Below, piece after piece: positions 1 through 56,354 of a DNA stretch of 56,354 bases. The notes beneath the pieces were generated by a model that was given only the letters and a program-made list of their open reading frames with translations, was not told the DNA's origin and did no database searches. The stretch is taken from the NCBI GenBank assembly GCA_030429005.1, contig JAUIDP010000013.1:1-56354 (forward strand). The letters are read 5' to 3'. Positions within the stretch are counted from its first letter, which is position 1; every line of letters starts with the position of its first letter. The translations under genes and the position numbers were made by a program. Source of the stretch: Gammaproteobacteria bacterium (GTDB lineage Bacteria > Pseudomonadota > Gammaproteobacteria > Steroidobacterales > Woeseiaceae).

Positions 1-744
1 CTGCCAGTACCGGATGCCGAAATGCTGGCGGGCATGGTCCGTGACCTCGTAGCCCACCTGGCCGACGAGATTCCCGAGCCGCCGAGTTCGTTGTACCTGC
101 GACCGACACTGATCGGCACCGAGGAAAACATCGGCGCCGCCGCGGCGCCGTCGTGCGAGGCATTGTTGTTCGTCATCGCGTCGCCGGTTGGCGACTACTT
201 CAGCGGCGGCGCGCCCACGTTGAAATTGCTGGTCGACGACGAGCATGCGCGCACGACCGACCAGCTCGGCAGTACCAAGACCGGTGGCAACTATGCCGCA
301 GCACTGGGTCCGACGCTGGATGCGAAAGCAAAATACGGTGTTGACCAGGTGCTGTTCTGCCCAAACGGCAACGTCCAGGAGACCGGCGCCGCCAATTTCC
401 TGCTGATCAGCGACAGCGAAATCATCACCAAACCGCTCGACTCGTCATTCCTGCACGGGATCACGCGCGATTCGGTGCTGCGCCTGGCCACCGATCACGG
501 CTACAAGGTCAACGAGCGCAACTTCACCGTGGACGAGTTACTGCAACTGATCAGTACGCATGAAGCGGCCTTGTCGGGAACGGCGGCGACGCTGTCGTCA
601 GTCGGCGGTCTCGTCTACCGCGGCAAGGAACTCAAGGTCCGCGACGGTAGCCCGGGTGCGAACACGCAGAAACTGTGCAAGGCGCTTCAGGATATCCAGA
701 AGGGCGCCGCCACCGACACGCACGGCTGGCTGACGGCGGTCTGA
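1..744 (+). CDS. ilvE: Branched-chain amino acid aminotransferase, C-terminal part (5' truncated)
   Basis: The reading frame is open from base 1, so the true start lies before the window. The protein would transfer the amino group between Leu/Ile/Val and 2-oxoglutarate, the last step of branched-chain synthesis, using PLP in the cytoplasm. What is visible is fold-type IV aminotransferase sequence: YLRPTLIGTEE, then STKTGGNYAAAL, which carries the presumed PLP lysine, then QETGAANFLLI, the typical cofactor-side segment. The YLRPTLIGTEE and GGNYAA style resembles the eukaryotic-like BCAT subgroup rather than the E. coli IlvE type. It is convergent with the heme A synthase gene 18 bases downstream. 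The acetolactate synthase genes of the same pathway lie about 29 kb away. Confidence 0.9.
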   Translation: MPVPDAEMLAGMVRDLVAHLADEIPEPPSSLYLRPTLIGTEENIGAAAAPSCEALLFVIASPVGDYFSGGAPTLKLLVDDEHARTTDQLGSTKTGGNYAAALGPTLDAKAKYGVDQVLFCPNGNVQETGAANFLLISDSEIITKPLDSSFLHGITRDSVLRLATDHGYKVNERNFTVDELLQLISTHEAALSGTAATLSSVGGLVYRGKELKVRDGSPGANTQKLCKALQDIQKGAATDTHGWLTAV

Positions 745-762
745 CGCCACCGGCGGGCCGGT

Positions 763-1800
763 CTAAATCGGCGCTTTCCGCAGGCTGTGTGCGAGGTACA
801 GCGCCACCGTCAATAGCAGCAGCGCGACGGCCTGGTGGGTGACGGCCAGTGCTGTGGGCACGGCCAGCAGCAGTGTCGAAATGCCCAGTACGACTTGCAG
901 AACAGCGGTATGCAGCAGCGCAGTGCTGGCACGGGCTGCTGCTGGCGGGAAACCTGCCAGCCTCGCCCGGTACCAGTATGTTGCGATGACGACGAACGTC
1001 GTCACCGCCAGCAGGCGATGGTCGAATTGCACGGTCGCCAGGTTCTCGGTGAAATTCCGCCAGGCCGGCTCCAGTGCCAGGAGACCCGGCGGCAGCCAGT
1101 CAGATCCCATCTTCGGAAACGTGTTGTAGATCAGCCCGGCTTTAAGTCCAGCGACAAAGCCACCGGACACGATCGTGACGGCTAGCAGCGCAATCAGTGC
1201 GCAGGTGCGTGCAAACCACGGATGTGAACGGGTCGCGCCGGGCGGTCGCAGCAGGGTCAGGGCGCGCCACAGCATCATTGCGTAGACGAGGAATGCAGCT
1301 GTGAGATGGGCCACCAGCCGATATGGGCTGACGTGCGGTGTGTCGACCTGGCCGCTGGCTACCATGATCTTGCCGATGAAGCCCTGCGCGCCGCCCAGCG
1401 CCAGCATGGCGAGGTACCACGGCAGTTCGCGCAGCGTGATGTATTGCTTGATGACGAAGTACAGCAGCGGTAGCGAGAACGCAAAGCCGAGCAGTCTGCC
1501 CAACAGGCGGTGCAGGTACTCGAGCCAGAATATGCCCTTGAATCCCTCCAGGTTCATGTCGGAATTCACGTGGATGAACTCGGGTGTTTGTTTGTAGATA
1601 TCGAAGACCCGCTGCCACTCGGCGTCGCTGAGTGGGGGTAGCGTGCCCATGATCGGACGCCACTCCGCCATCGACAGGCCGGAGCCGGTCAGCCGGGTGA
1701 CGCCACCCAGGACCACCATTGCAAAAACCAGCGCGCAGCACATGAGCAGCCAGCGGGCAATCGCTTGTTTGCGGGGATCGAGAGTGACGGGTTCAGACAT
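763..1800 (-). CDS. ctaA: Heme A synthase, Cox15/CtaA family
   Basis: This 345-residue integral membrane protein would oxidise the methyl group of heme O to give heme A for aa3-type cytochrome oxidase. The chain shows about eight hydrophobic helices. It has the family-typical first helix with GGVTRLTGSGLSMAEWRPI (residues about 32-50), the EFIHVN loop, EYLHRLLGRLLG with paired His/Arg in a helix, and later QFDHRLLA and VTHQAVALLLL, which supply the heme-ligand histidines. Length and motifs match the Cox15-like type. No cytochrome oxidase subunit or heme O synthase is next to it in the window. It is divergent from the 2-hydroxy-acid oxidase with a 56-base shared upstream region. Confidence 0.93.
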   Translation of the reverse strand: MSEPVTLDPRKQAIARWLLMCCALVFAMVVLGGVTRLTGSGLSMAEWRPIMGTLPPLSDAEWQRVFDIYKQTPEFIHVNSDMNLEGFKGIFWLEYLHRLLGRLLGFAFSLPLLYFVIKQYITLRELPWYLAMLALGGAQGFIGKIMVASGQVDTPHVSPYRLVAHLTAAFLVYAMMLWRALTLLRPPGATRSHPWFARTCALIALLAVTIVSGGFVAGLKAGLIYNTFPKMGSDWLPPGLLALEPAWRNFTENLATVQFDHRLLAVTTFVVIATYWYRARLAGFPPAAARASTALLHTAVLQVVLGISTLLLAVPTALAVTHQAVALLLLTVALYLAHSLRKAPI

Positions 1801-1856
1801 CGCGGCGCAATTCTAACAGGCCGCCGGGGCAAAACAGTACGTGATACTCTCAATCG

Positions 1857-3017
1857 ATGCGGTATACGAAATGCAATAACCTGATGGAGTTCCGTGAGGT
1901 CGCGCGGCGACGTCTGCCGGCACCGGTGTTTCATTACATCGATGGCGGCGCCGACGACGAAGTTTCGCTGGCTCGAAACACCGCCGCATTCGCTGATTAC
2001 GAACTGATGCCGTCCCAGTTGCACGACGTGAGTCGGATCGAGTTGCAGTCGACGCTGTTCGGCGAGGCGGTCGACTGGCCGGTCATGATATCGCCGACCG
2101 GGGCCTCCAGGCTGTTTCATGCGGCCGGCGAGCCGGGGGTTGCCAGGGCGGCCGACAAGTTCGGCATGTTTTACAGCCTCTCGACGCTGGGAACGACGAC
2201 GATCGAGGATACCGCCGCGGCCAGCAATGGCCCGAAGCTGTACCAGCTGTACGTATTCAAGGACCGCGGGCTCACCGAAGAATGGATCGAGCGCTGCAGG
2301 GCGGCCGGCTACAAGGCCCTGGCGCTGACGGTTGACGTTGCCGTTGGCGGTAACCGCGAGCGCGACCTGGTGCACGGCTTCGCGGCGCCGCCGCGTTCGC
2401 GTATCCGGCAGGCGCTGGCATTCTTCCGCCATCCGGGCTGGGTCTACCGGGCGGTCGTGCGTAACGATCTCGAAATGGTGAACATCACGAGCAGTGCAGC
2501 AGCGGCCGAAGCTTTGCAGGCGGGCATCCGCAGCTACATCTATGACCAGCTTGAGCGGTCACTGACCTGGAAGGACGTCGAGTGGCTGGCCGCGAAATGG
2601 AACGGGCCGCTGGCTGTCAAGGGTGTCCAGTCAGTTGAGGATTGCCGCCTGGCGGCCGACGCCGGCGCGACCGCGGTCTTCCTTTCGAACCATGGAGGCC
2701 GGCAACTGGACACGGCGCCGGCGCCGGTCGATTGCATCCGCGATGTTGCCGATGCACTGCGTGACCGGCTCGAAATCATTTGCGATGGCGGTATCCGGCG
2801 CGGCAGTCATGTCGTCAAGGCGCTGGCGCTGGGTGCGAATGCGTGCAGCATTGGCCGGGGCTACCTGTATGCGCTGGCGGCCGGCGGGCAACCCGGCGTT
2901 GAACGCGCGCTCGGCATCCTGCGGGCGGAACTCGAACGCACGCTGGCGCTGATCGGTTGCAGCAAGATCGGCAACCTGGACCGCCGCTACATCCGGCAGC
3001 GGCCGGCAAGGGCCTAA
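1857..3017 (+). CDS. FMN-dependent alpha-hydroxy-acid oxidase/dehydrogenase (LldD-like)
   Basis: A 386-residue TIM-barrel flavoprotein of the L-lactate dehydrogenase/glycolate oxidase family. It would oxidise an L-2-hydroxy acid to the 2-oxo acid. Visible family features are HYIDGGADDEVSLARN near the N-terminus, PTGASRLFH for the FMN site, LYVFKDR, the LTVDV strand, a barrel lysine in LAVKGVQS, and the active-site stretch FLSNHGGRQLD followed by ICDGGIRRGSHVVKALALGA, which binds the FMN phosphate. Substrate (lactate, mandelate, glycolate or another) cannot be decided from the sequence. The ATG at 1857 gives the usual family length. It stands alone between a divergent gene and the cold-shock gene. 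Confidence 0.9.
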   Translation: MRYTKCNNLMEFREVARRRLPAPVFHYIDGGADDEVSLARNTAAFADYELMPSQLHDVSRIELQSTLFGEAVDWPVMISPTGASRLFHAAGEPGVARAADKFGMFYSLSTLGTTTIEDTAAASNGPKLYQLYVFKDRGLTEEWIERCRAAGYKALALTVDVAVGGNRERDLVHGFAAPPRSRIRQALAFFRHPGWVYRAVVRNDLEMVNITSSAAAAEALQAGIRSYIYDQLERSLTWKDVEWLAAKWNGPLAVKGVQSVEDCRLAADAGATAVFLSNHGGRQLDTAPAPVDCIRDVADALRDRLEIICDGGIRRGSHVVKALALGANACSIGRGYLYALAAGGQPGVERALGILRAELERTLALIGCSKIGNLDRRYIRQRPARA

Positions 3018-3105
3018 ATCGCAGCGAATTATCGCCCTGCAATCCAATTGCGAGTAAACTGTGCCTGCCCCGCACGTTGGGGCTGCTATTCAACCAGAGG
3101 TAACT

Positions 3106-3318
3106 ATGTCAGGCGAAAGAGTTAGCGGTACTGTCAAGTGGTTCAATGACGACAAGGGATTCGGATTTATCGAGCGTGAAGGTGGACAGGATGTATTCGT
3201 TCATCACAGCGCTATCCAGATGGAAGGATTCAAGACCCTGAAAGAAGGACAGTCCGTCACGATGGAAGTGACGCAGGGCCAGAAAGGCCCACAAGCCGAA
3301 AACGTTATCGCCGACTAG
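3106..3318 (+). CDS. Cold-shock domain protein (CspA family)
   Basis: A 70-residue single OB-fold protein that binds single-stranded RNA/DNA and acts as an RNA chaperone. RNP1 is seen as KGFGFI and RNP2 as DVFVHH, after the typical [11 protein letters not shown] start. The frame stays open upstream, but the ATG at 3106 is preferred: it gives the standard CspA length and is preceded by an AGAGG ribosome site at 3096-3100. The short leader contains a small GC hairpin (3067-3083), which may contribute to the RNA-level control common in this family; that is inference. Confidence 0.96.
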
Positions 3319-3397
3319 GCTTGCGGCGTTCGGCCGTTCTGTGAGTGGCCGTCATGGTTTGCGTACCCGTTTCGAACCTGCACGGCAGGTGCTCGTG

Positions 3398-5665
3398 ATG
3401 CCCGGTTGTGTGCGGGTCCTGCTTGCGGGAGCCCTGCTCGCGCTGTGCGGATGCTCACCGGAACCGCCACCTGCCGCGCAGACTGCAGGGCCTGCGCCCC
3501 CTGAGTTCATTGGGTCCGACGCCTGTCGCGACTGCCACAAGGAACAGCATGCGAACTGGCGCGGTTCGCACCACGATCTTGCAATGCAGGTCGCCAGCGA
3601 CGCGACCGCGCTTGCCGATTTCTCCGGAACGACGTTCGATTACTTCGGCAGGCAAACCCGATTCTACAAATCCGACGGTGCGTTCCGGGTACGCACGCAA
3701 AATGCCCGCGGGGTCGACGAAGACTATGCCGTCACGCATACCTTCGGCGTCTACCCGCTGCAGCAATACCTCGTCGAGTTTCCAAACGGCCGCCTGCAGT
3801 CCCTGCCGTTCGCCTGGGACAGCCGCGCCGCATCCGAGGGCGGCCAGCAGTGGTTCCATGTGTACGGTGACGAGGAAATCGCCCCGGGCGACGAACTGCA
3901 CTGGACCGGTCGCCAGCAGAACTGGAACTACATGTGCGCCGAATGCCATTCGACGAACCTGCAGGTCAATTACGATTCGGCCGCCGACCGCTTTGCGACA
4001 ACCTGGTCCGAGATCAATGTCGGCTGTGAAGGGTGTCACGGGCCGGCGTCGCGGCACGTGGTGATGGCGCAACAGGGAGAAATGCGCGGCAGCATGGGCC
4101 TGCAGGTGGACCTCGATGACCACGGCCGCGCGACCTGGATCATGAACCCTGAAACGGGTATCGCAGAACGCAGCGAACTGGCCACGAAACGTTCCAGGCA
4201 ACCGGAAGCTTGCGGACGCTGCCATGCGCGCCGCGGCACTGTCAGCAGTGACTACACTTATGGCCTGCCGCTCGCCGATACGCATCGGCCCGCGTTGCTG
4301 ACCGACCCATTGTACTTTGACGATGGCCAGATTCGTGACGAAGTTTATGTCTATGGTTCCTTCCTGCAGAGTCGCATGTACCAGGCGGGCGTAACCTGCA
4401 GCGATTGCCACAATCCGCATTCGCTGGCGCTGGTTACCGGCGACGACCCGAGCACGGTCTGCAACCAGTGCCATTTGCCGGCCAGGTTCGCGACGCGCGA
4501 ACACCACCGGCATGCGCCCGCCGACGTCGCCTGCGTCGACTGTCATATGCCGGCGCGCGACTACATGCAGGTGGACCCCAGGCGCGACCATAGTTTCAGG
4601 GTTCCGCGACCGGATCTCGCGCTGGTGAGCAATGCCCCGAACGCCTGCACGAACTGTCACGATGACAGCGAGCAGGACATCGCATCGGCTGCAGAAAGCT
4701 GGTGGGGCGAGCCGGAAGGGCATTTCGCCGCCGCATTTTCCGCGGTGCGCAATGGGGCTGGCAACATGCCGTTGCTCGGGGTTATTGCCGACAGCGAGTT
4801 GCCCGGGATCGTGCGTGCAACTGCGGTCGCGGGGTTGAGCAGTCCCGCTTCGGAGCAGGACGGCAGGGCGATCCAGGCGGTGTTGAACGACCCGGACCCG
4901 CTCGTACGCATGGCGGCCGTTGGCAGCGCAGCCCTGCTGCCGCCGGAGGCACGGGTGCAATTGCTGCAGCCGCTGTTGCAGGACCCGGTTCGCAGCGTGC
5001 GCATCGAGACGGCCAGGCTGGTCGCGCCTCTGCGCGATTACCTGTCGCAGGACTCGGGATTTACTGCCGCTGCGGAAGAATTCCGGGACGCGCAGCAGGC
5101 AGTCGCGAGCCGTCCGGAAGCACATGTCGCGCTTGGCGATTTCGAGTCGTCGCTCGGCAATATCGACCTGGCGCTGCAACACTACGAGTTCGCGTTGAAC
5201 ATGGACGCTGCCTACAGCTACTCGCGGCTGAACTATGCTGACGCATTACGCCGCACCGGTGACGAAGCTGCTGCCGAGGCTTTGCTACGCGCCGGCCTCG
5301 AACTGGACAGCCAGGATGCGGACCTGCGGCATTCTCTGGGTTTGTTGCTGGTGCGTACCGATCGCCCGGAGGCGGGGCTGGTCGAGTTGCAGAGGTCAGC
5401 CGAGCTCGCACCGGCGAATCCGCGCTATGCCTACGTGGCCGGTATAGCACTCAGCTCGCTGGGCCAGACGGACGCCGCAATCGCTGCGCTGCGCAAGGCC
5501 CGCGACGATTTTCCTGCCGACTTCGACATTGCCTGGGCGCTGGCGACGCTGCTGCGCGATAACGGTGATATCGGTGGCGCGCGGGAGCTCGCCGAAGAGC
5601 TGGCCGAGCAGCGTCCGGGGGACGCCAACGTCAGGGCCTTGCTCGAGTCGCTGGCAGCCGCATGA
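3398..5665 (+). CDS. Octaheme c-type cytochrome lipoprotein with HEAT-like and TPR repeats
   Basis: A 755-residue exported redox protein. A GTG at 3341 is in frame, but the ATG at 3398 gives a clean lipoprotein signal peptide ending in LALCGC (Cys about 19). Eight CxxCH heme-attachment motifs follow, beginning near residues 43 (CRDCH), 180 (CAECH), 210 (CEGCH), 272 (CGRCH), 334 (CSDCH), 355 (CNQCH), 379 (CVDCH) and 417 (CTNCH). Residues about 475-555 read as HEAT-like helical repeats and about 580-750 as TPR repeats (for example ALGDFESSLGNIDLALQHYE). Many bacteria carry multiheme-plus-TPR proteins of unknown redox partner; nitrite, hydroxylamine or tetrathionate-type reactions cannot be assigned. 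Maturation would need the cytochrome c assembly system, which is not in this window. Confidence 0.88.
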   Translation: MPGCVRVLLAGALLALCGCSPEPPPAAQTAGPAPPEFIGSDACRDCHKEQHANWRGSHHDLAMQVASDATALADFSGTTFDYFGRQTRFYKSDGAFRVRTQNARGVDEDYAVTHTFGVYPLQQYLVEFPNGRLQSLPFAWDSRAASEGGQQWFHVYGDEEIAPGDELHWTGRQQNWNYMCAECHSTNLQVNYDSAADRFATTWSEINVGCEGCHGPASRHVVMAQQGEMRGSMGLQVDLDDHGRATWIMNPETGIAERSELATKRSRQPEACGRCHARRGTVSSDYTYGLPLADTHRPALLTDPLYFDDGQIRDEVYVYGSFLQSRMYQAGVTCSDCHNPHSLALVTGDDPSTVCNQCHLPARFATREHHRHAPADVACVDCHMPARDYMQVDPRRDHSFRVPRPDLALVSNAPNACTNCHDDSEQDIASAAESWWGEPEGHFAAAFSAVRNGAGNMPLLGVIADSELPGIVRATAVAGLSSPASEQDGRAIQAVLNDPDPLVRMAAVGSAALLPPEARVQLLQPLLQDPVRSVRIETARLVAPLRDYLSQDSGFTAAAEEFRDAQQAVASRPEAHVALGDFESSLGNIDLALQHYEFALNMDAAYSYSRLNYADALRRTGDEAAAEALLRAGLELDSQDADLRHSLGLLLVRTDRPEAGLVELQRSAELAPANPRYAYVAGIALSSLGQTDAAIAALRKARDDFPADFDIAWALATLLRDNGDIGGARELAEELAEQRPGDANVRALLESLAAA

Positions 5666-5693
5666 TGGACAGACAGTGTAAAGTATCGGCACC

Positions 5694-6083
5694 ATGAAAC
5701 TCAGAATTCGCGACAACACGGTGCGCCTCCGGCTGGAGCGCGGGGAAGTCGACAAGCTGCGCGACGAGAAGCGCGTTGCGGCAACGACAGTCTTCGCCAA
5801 TGGCAGGACATTGGCCTATGTTGTCGAAAGTACGGACCGATACGCGCAGCCGACAGCCGCATTCGCCGACGATACCATCACGATCGGTTTGCCCGCGGCC
5901 GCCGTACAGGCCTGGGCCGATTCCGCAGAGGTGTCAATTCGTGGCGATCAGCCAGTTGACGGCGGCGACAGGTTGTCGATCCTGGTGGAAAAGGACTTCG
6001 CCTGCCTGGCGCCACGAGAAGGCGAGGATGAGTCGGACATGTTCCCGCACCCACAGGCGGATGACGCGTCCGCGAGTTGCTGA
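5694..6083 (+). CDS. Small uncharacterised protein (DUF7009-like)
   Basis: A 129-residue soluble protein beginning MKLRIRDNTVRLRLERGEVD, which resembles a group of short bacterial proteins of unknown function (I believe DUF7009, from memory). It has beta-rich sequence, no signal peptide and no cysteine cluster apart from the terminal Cys and one in FACLAP. The stop overlaps the ATG of the next gene (ATGA at 6083), so the two are translationally coupled. I cannot assign a function. Confidence 0.75.
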   Translation: MKLRIRDNTVRLRLERGEVDKLRDEKRVAATTVFANGRTLAYVVESTDRYAQPTAAFADDTITIGLPAAAVQAWADSAEVSIRGDQPVDGGDRLSILVEKDFACLAPREGEDESDMFPHPQADDASASC

Positions 6084-6778
6084 TGGCAGGCAATCGATAC
6101 ACCGGGTTTGACGCAGCGACGCTGTCATTCCTGCAGGAGCTGGCTGCCAACAACGATCGCGAGTGGTTTCAGCAAAACAAGAGCCGCTACGAAGAACAGG
6201 TCCTTGACGTTGCGCTGCGTTTTATCATGTCCATGCAGGAGCCGTTGCGCAGCATTGCCCCGCACTTCGTGGCCCAGGCGACGCGTGTTGGCGGCTCGCT
6301 GATGCGTGTCTACCGGGACACGCGTTTTTCCAGGAACAAGACGCCCTACAAGACCAACATCGGTGTCCAGTTCCGGCACGAACGCGCGAAGGACGTGCAC
6401 TCGCCCGGGTACTACGTGCATGTCGATCCCGACAGCGTGTTCGTCGGCGTCGGCATGTGGCGGCCGGAGTCGGATGCCCTGCGTGCCATACGCGAGCGTA
6501 TCGCAGCCCGACCCGCTGAGTGGCAACGCGTCGTCAGCGATGCCGGTTTCAGGCGCAGGTTCGAGTTGGGCGGCGAAAAGCTCACCCGTCCACCGCGAGG
6601 CTTCGACAAGGACCACGACTGTATTGAAGACATCAAGCGCAAGAGTTTCATCGCGGTTCAGGATTTCGCAGTGAAAGACTGCCTGGGACCGCCGTTTCAG
6701 CGCAAGGTCGAGTCGGCATTCAAGGCGGGGACGCCATTCATGCAGTTTTTGTGTCGCGCAGTCGGCGTCAGGTTCTGA
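6083..6778 (+). CDS. DUF2461 / TIGR02453 family protein
   Basis: A 231-residue cytoplasmic protein of the conserved DUF2461 family. The typical start GFDAATLSFLQELAANNDREWF is followed by RYEEQVLDVA and the family block RVYRDTRFSRNKTPYKTNIG. The hydrophobic GYYVHVDPDSVFVGVGMW segment is also family-typical. The biochemical role of the family is unknown. An upstream TTG (6077) is in frame, but the ATG at 6083 overlaps the stop of the preceding gene and is preferred. The acetoacetyl-CoA synthetase starts 9 bases after its stop, so the genes are probably co-transcribed. Confidence 0.9.
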   Translation: MAGNRYTGFDAATLSFLQELAANNDREWFQQNKSRYEEQVLDVALRFIMSMQEPLRSIAPHFVAQATRVGGSLMRVYRDTRFSRNKTPYKTNIGVQFRHERAKDVHSPGYYVHVDPDSVFVGVGMWRPESDALRAIRERIAARPAEWQRVVSDAGFRRRFELGGEKLTRPPRGFDKDHDCIEDIKRKSFIAVQDFAVKDCLGPPFQRKVESAFKAGTPFMQFLCRAVGVRF

Positions 6779-6787
6779 GCAGGTCAA

Positions 6788-8722
6788 ATGGCTGAAAACC
6801 CGATAATCTGGCAACCGGACGAGCAACGTGTACAGGCTTCCGCCATGTACCGGTTCATGCGGAAGCACGGCCACGACAACTACGAGCAACTGCATGACTG
6901 GTCGACGAACGACCTGGCGGGTTTCTGGGATGCCGTCTGCGAATTTGGTGACGTTGAATTCGACGTCCGGCCTGGTTGTTCGATCGAGCGGCCCGACAAC
7001 ATGATGGACGCCGGCTGGTATGCCGGCAGCCAGCTCAATTTCGCAAAACACCTGCTGCGCCACAGCGGCGACCGGGCGGCGCTGGTATTTTGCGGCGAAG
7101 ATGCGAGCCGGCGACAACTGAGCCGCGATGAGTTGCGCGCAGCCGTGGCTAAGTTTGCCGCAGGGCTGCGCCAGGCAGGCGTGGAGAAAGGCGACCGCGT
7201 GGCCGGTTTCCTGCCCAATTGCCCGGAGGCCATCATTGCGATGCTGGCGACGGCAAGCATTGGTGCAACCTGGTCGTCCTGCTCCCCGGACTTCGGGGTC
7301 AACGGCGTCGTGGACCGCTTCGGCCAGATCGCGCCCAAAGTGCTGGTGGCGACCAATGGCTACCTGTACAACGGCAAGCGGATCGACAGCCTGCCGGTCG
7401 TGCGGGAAATCGCCCGGACTATCGCCAGTGTACAGCTGACGGTTATCGTCGACTTTCTTGCAGGTGGTGCCGAGGCGACCGGCGAGGATTGCGTTGCCTG
7501 GGACGATTTCGTCGTGGCAGGCGCCACGTTGCAATTCGAGCCAGTCGCGTTCGATCACCCGCTGTACATCATGTATTCGTCAGGTACTACGGGCGTGCCC
7601 AAGTGCATCGTGCACGGGCATGGTGGCACGCTGCTCAAACACATCTGTGAGCTGCAGCTACAGACGGATGTCAACGCAGACGATCGCCTGTTCTACTTCA
7701 CGACCTGTGGCTGGATGATGTGGAACTGGCTTGCCAGCGGCCTGGCGGCCGGCGCGACACTGGTGCTGTTCGACGGCGCACCTTTCGCACGCGACGGGCG
7801 GGCGCTGTGGGAACTGGCGGATGCGGAGCAGGTGACGATCTTCGGCACCAGCGCCAAGTACATTTCGGCACTCGAGAATACCGGGCTGCGGCCGATTGAC
7901 GAGTTCGACCTCGGCAGTATCCGCAGCATCCTGTCGACTGGCTCGCCACTGGCACCGGAAAGTTTCGACTTTGTCTACGACGCCATCAAGAAAGATGTCC
8001 AACTCGCATCGATTGCCGGAGGCACCGATCTGCTGGGCTGTTTTGCCGCAGGCAATCCGCTGTGGCCGGTACGCCGTGGTGAATTACAGAGCCGCGGGCT
8101 GGGCATGGCCGTCGAGATATTCGACGCATCCGGCAACGCTGTGCTGGATGAAAAAGGCGAGCTGGTCTGTACGCGGCCATTCCCGTCCACGCCGGTCTGC
8201 TTCTGGAATGACCCGGGTGACAAACGTTATCGGGCAGCGTACTACGAGCGTTTTCCCGGCATCTGGGCGCACGGCGATTTTGCCGAGCTGAAATCGTCCG
8301 GTGGCATGGTGATTCATGGCCGTTCAGATGCCGTGCTGAATCCCGGCGGCGTGCGCATCGGTACTGCCGAGATTTACCGCCAGGTGGAGAAACTGCCGGA
8401 GGTTCTCGAGAGCATCGCGATCGGACAACAATGGGACGATGACGTACGCGTTGTACTGTTCGTCGTGTTACGCGCGGGACTGGAGCTTGACGCTGCGTTG
8501 CAACAACGTATTCGGCAGACGATACGGACCGGCGCCACGCCGCGGCACGTGCCTGCGAAGATTGTCGCTGTCGCTGACATTCCGCGCACCAAGAGCGGCA
8601 AGATCACCGAATTGGCGGTGCGTTCCGTTGTGCATGGCGAGACCGTCAGCAATACCGAAGCGCTGGCCAACCCGGAGGCACTGCGCCTGTTCGAAAACAT
8701 TGCCGAACTGGCGGAAGCATAG
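6788..8722 (+). CDS. aacS: Acetoacetate-CoA ligase (acetoacetyl-CoA synthetase)
   Basis: A 644-residue adenylate-forming enzyme that activates acetoacetate (ketone body) to acetoacetyl-CoA with ATP and CoA. The N-terminal block IIWQPDEQRVQASAMYRFM is characteristic of the acetoacetyl-CoA synthetase branch rather than acetyl-CoA synthetase. The AMP-binding signature YIMYSSGTTGVPKCIVHG, the FTTCGWMMWNW block and the C-terminal IPRTKSGKITELAV with the catalytic lysine are all present. Length is normal. It is followed after 4 bases by a thioesterase, which suggests a small acyl-CoA module for ketone-body or polyhydroxybutyrate-type metabolism. Confidence 0.93.
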   Translation: MAENPIIWQPDEQRVQASAMYRFMRKHGHDNYEQLHDWSTNDLAGFWDAVCEFGDVEFDVRPGCSIERPDNMMDAGWYAGSQLNFAKHLLRHSGDRAALVFCGEDASRRQLSRDELRAAVAKFAAGLRQAGVEKGDRVAGFLPNCPEAIIAMLATASIGATWSSCSPDFGVNGVVDRFGQIAPKVLVATNGYLYNGKRIDSLPVVREIARTIASVQLTVIVDFLAGGAEATGEDCVAWDDFVVAGATLQFEPVAFDHPLYIMYSSGTTGVPKCIVHGHGGTLLKHICELQLQTDVNADDRLFYFTTCGWMMWNWLASGLAAGATLVLFDGAPFARDGRALWELADAEQVTIFGTSAKYISALENTGLRPIDEFDLGSIRSILSTGSPLAPESFDFVYDAIKKDVQLASIAGGTDLLGCFAAGNPLWPVRRGELQSRGLGMAVEIFDASGNAVLDEKGELVCTRPFPSTPVCFWNDPGDKRYRAAYYERFPGIWAHGDFAELKSSGGMVIHGRSDAVLNPGGVRIGTAEIYRQVEKLPEVLESIAIGQQWDDDVRVVLFVVLRAGLELDAALQQRIRQTIRTGATPRHVPAKIVAVADIPRTKSGKITELAVRSVVHGETVSNTEALANPEALRLFENIAELAEA

Positions 8723-8726
8723 CGGG

Positions 8727-9254
8727 GTGGCGGATCCCGCTGCGATGCTGGGTGCGGTCGTGCACAGAGGCTCGGTCCGGCCAGAGTGGATCGATTTCAA
8801 CGGGCACATGAACGTGGCTTATTACGTGCTGGCGTTCGACCTTGGAATCGATGCGCTCTGGATCCGGTTTGGTATCACTTCAGAGCATATCGAAAAGGAG
8901 CGCAGCTCGACTTTTGCCGCGGCATCGCAGGTACTGTACAGGCAGGAACTGTTACCCGATGACCCTTATGTCGTGACTTCGCAGGTGCTGGCATTCGATG
9001 AAAAACGCATCCACCAGTTCCAGCGCATGTATCATGCGGAAAAAGGCTACCTGGCCGCGACGGCCGAATGGTTGTCATTGCACGTCGACTTGCGCAAGCG
9101 AAAGGTTGCGCCGTGGCCGGAGAAAATCCTGCAGGGAATCCGGCAAGTGGCGACGTCACAGCCCGACTGGGGAGTTCCGGCAGACAAGGGGAGCGCAATT
9201 GGGATTCGCAAACCGATCTGGGCGCAAACAGGCGAGGATGCGGACACGGCATGA
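8727..9254 (+). CDS. Hotdog-fold acyl-CoA thioesterase family protein
   Basis: A 175-residue protein of the 4-hydroxybenzoyl-CoA thioesterase-like hotdog fold. The segment [20 protein letters not shown] holds the family D-x-N-G-H-M-N signature; the central helix and later strands ([31 protein letters not shown]) also fit. It looks most like the thioesterase domain found alone or fused to carnitine dehydrogenase. The GTG at 8727 starts 4 bases after the ligase stop; an ATG at 8745 is an alternative. The stop overlaps the start of glpK (ATGA at 9251). Substrate unknown; the neighbouring ligase suggests a short-chain acyl-CoA. Confidence 0.85.
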
Positions 9255-10735
9255 CCGGCAAGTTCTTGTTGACAATTGATGAGGGAACCAGCAGCACGCG
9301 AACCATCATCTACGATCATGAGATCCGCGTGGTTGCCAGCGCGCAACGGGAATTCAAACAACATTACCCGGTGCCGGGATGGGTGGAACACGATCCGGAA
9401 GAAATCTGGGCAGCGATACAGGTTGTCACCAGTGAAGCGATGCAATCAGCCGGCGCGGCTGCGGCCGACATAAGCGGTATCGGCATTACCAACCAGCGCG
9501 AAACGACGCTGGTCTGGGACCGCCGGTCGGGTGAGTGTATTTACAACGCGATCGTCTGGCAGGACCGGCGCACGGCTGCTGCCTGCGATACATTCCGGGC
9601 CGACGGCAAAGAGGCGTTGGTCGAAGGGCGTACCGGCTTGCGACTGGACCCGTATTTTTCAGCAACGAAGCTGGCCTGGATCCTCGATAACGTTGCCGGC
9701 GCCCGCGAGCGTGCTGAACGCGGCGAGCTCGCTTTCGGCACGGTTGACAGCTTTGTCCTGTGGCGCCTGACAGGCGGCAAGGTGCACGCAACGGATGCGA
9801 CCAACGCGTCGAGAACCATGTTATTCAATATTCACACCCAGCAGTGGGACGAGGAACTGCTGGAGCTGTTCGCTATCCCGGCCAGCCTGCTGCCGGCGGT
9901 GCACGATTGCGCAGAACAATACGGTGTCGGCGACTGCGCTGTGCTGCGCGGTGTACCTGTCCTCGGCATTGCAGGAGACCAGCAGGCGGCGCTCATCGGC
10001 CAGGCCGGGTTCGACCGCGGCACGGTCAAGAGCACCTACGGGACCGGTTGCTTCGTGCTGGCCAATACGTCGGACGAGGCACTGCAGTCGGCGAACAAGC
10101 TGTTGACGACCGTTGCCCTGAGGCTCGACGGCAAGGTCAGCTATGGCCTCGAAGGCAGCGTTTTTGTCGCGGGCTCGGCCATACAATGGCTGCGTGATGA
10201 GCTCGGACTGGTGGCCTCGTCAGAAGCGACCGAGGCGGTCGCCATGGAAACGGGCGTCGTTGATGATGTTCATGTCGTGCCGGCATTTGCCGGGCTGGGC
10301 GCGCCGTACTGGGACCCTTATGCGCGCGGCGCGGTGCTGGGCCTGACCCGCGGCAGCGGCCGTGAGCAGATCGTAACGGCCACGCTGCAGGCCATCGCCT
10401 ACCAGACCTGCGACCTGCTCGATGCCATGGTCGATGATGGCATCGCCCCGTCCATCATCAGGGTCGACGGCGGCATGGTTGCGAACAACTGGTTCCTGCA
10501 GTTTCTTGCCGATGTGCTGGGTATTGCAGTCGAACGTCCGACCGATGTCGAGTCCACCGCGCTCGGCGCAACCTATCTCGCCGGGCTGAGTGCGGGGCTG
10601 TTCGATTCGACCGATGCGATCGCTGCCAGGTGGCAAAGTGACCGCCTGTTCGAGCCGGAAATGAGCAACGATCGCCGGCAGGCGTTGTTGCAGGGTTGGC
10701 GTACCGCCGTTGGCCGGGTTGGCAGTCATGCTTAG
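9251..10735 (+). CDS. glpK: Glycerol kinase
   Basis: A 494-residue FGGY-family kinase phosphorylating glycerol to sn-glycerol 3-phosphate. It begins [18 protein letters not shown] (phosphate-binding loop), then [53 protein letters not shown] and the C-terminal [17 protein letters not shown], all standard for GlpK. The ATG at 9251 overlaps the stop of the thioesterase; longer upstream frames are shadows. No glycerol facilitator is adjacent. The product would feed the glycerol-3-phosphate dehydrogenase at 34190-35785. Its last 8 bases overlap the following kinase gene. Confidence 0.96.
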
Positions 10736-12014
10736 GGCACGGCAGAAAATCGGCAAGTACCGGATTATGGGTCGCATTTCGTCGGGCCCGCTGGCTGATG
10801 TCTATCGCGCCTTCGATACGATCCAGAAGCAGCGGGTGGCGTTGAAAATTCCGACGACCACGAGCGGCGCCACAGAAGCGGAGTTCCTGCACGAGGTGCA
10901 GGTCGCGACCCGGTTGCAGCACCCGAATATCCTGTCGGTCCTGAATGCGAGCTACATTGACGAGCATTTCGTGATTGCGATGGAACTCGGCGAGCAATCG
11001 CTGGCGGATCGGATCGAGCGGCGCATGTCCACGGCCAGCGCACTGGAGCTCGCCGGCCAGGCAATCAATTCGGTAGCCTTCGCGCACGAACACAAGATCA
11101 TCCATTGCGACATCAAGCCCGAGAATTTCATCCTGTTCCCTGGCAACCGGCTGAAGCTCGCCGACTTCGGCTTCGCCAAGGTCAGCCTGCGAACACTGAA
11201 AGCTTCCGGTTCCGGCACGATCGACTACATTGCACCGGAGCAGGCGATGGGCCGGCCCAAGTTCCAGTCTGACGTGTTCTCGCTCGGGCTGGTCCTGTAT
11301 CGACTGTTTTCGGGCAAATTGCCCGAGTGGCCATTCGAGTGGCCGATGCCCGGTCACGAACGGCTTGCAGCGCGCGTGCGCCCCGGACTGATTGCAATGC
11401 TGCGCAAGGCTATCCAGCTGGACCCGAAGAAGCGCTACCGCGACGCGGAACAGATGCGGGTCGAGTTTGATCGCATCGACAGCCGCTCGCGCCGGCAGAG
11501 AAAATCTCGTGGCAAAACCCGGGCACGCAACGGCAATTCCTGGCGGCGCATGCAGTGGCGTGAATTCCAGCAGCAATACCGCAGTACATTGCATACGCAT
11601 CACCAGTGCCGGCGTTGCGAGGGCCCGGTCGCGATGAGCATGCAGGCGTGCCCGTGGTGCGGTTTTGATAACCCGGCTCGCGGCTCGGAGTCGAACATGG
11701 CTTCAAGTTGCCCGCGCTGCGAGCGCGGCGTCAAGAATGACTGGGACTACTGCCCGTGGTGTTACGGCCCCGGCTTCGTTGCCGAGACGTCCCGTGTTTA
11801 CCCGGACAAGCGCTACACGAGTCGTTGCAGCAACAAGCGCTGCAAGGGCTTGCTGATGCCGTTCATGCGCTATTGCCCGTGGTGCCGAACAAAGGTCCGC
11901 AAGCCGTGGAAGCTGCCGGGCAAACGCAGCAGCTGCAAAGCCTGCAACTGGGGTATCGCCGCGGATTTCTGGAAATATTGCGCATGGTGCCGGGAACCCT
12001 TGCATCGTGAATAG
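10728..12014 (+). CDS. Ser/Thr protein kinase with four C-terminal zinc ribbons
   Basis: A 428-residue cytoplasmic Hanks-type kinase. The kinase domain (about 10-250) has a divergent glycine loop ([12 protein letters not shown]), ATP lysine K40 in VALKIP, E56, catalytic loop HCDIKPENF (H126-D128-N133; HCD instead of HRD), DFG at 147-149 and APE at 169-171. A basic linker (252-275, [11 protein letters not shown]) leads to four zinc-ribbon units, each with two Cys pairs: 294/297 with 308/311, 328/331 with 342/345, 367/372 with 383/386, and 403/406 with 418/421. The start is the ATG at 10728, overlapping the glpK stop. The next gene, a PP2C phosphatase, overlaps its end by 8 bases, so kinase and phosphatase form a translationally coupled pair. 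Kinases with zinc ribbons paired with PP2C and vWA proteins are known from TerY-P triads, and vWA genes lie downstream here. Confidence 0.92.
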
Positions 12015-12834
12015 TTCATTCACGGACGACGCAGTGTTGCTGGGTAGCGGGCTGACAGAGGATCGTCACGAAGGTGCTGTCGGCGGCGGCCAGGTGATCG
12101 GATTTTCCTGTCCCTCGCCGGATCGGGAAACGGAAAACGAAGACTGTGCCGCCGTCATTCCGTACGGCCCGGAAGCCGCGGTACTGGTCGTGGCAGACGG
12201 GGCCGGCGGCCTGCCGGCAGGGCGGCTCGCATCGCAGACTGCGGTTACAACGCTGGTTAGCAGCCTGCAGGACTCGGGACAGAAAACGATTGTACTGCGC
12301 ACGGCGGTTCTCGACGGTATCGAGGCCGCGAACGAGGCTGTGCTGGCCATGGCGAGCGGCGCGGCGACGACTTTCACCGTCGTCACGATCGAGGGTCGTA
12401 TTGCCCGTGCCTACCAGATCGGCGACTCGGAAGGCATGGTGGTCGGCCAGCGCGGCTTGTTGCGCCTGCAGACCCCGGTGCAGTCGCCAACCGGCTTCGC
12501 CGTGGAGGCCGGTTTTCTGAACGAACGCGAAGCCCTGCATCACCAGGACCGGCACCTGGTGTCGAATTTCCTAGGCAGCAGCGAGATGCGCATCGACATC
12601 GGCCATGCCGTCAAGCTGCAGGCGAGGGATACAATCCTGCTGGCGAGTGATGGACTGATGGACAACGTCCTGGTCGGTGAAATCGTCGAGCGAATTCGCA
12701 AAGGGCCGCTCGACAAAGCGGCAGATGCGGTTGTTGCGCTGGCGCGGCGGCGCATGAGCGGCACGGCACCGGAGCAGCCCAGCAAGCCGGACGACCTGAC
12801 CTTGTTGCTGTTCCGAAAGCCGTATCGCCCTTGA
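12007..12834 (+). CDS. PP2C-type protein Ser/Thr phosphatase
   Basis: A 275-residue single-domain metal-dependent phosphatase, predicted to reverse phosphorylation by the neighbouring kinases. Metal-ligand motifs are visible: ENEDCAAV (Asp 46), VVADGAGGLPAG (Asp 64), a GDSEG segment, LASDGLMDN and PDDLTLLL near the end. No membrane helix or regulatory domain is seen. The start is taken as GTG 12007, inside the end of the kinase gene; an 8-base overlap suggests coupling. It is followed by a 235-base gap before the glycine-rich lipoprotein, so the kinase/phosphatase pair might be expressed with glpK, or the whole region may be a longer transcript. Confidence 0.92.
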   Translation: MNSSFTDDAVLLGSGLTEDRHEGAVGGGQVIGFSCPSPDRETENEDCAAVIPYGPEAAVLVVADGAGGLPAGRLASQTAVTTLVSSLQDSGQKTIVLRTAVLDGIEAANEAVLAMASGAATTFTVVTIEGRIARAYQIGDSEGMVVGQRGLLRLQTPVQSPTGFAVEAGFLNEREALHHQDRHLVSNFLGSSEMRIDIGHAVKLQARDTILLASDGLMDNVLVGEIVERIRKGPLDKAADAVVALARRRMSGTAPEQPSKPDDLTLLLFRKPYRP

Positions 12835-13069
12835 AAATCAACAGGCTACGATTATGTCAATGCAGCGATGCACGGCCATGGCGCCGGCCCGGGTGCGGGT
12901 GTTGATCGATACGTGAGCGCGTATTATCGTCAGAGCACAGCTTGAACGTTGCCGGTGCGAAGACCGCACCGGTTTTCGATGGAACTCGGACCGCACTTTG
13001 TGGCTCAAATCCAGTAATCACGGCGCCTCGGGAGGCAGCCGTTACATCCCGGACCGAGAGGACAGGACC

Positions 13070-14401
13070 ATGAAACACAACCAGACCGCAGCACCGCTCT
13101 TCGCGTGGATCAAGCCATTAACGCTCGTCGTTGCTGCGTTCCTGGTAATCAGCGGCTGCAAATCGGAAATGACGGTGCCGACACCGCCGAGTAGTGGCGG
13201 TATGCCTGCACCGCCACCGCCGCCCAGTGGATCGTCGAGTGGCCAGTCCGGTAGCCAGTCCGGCGGGCAAAGCCAGCCGAGTGGCCAGTCGCAGGGGCAG
13301 AGCGGTGGCCAGTCCGGCGGACAAAGTGGCGGCCAGTCGGGTGGCCAGTCAGGCGGCCAATCGGGAGGACAATCCGGTGGATCGTCCGGCGGCCAGTCTG
13401 GCGGCGGTCAATCCGGTGGTGGTATGCCCGGTGGCGGCATGCCGGGTGGTGGCCAGTCGGGCGGCGGTATGCCGGGCGGTGGCATGCCCGGTGGCGGTTC
13501 ACAGAGCCCCAGTGGTTCGTCCGGCGGATCATCGGGCGGTGCCGGCGAAGTTGGCAGTTTTCCGGGTGGCGGTGGCGGCGATGACAGCATCCCGCCGCCC
13601 CCAAGTGAGCGCGGCAGTGGCAGTGGCGGCGATGCCAGCGGTTCCGCTGGCGGCGGCGGTGAATCGTCCGGTGGCCAGGGCGGTGCTGACGGCGACGGCG
13701 ACAGCAGCAGCGACGGCGACGGCCAGTCGGGTGGCGATTGCGGTGATACCGGCGCGCTGCCAGGCGGCGTTGGCGGTATGGGCCAGGCAGGCGAATGCCT
13801 CGGTGGCGGCGGTGCGGCCGCTGCGGACTCGGACGCTTCTGCTTCATCATCATCTGCTGCAGGTGGCGGCGGTGGTGGCGGCGGTTCGGCCGACGGTGAA
13901 GCGTCACCCGGTGGCGGTTCCGGCAGCGGTGACGGTAGCACTGGCTCGGTTGCGGGAACCGGCGGCGCCGGCAGTGCCGGTGAATTTCCCGAGGAAAGTG
14001 CCGACGAACGAGCGGCACGCCTCGGCAAGGAACTGGATGAGTCCATCGGCGGCTTCGATGAGGTACTGATGGAAGAACAACAGGAGGTTGCTGCAGTTGG
14101 CCGCAACACCGAAGGTTTCGGTGATGGCGGCGACGGCGGTGGCGGCGGCATCAGCCTGGGCCAGCAGGCCGCGGGCGCTGGAGGCGGTGTGACGGTCGCG
14201 AACAATTCGGCAATCGAGCGCGAGTCGCCGACGGCCGGGATGACCCAGGCTGAAATCGAGGAGCGTACGCCGGACGATATTGCCGTCATGGTTGACGATG
14301 ACATCATTGCCAGGCAGCTGCGCGAGGCAGCGCTGGCCGAGGAAGATCCTGCCTTGCGCGACCGGCTGTGGGAAGAATATCGCAAGTACAAAGGGCTGTG
14401 A
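13070..14401 (+). CDS. Low-complexity Gly/Ser/Gln-rich lipoprotein with conserved-looking C-terminus
   Basis: A 443-residue exported protein. The hydrophobic segment LTLVVAAFLVISGC ends in a lipobox with Cys 30. After it come a proline patch (PAPPPPP), GGQS tetrapeptide repeats (about 78-104), GGGMP repeats (about 116-143), then Gly/Ser/Asp-rich sequence to about 300. From about 305 the protein becomes ordered and charged: EESADERAARLGKELDESIG, and a C-terminal block DDIIARQLREAALAEEDPAL ending in EEYRKYKGL. The ATG at 13070 has GAGAGGAC upstream (13057-13064); the in-frame upstream extension is rejected. I read it as a flexible outer-membrane-anchored linker or surface element, with the C-terminal block as the binding part. 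Function unknown. Confidence 0.82.
   Translation: MKHNQTAAPLFAWIKPLTLVVAAFLVISGCKSEMTVPTPPSSGGMPAPPPPPSGSSSGQSGSQSGGQSQPSGQSQGQSGGQSGGQSGGQSGGQSGGQSGGQSGGSSGGQSGGGQSGGGMPGGGMPGGGQSGGGMPGGGMPGGGSQSPSGSSGGSSGGAGEVGSFPGGGGGDDSIPPPPSERGSGSGGDASGSAGGGGESSGGQGGADGDGDSSSDGDGQSGGDCGDTGALPGGVGGMGQAGECLGGGGAAAADSDASASSSSAAGGGGGGGGSADGEASPGGGSGSGDGSTGSVAGTGGAGSAGEFPEESADERAARLGKELDESIGGFDEVLMEEQQEVAAVGRNTEGFGDGGDGGGGGISLGQQAAGAGGGVTVANNSAIERESPTAGMTQAEIEERTPDDIAVMVDDDIIARQLREAALAEEDPALRDRLWEEYRKYKGL
13238..13504 (+). repeat. In-frame GGQS and GGGMP codon repeats
   Basis: About 270 bases of degenerate tandem repeats inside the lipoprotein gene. A 12-base unit of the type GGC-CAG-TCC-GGC recurs with synonymous changes, then a 15-base unit encoding Gly-Gly-Gly-Met-Pro. 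Third positions vary between units, so the protein repeat seems to be kept by selection on amino acids rather than being a recent duplication. Repeat number may differ between strains. Confidence 0.85.
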
Positions 14402-14418
14402 GGGGAACTCGCTGGCGT

Positions 14419-15648
14419 ATGAAGAAGATCACGCTGCTGATAAGTCTGTACGTGTTGTTGCCCGGGTGCTCCGTCAACGAGGTCATCACGGCCGAGGAAA
14501 CGGAACTGGTCGTGGCGGAGGCGCCGCCCGAAGAGAATCTGCTACTCGACATCGGCATCATCCAGTTTGCCGAGGGCGTGCCGGAGGACAATGAACCCAG
14601 CGATACCCAGGTCTTCGAGGAAATCCGCGCAGCCGAGTCGCGCTATCTTGCCTACCACCTGAAGAAAACCCTGCAAGGCAGCGGCCACTGGGGTGCGGTG
14701 CGTGTTATTCCATCCAGCAGCGCCTTTACCGACGTCATCATCGAAGGTGAAATCGTGGAGTCTGATGGCGAGTTCGTCACGCTGGACGTTGACATTCGCG
14801 ATGCGCGGGGCGTGCCCTGGTATCGCAAGTCGTACAGCACCCAGACCGGCGTTTCGTCGTATTCCGTGAATCGGGACCGGCGGCAGGATCCGTACCAGAA
14901 GATTTTCAATGACATTGCGAATGACCTGAGTGCCTATGTCGCGCAGATGGAACCGAAGTCGATCACGGATATCCGCAATGTATCGGAACTGCAATTCTTT
15001 GCCGATATGTCGCCCGAAGCTTATGGCGAGCACCTTGCAACTGACGAAGAAGGCTATACACAGGCCGTCAGGTTGCCGGCCGAGAACGACCCCGGCGTTG
15101 ATCGGCTGCGACGCATCCGCGAGCGCGACCGGCTCGTGGTCGACACGCTGAACGAGCACTATGCCAATTTTTATTACGGCATTGCGATCCCGTACCACTC
15201 GTGGCGCAAAACCGCCCGCGAAGAGTCGATTAACTACCGGCAGGTCAAACGCTCCGCCAACCTGCAGACACTGATGGGCGCCGTTGTGCTGGCCGGGTCG
15301 CTGGCGGTCAATACCGACAGCGGAGGCAAGCAAACCCGCTACATCAATCGCAGCTTGCAGGGCATCGGCATCCAGCAGGGCTGGGACACCATGTTCGGTG
15401 GTATATCGCGGCGTTCCGAGGCAAACATCCACCTGGAGTCCATCAAGGAACTGTCCGAGTCGTTCGGGGCAGAAGCGGCGCCGATGGTGATATCGGTAGA
15501 AGGACAGGCGCGGCGCCTGACCGGCACCGCTGCCGCGCAGTACGAGAGCTGGCGACGAATTCTGAAACAGATCTACGAGTCTGAGACCGGGTTTGTCGAG
15601 CCGGTCGACGAATCGCTTCCGGAACGCGTCCCAGAACCCACGGGCTAA
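14419..15648 (+). CDS. Uncharacterised envelope lipoprotein
   Basis: A 409-residue protein with a short signal peptide MKKITLLISLYVLLPGCS; Cys 17 would be lipidated. The body begins LLLDIGIIQFAEGVPE, followed by a region like the beta-rich fold of secreted accessory lipoproteins (ESRYLAYHLKKTLQGSGHWG, VIIEGEIVESDGEFVTLDVD) and a helical C-terminal half with a conserved-looking YYGIAIPYHSWRKTAREE. A possible short hydrophobic segment (LMGAVVLAGSLAV) lies near residue 290. The start at 14419 follows the previous stop by 17 bases. The overall appearance is that of periplasmic lipoproteins that accompany Ser/Thr kinase clusters; I cannot name the family. It probably works with the glycine-rich lipoprotein. 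Confidence 0.8.
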   Translation: MKKITLLISLYVLLPGCSVNEVITAEETELVVAEAPPEENLLLDIGIIQFAEGVPEDNEPSDTQVFEEIRAAESRYLAYHLKKTLQGSGHWGAVRVIPSSSAFTDVIIEGEIVESDGEFVTLDVDIRDARGVPWYRKSYSTQTGVSSYSVNRDRRQDPYQKIFNDIANDLSAYVAQMEPKSITDIRNVSELQFFADMSPEAYGEHLATDEEGYTQAVRLPAENDPGVDRLRRIRERDRLVVDTLNEHYANFYYGIAIPYHSWRKTAREESINYRQVKRSANLQTLMGAVVLAGSLAVNTDSGGKQTRYINRSLQGIGIQQGWDTMFGGISRRSEANIHLESIKELSESFGAEAAPMVISVEGQARRLTGTAAAQYESWRRILKQIYESETGFVEPVDESLPERVPEPTG

Positions 15649-15657
15649 AGAGACAGC

Positions 15658-17994
15658 GTGACGCAGGACCTGCACAAAGGGACGGAGCTCGCCGACCGTT
15701 ACACCCTGGTTCGTCAACTGGGTGCGGGACCGCAGACGCAAGCGTGGCTGGCAACGGATCGCATGACCCGGGCCAGCGTTGTACTGAAGATTCTGGGTCG
15801 CCAGGGGCTTTTACCAGCCGATCTCAAGGCGGAATGGCAAACCAGCATACGCCTGCTGCACCCGCACATTGTCCGCGTGTTCGAGTTTCACGACGATGCG
15901 GACGCCACCTTTTACAGCATGCAATTCGTTGACGGTGCGGATATCGCTGTGTTGAGCGGCGCACCGCTGGCGGACAGCCTGCCGGCGCTGGCGCTGATAG
16001 CCGGTGCGCTGGACTATGCGCACGGTAAAGGCGTCGTGCACAGGGACATCAAGGCAAGCAACATCCTGCTCGACAGGAACGGCGCGCCGTGGCTCACGGA
16101 CTTCGGCTCAGCCGCCGCGGTGAATACGCCGGCGAGCGGAGGCTCGCTGATCGCCGCGTCTCCGCAAACTCTTGCCGGGGAACCGGCCCAACCGGCCGAC
16201 GACGTGTTCGCATTCGGCGGCCTGGTATACGAGCTGGTGTCCGGTCGGTCGCCGTATTCATCGGCACGAACGCGCGAGGACATCCTGCACAAGCGTCCGG
16301 ACGCGCTGACGACGGCGGGCGGTGAACCGGTACCTGCTGCTGTCGCCGAACTCGTCGCCGATATGCTGGCGAAAGACGCTGCCGCACGGCCAGCAGCCAA
16401 AGCGGTCGCCAGCCGATTAGCCGCCGCAGGCTTCGAAGCGGCGCCGGCGCCGGCGCATTACATTGGCCGGGGCACGCCGGTCAGTGCAGAGCTGATCGAA
16501 ACCAGTCGCAGCATCAAGGCGCACAAACCGGCACGTGAAAAACCGGTGCCGGTTGGAACGCAGGAGAATTCGGGGATCAGTCCGAAGACACTGGGTGTCG
16601 GACTCGCGTTACTCGTGGTCCTGCTTATCGGTGTCGTTTTCGTCCTGCCGCGGACAGTTTCTGTCGACGGTCCCGAGGCGCCTGGCACCGCTGCCGAAGC
16701 ACCTGCAACAACAGATGCGGTGCAACCGGCCGAGTCTGATGCCGGGGCGCCGCAGCGCGACGCCCGCGTCGTGGCACGTACCGAGACAGACGAAGTACTC
16801 GGCGAATTGTTGTCGATGATGAACACGCTGGAGCAACGTGCGGTGCAGCGCTGGGGTGGCGCACGCTTTCGCCGGGCAAAGGAAATTTACGCCGAAGCCG
16901 ACGCTGCGTACCTGGCGCGTGACTATGCCACGGCGAGCGAAAAATACCGCGAGACAATTGCGGCCGTGGAGCCCCTGCTCGATGAGGTGGACAAAGTCTT
17001 TGCAGCGACCTATGCCGATGCAGAGGCGGCGCTCGAGGCTGCGAATACAGCGGACGCCTTGCAGTTGTTCGAGCTTGCCGTCGCCATCACGCCGGGGCAT
17101 GCAGGTGCGCGCGCCGGTCTTGCGCGAGCTCGCAACCTGGATACCGTGCTGACTTTGACAGATCGCGGGACGACGCTGGAGCGCAACCTGGAGCTGGAAG
17201 CAGCACAACAGAGTTTCCGCCAGGCCGTCGAGATCGATCCCAAGTGGCAGCCGGCGCAGGAAGGCCTGCAACGCGTCAGCACCGAACTGAATGAAATGCG
17301 TTTCGATATGCGCATGACGGAAGGGCTGTTAGCAATATCCGACGGCCACTACGATGCGGCACGCGCGGCTTTTCGTATGGCCCAGGAATTGAAACCGGAA
17401 TCCCGCGAGCCCGCCGACGGGCTGCTGCAGGTTGAACAGGAAATTCGCCTGAACCAGATCAGTGCATACGAGCAACAGGCCTTGCAGCAGCAGGAAGACG
17501 AAGCCTGGACAGAGGCCATTGCGACTTACGAGAAGATCCTCGAAATCGACGACAACCTGGTGTTCGCGCGCGATGGCTTGCAGGCGGCGCAACAGATGGC
17601 GGGCCTGCACGCACAGCTCGACGACTATATTGCCGAACCCAACAGCCTGAGCGCGCCGTCGACAATGCAAAAAGCGACGATGATGGTCGTGGACATCACG
17701 CGCATGGAATCCGTCGGGCCGGTCCTGGCCGGCAAACGCGACGAGCTGTCGCGGCTGTTGAAACGGGCGGCTACGCCGCTGCCCGTGCAGCTGGTCTCCG
17801 ACAATGCAACCGATGTTTCTGTCTACAAAGTTGGTAAACTCGGCAGCTTCGAAACTCACGAGTTGAGTTTGCGTCCCGGCAAGTATGTCGCCGTCGGCAG
17901 CCGTCCCGGCTACCGCGATGTGCGGCTCGAATTTCTTGTCGGGCCGGAACAGGAAACCGGACCGATAGTGATTCGTTGCGAGGAAGCCATTTGA
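15658..17994 (+). CDS. Membrane Ser/Thr protein kinase with extracytoplasmic TPR-like domain
   Basis: A 778-residue receptor-type kinase. The N-terminal kinase domain (about 12-262) has LGAGPQTQAWLA, K44 in VVLKIL, catalytic loop HRDIKASNILL (H128, D130, N135) and DFG 148-150; the APE motif is altered to SPQ. A single membrane helix (about 312-330, LGVGLALLVVLLIGVVFVLP) separates it from a helical periplasmic part with TPR-like units at about 400-640 (for example YEQQALQQQEDEAWTEAIATYE) and a small beta domain at the end. The start is GTG 15658, 9 bases after the previous stop. The next gene starts within its stop codon region (TTGA at 17991). Its periplasmic tail may sense the state of the envelope assembly encoded around it. 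Confidence 0.9.
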   Translation: MTQDLHKGTELADRYTLVRQLGAGPQTQAWLATDRMTRASVVLKILGRQGLLPADLKAEWQTSIRLLHPHIVRVFEFHDDADATFYSMQFVDGADIAVLSGAPLADSLPALALIAGALDYAHGKGVVHRDIKASNILLDRNGAPWLTDFGSAAAVNTPASGGSLIAASPQTLAGEPAQPADDVFAFGGLVYELVSGRSPYSSARTREDILHKRPDALTTAGGEPVPAAVAELVADMLAKDAAARPAAKAVASRLAAAGFEAAPAPAHYIGRGTPVSAELIETSRSIKAHKPAREKPVPVGTQENSGISPKTLGVGLALLVVLLIGVVFVLPRTVSVDGPEAPGTAAEAPATTDAVQPAESDAGAPQRDARVVARTETDEVLGELLSMMNTLEQRAVQRWGGARFRRAKEIYAEADAAYLARDYATASEKYRETIAAVEPLLDEVDKVFAATYADAEAALEAANTADALQLFELAVAITPGHAGARAGLARARNLDTVLTLTDRGTTLERNLELEAAQQSFRQAVEIDPKWQPAQEGLQRVSTELNEMRFDMRMTEGLLAISDGHYDAARAAFRMAQELKPESREPADGLLQVEQEIRLNQISAYEQQALQQQEDEAWTEAIATYEKILEIDDNLVFARDGLQAAQQMAGLHAQLDDYIAEPNSLSAPSTMQKATMMVVDITRMESVGPVLAGKRDELSRLLKRAATPLPVQLVSDNATDVSVYKVGKLGSFETHELSLRPGKYVAVGSRPGYRDVRLEFLVGPEQETGPIVIRCEEAI

Positions 17995-20417
17995 GTTTCG
18001 ACCACCTGCTGATCAGGGACGCTGAAGGTGAGCGTCGGATCGACGCTGCGGACCTGCCGTTGCGTGTCGGTACCGGCAGCGATTGCAGCTTGCGGCTGCC
18101 GGGGCCGGGTGGCGGACCGGTCGTACTGCTGGACCTGCTCGATGGCCAGCCCTTCGTTCAGCCCGTCGGCGGCGATGCGACGTTGCAAATCAATGCAGAG
18201 CCATTGCGAACCAGCAGGCGGCTGCACGCCGGCGACGAACTCCAATTCTTCGGCAGCCGAATTCGCGTGATCGTCGATGACGGTGCGCTGATTCTGCAGG
18301 TGCACCTCGAAGACAGTGCCTATGTTACGCAGCCGCCGGTGGAGGCAGCCGCGACGGCCAGCGCGGCGGATGAGCAAATTGCACCCACTGCGTTCCGGCG
18401 CGCGAGTGAAACGCAGGCGCGACTGGAAGAGCCGCGCCAGGGCCGGCTCAAAATCATCATCGGCGCGGTACTGCTGGTCCTGCTCAGCGCGTCGTACCTG
18501 CTGTTTACGTCGAAATCGATTCGCTTCGAGATTGACCCGGCCGACCCTGACAGCGTGCAGATTACCGGTGGCTGGTTCCGTTTTCCGATTGGTGACCGCA
18601 TCCTGTTGCGCAAGGGCGAGTACACCGTCGACATCGCCAAGCGGGGCTATTACGATTTGCGCCAGGCGTTTACCGTGGGCGACGAAGCCAGTATGCAGCT
18701 GGAGATTGAAATGCGACGGTTGCCCGGCCAGCTGACAGTTTCTACCGAGCCGCTGGTGGACGCAGTCGTTTCTATCGACGGGGCAATCGCCGGCAAAGTC
18801 CCGTACGGTCCGATGGAGCTGCAACCCGGCGAGCACAGCGTCAGCATCACGGCCGAACGCTACCTGCCTTTTTCCGACGTTGTCGACATGCAGGGCCTGG
18901 GCCGCGAAGAACTGCTGGCCGTGCAACTGGTGCCTCGCTGGGCCGAAGTCAGCATAACGACGGAACCTGCCGGCGCCACAATATTCGCCGGCAAGGAACA
19001 GGTCGGCGAGACACCGGCGACGATCGAACTGATGGAGGGCAAACACCTGGTCAGCGTCGTTCGCGAAGGCTATAGCGCCTGGGATGGCACGGTCACCGCC
19101 GAAGCGAACGTCGCACAAACGCTGCCGCCGATCCGCTTGCAGCCGGCCAACGCGAAATTGCAGGTCAACTCGATCCCGCGGGCAGCCAATGTCACGGTCA
19201 ATGGTCGCTATCGGGGGCAATCGCCACTCACGCTGGACCTGGCACCGGACGTCGACTATGTGATCAGCCTGTCCAAAGCCGGTTACGGCTCGTCACGCCG
19301 CCAGGTGCGACTGGCGGCCGCAGCGAGCGAAGCGATTACTGTCGACCTGTCGGCGCGCACCGGGCGCGTTACCGTCAACGTCTCACCGGCCGACGCTGAG
19401 GTCTATATTGACGGCCAGCCGCGTGGCGCCGGGTCGCGTACTTTTGACCTGAGTTCTGCGCCCCACCGGATCGAGGTCAAGAAAGCAGGCTTCGAGAGCT
19501 GGTCGCGATCGATTACACCGCGGCCGGGCTACCCGCAGACGGTGACCGCCAGTATTCGTTCGCTCGAGGCAATCGAGCGGGCAAAAATCCAGCTGACTCA
19601 GGAGACGTCACAGGGGCAGGTCATGCGGCGAATCGAGCCTGGTACTTTCACACTGGGTTCATCTCGATCGGACCCCGGCCGCCGGGCCAACGAAGTGCTG
19701 GTGCCCGTTACGATCAGCAAGCCGTTCCTGATTGGAGTTCGTGAGATCACCAACAAGGAGTTTCGCAAGTTCCGCGAGAACCATGATTCCGGCAGCGATA
19801 TTCACGCCACGATGGCGGGCGACGAAAACCCCGTGGCAATGGTGAGCTGGGGCGACGCTGCTGAATACTGTAACTGGCTCAGTGCGATCGAGGGCCTGAC
19901 GCCGGCTTACGAGCAGAAATTCGGGGAGTGGATTGCCATCCGCCCCGTGACGAATGGTTACCGGCTGCCGACTGAAGCCGAATGGGTCTGGGCGATGCGT
20001 TACGCCGGTACACCCGGTGCGCAGCGCTTCCCCTGGGGCAAGGACATGCCGCCGAAAAAGGACTCTGGCAATTATGCGGACCAGTCGGCCAGCGATCTTG
20101 TGCCAACGACGATTCCGCGCTTCGACGACGGTTTCGCCGCAACGGCGCCGACCGGCAGTTTCCCGGCGAGCCCGCTTGGCATTTATGACGGTGGCGGCAA
20201 CGTCGCCGAGTGGGTCAATGATTTCTACACGGTACCCACACCCGGATTGAAAAACCCGGTTGTCGATCCACTCGGGCCGGAGAACGGCAAGCCGCGTGTT
20301 ATTCGCGGATCGTCATGGCGACATGCGGGCGAAACCGAGTTGCGCTGGTCGTATCGCGACTACGGTACCGATGCGCGTCCGGATGTCGGGTTCCGGATCG
20401 TGCGCAACCTGGACTGA
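17991..20417 (+). CDS. FHA-like / TM / PEGA-repeat / FGE-sulfatase-fold protein
   Basis: An 808-residue membrane protein. The cytoplasmic N-terminus (about 1-105) looks like a divergent FHA beta sandwich (LRVGTGSDCSLRLPG, then RRLHAGDELQFFGSRIRVI) but lacks the usual SRxH core. One membrane helix lies at about 153-172. The outside part has PEGA-type repeats (about 247-315, 317-385, 387-453, 457-520, each with a strand such as AEVSITTEPAGATIFAGKEQ) and a C-terminal formylglycine-generating-enzyme/SUMF1 fold (about 545-806) with NGYRLPTEAEWVWAMRYAG, GGGNVAEWVNDF and RPDVGFRIVR. The catalytic cysteines of true FGE are absent, so it is probably a binding domain. The TTG start at 17991 overlaps the kinase stop and has AGGAAG at 17981-17986. 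Confidence 0.88.
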   Translation: MSFDHLLIRDAEGERRIDAADLPLRVGTGSDCSLRLPGPGGGPVVLLDLLDGQPFVQPVGGDATLQINAEPLRTSRRLHAGDELQFFGSRIRVIVDDGALILQVHLEDSAYVTQPPVEAAATASAADEQIAPTAFRRASETQARLEEPRQGRLKIIIGAVLLVLLSASYLLFTSKSIRFEIDPADPDSVQITGGWFRFPIGDRILLRKGEYTVDIAKRGYYDLRQAFTVGDEASMQLEIEMRRLPGQLTVSTEPLVDAVVSIDGAIAGKVPYGPMELQPGEHSVSITAERYLPFSDVVDMQGLGREELLAVQLVPRWAEVSITTEPAGATIFAGKEQVGETPATIELMEGKHLVSVVREGYSAWDGTVTAEANVAQTLPPIRLQPANAKLQVNSIPRAANVTVNGRYRGQSPLTLDLAPDVDYVISLSKAGYGSSRRQVRLAAAASEAITVDLSARTGRVTVNVSPADAEVYIDGQPRGAGSRTFDLSSAPHRIEVKKAGFESWSRSITPRPGYPQTVTASIRSLEAIERAKIQLTQETSQGQVMRRIEPGTFTLGSSRSDPGRRANEVLVPVTISKPFLIGVREITNKEFRKFRENHDSGSDIHATMAGDENPVAMVSWGDAAEYCNWLSAIEGLTPAYEQKFGEWIAIRPVTNGYRLPTEAEWVWAMRYAGTPGAQRFPWGKDMPPKKDSGNYADQSASDLVPTTIPRFDDGFAATAPTGSFPASPLGIYDGGGNVAEWVNDFYTVPTPGLKNPVVDPLGPENGKPRVIRGSSWRHAGETELRWSYRDYGTDARPDVGFRIVRNLD

Positions 20418-20483
20418 AGAATCGTGCGACAATTGCGGCCGATTGTTGTCTAACACCCCAACAACGACTGACCGGGAGCTGAA

Positions 20484-20747
20484 GTGCCAAGAATTGCCCT
20501 GCTGATAATGCTGTTGGCCGGCATAGTAACTGTCGCGGCAGCACAGGATGATGCCGACGCGCCTGCCGAAGTTTCCGCCGACGAGGCAGCACCGGCGGAC
20601 GACGAACCGGCAGAGGCGGATGCCGCCGAGGAAGCGGCGGAGCCGCCGCCGGCCGACGAGTATTACCAGGACGTCGACGACGAGGATTTTCGTCCCAGCG
20701 AAGACATTCCCGCCGACCAGTCCATCCCTTTTCCAGCCGACATTTAG
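20484..20747 (+). CDS. Small acidic exported protein
   Basis: An 87-residue protein with a signal peptide (IALLIMLLAGIVTVAAAQ) followed by an Ala/Asp/Glu/Pro-rich, strongly acidic, probably disordered chain ending DVDDEDFRPSEDIPADQS. The GTG at 20484 has GGGAG at 20473-20478, and the gene fits in the operon between the PEGA protein and the MotA/TolQ-like gene (14-base gap). The opposite-strand frame over the same bases is a GC shadow. No family recognised; it could be a flexible periplasmic adaptor. Confidence 0.7.
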   Translation: MPRIALLIMLLAGIVTVAAAQDDADAPAEVSADEAAPADDEPAEADAAEEAAEPPPADEYYQDVDDEDFRPSEDIPADQSIPFPADI

Positions 20748-20761
20748 CCGAAGCGCAATCT

Positions 20762-21562
20762 ATGAAAAAGAAAAACATACCGTTCGAATTCGTCTACCAG
20801 CTGTTTGCACTGATCATTGCGATCATCATCGTGCACGCGTTCTATGTTTCAGTGATCCGGCCAAATGCTGCGCAAATTATCGAGGAACAGAACGCGGCTG
20901 CCGCGGCTGACCCGGACTACATTCGCGAACGGCGCGTGTCCGTACTGATCAAGGACCTGGAGCAGGAAGCCTGTTTCATCCTGGGCCTGTGGGCGCTTGC
21001 AATCATGGCATACAAGGCCTGGATGATCGTCCGCGAACGCCGCCTGCTGGATGTTGACCTGGTGCCGGTTGCCGAGGGCATGCGCATCCTGCCTGAGGAC
21101 ACGCGCGAGTTCGCGCGGCAGATCGAGCAACTGCCGGAAGACCGGCAGTCGATGCTGTTGCCGCGCGCCTTGCTTAGCGCGTTGCGCCGTTTCAGTTCGA
21201 CACGCAGTATCCAGGACGTATCCAGCACAACACATACGATTTGCGAGAATGAGGCCGAGCGGCTCGAATCGGAATTGTCGATGATCCGCTATATCTCCTG
21301 GGCTATCCCGTCCATCGGCTTCATCGGTACGGTACGCGGCATCGGTGAAGCACTGGCGCAGGCAGACAAAGCCGTGCAGGGCGATATTGCAGGTGTAACG
21401 CAGAGTCTCGGCGTCGCGTTCAACTCCACCTTTATCGCGTTGCTGATCAGCATCTTCCTGATGTTCCTCGTGCACCAGCTGCAACTGCTGCAGGAACGGC
21501 TGGTGTTCGACAGCGAAAACTACGCCAATGACAAGTTGATTCGGCACATGAAGGCCGACTGA
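20762..21562 (+). CDS. MotA/TolQ/ExbB-family proton channel-like protein
   Basis: A 266-residue inner-membrane protein. Helices are predicted at about 12-32, 70-90, 178-197 and 222-242. The third has the family core WAIPSIGFIGTVRGIGEALA, equivalent to the P-x-x-G-x-x-G-T-V block of TolQ/ExbB/MotA, and the fourth begins GVAFNSTFIALLISIF, matching the TolQ T-x-x-G-L helix. In characterised systems a pentamer of such a protein surrounds two single-pass partners with a membrane Asp and turns ion flow into work at the cell envelope. The downstream vWA proteins have a suitable Asp-containing helix. ATG 20762; small cytoplasmic loop between helices 2 and 3 (about 90-177). Confidence 0.88.
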   Translation: MKKKNIPFEFVYQLFALIIAIIIVHAFYVSVIRPNAAQIIEEQNAAAAADPDYIRERRVSVLIKDLEQEACFILGLWALAIMAYKAWMIVRERRLLDVDLVPVAEGMRILPEDTREFARQIEQLPEDRQSMLLPRALLSALRRFSSTRSIQDVSSTTHTICENEAERLESELSMIRYISWAIPSIGFIGTVRGIGEALAQADKAVQGDIAGVTQSLGVAFNSTFIALLISIFLMFLVHQLQLLQERLVFDSENYANDKLIRHMKAD

Positions 21563-21573
21563 CGGACCGGTAG

Positions 21574-22938
21574 TTGAGCCTGCTTGCTGCACATATCAAC
21601 GATGCGGGAATCAGCGTTCTCGATGCTGACCGTGTGTTGTATCGCGAACCAGGGTTTGCGTTGCTCGAAGACGATGGCCTGGTCACCGGCGCAAAAGCTT
21701 ACGCAAGTTCCCGTATCCGCCCGCGGCGCATCCAGAACCGGTTCTGGGCCGACCTGGATGCGGCACCAATTGGTGATCGGCAGTTCCAGCATTTGAGCAA
21801 TGCCGACCTGGTCAGCCGGCAACTCGAACAGGTCTGGCAAGCGGTTGCGGGCAGTGGTGATCGTCTTGTCGTTGCCGTTCCGGCTTACATGGGCAACAGC
21901 CAGCTCGGCCTGTTACTCGGCATTGCTGAAGAACTGCGGATTCCGATCGTCGCCCTCGTCGATGCCGCCGTGGCTGCAACCCGGCGCGAGTACCGCAACG
22001 CTGTTCCGGTCCACATCGATATCGGTCTGCACTCGGTCACGCTGAGCCGCATGTCGCAGGCGGGTTGTGCGAGCGTCGAACGCGTGGAGGTGATCGAGGA
22101 TGCTGGCATGCTTGCGCTGTTCGATGCGTGGCGTAAGGTTGTCGCGGAGGCTTTCGTACAGCAATCCCGTTTCGATCCGCTGCATACTGCGGAAACCGAG
22201 CAGGTACTCCAGGACCGGCTGACAGACTGGCTGCAGCGCGCGACGGGTTCTGCCGCGGTCACAATGGAGATCAGCAACCAGGGCGTGAGCCACGGGGTGG
22301 AAGTCGATGCGTTGTCACTGGTGTCAGCTGCCGCGCCGGTTTACCAGCGCATCGCCAGCCGTTTGCGCGCACTGTACCGCGCGGATGAAACACCGGCCCT
22401 GCAGCTGACCGATCGCGCAGCCAGGATGCCGGGACTGACCGACATGCTGGTGGCACGGGTTGGCGGCGAGTTGTTCCTGCTTGAAGCCGGTGCGACGGCG
22501 CGCGGTCTCATCGGCCGCTGCCGCGATATGCAGGCAGGAAGTGGTGGTGTCAGTTTGCTGCGGCAACTGCCGTGGGACCAGGCCGCCGTAGACATTGCGC
22601 CAAAAGAATTCGCCTCCGAAGGCGGGCGGCCGACGCATGTGTTGTACGAGCATACTGCCTATGCGCTGGACGGCGATGCATTGCAGGTCGGCTCGCAGCC
22701 CGGCGAGGGTCGCTGGATCGACCTGCAAGCCAGCATGCCCGGTGTGTCGCGGCATCATTGCTCACTACAACTGGAGAACGGGCAATGCGTGATTCGCGAC
22801 TTCAGCCGATATGGTTCGTTCCTGAACGGGCACGCGATTGACGGTTCAGCTGTCTTGCAGGTTGGCGACCTCGTGCGCATTGGAACGCCGGGCTTCGAAC
22901 TGCGCCTGATCACGACGGAGACGGCTAATGGCGCGTAA
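21574..22938 (+). CDS. Actin/Hsp70-fold protein with C-terminal FHA domain
   Basis: A 454-residue cytoplasmic protein. The first about 330 residues look like a degenerate Hsp70/actin-type ATPase fold: ISVLDADRVLY at the N-terminus, DRLVVAVPAYMGNSQLGLLL, IVALVDAAVAATRREY (in the place of the NEPTAAAL segment) and VPVHIDIGLHSVTLSRM (phosphate-2-like). Residues about 365-445 form a canonical FHA domain with MPGVSRHHCSLQLEN and RDFSRYGSFLNG, containing the SRxH and S-x-x-x-N phosphothreonine-binding residues. It would therefore read out phosphorylation by one of the two kinases. TTG 21574 is the only sensible start; its end overlaps the next gene by 11 bases. Confidence 0.83.
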   Translation: MSLLAAHINDAGISVLDADRVLYREPGFALLEDDGLVTGAKAYASSRIRPRRIQNRFWADLDAAPIGDRQFQHLSNADLVSRQLEQVWQAVAGSGDRLVVAVPAYMGNSQLGLLLGIAEELRIPIVALVDAAVAATRREYRNAVPVHIDIGLHSVTLSRMSQAGCASVERVEVIEDAGMLALFDAWRKVVAEAFVQQSRFDPLHTAETEQVLQDRLTDWLQRATGSAAVTMEISNQGVSHGVEVDALSLVSAAAPVYQRIASRLRALYRADETPALQLTDRAARMPGLTDMLVARVGGELFLLEAGATARGLIGRCRDMQAGSGGVSLLRQLPWDQAAVDIAPKEFASEGGRPTHVLYEHTAYALDGDALQVGSQPGEGRWIDLQASMPGVSRHHCSLQLENGQCVIRDFSRYGSFLNGHAIDGSAVLQVGDLVRIGTPGFELRLITTETANGA

Positions 22939-24025
22939 ACGACGCCCGTTCGAGGTCTTCAGCATGTCGTTTCTCGATTGCATGAGTTGCGGCTTCGGCG
23001 CCGTCATCCTGTTCTTCATGATCATCAACTCGCAGGTCCGAGAGACGACGGAAAGCGATCCGACGGACCTGATGGCCGAGACCCGCAAGATCGAAGTTGA
23101 AATCCTCGAAGGCCGTAAAGACCTCGTCCTTGCGAAAAACACGATGGAGCAGCTGGAGACCGAAAAAACGACGGCAGAGGGGCAGATTGCGCAGATCGTC
23201 GCACTGATCGAGAAACTGCGCGAAGAGTTGTCGCAGTACGACGAGGAGACGCTGGCCAAGATCGAGCGCGTCGAACAGCTCGAGTCAGACATCGAGCGCC
23301 TCGAAGAAGAAGTCAAACGCCTGCTGGCGCTGGCCGAGAGCCGTGAGGCCGAAGGCAACAAGCTGCGGGAATTCAAAGGGGATGGCGACCGGCAGTACCT
23401 GACCGGGCTGAAGCTCGGCGGGCAGCGAACGCTGATCCTGGTCGACCGATCGGCCAGCATGCTGGACAGTACGATCGTCAACATCATCCGGCGTCGCAAC
23501 ATGGACGTCGAGGACAAACTCGCCGCGGTCAAGTGGCGCCAGGTCGTTGCAAGTGTCGACTGGCTGACCGCGCAGTTCCTGCCTGGCAGCGAATTCCAGA
23601 TCTACATGTTCAACGAAAAGGCGGAACCGGTCATCAAGGGCAGCGAGGGTGTCTGGTTGAAAGCCGACGACAACACCCAGCTTGACGAAGCAGTCCGGGT
23701 CCTGCGGCGTACGCCGCCGGAAAACGGCACCAACATGCAGGCGGCCTGGGAGGTAGCTGCCAGCCTGTCGCCGCCGCCGGACAACATCATCCTGCTGGCC
23801 GACGGCTTGCCGACCATGAGCAGCCCGGATGACGACCGGAAAACCGTCAGTGGCCAGGAACGCTACCGGATGCATTTCAACGCATTGCGTGAACTGCCGC
23901 CCGGCATCCCGGTCAATGTATTTCTGTACCCGCTGGAAGGCGACTACGAGGCGCCGTTCGTTTACTGGGTCCTGGCCTACCGCACGGGCGGCTCGTTCAT
24001 CAGCGTCAGCCGGGACTGGCCATGA
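22928..24025 (+). CDS. Single-pass vWA protein with TolR/ExbD-like membrane helix (first of pair)
   Basis: A 365-residue membrane protein. A basic N-terminus (MARKRRPFEV) precedes SFLDCMSCGFGAVILFFMI (about 14-32), a helix with Asp 17 that recalls the P-F-[IL]-D-V-x-L-x-L-L-I-F-M helix of ExbD/TolR. A coiled coil runs from about 48 to 140. The C-terminal vWA domain (about 165-360) has a complete metal site: D173-x-S175-x-S177, T268 in NGTNM, and D292 in LLADGLPT. The topology is N-in, vWA in the periplasm. It overlaps the FHA gene by 11 bases and is followed by its paralogue after 31 bases. Predicted role: moving partner of the MotA/TolQ-like channel; inference. Confidence 0.88.
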   Translation: MARKRRPFEVFSMSFLDCMSCGFGAVILFFMIINSQVRETTESDPTDLMAETRKIEVEILEGRKDLVLAKNTMEQLETEKTTAEGQIAQIVALIEKLREELSQYDEETLAKIERVEQLESDIERLEEEVKRLLALAESREAEGNKLREFKGDGDRQYLTGLKLGGQRTLILVDRSASMLDSTIVNIIRRRNMDVEDKLAAVKWRQVVASVDWLTAQFLPGSEFQIYMFNEKAEPVIKGSEGVWLKADDNTQLDEAVRVLRRTPPENGTNMQAAWEVAASLSPPPDNIILLADGLPTMSSPDDDRKTVSGQERYRMHFNALRELPPGIPVNVFLYPLEGDYEAPFVYWVLAYRTGGSFISVSRDWP

Positions 24026-24056
24026 GGCTTTCGTTGCAATCCGGGAATGAGCTTTA

Positions 24057-25052
24057 ATGAAGCGACGTCGAAATATTGAAGCTTTCAGCCTGTCCTTCCT
24101 GGACTGCATTTGCTGCGGATTCGGCGCAATCATCCTGCTGCTGGTACTCAGCAAGATTTACGAGCCGGTCATAATCGAGAAGACCCAGGAGGACCTGGAG
24201 TCCCTGATCGCCCTGCTGCAGGAAGAGCTGTTCGATATCCGTGGCGAAACGGCAGTGATCAACCGCGAACTGGAGGACGTGCGGATGCAAACCTCCGACA
24301 GCAAACTCCGGCTGGCGCGGCTGCAGGGCGAGTTGAGCACGATACGCGGGCAATACGAGGCGACCCAGACAACCGCCGAGTCGGTCGTCGACGAAGGAGC
24401 GTTGCAGATCACCCGGCAGCGCCTGACCGATGAAATGAAACGTCTTGCGCCTTATTACCGCCGCGCATCAGACGATGCGGTGGCCGGTATCCCGGCCGAC
24501 AGCGAATACGTCATATTTATTGTCGATACGTCGGGCAGCATGCAGCGCTTCAACTGGGAACGTGCAATCGACAAGCTTAACGAAACCCTGGATGTCTACC
24601 CGCAGGTCAAGGGCATCCAGATCATGAACGACAACGGCAGCTATATGTTCCAGCAGTATCGCGGCAAGTGGATACCCGATACGCCGGGCCGCCGCGAAGC
24701 GATCGTCAACACGATGCGCAACTGGCGGCCGTTCAGTGACAGCAACCCGACCGACGGCATCATCTACGCGATCAGCACCTTCTGGTCGCCGGACAAGAAA
24801 ATCAGCATCTACGTTTTTGGCGACGAGTTCAGTGGTGGCTCGGTCGAGAACGTCGTGCGGCAGATCGAGACGGTGAATCGGCCGACGGCGAGTGGCGAGT
24901 TGCTGGTGCGGATTCACGCTGTCGGGTTCCCGTTCCTGTTCGAACCGGGCCGTTCAGCGTCGGATACGTCGCGGCGCTTTGCACAGCTGATGCGGGTCTT
25001 GTGCGATCGCAACGGTGGCACCTTCGTCGCCTTGTCCGACCCGAAGAGCTAG
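24057..25052 (+). CDS. Single-pass vWA protein with TolR/ExbD-like membrane helix (second of pair)
   Basis: A 331-residue paralogue of the preceding protein with the same plan. The N-terminus has MKRRRNIEAF then SLSFLDCICCGFGAIILLLV with Asp 16 in the helix. A coiled coil (about 40-105) leads to a vWA domain (about 148-328) with D157-T-S159-G-S161, T232 in NPTDG and D256 in VFGDEFSG, so the metal site is intact. The overall identity to the first vWA protein is low outside the membrane helix, which suggests two different subunits, not a recent duplication. It is the last clear member of the kinase/stator operon. Confidence 0.88.
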   Translation: MKRRRNIEAFSLSFLDCICCGFGAIILLLVLSKIYEPVIIEKTQEDLESLIALLQEELFDIRGETAVINRELEDVRMQTSDSKLRLARLQGELSTIRGQYEATQTTAESVVDEGALQITRQRLTDEMKRLAPYYRRASDDAVAGIPADSEYVIFIVDTSGSMQRFNWERAIDKLNETLDVYPQVKGIQIMNDNGSYMFQQYRGKWIPDTPGRREAIVNTMRNWRPFSDSNPTDGIIYAISTFWSPDKKISIYVFGDEFSGGSVENVVRQIETVNRPTASGELLVRIHAVGFPFLFEPGRSASDTSRRFAQLMRVLCDRNGGTFVALSDPKS

Positions 25053-25167
25053 CACGCCACAATTCGGCACAATTGATCGTCGCCTTTCCACGATCGAGGC
25101 CTCTTGTTAGCGGTTTTTCCGCGTGAAATGAACTCCGAAGACGCAATCACCTTTGGAGGAAACAGTC

Positions 25168-25869
25168 ATGCGTACGACACTTGCTTTGTTCTTTTGTACA
25201 GCCCTCGTTGCAACCGCCCCTGCCCAGGCGGCAGATGCCAGCAAGGAGGAGAAGATCGGAATCGGCTCCGGGGCCCTCGCGGGTGCCGTCGCCGGCGGTC
25301 CGATCGGTGCGATAATCGGAGCCGCGATCGGTGCGAAAATCGGTGACACGCTGTACCAGAAAAACGAGACCATTGAAAAACTGGACGTTTCGTTACAGCA
25401 GTCCCGCTCCGACCTGCGCAACCTGAACGCCAACTACGACGCTGTCAGCGACGAACTCGACCGCTTGCAGGATATTGCCCGTCCGGAACTGGTCAGCATG
25501 CTGCAGGCCGGTATCGCGATGGACCTGCTGTTTCGCACCGATGAGTCGGTGCTGGCGGACTCGACCGGAGATCGTCTTGCCGGCCTCGGCCGCACGCTGG
25601 CCGCCATGCCGGATGTCCAGGTTCAGCTCGACGGGTTCGCGGACGAACGCGGCGATGAGACCTACAACTTCAACCTGTCCGAACAACGCGTTGCATTCGT
25701 TCGCGACCAGCTGATCCAGGCCGGTATTCACCCGTCGCGCATCCGCGCTGCTGCACATGGAGAGGCGCAGGCCCAGGACGAATCGATCGATAGCTATGCA
25801 CTGGAACGGCGCGTCAGCCTGAAGCTCTTTATCGATGGCGCACAACCGGTGGCCCAGGTCGCCGACTAG
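25168..25869 (+). CDS. OmpA-family peptidoglycan-binding protein with glycine zipper (PdsO-like)
   Basis: A 233-residue exported protein. Signal peptide 1-26, glycine-zipper segment (about 36-62, SGALAGAVAGGPIGAIIGAA), a short coiled coil (about 65-100), and an OmpA C-terminal domain (about 115-225) with the peptidoglycan-contact motif DGFADERGDETYNFNLSEQR. The ATG at 25168 is set by a strong TTGGAGGA ribosome site (25153-25160). The layout resembles the OmpA-like protein (PdsO) of proteobacterial dedicated sortase systems, but no sortase gene is in the window. It is 115 bases after the vWA pair and is followed by a terminator, so it may be the operon's last gene or a separate unit. Confidence 0.88.
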   Translation: MRTTLALFFCTALVATAPAQAADASKEEKIGIGSGALAGAVAGGPIGAIIGAAIGAKIGDTLYQKNETIEKLDVSLQQSRSDLRNLNANYDAVSDELDRLQDIARPELVSMLQAGIAMDLLFRTDESVLADSTGDRLAGLGRTLAAMPDVQVQLDGFADERGDETYNFNLSEQRVAFVRDQLIQAGIHPSRIRAAAHGEAQAQDESIDSYALERRVSLKLFIDGAQPVAQVAD

Positions 25870-25914
25870 CAAATCGAAACAGAACCCCCGCGACTCTTCG
25901 TGAGTCTCTCCGTT

Positions 25915-25939
25915 GCCGGCCTTCGGGCCGGCTTTTTTT
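25915..25939 (+). terminator. Rho-independent terminator
   Basis: A perfect 7-base-pair stem GCCGGCC / GGCCGGC with a TTCG loop (25922-25925) is followed directly by seven T (25933-25939). It lies 46 bases after the OmpA-like gene and 34 bases before phhB, so it closes the upstream transcript. Confidence 0.92.
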
Positions 25940-25972
25940 ATTCGAGCGGCAAAAGCCGTCTATACTCAAGCG

Positions 25973-26311
25973 ATGAGCGACGATCTCACGACACGGCATT
26001 GCGTTCCCTGCGAAGGCGGGGTGGAGCCGCTTACCGCGAATGAAGTGGAGGCTTTGCTGGCGAATCTGCATCCGGACTGGCGCGTCAACGACGCTGGCAC
26101 GGAGATCGCCCGGGAGTTCAGCTTTCCGGCCTACAGCCGCTCGCTCGGTTTCGCCAATGCTGTCGCCTGGATCGCTATTCGCGAAGGGCACCATCCCGAC
26201 CTCGAGCTGAGTTACAGCAAGTGCGTTGTTCGCTGGAGTACACATGCGATCGGCGGCCTGTCCGACAACGACTTCATCTGCGCTGCAAAAGTGGACCTGC
26301 TGACTGCGTGA
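25973..26311 (+). CDS. phhB: 4a-hydroxytetrahydrobiopterin dehydratase (PCD/DCoH)
   Basis: A 112-residue enzyme that dehydrates 4a-hydroxytetrahydropterin, the by-product of aromatic amino acid hydroxylases, so the cofactor can be recycled. The family pattern is clear: CVPCEGGVEPLT at the N-terminus, HPDWRVN, FANAVAWIAIREGHHPDLEL with the catalytic His pair, and WSTHAIGGLSDNDF at the end. The ATG at 25973 is chosen over an in-frame extension that would run back into the terminator. No phenylalanine hydroxylase gene lies nearby. Its stop overlaps the next start (GTGA). Confidence 0.95.
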   Translation: MSDDLTTRHCVPCEGGVEPLTANEVEALLANLHPDWRVNDAGTEIAREFSFPAYSRSLGFANAVAWIAIREGHHPDLELSYSKCVVRWSTHAIGGLSDNDFICAAKVDLLTA

Positions 26312-27282
26312 CGGCGCTGGCGGATATCGAGGCAGCGGCGCGGCGCCTGCAAGGCATCGCATTGCAGACGCCACTGGTGCAGAGCGCAGCGCTGGACGAG
26401 CGCCAGGGCGGGACGCTTCTCCTGAAGCCGGAATGCCTGCAGCGCACCGGCTCGTTCAAGATCCGCGGCGCCTATAATTGCCTGCGCCGTTTGCCGGCAG
26501 ACGTAGCCGCCCGCGGCGTTGTGGCCTGGTCGTCCGGCAATCACGCACAGGGTGTTGCGGCAGCCGGAAAACTGCTTGGTATCCGGACAACGATCGTCAT
26601 GCCTGAGGATGCGCCTGCCACCAAGCTGGGCAACACCCGGCGGCTGGGCGGTGAGGTCATCACCTATGACCGCTATACCGGAGACCGGGAAGCCATCGCC
26701 CGAGCCATCGCTGCCGAGCACGGCCGAGCCCTGGTGCCGTCATTCGACCATCCGGACATCATCGCCGGCCAGGGCACCGTTGGCCTCGAAATCGTACAGC
26801 AGGCGACGGCGCTGGGATTACAACCCGATCTGGCGGTCATTCCCTGCGGCGGTGGTGGCCTGACGTCAGGTGTTGCACTGGCGCTGCGTGCAAGCTGGCC
26901 GGACATCGAAATTATCGTCGCAGAGCCGGAAGGCTATGACGACACCCGCAGGTCATTGATGACCGGCAAGCGCGCCACTGTCGCGGCCGATACGCCGTCG
27001 ATCTGCGATGCGCTGCTGACGACCGCTCCGGGTGAGCTCACATTCGCAATCATGCGACAGCACGTTGCCGCCGGTGTCGTCGTCAGTGAGACGGATGTCA
27101 GGCGCGCAATGCGGCTGGCGTTTCGCGAGCTGAAGCTGGTGGTTGAGCCCGGCGGTGCGGCTGCACTGGCCGCGGTGGTCGCCGGTCACGTTGAAACGGC
27201 GGGCAGAACGACGGTTGTCGTGTTATCGGGCGGAAACGTCGATGCGGAACAGTTCGCGGCCGTTCAGCTCGAACCCGCCTGA
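26308..27282 (+). CDS. Threonine/serine dehydratase-like PLP enzyme
   Basis: A 324-residue fold-type II PLP enzyme without the C-terminal ACT domains of biosynthetic IlvA. It therefore resembles catabolic threonine dehydratase (TdcB), serine racemase or threo-hydroxyaspartate ammonia-lyase. The PLP lysine lies in QRTGSFKIRGAYN; SSGNHAQGVA binds the substrate carboxylate; CGGGGLTSG binds the PLP phosphate; VVLSGGNVD closes the site. The GTG at 26308 overlaps the phhB stop, so translation is coupled. Its last 19 bases overlap the end of the convergent ParA gene. It probably deaminates threonine or serine to a 2-oxo acid; exact substrate open. Confidence 0.9.
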   Translation: MTALADIEAAARRLQGIALQTPLVQSAALDERQGGTLLLKPECLQRTGSFKIRGAYNCLRRLPADVAARGVVAWSSGNHAQGVAAAGKLLGIRTTIVMPEDAPATKLGNTRRLGGEVITYDRYTGDREAIARAIAAEHGRALVPSFDHPDIIAGQGTVGLEIVQQATALGLQPDLAVIPCGGGGLTSGVALALRASWPDIEIIVAEPEGYDDTRRSLMTGKRATVAADTPSICDALLTTAPGELTFAIMRQHVAAGVVVSETDVRRAMRLAFRELKLVVEPGGAAALAAVVAGHVETAGRTTVVVLSGGNVDAEQFAAVQLEPA

Positions 27283-28034
27283 GACCGGCGCAGGAATGCA
27301 ACCTTGGAAAATGGCCGGCGCCGGATTCCGGTGACGTCGCTAGACTCACGCCGGCGTTCCGGCCAGTTGTCGAGCCAGCGCATGATTTTCTCCAGCTGGT
27401 CGAGATCCGGCCGCACCCGTGACGGTTGTAGCTCGACAATGCCAACGCCTTTTTCTGCTGCCTGCACGAAGTTCTGGCTGTCGCGCAGCACGGCAATGAT
27501 GGGTATGCCCAGCGAGTCGAGAAAACGCATCAGCTTGCCAAAACTCTTCGTGTTCTTGCGCGTGCGATTGGCAACGACGGCGAGTTTCCGGTCGCGGCGA
27601 TCGACTTTCGCGACCAGCAACAGGTCAGCGATACAGCGCGAAGCGGCGTGGATGTCCATATGTGACGGCAGGACCGGCACGAGGATACTGGTTGCGTCGC
27701 GAGTCACCTCGCGCAGGTCGTCATGGTTCAGGCCCGCGGGCGAGTCGATGACGAGGTTCTCGGTATCACTGGGCATACGCAGCTGCCAGCTACGCGTTGC
27801 CTGCATCGATTTCTTGAATGCGGCGATGCCATTGATCGTTGGCATCTCGCCCGGCCGACGCTCGAGCCAGGCCAGCGTGGAACCTTGTGGATCGTAGTCC
27901 ATGATGACAGGAGCGGTTGCGCGTTGTGCGTAGCAGGCAGCGAGATTGGTCGCAATTGTCGACTTGCCGCAACCGCCCTTGGGGTTGAGGACGACAACCT
28001 TGTTAAGGTTTTCACGTGTGGGCGTGATCAGCAT
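27264..28034 (-). CDS. Orphan ParA/MinD-type ATPase
   Basis: A 256-residue deviant-Walker ATPase. The P-loop VVLNPKGGCGKSTIATN has the signature lysine (KGGCGKST, about 19-26). Further motifs are MDYDPQGSTLAWLERR (switch I) and LVIDSPAGLNHDD (Walker B). Family members partition DNA or position protein complexes on the nucleoid (ParA, McdA, PpfA types). No parB, CpG/McdB-like partner or chemotaxis cluster lies next to it, so the cargo is unknown. It has a slightly extended basic C-terminus (RRRPFSKVAFLRRSQ) and is convergent with the dehydratase gene. Confidence 0.92.
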   Translation of the reverse strand: MLITPTRENLNKVVVLNPKGGCGKSTIATNLAACYAQRATAPVIMDYDPQGSTLAWLERRPGEMPTINGIAAFKKSMQATRSWQLRMPSDTENLVIDSPAGLNHDDLREVTRDATSILVPVLPSHMDIHAASRCIADLLLVAKVDRRDRKLAVVANRTRKNTKSFGKLMRFLDSLGIPIIAVLRDSQNFVQAAEKGVGIVELQPSRVRPDLDQLEKIMRWLDNWPERRRESSDVTGIRRRPFSKVAFLRRSQAGSS

Positions 28035-28135
28035 AGTCTTTATAAATGTCCTGCAAAAGGTCTCGTAAGCTGTTGCTCCAATTCACATAATATCAGCAGA
28101 TTTCTCGCAGTGCACGCAACACTTCGCCGTGTCCG

Positions 28136-29122
28136 TCAGAGTGCGTCGAATTCTGCCCAGGTGGTTTCGAGCGTGTCGTCCACGATCCCGTCACCGTCGA
28201 CATCCACGTCGATTTCTATGTTGACGTCGTCGAGCACGACGAGGCGTGCGCTGCTGTTCGCGCCGGTCACGAGAAACTCGCCGGCACCCGGATAGCCGGC
28301 ATCGAAGCCCTCGAACGGCACCGGGGTCGAGTAGCTGACGGTGCCGGACAACAGGGTGGTGTCGAGTGTGCCGGAACTGGTTCGCGTGTAGGGAGCAGGC
28401 TGCAGTCCGGTGTCCGACGTATGCACCGAGTTGAAGTTGCGCAGCGTCTGGGAAGCCAGGTCACTGTCAACGGTCAGCGTATTGCCCGATACCTCGGTAA
28501 CGACGACGGGGACGTCCAGCGTATTCAATCGGACCGTGACGTCGCCGTTGCTGACCAGCGTGTCTTCGTCTGTCGCGACCTGGAAATCGGTCAGCGATGC
28601 GAACATGGTCAGGTCATAACTCCCGCCGGCCAGGTCACCCGAGAACGCGTCGACCTCGTAATAAAGAACACCATCGATGACGGCGAAACCATCGCCACAA
28701 TTGACGTACGCCAGTTCAAACCAGTCGCCGGCCGTCAGTGTCGGTGTCAGCGGGTCCGTGATATCGCCGGACAAGGTCACCGTGCCGCTCGCAAGACAGC
28801 TTTCTGCTGTCGGCGGAATCGGTACGCTGGCGGTCGAGCCGGAGACTTTGTTCGCCGTGGTAAAGCTGCCATCTATCTTCCCCACGGGACCGCTCGAGAT
28901 CAGTCCGGTACCGCCTGAATAGTCGCCGGCCGCACCTGCAGCCTGTGCGGACTGGTAGCTGACGCGGGTGACCTGCATGGCGTTGGCGCTGGTGATTTCG
29001 GCACCGGCATTGCCGCCACCGCCACCGTTGTTGTTGCCCTTGTCCTCACTGAAGCCGTCGCCGCTGCTGCAGGCGGTTGTGAGGCTGAGCACACCCAGGA
29101 TAAGAAGCGAAAAGCGTTGCAT
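28136..29122 (-). CDS. Uncharacterised secreted lipoprotein
   Basis: A 328-residue protein with a lipoprotein signal peptide (LLILGVLSLTTACSSG, Cys about 18) and a Gly/Asn-rich spacer (KGNNNGGGGGN). The remaining sequence is beta-rich and Thr/Ser/Asp-rich (for example GTVTLSGDITDPLTP, AYVNCGDGFAVIDG), ending in VNIEIDVDVDGDGIVDDTLE, an Asp-rich segment that may bind calcium. Two cysteines (about 108 and 140) may form a disulphide bond. No family recognised. It is a single gene with gaps of about 100 bases on both sides. Confidence 0.8.
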   Translation of the reverse strand: MQRFSLLILGVLSLTTACSSGDGFSEDKGNNNGGGGGNAGAEITSANAMQVTRVSYQSAQAAGAAGDYSGGTGLISSGPVGKIDGSFTTANKVSGSTASVPIPPTAESCLASGTVTLSGDITDPLTPTLTAGDWFELAYVNCGDGFAVIDGVLYYEVDAFSGDLAGGSYDLTMFASLTDFQVATDEDTLVSNGDVTVRLNTLDVPVVVTEVSGNTLTVDSDLASQTLRNFNSVHTSDTGLQPAPYTRTSSGTLDTTLLSGTVSYSTPVPFEGFDAGYPGAGEFLVTGANSSARLVVLDDVNIEIDVDVDGDGIVDDTLETTWAEFDAL

Positions 29123-29235
29123 GACGGTACTCCGGACATAATCCTGCTGACAGTCCGAGTGTAGGCTTAACGGGTCAAACTACCGTGACTCCGCTCACAG
29201 AGTTGCATGTTGAAAAGTTGAGCGGCTCGGAAATA

Positions 29236-31095
29236 TCAGAACATTTCGCTGGGGCCAGGCGCCGTCTTGTCCGGTGTTTCGCGGCTCTTGATGAAGTCGC
29301 CGGTGATCATCCTGGCGTAGCTCAGCCCCGGGCCGACCATCGGGTAGACACCCGCGTCCGGGTCAATGATGACTTCGAGGAAGGCCGGCCCGTCAAATGC
29401 CATGAAGTCGGCGATCGTCGACTCCAGCTCGGATTTGTCGGCGAGCCGCCGGGCAAACCGGAAGCCATCGGCCTCGGCTGCCTTGATAAAGTCCTTGCTG
29501 TGCAACGACTTGTCGCTGCCCGACATGCGACTCTCGTAATACAGCTTCTGCCACTGCCTGACCATGCCATCGCCGAAGTTGTTCAGGACGACGACTTTGA
29601 TCGGCAGGTTGTAGGTTGTAGCGGTTTCCAGTTCACCGATGTTCATGCGAATGCTGGCGTCGCCGTCGATATCGATCACGGTGCGACCGGGCTGGGCGAA
29701 CTGTGCACCGATTGCTGCCGGAAGCCCGAAACCCATCGTGCCCATGCTGCCGGATGTCAGCCACAGGCGCGGTTCGCGGTAGTCGAAATACTGCGCCGCC
29801 CACATCTGGTGCTGACCAACCCCGGTGGTGATGATCGCCTCGCCACGTGTGTGCCGGTTGATCTCCTCGATGACCGCATACGGCTGGATCAGCTCCGATT
29901 CGCGATCGAAGTTCAATCGGTAGCGATCCTTGAGTTCGGCGATTTCCGCATGCCAGGCGGAGAAATCCTTGCCGAAGTTGATGCGCCTGCCGTAGGCAAG
30001 CAGGTCCTCGAGGTCGCGACTGAGAATGCCGACGTGGTGCCAGTCAACGCGCTTGACCTTGCCGACTTCCGCGATGTCCACGTCAAAATGAGCGATGTTC
30101 TGTGCGCTGGGCGCAAAGTTTTCGGGGTCGCCGGCAACGCGATCATCGAAGCGCGCGCCGACAGCGATCAGGAAGTCGCAGTCCTCGACGGCGTAGTTTG
30201 CGGAAGCAAGGCCGTGCATTCCCAGCATGTGCATGGCGAGCGGATGCGTCGTGTCGCTGGCGCCCAACGCCATCAGCGTCGTCGTGACCGGAATGCCGTA
30301 TTCCGCCGCGAAGCGCCGCATCGGCTTGGTGGCATTGCCATTGATGACGCCACCGCCGGCGTAGATCAACGGTCGTTCTGACCGGGCGAGCATTTCGTAA
30401 AAGCGTTTGGACTGGGCGTCAGTCAGCCGGTTGTTCGTTACCGCGCTTAGCCGGCGGTTGTAGCCCGGCAGCGGCAGGACACCGGCGCCCTTGAATTCAC
30501 CTTCCCAGTTTTGCACGTCCTTCGGGATATCGACAACGACCGGGCCCGGTCGGCCGCTGCGCGCAATTTCGAATGCGCTGCGTATTGTTTCCTCGAGCTT
30601 CGACGGATCAGTGACCAGCAGGATGTGCTTGGCGACCGCGCCCATGATTGCGGAGACCGGTGCTTCCTGGAACGCATCCGTCCCAATGGCAGCCTTCGGC
30701 ACCTGCCCGCAGATCACGACGATTGGCACCGAGTCCGCCATGCAATCACGCACTGGTGTAACGGTATTGGTTGCACCGGGGCCCGACGTCACCATCACAA
30801 CGCCGACCTTGCCGCTGGCCCGTGCATAACCGGCGGCCATGAATCCTGCGCCCTGTTCATTAGCCGGCACGATCAGCGGTATCGCTGCTTCTCCGTTGTC
30901 GCGCTTGTTCGAACGGTTGTAGCGAAAGACTGCGTCGTAGGTTGGCAGGATGGCGCCGCCGCTGTAACCGAAGATGGTATCGACACCTTCGTCGGCGAGT
31001 ACCTGCACAACGATATCCGCACCACTCATGCGCTCCCCACTGAGAGGATGCCGTACTGCGTTTTCCTGGTCCGTCTTTTTTCCCTGGGGATTCAC
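29236..31095 (-). CDS. ilvB: Acetolactate synthase, large (catalytic) subunit
   Basis: A 619-residue thiamine-diphosphate enzyme condensing pyruvate with pyruvate or 2-oxobutyrate, the first common step of Val/Leu/Ile synthesis. It shows DEGVDTIFGYSGGAILPTYD, the catalytic Glu in VPANEQGAGFMAAGYARA, the FAD/quinone-site sequence GTDAFQEAPVSAIM, and the ThDP metal motif DIDGDASIRMNIGELETA. The first start is GTG 31095, without a clear ribosome site. ATG 31029 (MSGADIVVQ) is an alternative. The regulatory subunit is not downstream but divergent, starting at 31252, which is an unusual arrangement. Confidence 0.95.
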   Translation of the reverse strand: MNPQGKKTDQENAVRHPLSGERMSGADIVVQVLADEGVDTIFGYSGGAILPTYDAVFRYNRSNKRDNGEAAIPLIVPANEQGAGFMAAGYARASGKVGVVMVTSGPGATNTVTPVRDCMADSVPIVVICGQVPKAAIGTDAFQEAPVSAIMGAVAKHILLVTDPSKLEETIRSAFEIARSGRPGPVVVDIPKDVQNWEGEFKGAGVLPLPGYNRRLSAVTNNRLTDAQSKRFYEMLARSERPLIYAGGGVINGNATKPMRRFAAEYGIPVTTTLMALGASDTTHPLAMHMLGMHGLASANYAVEDCDFLIAVGARFDDRVAGDPENFAPSAQNIAHFDVDIAEVGKVKRVDWHHVGILSRDLEDLLAYGRRINFGKDFSAWHAEIAELKDRYRLNFDRESELIQPYAVIEEINRHTRGEAIITTGVGQHQMWAAQYFDYREPRLWLTSGSMGTMGFGLPAAIGAQFAQPGRTVIDIDGDASIRMNIGELETATTYNLPIKVVVLNNFGDGMVRQWQKLYYESRMSGSDKSLHSKDFIKAAEADGFRFARRLADKSELESTIADFMAFDGPAFLEVIIDPDAGVYPMVGPGLSYARMITGDFIKSRETPDKTAPGPSEMF

Positions 31096-31251
31096 GCCGC
31101 TGCCGATCGTTTGCTAAGTATTCGTTTTGCGGCGAGTGTTTACTAATTTCCCCGGCATTGCAATACTCGCCCGGACTCGACAACAACCGGATTGATGCAG
31201 GAAATTTAGTTTCAGTTGCATGTATCAATTCCAGCAGGAAGATTGCCAAAA

Positions 31252-31773
31252 ATGCGACACGCGATATCCGTACTCTTGCAAAATGAAGTAGGTGCACTGA
31301 CCCGGCTGACCGGAATGTTTTCATCGCGCGGATACAACATCGACTCCCTCAATGTTGCACCGACGGACGATCCCAGCGTGTCGCGGGTCACGCTGGTGAC
31401 GACAGTATCGGATTCGGCCATCGCGCAACTGAACTCGCAGCTGGCCAAGCTGGTCGATGTCGTCAATATCCATGACATGACACTGGGCGAACATTTCGAA
31501 CGCGAACTGGTGATCGTCAAACTCAAGCTGCAGACCGGCGGATTGGCGAGAGCGTTGTTGCTGGCGAAGAAGTTCGGTGCACAGATCCTGGACGATGCAC
31601 AGGTCAGCTGCACTATCCAGTTGACCGGCAATGTTGACGAGATCGATCGCTTTGTCGACGCTGCCGCGGATATCGGCGAGCTGTCCGCCGTGGCACGCAG
31701 CGGCAGCGTCGCCGTGTCCAAGGGCGAGGTCACGCTGTCGTCGTTTGACGCGCACCATCACCTTTCCGCTTGA
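31252..31773 (+). CDS. ilvH: Acetolactate synthase, small (regulatory) subunit
   Basis: A 173-residue regulatory subunit that gives valine feedback control to the large subunit. The N-terminal ACT domain is plain: MRHAISVLLQNEVGALTRLTGMFSSRGYNIDSL, followed by the C-terminal ALS-ss domain (FERELVIVKLKLQ, DEIDRFVDAAADIGELSAVARSG). The ATG at 31252 is chosen over the in-frame upstream codon because AGGAAG lies at 31236-31241 and the family starts there. It heads a compact run with proB 4 bases downstream. Only 156 bases separate it from the divergent large-subunit gene, so both probably share a control region. Confidence 0.95.
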   Translation: MRHAISVLLQNEVGALTRLTGMFSSRGYNIDSLNVAPTDDPSVSRVTLVTTVSDSAIAQLNSQLAKLVDVVNIHDMTLGEHFERELVIVKLKLQTGGLARALLLAKKFGAQILDDAQVSCTIQLTGNVDEIDRFVDAAADIGELSAVARSGSVAVSKGEVTLSSFDAHHHLSA

Positions 31774-31777
31774 GCAA

Positions 31778-32905
31778 ATGCCCGGGTTCACGCTGGCAGA
31801 CAAGAAACGCCTGGTCGTCAAGGTTGGCTCGTCGCTGCTGACCGATGACGACGGCCAGGTGCATCGCCACTGGTTGCAAGGCCTGGCTGACGATATTGCC
31901 GAATTGCACGAGGCGGGTCACCAGGTGCTGGTCGTGTCCTCGGGTGCCATCGCGATCGGCAGCCGCGTGCTCGGCATCGACCGGCGACGGGCCGGTTTGG
32001 CCGAGTTGCAGGCTGCGGCTGCGGCGGGGCAGGCGCGCCTCGTGCACGCGTACCAGGAGGCGTTGTCCGGTCACGGGATCGTGACCGCACAGATTCTGCT
32101 GACACCCGACGATACCGAGGACCGGCGACGCTTCATGAATGCCCGGGCCACGCTCAATCATCTGATCCGGCGATCTGTCATTCCTGTCGTCAACGAAAAC
32201 GACACCGTGGCAACCGAGGAAATCCGCTACGGCGACAACGATCGCCTCGCAGCACGCATCAGCCAGCTGGTCATGGCCGATGCATTGATCCTGTTGTCGG
32301 ATGTCGACGGGCTCTATGACGCGGACCCGACCGGCAACGCGTCGGCCCGGCACATCGCAGAAGTGCCGACGATTTCCGACGACATCATCAGTTATGCCGG
32401 CGAAACCCGCTCGGCTGTCGGCACCGGCGGTATGGCGACCAAGGTACAGGCTGCCCGGATCGCGACACGTGCCGGCTGTTCTACCGTCATTACCAACGGT
32501 GCCATCGAGCGTCCGCTGGCGGCGCTCGGGGGTGGTAGCAGGCATACCGTCTTTGTTGCCGAAGGGACGCCAGCGGCGGCGCGCAAACAATGGCTGGCCG
32601 GCACGATGGGCGTTGTCGGCAAGCTGCACATCGATGCCGGTGCTGCGGCGGCGCTCCACAATGGCAAGAGCCTGCTCCCGGTCGGCGTGACCGAAGTTGG
32701 CGGAAGCTTTCAGCGCGGCGACGTTGTGGCCATCCTGGATCGCGCCGGCAGGGAACTGGGCCGCGGCCTGGCGGAATACTCGTCCACGGATGCGGCCGCC
32801 CTGGTAGGCGTTCACTCCGCGGAAATCGAGGCCAGGCTGGGTTACCGCGGGCGGCCGGTCATCGTGCACCGTGACGAACTGGTATTGTTTGGCCATGAAC
32901 GCTGA
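31778..32905 (+). CDS. proB: Glutamate 5-kinase
   Basis: A 375-residue enzyme phosphorylating glutamate to glutamyl 5-phosphate, the first step of proline synthesis. It has the amino-acid-kinase domain (VVKVGSSLLTDDDG, VSSGAIAIG, PVVNENDTVATEEIRYGDND, LLSDVDGLYDADP, GTGGMATKVQAARIA) and a C-terminal PUA domain (about 280-370). The ATG at 31778 is 4 bases after ilvH. It overlaps proA by 11 bases, so translation is coupled. The PUA domain suggests the normal proline-inhibited enzyme type. Confidence 0.96.
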   Translation: MPGFTLADKKRLVVKVGSSLLTDDDGQVHRHWLQGLADDIAELHEAGHQVLVVSSGAIAIGSRVLGIDRRRAGLAELQAAAAAGQARLVHAYQEALSGHGIVTAQILLTPDDTEDRRRFMNARATLNHLIRRSVIPVVNENDTVATEEIRYGDNDRLAARISQLVMADALILLSDVDGLYDADPTGNASARHIAEVPTISDDIISYAGETRSAVGTGGMATKVQAARIATRAGCSTVITNGAIERPLAALGGGSRHTVFVAEGTPAAARKQWLAGTMGVVGKLHIDAGAAAALHNGKSLLPVGVTEVGGSFQRGDVVAILDRAGRELGRGLAEYSSTDAAALVGVHSAEIEARLGYRGRPVIVHRDELVLFGHER

Positions 32906-34193
32906 AACCGACCTCGCCGTGAGCCCGGACCGTACAGACATTGCCGGCATGATGGACGCGCTTGGCGCCGCTGCCAAAGCGGCCGTGGCCGAGTTGGCAT
33001 TGAGCGATGCAACGAGTCGTGACCTGGCATTGCAGGCAGCGGCGACCGCAATCAGGAAACGTACGGACGACATCCTCCGGGCAAACGAACGCGACCTCGA
33101 TGCTGCACGGCAGCGCGAGCTGACGCCGGCTATGCTGGACAGGCTGGCACTCGATGCCGGCAGGATAGAGGCGATCGCCGCCGGACTCGATGCGATCGCA
33201 GCAATGCCCGATCCGCTGCGCCGTGTGATCGCCGAATGGGAGCGGCCGAACGGACTGAATATCCAGCGCGTCACGGTGCCGCTGGGGGTCATAGGCATCA
33301 TCTACGAGAGTCGCCCGAACGTTACGGCGGATGCGGCAGCCCTGTGTATCAAGTCGGGCAATGCGGCAATACTGCGCGGCGGCTCCGAGAGCGTGTACTC
33401 CAGTCGCGCACTGTTCGAATGCCTGCAGGCGGGTCTCGATGCCGCAGGCTTGCCGGCAGGAGCGATTGCGCTGGTGCCGACCACGGACCGCCGCGCTGTC
33501 GGTTACCTGCTGTCATCGATGACAGAGTGGCTGGATGTCGTGGTCCCGAGAGGCGGCAAGAGCCTGATCGAGCGCGTTGCGCGGGATGCGCGCGTACCGG
33601 TGATCGGGCACCTCGAGGGCCTTTGCCACGTTTACGTGCACAGTGCTGCCGATATCGAGATGGCGACGGCGATCGTACTGAACGCGAAAATGCGCCGCAC
33701 CGGCATTTGCGGTGCGGCCGAGACAATCCTTATCGATGCATCGATTGCGGCAACGGCGCTGCCTGCAATAGCGCGTGAGCTGGCTGCTGCCGGCTGCGAG
33801 ATACGCGGCGATGCGACAGTGCAGTCTGTCGTGCCGGACGCGCTGCACGCTTCGGAGTCCGACTGGACCACCGAGTACCTGGATGCGATCGTTGCCATCC
33901 GCGTCGTCGCAGACATCGAAGCGGCCATGGCACACATTGCTCGCTTTGGCTCCGGTCACACGGACGCGATTGTCACCGCCGATGCGGACGCAGCGGAACG
34001 ATTCTTTCGCGATGTCGACAGTGCCATTGTTCTGCACAATGCATCGACACAGTTTGCGGATGGCGGGGAGTTCGGAATGGGTGCCGAGATCGGCATCGCC
34101 ACGGGCCGGGTGCACGCGCGCGGTCCTGTCGGCGCAAACGAGCTGACCAGCTACAAGTATGTCGTGCGCGGTACCGGCCAGGTCAGGGAATGA
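32895..34193 (+). CDS. proA: Gamma-glutamyl phosphate reductase
   Basis: A 432-residue NADPH-dependent reductase making glutamate 5-semialdehyde, the second step of proline synthesis. The family sequences PLGVIGIIYESRPNVTADAA, LCIKSGNAAILRGGSE and MRRTGICGAAETILID (with the catalytic Cys) are present, as is the C-terminal GEFGMGAEIGIATGRVHARGP block. ATG 32895 lies within the end of proB. The stop overlaps the glpD start (ATGA at 34190). No third proline gene (proC) is nearby. Confidence 0.96.
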   Translation: MNAETDLAVSPDRTDIAGMMDALGAAAKAAVAELALSDATSRDLALQAAATAIRKRTDDILRANERDLDAARQRELTPAMLDRLALDAGRIEAIAAGLDAIAAMPDPLRRVIAEWERPNGLNIQRVTVPLGVIGIIYESRPNVTADAAALCIKSGNAAILRGGSESVYSSRALFECLQAGLDAAGLPAGAIALVPTTDRRAVGYLLSSMTEWLDVVVPRGGKSLIERVARDARVPVIGHLEGLCHVYVHSAADIEMATAIVLNAKMRRTGICGAAETILIDASIAATALPAIARELAAAGCEIRGDATVQSVVPDALHASESDWTTEYLDAIVAIRVVADIEAAMAHIARFGSGHTDAIVTADADAAERFFRDVDSAIVLHNASTQFADGGEFGMGAEIGIATGRVHARGPVGANELTSYKYVVRGTGQVRE

Positions 34194-35785
34194 TGTCTGG
34201 CGACTGCTACGATGTCGCAATTATCGGTGCAGGAATCAATGGCGCAGGCATTGCCCGGGATGCCGCATTGCGCGGTCTGTCCGTCATTGTTATCGAGCAG
34301 GACGATATCTGCAGCGGTACCTCGGCGGCGTCCAGTCGGCTGATTCACGGCGGTTTGCGCTACCTCGAGTACGGTGAGTTGCCGCTGGTCTTCGAGTCCC
34401 TGCGTGAGCGCATCATCCTGCGCCGTATCGCGCCGCACCTCGTACAGCCGTTGCGTATCACGATCCCCATGTACAAGGGTGCCCGGCGTGGCCGCTGGCT
34501 GATCCGCCTGGGCATGCTGGTCTACGACCTGCTGTCCGTCGGCAAGACGGTGCCCCGGCACGACATGCTGAACCGTGACCAGTTGTTGCAGCAGGAAGCC
34601 GGCGTTGCAGCGGACGGGCTGCTGGGTGCTGCACGCTATTACGACGCGCAGGTAGCGTTCGCCGAACGGCTCGTTATCGAGAACCTGCTGGCGGCGCAAG
34701 CGGCGGGCGCGGAAATTCGCACGCATACCAGGCTCAAGCGGATGACGATCGAAGCCGGGCGGGTTGAATCGCTCGCTTGCGCGGACAGCATTACTAATAA
34801 GGAGTATGAGGTCTGCGCCAGCGTGGTTGTGAACGCCGGCGGACCGTGGGTCGACGAGGTCCTGGAGACCGGCACGCGGGCCGCCGAGCGCCTGGTCGGT
34901 GGCACCAAGGGCAGCCACATCGTCGTTGGCGAGTTCACCGGTGCGCCGGCCGATGCCTTCTATGTCGAGGCGGCTGCGGACGGCCGGCCAATTTTTATCA
35001 TCCCCTGGAACGGCCTGTACCTGATTGGCACGACGGATATCCGTTTTGAAGGCGACCTTGCAAATGTTCGTGCCAGCCGGGATGAGATTGACTACCTGCT
35101 GCACGAGACCAACCGGGTCTTCCCGTCGGCCGGGCTGACGGTCGCCGACATTCACTATGCCTATGCCGGGGTCCGGCCACTGCCGCGGCGCGACAAGGGA
35201 CCCGAGTCCGCCATTACGCGCAGACATATTATTCGGGAGAATACGGCCATCGCGAACGGCTTGTTGTCGATCATTGGTGGCAAGCTGACGACCTACCGGA
35301 ATCTCGCGGAACAGGCCGTGGACCGCGTTGGCAAGCTGTTGCAGCGCCGGTTGCCGGCCTGCAGGACGCGCGACACGCTGTTGCCGGGCGCCTACCGCCT
35401 CGACGAAGCGCAGGCGCAACTGGCAGCAACCGGCATCCTGTCCGGCGCGGGAGTCCGGCGCATACTCGATATCTATGGTGGGTGCGCCGTCGACCTGCTC
35501 AGGTTTGCCGGCGAGTCGTCGGAGCGCCTGCGCTGCATTGATGATAGCCACACTGTGCTGGCCGGCGAGGTTGCTTTTGCCATGGACAGGGAAATGGCGC
35601 GAACACTGACTGATATCGTCCATCGCCGGATGATGCTGGGCCTCGCTTCGGACCAGGGCCGGCCGTTGTACGAGGAAATCGCCAGCCTGGCAGCAGCACA
35701 CAGTGGCTGGACATCTGCCGACAAGGCCACGCAGCTGTCGGCCCTGCTGGCATTCAGCGATTCGTTTACAGTGAGCGCGCAATGA
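34190..35785 (+). CDS. glpD: Aerobic glycerol-3-phosphate dehydrogenase
   Basis: A 531-residue FAD enzyme oxidising sn-glycerol 3-phosphate to dihydroxyacetone phosphate and passing electrons to quinone at the inner membrane. The dinucleotide fold is seen in [64 protein letters not shown] and [16 protein letters not shown] are family blocks. Two adjacent ATGs (34190 and 34193) are possible starts. It completes glycerol use together with GlpK at 9251-10735, although the two are not linked. It overlaps proA and the patatin gene by 4 bases each. Confidence 0.95.
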
Positions 35786-37995
35786 AGCAATCAAAGCCGG
35801 CTATCACCCTCTTGCTCGCGACGCTCATCGGCCTTGGCGCCGGCGGCATGGCAGAAGCCACCGGAGACCGGCCGCGGGTTGGCCTCGTGCTCGGCGGCGG
35901 CGGCGCACGCGGGATTGCGCACATCGGTGTACTGCAGGAACTCGAGCGTTTGCGCGTGCCGGTCGATGCAATAGCCGGGACCAGCATGGGTGCGATCGTC
36001 GGCGGACTGTATGCCTCCGGCATGTCCGCGGATGAACTCGAACAGACGGTCGAGTCGCTGAACTGGAGCCAGGCACTGTCGGACACACCGGCGCGCCGCA
36101 ATCTGAATTTTCGCCGCAAGCAGGATGACGTGCGATACCCGATTGACCTGGAGCTTGGCGTTCGCGACCGTGAGATCGTGCTGCCCAGGGGGTTTGTGCA
36201 GGGACAGAATCTTGACCCGTTGTTGCGTAACCTGACCGCCGGCGTCGCGCATATCTCCGACTTCGCGAAATTGCCGATTCCATTTCGCGCAGTTGCTACC
36301 GATGTTGTGAGTGGCTCCGACTACGTCATGACCAGCGGCGACCTGGCCCGGTCCATGCGGGCCAGTATGTCGGTTCCCGGCCTGATCGCGCCGACATCGC
36401 TGGACGGACGCCTGCTGATCGATGGCGGTGTTGCTGCGAACCTGCCGGTCGATGTCGTCCGGGCCATGGATGTCGATATCGTGATCGCGGTCGACGTCGA
36501 GTTTCCGCTGTATGCGCTGGATGACCTGCAGTCTGCGCCGGCGATTACCGAGCAGATGCTGACGATCCTGATTCGCAAGGAGACATTGCGGCAAATCGAA
36601 ACACTCAGCGACGATGACGTTCTTATCCGGCCCGATCTCGGCACGTTCGCATCCAGTGATTTTGCGAATCCGGAGTTTGCGATCGAGAAAGGCCACGCTG
36701 CTATCGCCGGCGTAGAGCAGCAGTTGCGGGCCCTGAGCCTGTCGGAGGCAGACTACGCGACGCATGTCGCCGCCCGAACGGTCGTCGCCCCCGAATATCG
36801 TCAACTGGACTTTGTGCGATTCGACCACGACGGACCGCTGGCAACCGAACTGCTTGCAGCGCGTGCCGGCGTGCATGCGGGGGATCCGGTGGATGCAGAT
36901 ATGCTTGCTGCAGGTGCCAGCCGGCTCTACGGCCTGGACATGTTCGCACAGGTCAATTACCGGCTGGTCGAGGACGGTGACCAGGTCGGCGTGGTATACA
37001 CCGCCGTCGACAAGAGTTGGGGCCCGGATTTCCTCAACGTCGGTGTGTCGCTGCAGGATGACTTCGACGGCACAACGGCTTTCAACCTTGCCGCGCGCCT
37101 GACCCGGACCGGCCTGAACCGCAATGGCGCCGAATGGCGTACCGATTTGCAGCTGGGAACGGACTTGCTGCTGGAATCCGAGTTCTACCAGCCGTTCGGC
37201 AGCGGCCTCAGGTATTTCGTGGCGCCGCGCATCAGGCTGCAACAAACCAACCAGAACGTGTTCGTCGATGGCCAGGATATCGCGCAGATGCGGGTCGCAG
37301 AAGGCGAACTCGGACTCGATGTTGGTGCCGAGCTCGGCCTGGTCGGCGAATTCCGGATGGGGCTTTACCGCGGAGATGGCAAGTTACGCGTCAAGATCGG
37401 AGACCCGATGATTCCGGATTTCAAGTACGACCTCGGTGCGATGTTTGCACAGCTGCAGTTCGACACTTTTGACAAGTCTCGTTTCCCACGCAGCGGCCTG
37501 TTGGCCAGGGTGCGCTGGGATGCGTCCAGCAAGGCACTTGGTGCGAGTGAGAATTACGACAAGTTGCAGTTCGACCTGCTGTCGGCGTGGAGCAGGGGCA
37601 AAAGTACCTTCAATGCCGGCATCGGCTTCGCAACATTGTTCGATGACAATGCGCAGTTGCAGGAGTACACGCCGCTCGGCGGGTTCCTGCGCCTGTCAGG
37701 GCTGGACTATGGGCAGATCAGCGGTCCGCACGCCGCAATCGGCAGGCTCGTCTATTATCGATTGCTGGGCGATTACTCCAACGCGTTGCTCGACGTACCG
37801 GTCTATCTCGGTGCTTCGGCGGAGGTCGGCAACGTCTGGCAGGACCAGTCAGACATCAGCCTGGATTCAGTGCTCGTCAACGGCAGCGTGTTTGCTGCAT
37901 TCGATACCTATTTCGGCGCAATTTACCTGGCCGTCGGTTTTGCAGAGGGCGGCAACCACGCGTTCTACCTGTCGATCGGTTCGCCGCCGCTGTAG
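35782..37995 (+). CDS. Patatin-like phospholipase with POTRA and outer-membrane beta-barrel (PlpD-type)
   Basis: A 737-residue exported protein. After a signal peptide (about 1-25) comes a patatin lipase domain (about 32-240): oxyanion segment [12 protein letters not shown] (38-49), nucleophile Ser 68 in GTSMG, and the catalytic Asp 214 in [16 protein letters not shown]-like part (about 340-415) and a C-terminal 16-strand-type bacterial surface-antigen barrel follow (about 420-737, ending in an aromatic-rich [13 protein letters not shown]). This architecture matches the type Vd autotransporter PlpD and the related RssA-like proteins. It would cleave phospholipids at or beyond the outer membrane. 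The start overlaps the glpD stop by 4 bases. Confidence 0.9.
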
Positions 37996-38000
37996 CCGCC

Positions 38001-38249
38001 TCAGCGTGCGATCTTTTCGAGCACCTGCGTCGGTGTGTCGGAGTCGCGGTAATAACCATGCCGGGTTGCCATCGCCTCGAAGGCCTGGTCCCGCTCGCGC
38101 TCGCTGGGGTACCAGTGCAGTCGTTCCCAGTTGTCGCCAAGTATCTTGCGCATCGTATCGCCCTCGGGAAGGGTTACACGAATACCGAAACTGCGTTCCG
38201 CCAGGGCGCTTTTCGGATCAACCAGGTTGTGCTGATGACAGAAATCCAC
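38001..38249 (-). CDS. Small uncharacterised protein
   Basis: An 82-residue soluble protein (DFCHQHNLVDPKSALAERSF near its start) with a moderately charged C-terminal half ending TPTQVLEKIAR. It is convergent with the patatin gene and 44 bases after the WaaP-like kinase on the same strand, so the two may be co-transcribed. The GTG at 38249 is preferred to a TTG two codons earlier because AAGGA lies just upstream at the right distance. I recognise no family. Confidence 0.6.
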   Translation of the reverse strand: MDFCHQHNLVDPKSALAERSFGIRVTLPEGDTMRKILGDNWERLHWYPSERERDQAFEAMATRHGYYRDSDTPTQVLEKIAR

Positions 38250-38255
38250 TTGCAA

Positions 38256-38260
38256 TCCTT
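38256..38260 (-). promoter_or_regulatory. Ribosome binding site deciding the start of the small minus-strand gene
   Basis: AAGGA on the minus strand, 6 bases before the GTG at 38249; the TTG at 38255 would leave no spacing and is rejected. Confidence 0.6.
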
Positions 38261-38293
38261 GTTACTTTACGGGCGCCGCAGTATACCCAAACG

Positions 38294-38947
38294 CTATGCG
38301 TGTTCGCCACGATCACCGGCGCCTTCACGGTCGGCCCAGCCCAGCAGGCGGCGTGTAACAAACAGGTATACCGGTTTGAAGGCCGCACGCCACAGTCTTG
38401 CCGGCAGGCTGGGATTATCGAGTATGCCGATCTCCCGGCGTGTCAGGCTTTCAGGGCAGTAGTAACGCTTGTGCTTAAGCAGGTGCCGCAGATCTTCCCG
38501 GGCGGCGAGGCGAAACAGCCGTCCACGTCCGGCGCTGCACCAGGCCAGCTGGAAATCGATAAAAGCCGGCGAGCCGTCCGTGCGGACGAGGATGTTGGGT
38601 TCCTTGGCGAGGTCGTTGTGTACCACGCCGGCACGGTGCATTCGCCGGCGAAGTTGCGCCGCGGCCTTGAAAAAGAGCGGGTCGGTGGGCCGCCGGCGAT
38701 GCAGCGGCTGGCCGTCGATAAAACTCCGTGTCAGTGCGTCGGTATCGACAGCAAGAATCTCGGCAACGCCGTCAATCCCGGCCAGCCGGCGAAGCACAGT
38801 CGCCTCGCGACGCATCAGCATGCGCGCGAACCAGCGCAGGCCGCTCGCTGCAGCGCGGGCGTCGCGCACAACGACGCGCTGCCCGGCAATACCTGACAGG
38901 CGAATTTCGCCGAACAGGTCCTTCTTGAGAATCTTCGATTCGGACAT
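38294..38947 (-). CDS. WaaP/RIO-like small-molecule or LPS kinase
   Basis: A 217-residue kinase of the lipopolysaccharide-kinase (Kdo/WaaP) superfamily. Kinase-fold residues visible are V26VVRDA (ATP lysine position occupied by Arg, so ATP binding is uncertain), R46REATVLRRLAGI, catalytic loop VVHNDLAKEPN (H110, D112, N118) and metal-binding DFQ at 131-133. Similar proteins add phosphate to LPS core sugars. No LPS-core gene is near, and the target is unknown. The ATG at 38947 is used; the in-frame upstream extension is Cys-rich and rejected. Divergent from the AAA protein. Confidence 0.85.
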   Translation of the reverse strand: MSESKILKKDLFGEIRLSGIAGQRVVVRDARAAASGLRWFARMLMRREATVLRRLAGIDGVAEILAVDTDALTRSFIDGQPLHRRRPTDPLFFKAAAQLRRRMHRAGVVHNDLAKEPNILVRTDGSPAFIDFQLAWCSAGRGRLFRLAAREDLRHLLKHKRYYCPESLTRREIGILDNPSLPARLWRAAFKPVYLFVTRRLLGWADREGAGDRGEHA

Positions 38948-38991
38948 GGTTATGCAATAGAATACCTCAGCAGCAGGAGCAGGAATCCGCG

Positions 38992-41900
38992 ATGAGCAGC
39001 AGCACCGAGGAACAACCGCCGGGCGAGGAACGCGCCGGTCTCGACGCAACCGGCGAGTTCTTCAGCGTTGGCACGCCCCTGCATGCGGTCCGGGCCGGGT
39101 ACATCCGCCGGGTCGCCGACGATGTGCTGTATGAAACGATTCGCTCCGGCCGCTACGCACATGTGATTGCGCCTGACCGCAGCGGCAAGTCCAGCCTGAT
39201 TGCGGCGACGGCTGCGAGACTCGAAAACAATGGCTACAAGGTGGCTGTGCTGGACTTCGAGCAGATCGGGGCACGCGACGCGGGCGATGACGCCGGGCGC
39301 TGGAATTACAGCGTGGCCTATCGCATGTTGCGGCAACTCCGGATCCGCGCAGACCTGCAGACCTGGTGGCAGGACAAGTCCATATTGCAGAACCGGCAGC
39401 GACTGCTGGAGTTCTATTCGGAAATCATCCTGCAAAACGTTCCCGAGCGCATCGTCATTTTTGTCGATGAGATTCAATGCGTCGAGGACCTGCCATTTGC
39501 CGACCAGCTCCTCGCAAGTTTTCGGGCCGCACACAATGCCCGCGCGACAGATCCTGATTTTTCCCGGCTGACCTTTGTACTGCTGGGCGAATGCGATCCA
39601 CTCAGCCTGATCGAAGAGCCGGAACTGTCGCCGTTCAACGTTACCCAGGCCGTAACACTCGATGACTTCAGCCGCGAAGAACTCAACCTGTTTGCGACCG
39701 AGTTGAATCTGCCGGCCGAAGATTCAGCACGGGCACTCGACCGGATCTACTACTGGACGTCGGGGCAGCCCTACCTGTCGCAAAAACTGGCGCGCGCGGT
39801 ATCCAGGGAGAAGTCGAGCGGCGACGTGGTCACGACGATCGACCACCTGGCAAAACGCCAGCTTGGCGGGCGGGCAGCACTGCACAACGAACCGCACATG
39901 AGCCACATCCATCGCCAGGTCGTAAAGGACCCGAAGCGGAGCGAGGCGTTGCTCAATCTCTACGGCCGGCTGAGCAAGAATGTCCCGGTCGCAACGGATC
40001 TGGGCTCACCAACGCAACGACGCCTGATGGCACTCGGGCTGATCGTTATCGACGAAGAAGGCAGGCTGAAAGTGCGCAATCGCCTGTACCGGTCCGTGTT
40101 TACGACACGCTGGGCAAACGAAAACCTGCCCAATCACTGGCGTCCGCCGGCGATCGCCGCGGCAGTTATCCTGATGATCGTTGCGGTACCGTTCTGGTAC
40201 ACGCAAATTCTGCCGCGGTCCTACGTCGATACGCTGACTTCGGATTCTGCCGAGCTGTCGAGCGTGCTGGGTGCATACCAGAGCTTCAAAACCTTTCCCG
40301 GGCATACCGACATAGCCGAGAGTCTTTTCCAGGGTGCATTACGCAGTCGCGCCGGTGCCGCGACAGAGGTTGCGGAAATCGAGCGTATCGCTTCGCTGGC
40401 GGATACGCTGCCCGAAGAGCCCCGGCTTGCCGACGAGTTGCGTGCGGGTTTCTGGGATCGCAGTGCACGGGACGCAATGCGACGCGAAGACCGCGACGAG
40501 GCATTACTGGCGACGATCGAATCGCTGTCGTTATCGACACCGAAACGGCGCAGCCGTGCCGCATCGCTGGTTGCAGATGATTATCCGCTGTTGCTCGCAA
40601 GTTTGCCGGCAGAGGCAAGCGGCCGCTGGGTTTTCAATCCCGGCAGCATGCTGCTGACTTCGACGGAAGCGGCATCGGTCGCACAGTGGTCGCTGGGTAA
40701 CCAGGCGCTGCAGAAACGGGAAGAGTGGAAGATCACCGCGCTGGAAGTCTCGCCGCTTGTGCGCCGTGTCATCGTCGACAGTGGCGAGGAGCTGCGTCGC
40801 GTTGGACTGACACTGAACCTGAGCCATGCGCGCGTCGACGACCTGCGTATCAAGGTAATTGCACCGTCCGGGCGAACCGTCGAGATCGATCCCGGTGTCG
40901 AGCGCGCCATCGCGACCGAAGAAATACCAATCCCGCCGGCGCAGCTGCAGGATCTGCTCGGCGAGCCGCTGGCCGGGACATGGAGCCTCAGCGTCCGTGA
41001 CGAGGAACTGGGGGTCGCCGGGCAATTGGTTGGCTGGAACCTGAAACTGAACTCGCAGGGACTCGTCGAGGACTTCCAGCGCGGGCTGAACGTGGCAGAC
41101 CCCGTCGAGCGTGAGACCAACAACATCTGGATCAGCGACGATGGCCGTTTTGCAGTTGCGCGCGCGCTGCAAAGCGACAGTGCCCGAATCTGGGACCTGG
41201 CATTCGCCAAGCCGGTGCGTGCGATCGCCGTCAGTGAAATCGAGCAATTCGTCGGCCTCGGCGCTGGTGCCCGCCTGCTGGTAACCGCGACGCAGGACAG
41301 GGTCAACCTGTGGGATACCGCGACCGGGGACCGTGTGGCAAGCCTGGATGTCGGCGCGGCCGGCGGTTCTTCATCCCTGACACCCGACGGCACCCGTTTG
41401 CTCGTGCAGGAAACGGATGGTCAGCAGACCACCTTCAAGCTGTGGTCGCTGGACAATGCGGCGGTCGAAGCGACGCTCGAGGTAGCCGGGATACCGGCGC
41501 TGGCAGCGCTCGACGCCTCCGGCAACCGTATCGCGGTTGCGGATTTCGACCGTGCGGTTCGTATCTGGGACCTGCAAAGTGGCGAACTTGTCGCCCAGAT
41601 CGACCTCGAGCAGCAACCCAGCCGCATCGAAATGGCGGCCGGTGGTGAAGTCCTTGGTGCGGTATTCGGCGATTCCGGCGCAGCAGTCTGGCGACTGGAC
41701 CAGCCGCAGATTCCCATTGTTGCCGAATCCAGGCTGGGCAGCTGGCAGATGGCGTTTTCCAGTTCCGGCAGCAAGGTTCTCGTTGGCACCGCTGCACATG
41801 GCTACCAGGTTTTCGAAACTGTCAGCGGCCGGCGGCTCGGACCTGCGTTTAGTTCCGGTGGCAGCAACGTCAGCAGGGACCTGCTCGGATTCAGCAGCGA

Positions 41901-43026
41901 CGAATTGACGGTGTTAACTGGCGGCCCGTCGGGTACAGCCCGTTTCTGGCGCGTAGCGGCCAGCTCGGCGCACAGCGAGCCGGGTGCCGCGGCGGGCATG
42001 GGTGGCCGGTCGATGAGCGGCGAAGCCATCGCCATTACCACGCCGGGTGCGAAAAATATTGTTGTGGGCGACCCGGCCGGGAACGTGCATTTCCTGCCGC
42101 TCGATGCGGATCCGGGTCCCGGGATGGCGGATGAAGATGTCAGTTTCTTCGGCCACGGCAGCAAGGTGCGTTTGCTGAGCGCCAGCGCGGATGGCAGCAA
42201 GGTGGCCAGTGTCGGCGCGGACAACACTATCCGCGTCTGGGATACCGCAACCGGATTGCCGCATTCATTTTTCGGCGATGCTGCCGGGAGTACGGTCAAC
42301 AAGATCGTATTTTCACCGGATGCGACATTGCTGGCCGTACTGGCCGCGAACGGGGTCCAGGTAATGGATTCCGGCGACGGATCGATACTGGCGGCCTTCG
42401 AGTTTGGAGAAGAACACCAGGGCGTCGCATTCGCGGCCGACAAAAAACTGTTCGTTGGCAGCGAAAGCGGTACCTTGCGCGTTGTAAGCCAGGCCGCCAG
42501 CGGCGAGTGGACGATGCAGACGTTGTGGCAGGGCAATGCCGCGATTCGCTGGCTGGAGGTCTCACCTCTGTCGCGCTACCTGGTCTTCGTTGACCAGAAC
42601 AATCTCGCACAACAATTCAGCCTCGGCGAAGGCCGGCTTGGGGAGCAGGTGTTGCAATTACCGAGTCGCGTCGAGGAAGTGACCTTTTCGCCGAACGGTG
42701 CCAGGGTGCTGTTCCGGACGGCGCGCTGGATTCACCTGGCGAGTTCATCGCCTGCCGGGCTGGCCTGGCGTGATGCGGTATTTGCTCCGCCGACCGTTCC
42801 GGGGGCGCGAATGGTGTTTGCAAACCCTGCCGAAGATCCCGCGGCACCGCTTGGCAATCGCCTGTTTCTTACGGTCAGCCGGGACGGACTGTTCAAGGCG
42901 ATTCCGATCGGTTTTGACGGTATGCAGGGCGCTTCGCTGTTTGGCAACAAGGAAGCGCTGTTGGATGAGTGGCGTGAGCGGTTGGGCCTCACGACGCAGG
43001 AGCCGGTTCCCCGCGCAGCGAACTAG
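38992..43026 (+). CDS. AAA-like ATPase - TM - P-domain - WD40 repeat protein
   Basis: A 1344-residue protein with a rare mix of domains. The N-terminal ATPase (about 22-260) is of the AAA-like (AAA_35) type: P-loop A60-PDRSGKSS, Walker B RIVIFVDEIQ (about 153-162) followed by FRAAHNARATDPDF, and a winged-helix-like region (about 320-375). One membrane helix lies at about 386-403. Beyond it, residues about 580-690 look like a proprotein-convertase P-domain (LTLNLSHARVDDLRIKVIAP, GTWSLSVRDEELGVAGQLVGWNLKL), and about 700-1290 are WD40 repeats (for example RIWDLAFAKPVRAIAV, NTIRVWDTATGLPHSF). The WD40 part would face the side opposite the ATPase. The overall plan recalls STAND-type sensor ATPases; function unknown. 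Confidence 0.85.
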   Translation: MSSSTEEQPPGEERAGLDATGEFFSVGTPLHAVRAGYIRRVADDVLYETIRSGRYAHVIAPDRSGKSSLIAATAARLENNGYKVAVLDFEQIGARDAGDDAGRWNYSVAYRMLRQLRIRADLQTWWQDKSILQNRQRLLEFYSEIILQNVPERIVIFVDEIQCVEDLPFADQLLASFRAAHNARATDPDFSRLTFVLLGECDPLSLIEEPELSPFNVTQAVTLDDFSREELNLFATELNLPAEDSARALDRIYYWTSGQPYLSQKLARAVSREKSSGDVVTTIDHLAKRQLGGRAALHNEPHMSHIHRQVVKDPKRSEALLNLYGRLSKNVPVATDLGSPTQRRLMALGLIVIDEEGRLKVRNRLYRSVFTTRWANENLPNHWRPPAIAAAVILMIVAVPFWYTQILPRSYVDTLTSDSAELSSVLGAYQSFKTFPGHTDIAESLFQGALRSRAGAATEVAEIERIASLADTLPEEPRLADELRAGFWDRSARDAMRREDRDEALLATIESLSLSTPKRRSRAASLVADDYPLLLASLPAEASGRWVFNPGSMLLTSTEAASVAQWSLGNQALQKREEWKITALEVSPLVRRVIVDSGEELRRVGLTLNLSHARVDDLRIKVIAPSGRTVEIDPGVERAIATEEIPIPPAQLQDLLGEPLAGTWSLSVRDEELGVAGQLVGWNLKLNSQGLVEDFQRGLNVADPVERETNNIWISDDGRFAVARALQSDSARIWDLAFAKPVRAIAVSEIEQFVGLGAGARLLVTATQDRVNLWDTATGDRVASLDVGAAGGSSSLTPDGTRLLVQETDGQQTTFKLWSLDNAAVEATLEVAGIPALAALDASGNRIAVADFDRAVRIWDLQSGELVAQIDLEQQPSRIEMAAGGEVLGAVFGDSGAAVWRLDQPQIPIVAESRLGSWQMAFSSSGSKVLVGTAAHGYQVFETVSGRRLGPAFSSGGSNVSRDLLGFSSDELTVLTGGPSGTARFWRVAASSAHSEPGAAAGMGGRSMSGEAIAITTPGAKNIVVGDPAGNVHFLPLDADPGPGMADEDVSFFGHGSKVRLLSASADGSKVASVGADNTIRVWDTATGLPHSFFGDAAGSTVNKIVFSPDATLLAVLAANGVQVMDSGDGSILAAFEFGEEHQGVAFAADKKLFVGSESGTLRVVSQAASGEWTMQTLWQGNAAIRWLEVSPLSRYLVFVDQNNLAQQFSLGEGRLGEQVLQLPSRVEEVTFSPNGARVLFRTARWIHLASSSPAGLAWRDAVFAPPTVPGARMVFANPAEDPAAPLGNRLFLTVSRDGLFKAIPIGFDGMQGASLFGNKEALLDEWRERLGLTTQEPVPRAAN

Positions 43027-44897
43027 CGGTCGTCGCCGCGCAGTGTCCTGACCAGCAGTTCGAGTCCGGCCGCGGTCACGTCGCGCGGCGGCACCGGTTG
43101 TCCGATGCGGATTGGAATGCGGGCGAACAGGCGGCCGGGAATCTTGCGGATGCCGCCATCCTTGCGCCGGCTGAACCAGCTACCCCAAAGACGACCGATG
43201 GCGACCGGTACTACCGGCACCGCCCGGCGCGCAATAATTTTCTCAATCCCGGGACGAAAGCGCTGGACCTCGCCGTCGCGAGTTATGGCGCCTTCGGGAA
43301 AGATACAAACGATGTTGCCGGCGGCGAGTTCTTCGTCGACGGACTCGAATGCGGCGTGCATGACGCTCTCGTCTTCGCGTGCGCCGGCAATCGGTATGGC
43401 TTTCATGTTCCTGAAAAAAAACTTCAGCAGCGGAATCTCGAAAATCTTGTAGTACATGACAAAGCGCATCGGCCGGCGGATGCAGCCGCTGAGGATGATC
43501 GGGTCCATGAAACTGACATGGTTGCAGACGACGACAGCGGGCCCGTGCTGCGGGATGTTTTCGGCGCCGTCGAGCCGAATTCGGTAAAAGAGGCTGACCA
43601 GGATCCACGCGAAGAACCGCAGCAGGAACTCCGGCAGCAACGAATAGATGTAGCCTGCCACGAGGACGTTCAGGGCCGCGAGCGCCAGGAACAATTGCGG
43701 TATCGAGAAGCCGTGCTGCAACATGGCGATCGACATGCCGGCCGCCGCAACCATGAAGATCGAATTGAGGATGTTGTTTGCCGCAATGATGCGTGACAGG
43801 TGTTGTCGGCGGGATCGTTGCTGGATCAATGCGTACAACGGCACGCTGTAGAAGCCACCGAATGCGCCGAGCATTGCGAGGTCGAACAGGATACGCCAGC
43901 TGTTGCCCTGGGCCAGGAAGTGGCCGACGCCGGCGGCGGCGTCAATCGCCTGTAGCGGCTGCGTCAGGTACAGGTCCACGGCAAAGATGCTGAGCCCGAT
44001 AGAACCGAATGGCACGAGTCCGAGTTCCACGCGGCGGCCGGACAGGCGCTCACAAAGCAGCGAGCCGGTGCCGGTGCCGACAATGAACGCGACGAACAGC
44101 GTCGTTGAAACGGCTTCATCGCCGCGGAGGACATCGAGCGTGTAGGCAGGAATCTGCAGCGTGATGGCCGAGCCGAAAAACCAGAACCAGGAAATACCGA
44201 GTATGGACAGGAAAACGCTGCGGTCCTCGCGCGCGTAGCCGACGATGCGCCAGGTTTCGCGCCAGAGATTCCACTTGACTCGCAGTTCCGGGTCGACAGC
44301 CCGCGTGTCCGGCACCTGCCGGCTGACAAGGTAGCCGCAAATCGCAAAGCCGACCAGGCCCGCTGCAAGCAGCGCCGGGCTGACGGCAACCACCAGCCCG
44401 CCGATGACCATGCCGAGGATGATCGCGACAAATGTCCCCGCCTCGAGCAGACCGTTACCGCCGATGAGCTCCTCGCTGCTCAGGTTCTGCGGCAGGTACG
44501 CGTACTTGACCGGTCCGAACAACGTCGACTGCGTGCCCATCAGGAACAGCAGGCACAGCAGCCACGTATAACTCTGGTACATCAGCGCCATTGCAGCGAG
44601 CACCATCAGCGCAATTTCGACCAGCTTGATGCGGCGAATCAGCAGGGATTTTTCGAACTTGTCGGCGAGCTGCCCAGCGGGTGCCGAGAACAGCAGGAAC
44701 GGCAGAATGAACAGCGCGCCGGCGACGTTCGCGAGCTGCGAACGATCGAGGTCGGCGATCGAGACGTTCTGGAATACGATCAGGAACAGCAGACCGTTGC
44801 GAAAGACGTTGTCATTGAGGGCGCCCAGGAACTGGGTGGCAAAGAATGGGGCGTACCGGCGCTGTCTGAGAAGTAAAAATTGGCTGGATTCGGACAC
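43023..44897 (-). CDS. MFS transporter fused to PlsC-type 1-acylglycerol-phosphate acyltransferase
   Basis: A 624-residue fusion. The N-terminal about 400 residues are a 12-helix major-facilitator transporter like the lysophospholipid flippase LplT (FFATQFLGALNDNVFRNGLL, LGTQSTLFGPVKYAYLP). Residues about 415-610 are a PlsC acyltransferase with CNHVSFMDPIIL (HxxxxD), FPEGAITRDGEV and VPVVPVAIGRLWG. It would take up and re-acylate lysophospholipids at the inner membrane. The GTG at 44897 is preferred; a TTG at 44963 would add 22 non-conserved residues. Aas-type proteins carry a third AMP-ligase domain, which is missing here. Confidence 0.9.
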   Translation of the reverse strand: MSESSQFLLLRQRRYAPFFATQFLGALNDNVFRNGLLFLIVFQNVSIADLDRSQLANVAGALFILPFLLFSAPAGQLADKFEKSLLIRRIKLVEIALMVLAAMALMYQSYTWLLCLLFLMGTQSTLFGPVKYAYLPQNLSSEELIGGNGLLEAGTFVAIILGMVIGGLVVAVSPALLAAGLVGFAICGYLVSRQVPDTRAVDPELRVKWNLWRETWRIVGYAREDRSVFLSILGISWFWFFGSAITLQIPAYTLDVLRGDEAVSTTLFVAFIVGTGTGSLLCERLSGRRVELGLVPFGSIGLSIFAVDLYLTQPLQAIDAAAGVGHFLAQGNSWRILFDLAMLGAFGGFYSVPLYALIQQRSRRQHLSRIIAANNILNSIFMVAAAGMSIAMLQHGFSIPQLFLALAALNVLVAGYIYSLLPEFLLRFFAWILVSLFYRIRLDGAENIPQHGPAVVVCNHVSFMDPIILSGCIRRPMRFVMYYKIFEIPLLKFFFRNMKAIPIAGAREDESVMHAAFESVDEELAAGNIVCIFPEGAITRDGEVQRFRPGIEKIIARRAVPVVPVAIGRLWGSWFSRRKDGGIRKIPGRLFARIPIRIGQPVPPRDVTAAGLELLVRTLRGDDR

Positions 44898-45070
44898 GAA
44901 GGCTGGCGTTCCCGGGCTGCGGTCCCCGCCACTATAACGTGATTGCCGCGATCCCGACCCCAAAAACTGCGAACTGGCGCGGATTTGTCGCTGCTGGCCG
45001 GTGCTATTATCCTGACGAACAGTGCGCTGAATTATGTACCATTCACAAAATTTGTTGAGTTAACAGGACC

Positions 45071-45718
45071 ATGGGCAGGAAACATATCCTAATGCTGATC
45101 TGCGGCAGCTCGTTGCTGGGTGCCTGTGGTGAAGAGCCCAAGCCGCGCAGCGTTCAGGAGTTCATGGACAATCCCCAGTTTCTCGAAGCAGCCGTCGTGC
45201 GCTGTTCGGTCAATCGCGCCGAGTCGCGATACGACACGGAATGCGTCAATGCCCGGCAGGCAGTTTCACTGATCGAGGCACGCGAAGACCGTGCCCGTCG
45301 TGACCGGCTGGAGGCGGAGTCGGAATCCAAGCGAGCCGCGCTCCGGCGGACCCAGCAGGCTGCGGCTGCTGCGCGCCGGGAAGCGGCGGAACGCGCACGC
45401 CTGCGCGAGGAAGCAGCTTACCTGGCCCAGTTTGGTGAAACTTTGCCGCCTCAGACTGACTCGGACGTGCCTGACCTGGAAGCGAATACGCCGGGCGCTG
45501 TCATTCCCAGTCCGCCGCAGTCCGGGCAACGCAGTGCGCCTGCCGTTAGCGCAAGTGACGAGCCGACGGTCGTGTTCGATGAGCCGGTGCAGACGGAACA
45601 GCAATCATCACCACCTGCCGCCGGTAGCAATGCACCGGTTGCCGAAACCTCGAACGAAACGGACCTGAATTCGATTCGCGACGAGCTACGGCGCCGCCAG
45701 GACGGGGCTACCCAGTAG
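45071..45718 (+). CDS. EexN-like lipoprotein
   Basis: A 215-residue lipoprotein: MGRKHILMLICGSSLLGAC with Cys 19 as the lipidated residue. The sequence RSVQEFMDNPQFLEAAVVRC, followed by TECVNARQAVSLIEAR, resembles the EexN family of entry-exclusion-type lipoproteins that are also common as chromosomal genes. A charged Ala/Arg-rich helix (about 75-120) and a Pro/Ser-rich tail follow. There are no conjugation genes in the window, so the entry-exclusion function is not implied. Confidence 0.75.
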   Translation: MGRKHILMLICGSSLLGACGEEPKPRSVQEFMDNPQFLEAAVVRCSVNRAESRYDTECVNARQAVSLIEAREDRARRDRLEAESESKRAALRRTQQAAAAARREAAERARLREEAAYLAQFGETLPPQTDSDVPDLEANTPGAVIPSPPQSGQRSAPAVSASDEPTVVFDEPVQTEQQSSPPAAGSNAPVAETSNETDLNSIRDELRRRQDGATQ

Positions 45719-45735
45719 CCGACAGCAGCCGGCGC

Positions 45736-46557
45736 CTATTGCTCGGGGTCGGGCATGCCGAAAGTACGAACGCCATCATCCTGATCGTCCGCTGAGTCCG
45801 GCGCTTCGCGCGAATCCCGAGGAGTTGCGGTGGTTGCGGGCGTGCTGCCCTGCATGCCGGGTGTGGTCGGCAGTCGGCGGGTCTGCGCCGTCAACAATTG
45901 CACAAACGTGTTCGCAACGTCGGGAGCGATATTGGCAGAGCTTGCAAAGATTGCGTCCGGCGTCATATCAGCGGAGCCGTAGAACGCAGCATTTGCCTTG
46001 CGGTCCATCGTGACACCTGAACCTTCCAGCGCCACGCCGGCGAACAGGCCGCGACTGCGCGAATAGGACATGACTTCGGCTTCGAACTGGATGTCGGTGG
46101 CGACCGATGCCTGCCTGCCGACAGGTCCGGCTGCGATCGATGCGTCTGCGCCGAGCGTCAGCTTGCCCTCGGTGATGTCAGCAACGCCTTTACGGGTTTT
46201 GAACACGAGGATGACGTCGGTTGAAGCAACGCCTGCCTGCCAGCCGACGCTGCCGCCCGTGATGGTCACGAATGCCGGATTGCTCCATGTATCGTTGTCC
46301 TGGCGGACGACGATGACACCCTTGCCGCGGCGACCGCCGAAAATGAATCCGGCCTTGATAACGTCCGGGATAACGGCAACGGCATACGCGCGAGCCAGCA
46401 ATGACGGCGGTATCGCTTTCTCCGGGATTCTCAGCAGCTGGTCGAGTACGTCGGCGGCGTCGGTGACGCGTTGTTCTTCCTTCGTTGCTGCAAGCGCCGG
46501 CATCGAGACGGTCAGCAGGGCAGCAACGACAAGAGCTTTCAGCGAATTTGCGTGCAT
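45736..46557 (-). CDS. SYLF-domain (Ysc84-type) exported lipid-binding protein
   Basis: A 273-residue protein. A signal peptide (HANSLKALVVAALLTVSMPALA) precedes a SYLF domain (about 25-215): ARAYAVAVIPDVIKAGFIFGGRRGKGV, GSVGWQAGVASTDVILVFK, AGPVGRQASVATDIQFEAEV and GVALEGSGVTMDRKANAAFYG are typical. This domain binds phosphoinositides in eukaryotic Ysc84; the bacterial role is not settled. The C-terminal 60 residues are Pro/Ser/Asp-rich and probably disordered. The ATG at 46557 is chosen because it precedes the signal peptide. It is 7 bases after the M48 peptidase on the same strand. Confidence 0.9.
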   Translation of the reverse strand: MHANSLKALVVAALLTVSMPALAATKEEQRVTDAADVLDQLLRIPEKAIPPSLLARAYAVAVIPDVIKAGFIFGGRRGKGVIVVRQDNDTWSNPAFVTITGGSVGWQAGVASTDVILVFKTRKGVADITEGKLTLGADASIAAGPVGRQASVATDIQFEAEVMSYSRSRGLFAGVALEGSGVTMDRKANAAFYGSADMTPDAIFASSANIAPDVANTFVQLLTAQTRRLPTTPGMQGSTPATTATPRDSREAPDSADDQDDGVRTFGMPDPEQ

Positions 46558-46564
46558 ATTGGAG

Positions 46565-48523
<1,959 letters not shown>

Positions 48524-48553
48524 CGCGTCTATCCTGCTGCCGGCAGACTGCGA

Positions 48554-49147
48554 CTATGACGTGAAGTCGACCTCGGGTACGTCGCGTTTTTCGGGAGAGT
48601 CGATCTCGAGAAAGCTCGCCGGGTCGAAGCTGAAGAATCCGGCGATGATGTTGTTGGGGAAATTCTCGACCGAATTGTTGTACTGCAAAACCGAGTCGTT
48701 GAATGCCTGGCGCGAGAAAGCCACCTTGTTCTCGGTGCTTGCCAGCTCTTCCTGGAGTTGCATCATATTTTGATTCGCTTTCAGATCAGGATAAGCTTCT
48801 GACAGAGCGAACAGGCGACCCAGTGCGCTGGCCAGGGCGCCTTCCGAGGCCCCCAGTTCCTTGATCGCCTGGGCGTTTGCGGGATCTGCTTTCGCTGCAT
48901 CGAGGCTTTGCGATGCCGAGTTGCGGGCACTGATGACAGCTTCCAGTGTCTCGCGCTCGTGTTTCATGTAGCCCTTGACCATTTCCACCAGGTTGGGAAT
49001 CAGGTCATAGCGGCGGGTAAGCTGGACATCGATCTGGGCAAATGCGTTCTTGACGCGATTGCGCTCATTGACCAACCGGTTGTAAATTCCGATCGCCCAA
49101 AACACGACTGCTGCAATAATCGCGAGGAAAATCAAGAATGAAGTCAT
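48554..49147 (-). CDS. lemA: LemA family protein
   Basis: A 197-residue inner-membrane protein: one N-terminal helix (FLIFLAIIAAVVFWAIGIYN) and a long alpha-helical domain with RVKNAFAQIDVQLTRRYDL, PNLVEMVKGYMKHERETLE and PNNIIAGFFSFDPASFLEI, the hallmarks of LemA. The N-terminus is proposed outside and the helical domain on the opposite side. It lies 30 bases upstream of the M48 peptidase gene and is probably co-transcribed with it, as in many genomes where the two are linked. Confidence 0.95.
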   Translation of the reverse strand: MTSFLIFLAIIAAVVFWAIGIYNRLVNERNRVKNAFAQIDVQLTRRYDLIPNLVEMVKGYMKHERETLEAVISARNSASQSLDAAKADPANAQAIKELGASEGALASALGRLFALSEAYPDLKANQNMMQLQEELASTENKVAFSRQAFNDSVLQYNNSVENFPNNIIAGFFSFDPASFLEIDSPEKRDVPEVDFTS

Positions 49148-49196
49148 TGTGCCACTCCCTGTCGAAAGATCGAATGTGGAAGGATAGCGCTCGCGC

Positions 49197-49201
49197 AGGA
49201 G
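49197..49201 (+). promoter_or_regulatory. Ribosome binding site deciding the ApbE start
   Basis: AGGAG lies 8 bases before the GTG at 49210. It selects a start that leaves a short, normal signal peptide and avoids overlap with the divergent lemA gene. Confidence 0.7.
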
Positions 49202-49209
49202 CAGTACTA

Positions 49210-50178
49210 GTGATAAGGGCTGTTTCAGTTATCGGGGCAATGCTGGCGTTTTCAATGCCGGCCGCGGCGGACTGGTTTGCTGACTCCCGGCCGATGATGG
49301 GGACCGAGATCAGTGTCCGGCTGTGGCACAGCGATGCGGAGCAGGGCCAGGCGCTGGTCGAGCAGGTCTTTGACGAGGTTGCGCGTATCGACCGGCTGAT
49401 GAGCACGTACAAGGAAGACAGCCGGATTTCCGAAATCAACCGCGACGCGGCACACCGACCGGTCGTTGCCGGCGACGAACTGTTCCGACTGATCCAGCGA
49501 TCACTGGACATCTCGACGTTGACCCGCGGCGCGTTCGACATCACCTATGACAGCGTCGGCCAGCACTACGATTTTCGCGAGCGCCGGCGTCCGGATGCCG
49601 CAACCGTCGAGTCCGGTCTTGACCTGATTGACTACCGCCTGGTCAATCTCGACGCGGCACAGGGTACCGTCGATTTCGGCGCTGAAGGCGTGCGCATCAA
49701 CCTCGGCGGCATCGCCAAGGGTTATGCCGTCGAGCGCTGCGTGGACCTGCTGCGGGTAGCCGGCGTACACCACGCCGTCGTCACGGCCGGTGGCGACTCG
49801 CGGCTGCTGGGCGATCGGCGCGGGCAACCCTGGATGGTCGGCATCCGTGACCCGAGGAAAGACGGCGAGGTGGCGATGACGCTACCGCTGCAGGACGAGG
49901 CGATTTCCACGTCCGGGGACTACGAGCGCTATTTTGACGAGGACGGCGTCCGCTACCACCATATACTGAGTCCGTCGACCGGCAACCCGGCGAGCGGCGT
50001 GCACAGCGCGACGGTCATCGGTCCGGATGCCGTCATCACCGATGCCCTGTCAACGTCGGTCTTTATCATGGGTGTCGACATGGGCCTGCGGCTGATCGCG
50101 ACGCTGCCGGACTATGAAAGCATCGTCATCAACGACAAGGGCGAGATATATTTTTCCGATGGCCTGACGCCGCCCTGA
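49210..50178 (+). CDS. apbE: FAD:protein FMN transferase (ApbE family)
   Basis: A 322-residue exported enzyme that attaches FMN to a Thr/Ser of redox proteins such as NqrB/NqrC, RnfD/RnfG or nosR-type proteins. The signal peptide IRAVSVIGAMLAFSMPAAA is followed by PMMGTEISVRLW, FDITYDSVGQHYDF, INLGGIAKGYAVERCVD, VTAGGDSRLLG and HHILSPSTGNPASG with DALSTSVFIMG near the end, which form the FAD and magnesium sites. GTG 49210 is preferred to the in-frame ATG codons at 49138 and 49174, which lie on or near lemA. No Nqr or Rnf gene is next to it. It is divergent from lemA. Confidence 0.92.
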   Translation: MIRAVSVIGAMLAFSMPAAADWFADSRPMMGTEISVRLWHSDAEQGQALVEQVFDEVARIDRLMSTYKEDSRISEINRDAAHRPVVAGDELFRLIQRSLDISTLTRGAFDITYDSVGQHYDFRERRRPDAATVESGLDLIDYRLVNLDAAQGTVDFGAEGVRINLGGIAKGYAVERCVDLLRVAGVHHAVVTAGGDSRLLGDRRGQPWMVGIRDPRKDGEVAMTLPLQDEAISTSGDYERYFDEDGVRYHHILSPSTGNPASGVHSATVIGPDAVITDALSTSVFIMGVDMGLRLIATLPDYESIVINDKGEIYFSDGLTPP

Positions 50179-50369
50179 CGGGGCTGCCTGTCGCCGGCAA
50201 CTGTCGCCGAAAACCGACGAATATTCACTTTAAATTCATACTGATAGGCTTATCATAGGGGTCTTCGCCGTTGGGTGGCCGCGAATTGCTCCGGCAGACT
50301 GCTGTAGTCGCCCGACAGAAACAAAAAATTCTGGAAAATAGGACGATTTGACGTAATCTTTGGTAATGA

Positions 50370-50400
50370 CGGCTCGCCCCGGTGTTTCAGCGGCGGGCCG
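50370..50400 (+). promoter_or_regulatory. Stem-loop in the leader of the thioredoxin/TPR operon
   Basis: CGGCTCGCC (50370-50378) can pair over nine positions, one of them G-T, with GGCGGGCCG (50392-50400), leaving a 13-base loop. There is no T run after it, so it is not an ordinary terminator. Could be an RNA regulatory element or a protein-binding site. Confidence 0.45.
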
Positions 50401-50440
50401 TTATGTTCAGGCAAGACCAGTCTTTGTGACGATGATCACG

Positions 50441-50494
50441 GCCCCAACAGGGCTCTGGCTGTCACCATGCACAGTCTGTGACTGGCGTTGGGGC
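50441..50494 (+). promoter_or_regulatory. Second inverted repeat in the leader
   Basis: GCCCCAAC (50441-50448) pairs perfectly with GTTGGGGC (50487-50494). Inside, GTCAC (50461-50465) pairs with GTGAC (50478-50482), so one extended imperfect hairpin is possible, ending about 70 bases before the start codon of the thioredoxin-like gene. Confidence 0.45.
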
Positions 50495-50564
50495 TGACTG
50501 TCGCGAATCGGGCGGCCAGCCTCCCATGGATGGATCTGAAGGGCATTCGACAAGGAATTTGAAG

Positions 50565-51062
50565 ATGAATATGAGAAACAGCTTGATAGGCCTGGCGTTC
50601 AGCCTGGTCGCTGCAACGGGCCTGGCGTCGTCAGGTCTGACCGGGCAGCCTGCGCCCGATTTCGCGCTGAAGAGCTCGACCGGCGAAAACCTGCGCTTGT
50701 CGGAGCATCGCGGTGATGTCGTGATGATCAATTTCTGGGCAACCTGGTGTGGCCCGTGCCGCCAGGAAATGCCGCTGCTTGACGAATTGTACCAGCGCTA
50801 CGAGCGCGTGGGCTTCAAGCTGCTCGGAGTGAATATCGATGACGACTCGCGCCGGGCAATGAACATGATTTCCGAGCTGGGGGTCAATTTCCCGGTCCTG
50901 TTCGATGCGACCAAGGAAGTCAGCAAGCTTTACCAGGTGGATGCGATGCCGGTTACTGTCATTGTCGACCGGGATGGGAATGTCCGCCATGTGCACCAGG
51001 GATACAAGCCGGGTTACGAAGACAAGTACCTGGATGAAATTCGATCGCTGCTAAGAGAATAG
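50565..51062 (+). CDS. Exported TlpA-type thioredoxin-like protein
   Basis: A 165-residue periplasmic disulphide reductase-like protein. Signal peptide about 1-22; then the TlpA/ResA fold with GQPAPDFALKSSTGENLRLS, NFWATWCGPCRQEMP (active-site C62 and C65), LGVNIDDD and the cis-proline segment VDAMPVTVIVDRDG. ATG 50565 has AAGGA at 50552-50556; a second ATG at 50571 is possible. Related proteins keep apo-cytochrome c or periplasmic cysteines reduced. It leads a run with a coiled-coil protein and two TPR proteins, which suggests a role in that envelope complex. Confidence 0.92.
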   Translation: MNMRNSLIGLAFSLVAATGLASSGLTGQPAPDFALKSSTGENLRLSEHRGDVVMINFWATWCGPCRQEMPLLDELYQRYERVGFKLLGVNIDDDSRRAMNMISELGVNFPVLFDATKEVSKLYQVDAMPVTVIVDRDGNVRHVHQGYKPGYEDKYLDEIRSLLRE

Positions 51063-51096
51063 CGGCGGTCCAACGGGTCTGCAGGAGAGAGGAAAC

Positions 51097-51639
51097 GTGA
51101 CAAGACGAATGATAATCAGCTTGGGACTCAGCCTGATGCTGGTTTTTGGTGCGACGACGGCGCAGGAGGAAAATGCTTCGTCGCCTGAGAAGTTCCGTGT
51201 GCTGGACGAGGACGTGCAGGCGCTGAAGAAAGAAGTGCTCGACCTGAATCGCGACCTCTTCCTGCTGGAAGAGGAGTTGCTGTTTCCTGCGAACTCCCAG
51301 GTTGCGTTTTTCGTTTCGCTGGACGTTGGTGAATACTTCGAACTGGATTCGGTTAATCTGAAGATCGATGGCAAGGAAGTTGCCAACTACCTGTACACTG
51401 AACGAGAGGTCGGGGCGCTTGCGCGTGGTGGCGTACACCGCGTGCACATGGCCAACCTCAAGACCGGCGATCACGAGCTGATTGCCGTATTCACCGGCAA
51501 AGGACCGCAGACCCGCGCATACCGACGCGCCGCAACGATGACCTTTGGCAAGGGCATCGGGGCCAAGTACCTGGAGCTCGAGATCACTGATCGGGTGAAA
51601 AAGCAGCAACCAGAATTCGTCATTAAAGAATGGGAGTGA
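51097..51639 (+). CDS. Exported coiled-coil protein of unknown function
   Basis: A 180-residue periplasmic protein: signal peptide MIISLGLSLMLVFGATTA, a short coiled coil (about 32-62, VLDEDVQALKKEVLDLNRDL) and a beta-sandwich-like part (about 68-170) with VAFFVSLDVGEYFELDSVNL and GGVHRVHMANLKTGDHELIA. The GTG at 51097 is set by a strong AGGAGAGAGGA site just before it. It abuts the following TPR gene with no gap. I do not recognise the family; co-occurrence with large TPR proteins suggests a shared complex. Confidence 0.82.
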   Translation: MTRRMIISLGLSLMLVFGATTAQEENASSPEKFRVLDEDVQALKKEVLDLNRDLFLLEEELLFPANSQVAFFVSLDVGEYFELDSVNLKIDGKEVANYLYTEREVGALARGGVHRVHMANLKTGDHELIAVFTGKGPQTRAYRRAATMTFGKGIGAKYLELEITDRVKKQQPEFVIKEWE

Positions 51640-53505
51640 TTGTTGCTGCAACGCCGCTCTTCAATTTTCGCGCTGCTGTTGCTGCTGCCGGGTCTTTCCA
51701 CGCTGGCAGCAAAGGGTGACCAGGACCCGATAGTCGTCAATGACCCGCAGTACGGCGAGGTCCTGTTCTACTTCTATCAGGAAGACTATTTCCCGGCCAT
51801 CGTCAGGCTGTTGTCCGCGAAACAACAGGTGCTGCTGACCGATCATATCGAGCAGGCGGACCTGTTGCTCGGCGGCATGTTCCTGTCGTACGGCCACCAC
51901 CTGGAAGCTGCCGGAATTTTCGAACGCCTGCTGGCCGATAATGCCGACCCGGAAGTCCGCGACCGGACCTGGTTCTTCCTGGCAAAAATCTGGAAGCAGC
52001 GCGGTTACCTCGACAAGGCGGAAGAAGCCCTGGGCCAGATTCGCGGCGAACTGCCCGACGACATGATGCGCGAAGCGCGTATGTTGCAGGCACAAATACT
52101 GATCGACAGCGGCCGTTATGGCGAAGCGGTTGCGCAGCTGGCGCGCTGGCGCGGACGTACCGAGTGGTCCCGCTATGCGCAGTTCAACCTGGGTGTCGCA
52201 CTGGTGCGCAATGGCGATGTCGAGACCGCCTCGGGTATCCTGGACGATCTCGGCAGCATGAGTCCGTACAACGAGGAAACGGCTGCGTTGCGGGACAAGG
52301 CAAATCTGGCGCTGGGTTACTCCCTGTTGCAGGACGGCCGGCCAGCGGCCGCGAAGACGCCACTTCAGCGGGTGCGGCTCGAAGGACCGTTTTCCAACAA
52401 GGCGCTGCTCGGCGTCGGCTGGGCTGATGCCGAGCTGAACAACTACGAGCGTGCGCTGGTGCCGTGGATGGAGTTGCGCGGACGAGACCTGCTCGATCCC
52501 GCCGTGCAGGAAGCGATGCTGGCCATCCCTTACGGACTGTCCGAACTGGAGTCGATCAGCCAGGCGGCGGATCACTATCTGAATGCCGTTGAAGCGTTTT
52601 ATGAAGAGGGTGACCGCATCGACCGGACCATCGCTTTTGTCGAGTCCGGCGACATGTTCGCCAAGTACCTGGTCGAAAGCCCCCGCGACAGCTCCGGCTG
52701 GTACTGGCGCATCAACGATCTCCCGGAAGGGCCGGAGACGCGCTACCTGTATCACCTGCTGGCGACGCACGCTTTCCAGGAAGGCCTGAAGAATTACCGC
52801 GACCTGAGTTACCTGCAGGACAACCTCGACACCTGGCAGCAGAGCATCGATGTCTACTCGGCAATGCTCGAAACCCGCCTGGAGGCTTACGAAGGCCAGG
52901 TGCCGCGCGTCGAGAATACGCTCGGGCGTTCCAATGTCGACGACCTGATCGAGCGCAAGCTGGAATACGACGCACTGCTGACCAATATTGAACAGAGCAA
53001 TGACTGGCTGGCACTGGCATCGGAAGACGAGTTCGAGATGTGGGGTGAGATTACGGCCATCGAAAACAACCCGGCCCTGGCGGCGAATATTCCGGAAGCC
53101 GCCGAGGTTCGCGACAAGATCGACCTGCTCAAAGGCGTGCTGCAGTGGCAGCTGGAACGCGAGTTCGGCGGCCGCCTGTGGCAGGTGCGGCGCAATTTGC
53201 GCGAAACCGGCGAGGCGCTGGTCGAAACCCAGCGCGCGCGGCGGCAAATCGATGAAACAATGCGCACCGAACCGCTGAAGTTTGCCGATTTCAGCGACCG
53301 CGTTTACGGGCTGGGTCCGCGTATCGACGCGATGAAACTGCGTATCGACCAGACCATGGCTGACCAGCGACAGTTCCTGCAGGCCATTGCCGTCGATGAA
53401 CTGCAAGCGCAGAAGCGGCGCCTGGACACGTACACGCTGCAGGCGCGCTTTGCGCTGGCTGCAATTTATGACCAGGCATCGGCCGAAGCGGAGGCCAGCG
53501 AATGA
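51640..53505 (+). CDS. Periplasmic TPR-repeat protein
   Basis: A 621-residue exported helical protein. Signal peptide about 1-24 (SIFALLLLLPGLSTLA). TPR-like units are visible from about 35 to 300 (YGEVLFYFYQEDYFPAIVRL, LGGMFLSYGHHLEAAGIFER, WKQRGYLDKAEEALGQIRGE), and the second half contains long helices with coiled-coil character (about 390-610). The start is a TTG (51640 or 51643) directly after the previous stop, with GGGAG upstream. The stop overlaps the next ATG (53502). Probably a scaffold. Confidence 0.87.
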   Translation: MLLQRRSSIFALLLLLPGLSTLAAKGDQDPIVVNDPQYGEVLFYFYQEDYFPAIVRLLSAKQQVLLTDHIEQADLLLGGMFLSYGHHLEAAGIFERLLADNADPEVRDRTWFFLAKIWKQRGYLDKAEEALGQIRGELPDDMMREARMLQAQILIDSGRYGEAVAQLARWRGRTEWSRYAQFNLGVALVRNGDVETASGILDDLGSMSPYNEETAALRDKANLALGYSLLQDGRPAAAKTPLQRVRLEGPFSNKALLGVGWADAELNNYERALVPWMELRGRDLLDPAVQEAMLAIPYGLSELESISQAADHYLNAVEAFYEEGDRIDRTIAFVESGDMFAKYLVESPRDSSGWYWRINDLPEGPETRYLYHLLATHAFQEGLKNYRDLSYLQDNLDTWQQSIDVYSAMLETRLEAYEGQVPRVENTLGRSNVDDLIERKLEYDALLTNIEQSNDWLALASEDEFEMWGEITAIENNPALAANIPEAAEVRDKIDLLKGVLQWQLEREFGGRLWQVRRNLRETGEALVETQRARRQIDETMRTEPLKFADFSDRVYGLGPRIDAMKLRIDQTMADQRQFLQAIAVDELQAQKRRLDTYTLQARFALAAIYDQASAEAEASE

Positions 53506-56333
53506 ACCGCCAGCAAAGTTACCGGGTCACCCCGATCGCAATCTTGCTGCTGGCATTGACAGCGGCGCATGCTGACGATGACAAGAGCGATACGATCGAG
53601 AGCCTGAAAGACAAGACTGTCGAGGTGCGCCCGGGCAAGGTCATCATTCACAGCACTGACCTCGCACGCGACAACTACAAGGCGTTCCTCGAAATGGCGA
53701 CCGACGACCCGGTGCAACGGGCAGAGGCATTGCGGCGCCTGGGCGACCTGGAGCTGGATGCAACCGAGGCCGCGCAGCTCGCGGAGAACCTCGAAGCGAT
53801 CGATAACACCGGTTACGGCAATGCTGCCGAGATGTACGAACAGCTGTTGCGCGAATACCCCGACTACCACCGCAATGACACCGTCATGTACCAGCTGGCG
53901 CGCGCCTACGAACTGGTCGGAAGGACGGACGATGCACTCAAGATCCTGAACCAGCTGGTTGACCAGTATCCGAACACGCCGCTGATCGACGAGGTGCAGT
54001 TCAGGCGTGGCGAAATGCTGTTCCTGCGCGGCAAGTTCAACGATGCCGAGATCGCTTATGCCTACGTCGTGGAATACGGCCCGCGCTCTCGATTCTACGA
54101 ACAGTCGCTGTACAAGCTCGGCTGGTCGCAATTCAAGCTGGGCTGGTACGAAGACAGCCTGGACCCATTCTTCGAGCTGTTGGACCGCAAGATCAGCGAC
54201 ATCCAGTGGGAGGAGGGCGAGTATCGCCTGGAGGAGTTGACGCGCGCGGACCAGGAACTGGTGGAGGACACGTTCCGCGTCCTCAGTATCGGCTTTTCCT
54301 ACATGGACGGCGCCAACAGCATTGACGAATATCTCGCCGAGCGGGGCCGCCCCGAGTTCAGCTACGTGATTTATCGCAACCTCGGCGACCTGTACCTCGA
54401 AAAAGAACGCTACGTGGATGCCGCGCAGACTTACGAAGCGTCGGTGGCGCAGGACCCGAATCATTCCAAGTCGCCGATGTTGCAGGCCGAGGTCATCGAG
54501 GCGTACAAGCAGGGCGGCTTCCCGACGCTGGTGCTGGAAGCCAAGCAGGCCTACGTCAATCGCTACGGACTCGAGAGCGACTACTGGGCCGAGAATGCCC
54601 GCGAGAACAACGCGACGGTTGATGAATTCCTGAAGGACAACCTGAACGACCTGGCGCAGTACTCGCATGCCAAGGCACAGGAAGAAGGCAAACTGGAAGA
54701 CTACCAGGAGGCGGCGCGCTACTACCGCAAGTACCTGGACTACTTCCCGAACGAGGAAGGCAGCGCCAATACAAATTTCCTGCTCGCCGAAATCCTGTTC
54801 GAGAGCAAGGACTATGCCGCAGCCGCCGACGAGTATGAGCGCACTGCCTACGGCTACCCGCCGCACGACAAGTCGGCTGAAGCCGGTTATGCCGCAATTC
54901 TCGCTTTCCGTGAGCATGAGGCTACGCTCGACGACACGGCCGATGTGGAAGAAAAGACAGCGTGGCACAGCCGTTACCTCGACAGCGGCCTGATGTTTGC
55001 CGATACCTATCCCGAGCACCCGGAGTCGGGCGCCGTGCTGACGACCGTTGCGGAAGACCTGTTCCAGCAGCAAGAGTACGACCTGGCCATTTCCGTCGGC
55101 GAGGCTGTCGTTAACAAGCAGCCTCCGGTGAACACGGAGCTTGCGCGCACGGCGTGGACGGTTATCGCGCATTCGCAGTTTGACCTGGAGAATTTTGCCG
55201 CGGCCGAGCAAAGCTATTACCAGTTACGATCGTTCGTGCCGGTTGACGATGCTGAGGCAAACCTGGAAGTCCGGGACCGCATCGCATCGTCGATTTACAA
55301 GCAGGGCGAGATGGCGCGCGACATGGGCTTCAACGAAGAAGCCGTCGGCCATTTTTCACGCCTGGGCAGTGTCGTGCCCGATTCGGACATTCGCGAGACG
55401 GCAGACTACGACGCGGCCGTCGTGCTGATCAACATGGGTGCATGGGACCGGGCGTCCGCTGCGCTCGAGGACTTCCGTGTCCGCTACCCGGACAGCAAGT
55501 TTGCTGACGATATTACGCAGAAACTGGCGGTAACTTATTCGAGTTCCGGTCGTGCCGCCGATGCGGCAGCGGAGTTCGAGCGCATTGCCGTTGCCGAGGA
55601 GAGCACCGAAGAAATTCGGCGTGAGGCGCTTTGGCAGGCAGCGGATCTGTACGAACAAAGCGGTTCGCTGACCAGCGAACAGCGCGTCCTCGAGGACATC
55701 ATTGCCCGCTACCCGAACCCGTTGTCCGAGTCGATCGAGGCTCGTCACCGCCTGTTGGAAATCGCCGAGGCAGTCGGCTCCGAGCGTGATCGCATCATGC
55801 GCCTCGAGGAACTGGTGGCTGCCGATGCGACCGCTGGCGCGCAACGCTCCGATCGGACCCGCTACCTTGCGGCGCTTGCGTCGCTCGAACTCGCCGAGCC
55901 CGTTCGCCGGCAGTTTGAGGTCGTCAAGCTGACGCAGCCGCTGGCCAACAGCATGAAGACCAAGCGGGCGCTGATGGAGGAAGCAATTGAGGCGTATACG
56001 CGATCGGCAGACTACGGTGTTGCGGAAGTGACGACCGCCGCAACCTATCGGCTGGGCGAGATCTACGAGCAGTTCAGCGCCGACCTGGTGGCGTCCGAGC
56101 GACCGGGCAATCTGGATGCCGCAGCGCTGGAGCAGTACGAATTGCTGCTGGAAGAGCAGATTTACCCGTTTGAGGAAAAAGCGATCGAATTGTATATGGC
56201 CAATACAGACAGGGCGCCCGACGGTGTGTACGACCAGTGGGTGCAACGCAGTTTTGACCGGCTGGCCACCTTGATGCCGGCAAGGTACTCGAAAGCGGAG
56301 CGTGGCGAAGATGTCGTTACCACACTCTATTAG
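53502..56333 (+). CDS. Large periplasmic TPR-repeat protein
   Basis: A 943-residue exported protein with a signal peptide (VTPIAILLLALTAAHA) and many TPR-type repeats throughout: AAEMYEQLLREYPDYHRNDT, MLFLRGKFNDAEIAYAYVVE, EAARYYRKYLDYFPNEEG, AAADEYERTAYGYPP and AAAEFERIAVAEESTEEI are typical. Such solenoids hold other proteins together. The ATG at 53502 overlaps the stop of the preceding TPR gene by 4 bases. The window ends 21 bases after its stop, so further operon members (in comparable loci, TolQ/ExbB-like genes) may follow; that is inference. Confidence 0.9.
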   Translation: MNRQQSYRVTPIAILLLALTAAHADDDKSDTIESLKDKTVEVRPGKVIIHSTDLARDNYKAFLEMATDDPVQRAEALRRLGDLELDATEAAQLAENLEAIDNTGYGNAAEMYEQLLREYPDYHRNDTVMYQLARAYELVGRTDDALKILNQLVDQYPNTPLIDEVQFRRGEMLFLRGKFNDAEIAYAYVVEYGPRSRFYEQSLYKLGWSQFKLGWYEDSLDPFFELLDRKISDIQWEEGEYRLEELTRADQELVEDTFRVLSIGFSYMDGANSIDEYLAERGRPEFSYVIYRNLGDLYLEKERYVDAAQTYEASVAQDPNHSKSPMLQAEVIEAYKQGGFPTLVLEAKQAYVNRYGLESDYWAENARENNATVDEFLKDNLNDLAQYSHAKAQEEGKLEDYQEAARYYRKYLDYFPNEEGSANTNFLLAEILFESKDYAAAADEYERTAYGYPPHDKSAEAGYAAILAFREHEATLDDTADVEEKTAWHSRYLDSGLMFADTYPEHPESGAVLTTVAEDLFQQQEYDLAISVGEAVVNKQPPVNTELARTAWTVIAHSQFDLENFAAAEQSYYQLRSFVPVDDAEANLEVRDRIASSIYKQGEMARDMGFNEEAVGHFSRLGSVVPDSDIRETADYDAAVVLINMGAWDRASAALEDFRVRYPDSKFADDITQKLAVTYSSSGRAADAAAEFERIAVAEESTEEIRREALWQAADLYEQSGSLTSEQRVLEDIIARYPNPLSESIEARHRLLEIAEAVGSERDRIMRLEELVAADATAGAQRSDRTRYLAALASLELAEPVRRQFEVVKLTQPLANSMKTKRALMEEAIEAYTRSADYGVAEVTTAATYRLGEIYEQFSADLVASERPGNLDAAALEQYELLLEEQIYPFEEKAIELYMANTDRAPDGVYDQWVQRSFDRLATLMPARYSKAERGEDVVTTLY

Positions 56334-56354
56334 CCGCCTCGCGCTGCACACGCC

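Follow-up and report, generated by a model that had tools for sequence, protein, structure and literature searches.

We found that a locus in a gammaproteobacterium of the family Woeseiaceae (contig JAUIDP010000013.1; "the window" is the whole 56,354-nucleotide stretch that we analyzed) joins a channel gene and two vWA genes to a wider gene set that includes a small protein with a conserved tail. From the sequence, we predict with moderate confidence that this locus encodes a machine that spans the envelope and is powered by ion flow, in which the vWA pair would act as the moving arms. By open reading frame analysis and Pfam matches, eleven genes lie on the plus strand between positions 10728 and 25052 (Table 1), and their ten junctions measure -8, 235, 17, 9, -19, 66, 14, 11, -11, and 31 bases, values that depend on the start codons chosen. 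These lengths bear out the arrangement proposed in an earlier note on this DNA, namely, eleven genes with a single 235-base gap before the Gly-rich lipoprotein gene. The ten products named in that note were also recovered, while the eleventh, which it had counted and left undescribed, is the small gene at 20484 to 20747.

Table 1. Features of the locus and its downstream flank
Feature	Position	Strand	Basis
Ser/Thr kinase with C-terminal zinc ribbons (STK1), accessory module	10728..12014	+	Pkinase, DZR
PP2C phosphatase, accessory module	12007..12834	+	PP2C_2
Gly/Ser/Pro-rich lipoprotein, conserved C-terminal tail of ~35 aa	13070..14401	+	
Lipoprotein LP2, FlgT/PelC/CsgG/TolB-N kind of fold at N-domain, then long helices	14419..15648	+	
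Kinase-TM (305-338)-TPR protein; TM/TPR core, kinase optional	15658..17994	+	
TM (156-182)-4 PEGA-FGE-fold protein without FGE cysteines	17976..20417	+	Pfam, hydropathy
Small gene (87 codons) with signal or anchor, then acidic linker and FPADI-ending tail	20484..20747	+	
MotA/TolQ/ExbB-like channel subunit (motor A subunit)	20762..21562	+	PF01618
Hsp70/actin-like (ASKHA) fold domain plus C-terminal FHA domain	21574..22938	+	AF2, Foldseek, Pfam
vWA1: TM with Asp17, coiled coil, vWA head with MIDAS, DWP end	22928..24025	+	Alignment, heptads
vWA2: TM with Asp16, helical stalk, vWA head with MIDAS	24057..25052	+	Alignment
Glycine-zipper OmpA-like protein (PdsO-like), probable last gene of unit	25168..25869	+	OmpA 44.1 bits
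Intrinsic terminator	25915..25932	+	7 G-C pairs, then TTTTTTTATT

The transcription unit probably runs on past the eleventh gene to the gene for an OmpA-like protein and a strong terminator. A terminator scan returned 10 terminator-like sites, against 15.1 in shuffled sequences, and the site at 25915 to 25932 was recognized by its shape alone. The OmpA-like protein scored 137.9 bits with TIGR03789 (cut-off, 152.2), a profile that is present in 21 of 66 loci. A dedicated sortase system with PdsO was rejected because this score lies under the cut-off and the sortase is encoded on another contig (C106). No RNA families were found in the window at Rfam thresholds.

The channel protein matched MotA_ExbB (PF01618) with 55.2 bits (cut-off, 22.9), and its residues T190, R192, and T223 are invariant in 100 of 100 relatives. 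T190 and T223 align with threonines in four of six channel proteins from the same genome (those that read in frame), and the arginine that follows GTV in the channel, found in 100/100 relatives, is replaced by W, T, M, or T in four homologues from this genome. Of the seven MotA_ExbB matches that the genome contains, the six besides this channel are spread over five contigs and lie near ExbD matches; in a search of this genome only, no ExbD-type match was found on the contig of the channel gene. Both single-pass vWA proteins described earlier were recognized, vWA1 by a VWA_2 match of 27.3 bits (cut-off, 27.0) and vWA2 by a match of 18.4 bits, which is under the Pfam cut-off, but its DxSxS motif (D157, S159, and S161) is invariant in 82 of 82 relatives. 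The membrane aspartate, at the start of the helix, is likewise conserved (D17 of vWA1 in 95/95 relatives and D16 of vWA2 in 82/82), was also found in 20 of 20 further loci for each protein, and, when compared by eye, occupies the same place as the aspartate of the ExbD proteins of this genome. The distance from this aspartate to the MIDAS is 135 to 158 residues in vWA1 and 132 to 145 in vWA2 in the 93 loci out of 120 in which it was measurable; in six distant measurable loci it is short in both proteins. The heptads of the vWA1 stalk support a coiled coil, the heptad signal of vWA2 is weak (P about 0.05), and the stalk lengths of the two proteins show a modest correlation (rho of 0.26 over 93 loci and 0.54 over 25 distinct pairs). 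A channel with two vWA proteins looks like a 5:2 ion-driven motor with vWA heads on its axle subunits, and the Pfam match, the invariant pore threonines, the membrane aspartate, and the lack of an ExbD neighbor all support the earlier suggestion that the channel and vWA proteins would form an ion-driven unit.

A conserved neighborhood was looked for in relatives and is present. Among 66 distinct loci, a sample consisting of those with enough flanking DNA, 58 keep seven core genes in the same order, so the gene order exceeds chance. The PEGA-FGE gene was found in 66/66 of these loci, the LP2 and TPR parts in 65 to 66 (the TPR part in 65), the tail of the small gene in 64, the Gly-rich lipoprotein in 61, and the FHA gene in 56. 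Of the genes whose co-occurrence the earlier note had put forward for checking, the lipoprotein genes are retained more constantly than the kinase, PP2C, and FHA genes. The vWA1 and vWA2 genes are adjacent wherever both were found; vWA2 was undetected in five of the 66 loci (L043, L108, L112, L114, and L115), the channel gene is placed after vWA2 in L151, and it was not found in L154. The hosts are mostly Gammaproteobacteria, with some contigs titled Acidobacteria/Thermoanaerobaculia, Desulfobacterales, or Rhodospirillaceae. One of the loci (L125) belongs to a species in culture, Pseudomaricurvus alcaniphilus MEBiC06469. The statement that the locus lacks TonB genes holds for the window; it does not extend to 27 loci outside the window's family, which are adjoined by a TPR protein cluster whose one scanned representative has a TonB C-terminal domain (25.4 bits; cut-off, 24.6). 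The distribution also bears on whether the locus is an anti-phage defense system related to Zorya. The ZorA model does give a weak match (18.8 bits in PADLOC; 14 bits against a cut-off of 500), but no ZorB, ZorC, or ZorD appeared among the matches listed for the eight proteins scanned, with the best 25 considered for each of the two kinases, and the kinase matches are generic. Defense genes are typically patchy among relatives, unlike the vWA1 gene, which 56 of 60 related genomes carry. We consider a kinship with Zorya very improbable and rejected it on the ZorA score and the lack of ZorB among the matches listed.

The protein that combines PEGA and FGE-fold domains matched PEGA with 151.8 bits (in four stretches) and FGE with 136.7 bits. 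FGE enzymes have an active-site cysteine pair in the segment after a GSSW-type motif. In our sequences the segment after GSSW has no cysteine in 29/29, so we rejected a formylglycine-generating enzyme; other cysteines of the domain occur at position 632 in 22 sequences, at 747 in 2, at 673 in 1, and at 809 in 1. The Gly-rich lipoprotein belongs to no Pfam family, and an alignment of 25 sequences has ten invariant columns, all of them in the tail (residues 411 to 440). LP2 has just a sub-threshold lipobox, and its fold resembles that of the export-ring lipoproteins PelC and CsgG as well as the FlgT/TolB-N kind.

This resemblance would fit a secretion or surface-motility machine like GldKLMN of Bacteroidota or Agl-Glt of Myxococcus, in which the motor transports a surface protein across the envelope or along it, and so would an FGE-fold partner such as GldK/PorK (GldK model, 94.5 bits; PorK chains, E of 2.5e-24). 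In the portions of PMC3169522 and PMC9389320 available to us, Agl-Glt is described as having TPR and FHA proteins, a secreted protein of 89 aa, and a channel that works with two distinct axle proteins, all of which have counterparts here. However, the axle proteins of Agl-Glt are of the ExbD/TolR family and its FHA domain is on a membrane protein; the locus differs in both and has no ExbD-type partner. The core of the type IX secretion system (T9SS), GldKLMN, shares an FGE-fold protein beside the motor, but GldK is a lipoprotein, whereas here the fold sits on a TM-PEGA protein, and the GldK score is far under its cut-off of 350 bits, on which ground a T9SS was rejected. A search for SprA gave zero matches in this genome and zero in the control genomes too. 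Furthermore, no substrate or adhesin was recognized among the 16 recurrent neighbor clusters listed, three of which were scanned against Pfam. On balance, we regard a secretion or motility machine as unlikely.

The 344-base gap before the channel gene contains a coding tail in 79 of 89 gaps, compared to 0 of 160 open reading frames in the reverse-strand control. In 1500 sampled pairs from 78 tails, pN was 0.33 and pS was 0.81, with synonymous sites near saturation. The coding tail and the lower pN rule out a gap that is a promoter region only. The tail of this small secreted protein usually ends in FPx(D/N)I, with N at position -2 in 13 of 79 sequences. The small gene occurs in the same 56 of the 60 related genomes as vWA1, one match being weak and located elsewhere. 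This small-protein family has 1754 matches at E values up to 0.01, the best 120 of which contain no Pfam domain.

The kinase, PP2C, PEGA/FGE-fold, MotA/TolQ/ExbB-like, and FHA domains that had been read from the sequence all scored over their curated Pfam cut-offs. The two kinases gave 122.3 bits (Pkinase in STK1, which also matched DZR with 28.1 bits; cut-off, 27.3) and 99.1 bits. The HxD and DFG aspartates are present in 21 of 21 STK1-type matches, four of which (L046, L048, L055, and L105) occupy the place of the TPR-protein kinase. The phosphatase matched PP2C_2 with 47.4 bits, and its aspartates 64, 215, 262, and 263, which we take to be metal ligands, are present in 17/17 sequences. This zinc-ribbon kinase/PP2C pair is found upstream in the window's family only and downstream in L054, L093, and L096. 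The profile of the TPR-protein kinase was found in 37 of 66 loci. Of 78 loci compared for kinase residues, 39 retain them intact, and 35 have a kinase domain that is either degenerate or off the TPR protein; 5 of these 35 have a separate frame of 271 to 304 aa in front. The FHA domain (45.2 bits) was proposed to be a canonical reader, for which the defining residues are the GR arginine, SxxH, and N. Among 91 sequences, S is present in 65, H in 64, N in 84, and R at column 374 in 8; an alignment with Ki-67 puts the clamp arginine at column 378, an uncertain assignment at which R is not among the commonest residues, and R380, present in 46 of 91, could serve instead. The front domain of this protein (AF2 pLDDT, 89.6) matched Hsp70 domains in Foldseek (4gni_A; E of 9.4e-15, TMt of 0.66). 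The FHA domain stands, preceded by an Hsp70/actin-like fold, and is a putative phosphothreonine reader.

Phosphorylation as a general on/off switch is not supported by these counts, with the kinase degenerate or displaced in 35/78 loci, the FHA gene not found in 10/66, and the kinase/PP2C pair seen in only some of the loci. We rejected kinase/PP2C/FHA control as a core part; the PEGA-FGE, LP2, and TPR parts, in contrast, are retained. The same comparison makes it quite improbable that the locus is a load or damage sensor, in which the vWA heads would probe the cell wall or outer membrane and the ion flow would relay a signal inward to the kinase, phosphatase, and FHA protein, even though genes for all three are in the window. 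Such a sensor would also agree with the theme of conflict systems described in the consulted part of PMC7159879, in which PP2C and vWA genes adjoin the gene for a zinc-ribbon kinase. The locus shares the zinc-ribbon kinase adjoining PP2C with that theme, but its vWA proteins are membrane anchored, of motor type, and apart from the kinase/PP2C pair.

In the ion-driven machine that we favor, five channel subunits would encircle the vWA1/vWA2 pair, and ion flow would cause the pair to turn or tilt. Stalks of ~100 residues, about 15 nm if helical, could carry the vWA heads across the periplasm, where they may take hold of envelope partners by extended peptides and let go of them again; the metal sites of vWA domains bind extended peptides, according to the same part of PMC7159879. 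Two tails would be the best candidate peptides, that of the small protein with its FPx(D/N)I ending and the one at the C terminus of the Gly-rich lipoprotein. The gripping heads might then exert a pull on, or reshape, an assembly in the outer membrane that has LP2 as its base, with the TPR and PEGA/FGE proteins caging the motor. Gating by a cytoplasmic kinase and phosphatase and by the Hsp70-like/FHA scaffold may apply in the window's family; several other lineages do without some or all of these. A more specific version is tentative: a 5:2 rotary motor with a peptide clutch, in which a vWA1/vWA2 heterodimer axle has a stalk of measured length and metal-site heads that seize the free FPx(D/N)I end of the small protein, as well as the Gly-rich lipoprotein's tail helix, so that force is applied to a new outer-membrane ring of CsgG/FlgT fold. 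In that version, the small protein would be an unannotated component common to this motor class.

The envelope motors Mot, Tol, Ton, Gld, and Agl carry out bacterial work on the outer membrane and surface. The locus would add another, for which the parts can be listed, regulation is an optional layer, and one tiny component has a near-invariant tail. It also widens a predicted three-gene core to a machine that is testable gene by gene, and it points to the small-protein family.

The locus shares with MotAB, ExbBD, and TolQR the channel family, the threonines, and the membrane aspartate, but in those systems the partners have OmpA or ExbD/TolR periplasmic domains, in place of which there are vWA heads here. 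A TolQR, ExbBD, or MotAB system in the strict sense was rejected because of this vWA partner domain and because there is no ExbD match on the contig. The TolQ model gave 34.1 bits on the channel (cut-off, 221), and the Pal model gave 52.2 bits on the OmpA-like protein (cut-off, 125.35). No TolQ, TolR, TolA, TolB, or Pal model was over its cut-off among the proteins scanned, so Tol-Pal was rejected, in agreement with the earlier note, although LP2 has a TolB-N kind of fold. The closest likeness is to the TPH-vWA/TolQ motors of PMC12204202 (2025), in which, according to the part of that paper available to us, a heterologous vWA pair lies beside a tolQ homologue with no tolR or exbD, and which also share the membrane aspartate and the threonine ring. 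Our match to this class is one of gene arrangement and hallmark residues, with the absence of ExbD established from this genome only. The accessible part of PMC12204202 includes an AF3 prediction of the motor core with paired vWA axle subunits, built on Idiomarina proteins; its section 8 does not include kinase, PEGA, FGE-fold, lipoprotein, or small-tail genes, and the word "kinase" has zero occurrences in its main text. A term search of the accessible text of PMC12505986 returned no vWA passage, and searches of open-license PMC papers, preprints excluded, did not turn up the set of TPR, PEGA/FGE-fold, lipoprotein, and small-tail genes. The original claim that the whole system is undescribed therefore fails for the motor core, which the available text of PMC12204202 had already predicted in 2025, and holds, within the papers searched, for the wider machine and its small protein.

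The earlier note had described eleven plus-strand genes between positions 10728 and 25052, and all eleven are present, with 235 bases preceding the Gly-rich lipoprotein gene as the single gap that it had claimed. With the starts chosen here, the other junctions are −19 to 31 bases, save 66 before a small gene. That note named ten products, and the eleventh, left undescribed there, is the product of this small gene. An OmpA-like gene stands ahead of the terminator in the window.

Genes of the window's locus, with the basis for each product
Product	Position	Strand	Basis
Kinase with zinc ribbons (STK1)	10728..12014	+	Pfam families
PP2C phosphatase		+	Pfam families
Gly-rich lipoprotein	13070-14401	+	No Pfam family
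Second lipoprotein (LP2)	14419..15648	+	Sub-threshold lipobox the sole family match
Kinase-TM-TPR protein		+	Family matches
TM-PEGA(4)-FGE protein		+	Family matches
Small protein	20484-20747	+	87 codons
Channel protein	20762..21562	+	MotA_ExbB match
FHA protein		+	FHA match
vWA1	22928..24025	+	VWA_2, 27.3 bits (cut-off, 27.0)
vWA1 C-terminal DWP	24014-24022	+	W and P in 89/95, remaining 6 gaps
vWA2	24057..25052	+	VWA_2, 18.4 bits (under cut-off)

Of 120 loci fetched, we compared 66 distinct ones with sufficient flanking sequence, leaving out one duplicate, locus L154 (channel gene not found), and loci with short flanks. The channel gene (required for inclusion), PEGA-FGE, and vWA1 were present in all 66, LP2 and the TPR part in 65 each, the small tail in 64, and the Gly-rich lipoprotein and vWA2 in 61 each. 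Seven core genes kept an identical order in 58 of the 66; two exceptions, L056 and L057, have the Gly-rich lipoprotein after vWA2, and six loci lack one or more core genes. The FHA protein was found in 56 loci, the kinase profile in 37, PP2C in 15, and OmpA-like and STK1-like genes in 21 each. L056 and L057 each represent an additional, diverged copy of the set, and the two genomes that carry them belong to one family. Outside the loci that group with the window, 30 have at least one of three further genes (two lipoproteins and a TPR protein) and 25 have all three, with a TonB C-domain in the one TPR representative scanned. L047, L050, and L106 are among these 30 loci, and one of the two lipoproteins, both unnamed, has a relative on another contig (C12) of the window's own genome.

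The main new element is a small secreted protein family with a near-invariant C-terminus, FPx(D/N)I. The gap between the PEGA-FGE and channel genes measured 161-511 bases in 88 of 93 relatives and 4.7-8.7 kb in the other 5. Loci L043, L108, L112, L114, and L115, which have the long gap and no detected vWA2, are a variant of the machine. An open frame ending in [FYW]Px[DNEHS][IVLM] was found in 79 of 89 gaps, window included; the reverse-strand control gave 0 of 160. At the positions constrained by this pattern, the last residue is always Ile (79/79), with Asp (66) or Asn (13) at position −2 and Phe (75) or Tyr (4) at position −5. Beyond the pattern, Phe occupies position −19 in 78/79, Pro position −17 in 76/79, and Ser or Thr position −16 in 79/79. 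Among the ten pattern-negative gaps, endings were PVDF in two, PADI or PSDI in four, and SSEL in one; one was cut before its stop, and two had no such tail. A frame ending in PxDI precedes the channel gene in 12 of 12 distant loci examined, two of them also among these ten gaps, and in 11 it is roughly an anchor plus a tail like SIQLNSAASFPVDI. Searched genome-wide, the small-protein profile matched 56 of 60 relatives, exactly those in which vWA1 is present, lying on the vWA1 contig in 49 and on another in 6; in G040 the match was weak and elsewhere. A protein collection gave 1754 matches, with no Pfam domain among the 120 listed, and the family is without annotation in what was searched.

The earlier note inferred that phosphorylation turns an ion-driven machine on and off; the reading of the core as ion-driven is supported, but phosphorylation as a general switch is not. 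Of 78 loci, 39 have a TPR protein with all kinase residues intact and 4 have them intact except at the DFG-motif end; the domain is degenerate in 10 and unfused in 25. Five of these 25 (L049, L052, L103, L105, and L120, with L049 and L120 on one contig) are preceded by a separate frame of 271-304 aa. STK1-PP2C lies upstream in the family of the window, whereas L054, L093, and L096 have it downstream. Judged from this uneven kinase integrity and placement, phosphorylation looks like an optional layer kept by some lineages.

The LP2 model (pLDDT, 83.3) has an N-domain matching domains of FlgT, PelC, CsgG, PqiC, and TolB, proteins located at the outer membrane or close to it, several of which form rings. 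The FHA protein is predicted to have an Hsp70-like fold N-terminal to its FHA domain. The FGE domain lacks any cysteine after GSSW in 29/29 sequences. The Gly-rich lipoprotein is low-complexity save for a conserved C-terminal tail of ~35 residues, DDDIVARQLREAALAEEDPELRERLWEEYRKYK-like.

Within the class, 31 of 369 genomes had a strong vWA1 match (E at most 1e-30), and within the phylum 15 of 398 did, rising to 40 and 22 with weaker matches; both tallies include the window's own genome. Named genomes gave at least 595 pattern matches, 587 of which code for a channel relative. The best 80 were kept; their titles, for bins that may be mislabelled, are mostly Woeseiaceae, Gammaproteobacteria, or Proteobacteria, with some Acidobacteria or Thermoanaerobaculia, Desulfobacterales, or Rhodospirillaceae. 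One, Pseudomaricurvus alcaniphilus MEBiC06469, is a named strain. A marine-type sortase (L169; 204.4 bits, over cut-off) lies on contig C106 of the own genome, a different contig from that of the window's PdsO-like gene.

In the motor core, channel residues T190, R192, and T223 are invariant in 100/100 relatives. The membrane Asp is kept in 95/95 vWA1 and 82/82 vWA2 sequences, and the DxSxS metal site in 92/95 (the other three being gaps) and 82/82, respectively. In a further set of 20 distant loci, all 20 vWA1 and all 20 vWA2 proteins carry the Asp, and GTVRGI occurs in 19/19 channel proteins found; the metal-site pattern was not seen in one vWA1, that of L154. The spacing between the membrane Asp and the head Asp is 135-158 in vWA1 and 132-145 in vWA2 (93 of 120 loci), and short in six distant loci measured (135-140 and 132-137). 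The heptad signal is strong in vWA1 (0/2000 shuffles) and weak in vWA2 (p about 0.05).

In the mechanism we propose for a machine with the parts, residues, and order observed, ion flow would rotate or tilt the vWA pair inside the channel ring, and stalks would bring the vWA heads across the periplasm to hold extended tails, a grip by vWA metal sites described in PMC7159879. Candidate tails are those of the small protein and the Gly-rich lipoprotein. Force would pass to an LP2-based outer-membrane assembly. In the window's family, the OmpA-like protein may tie the set of proteins to the cell wall. We lean toward this whole account; that the heads specifically seize the small protein's tail and so pull on the outer-membrane assembly is rather unlikely.

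The core itself we consider quite probably an ion-driven vWA-pair unit. Seven MotA_ExbB matches occur in the own genome; six of them, spread over five contigs, have a nearby ExbD match, and the seventh, the window's channel gene, has none. In four of the six (those read in frame), threonines align with T190 and T223 of the channel, and the vWA membrane Asp matches the position of the Asp in ExbD proteins. The earlier note had called the system a candidate undescribed machine, which is only partly right: the residues, the ExbD absence, and the stalk data fit the vWA pair already predicted as a motor axle in PMC12204202, so the core is not new.
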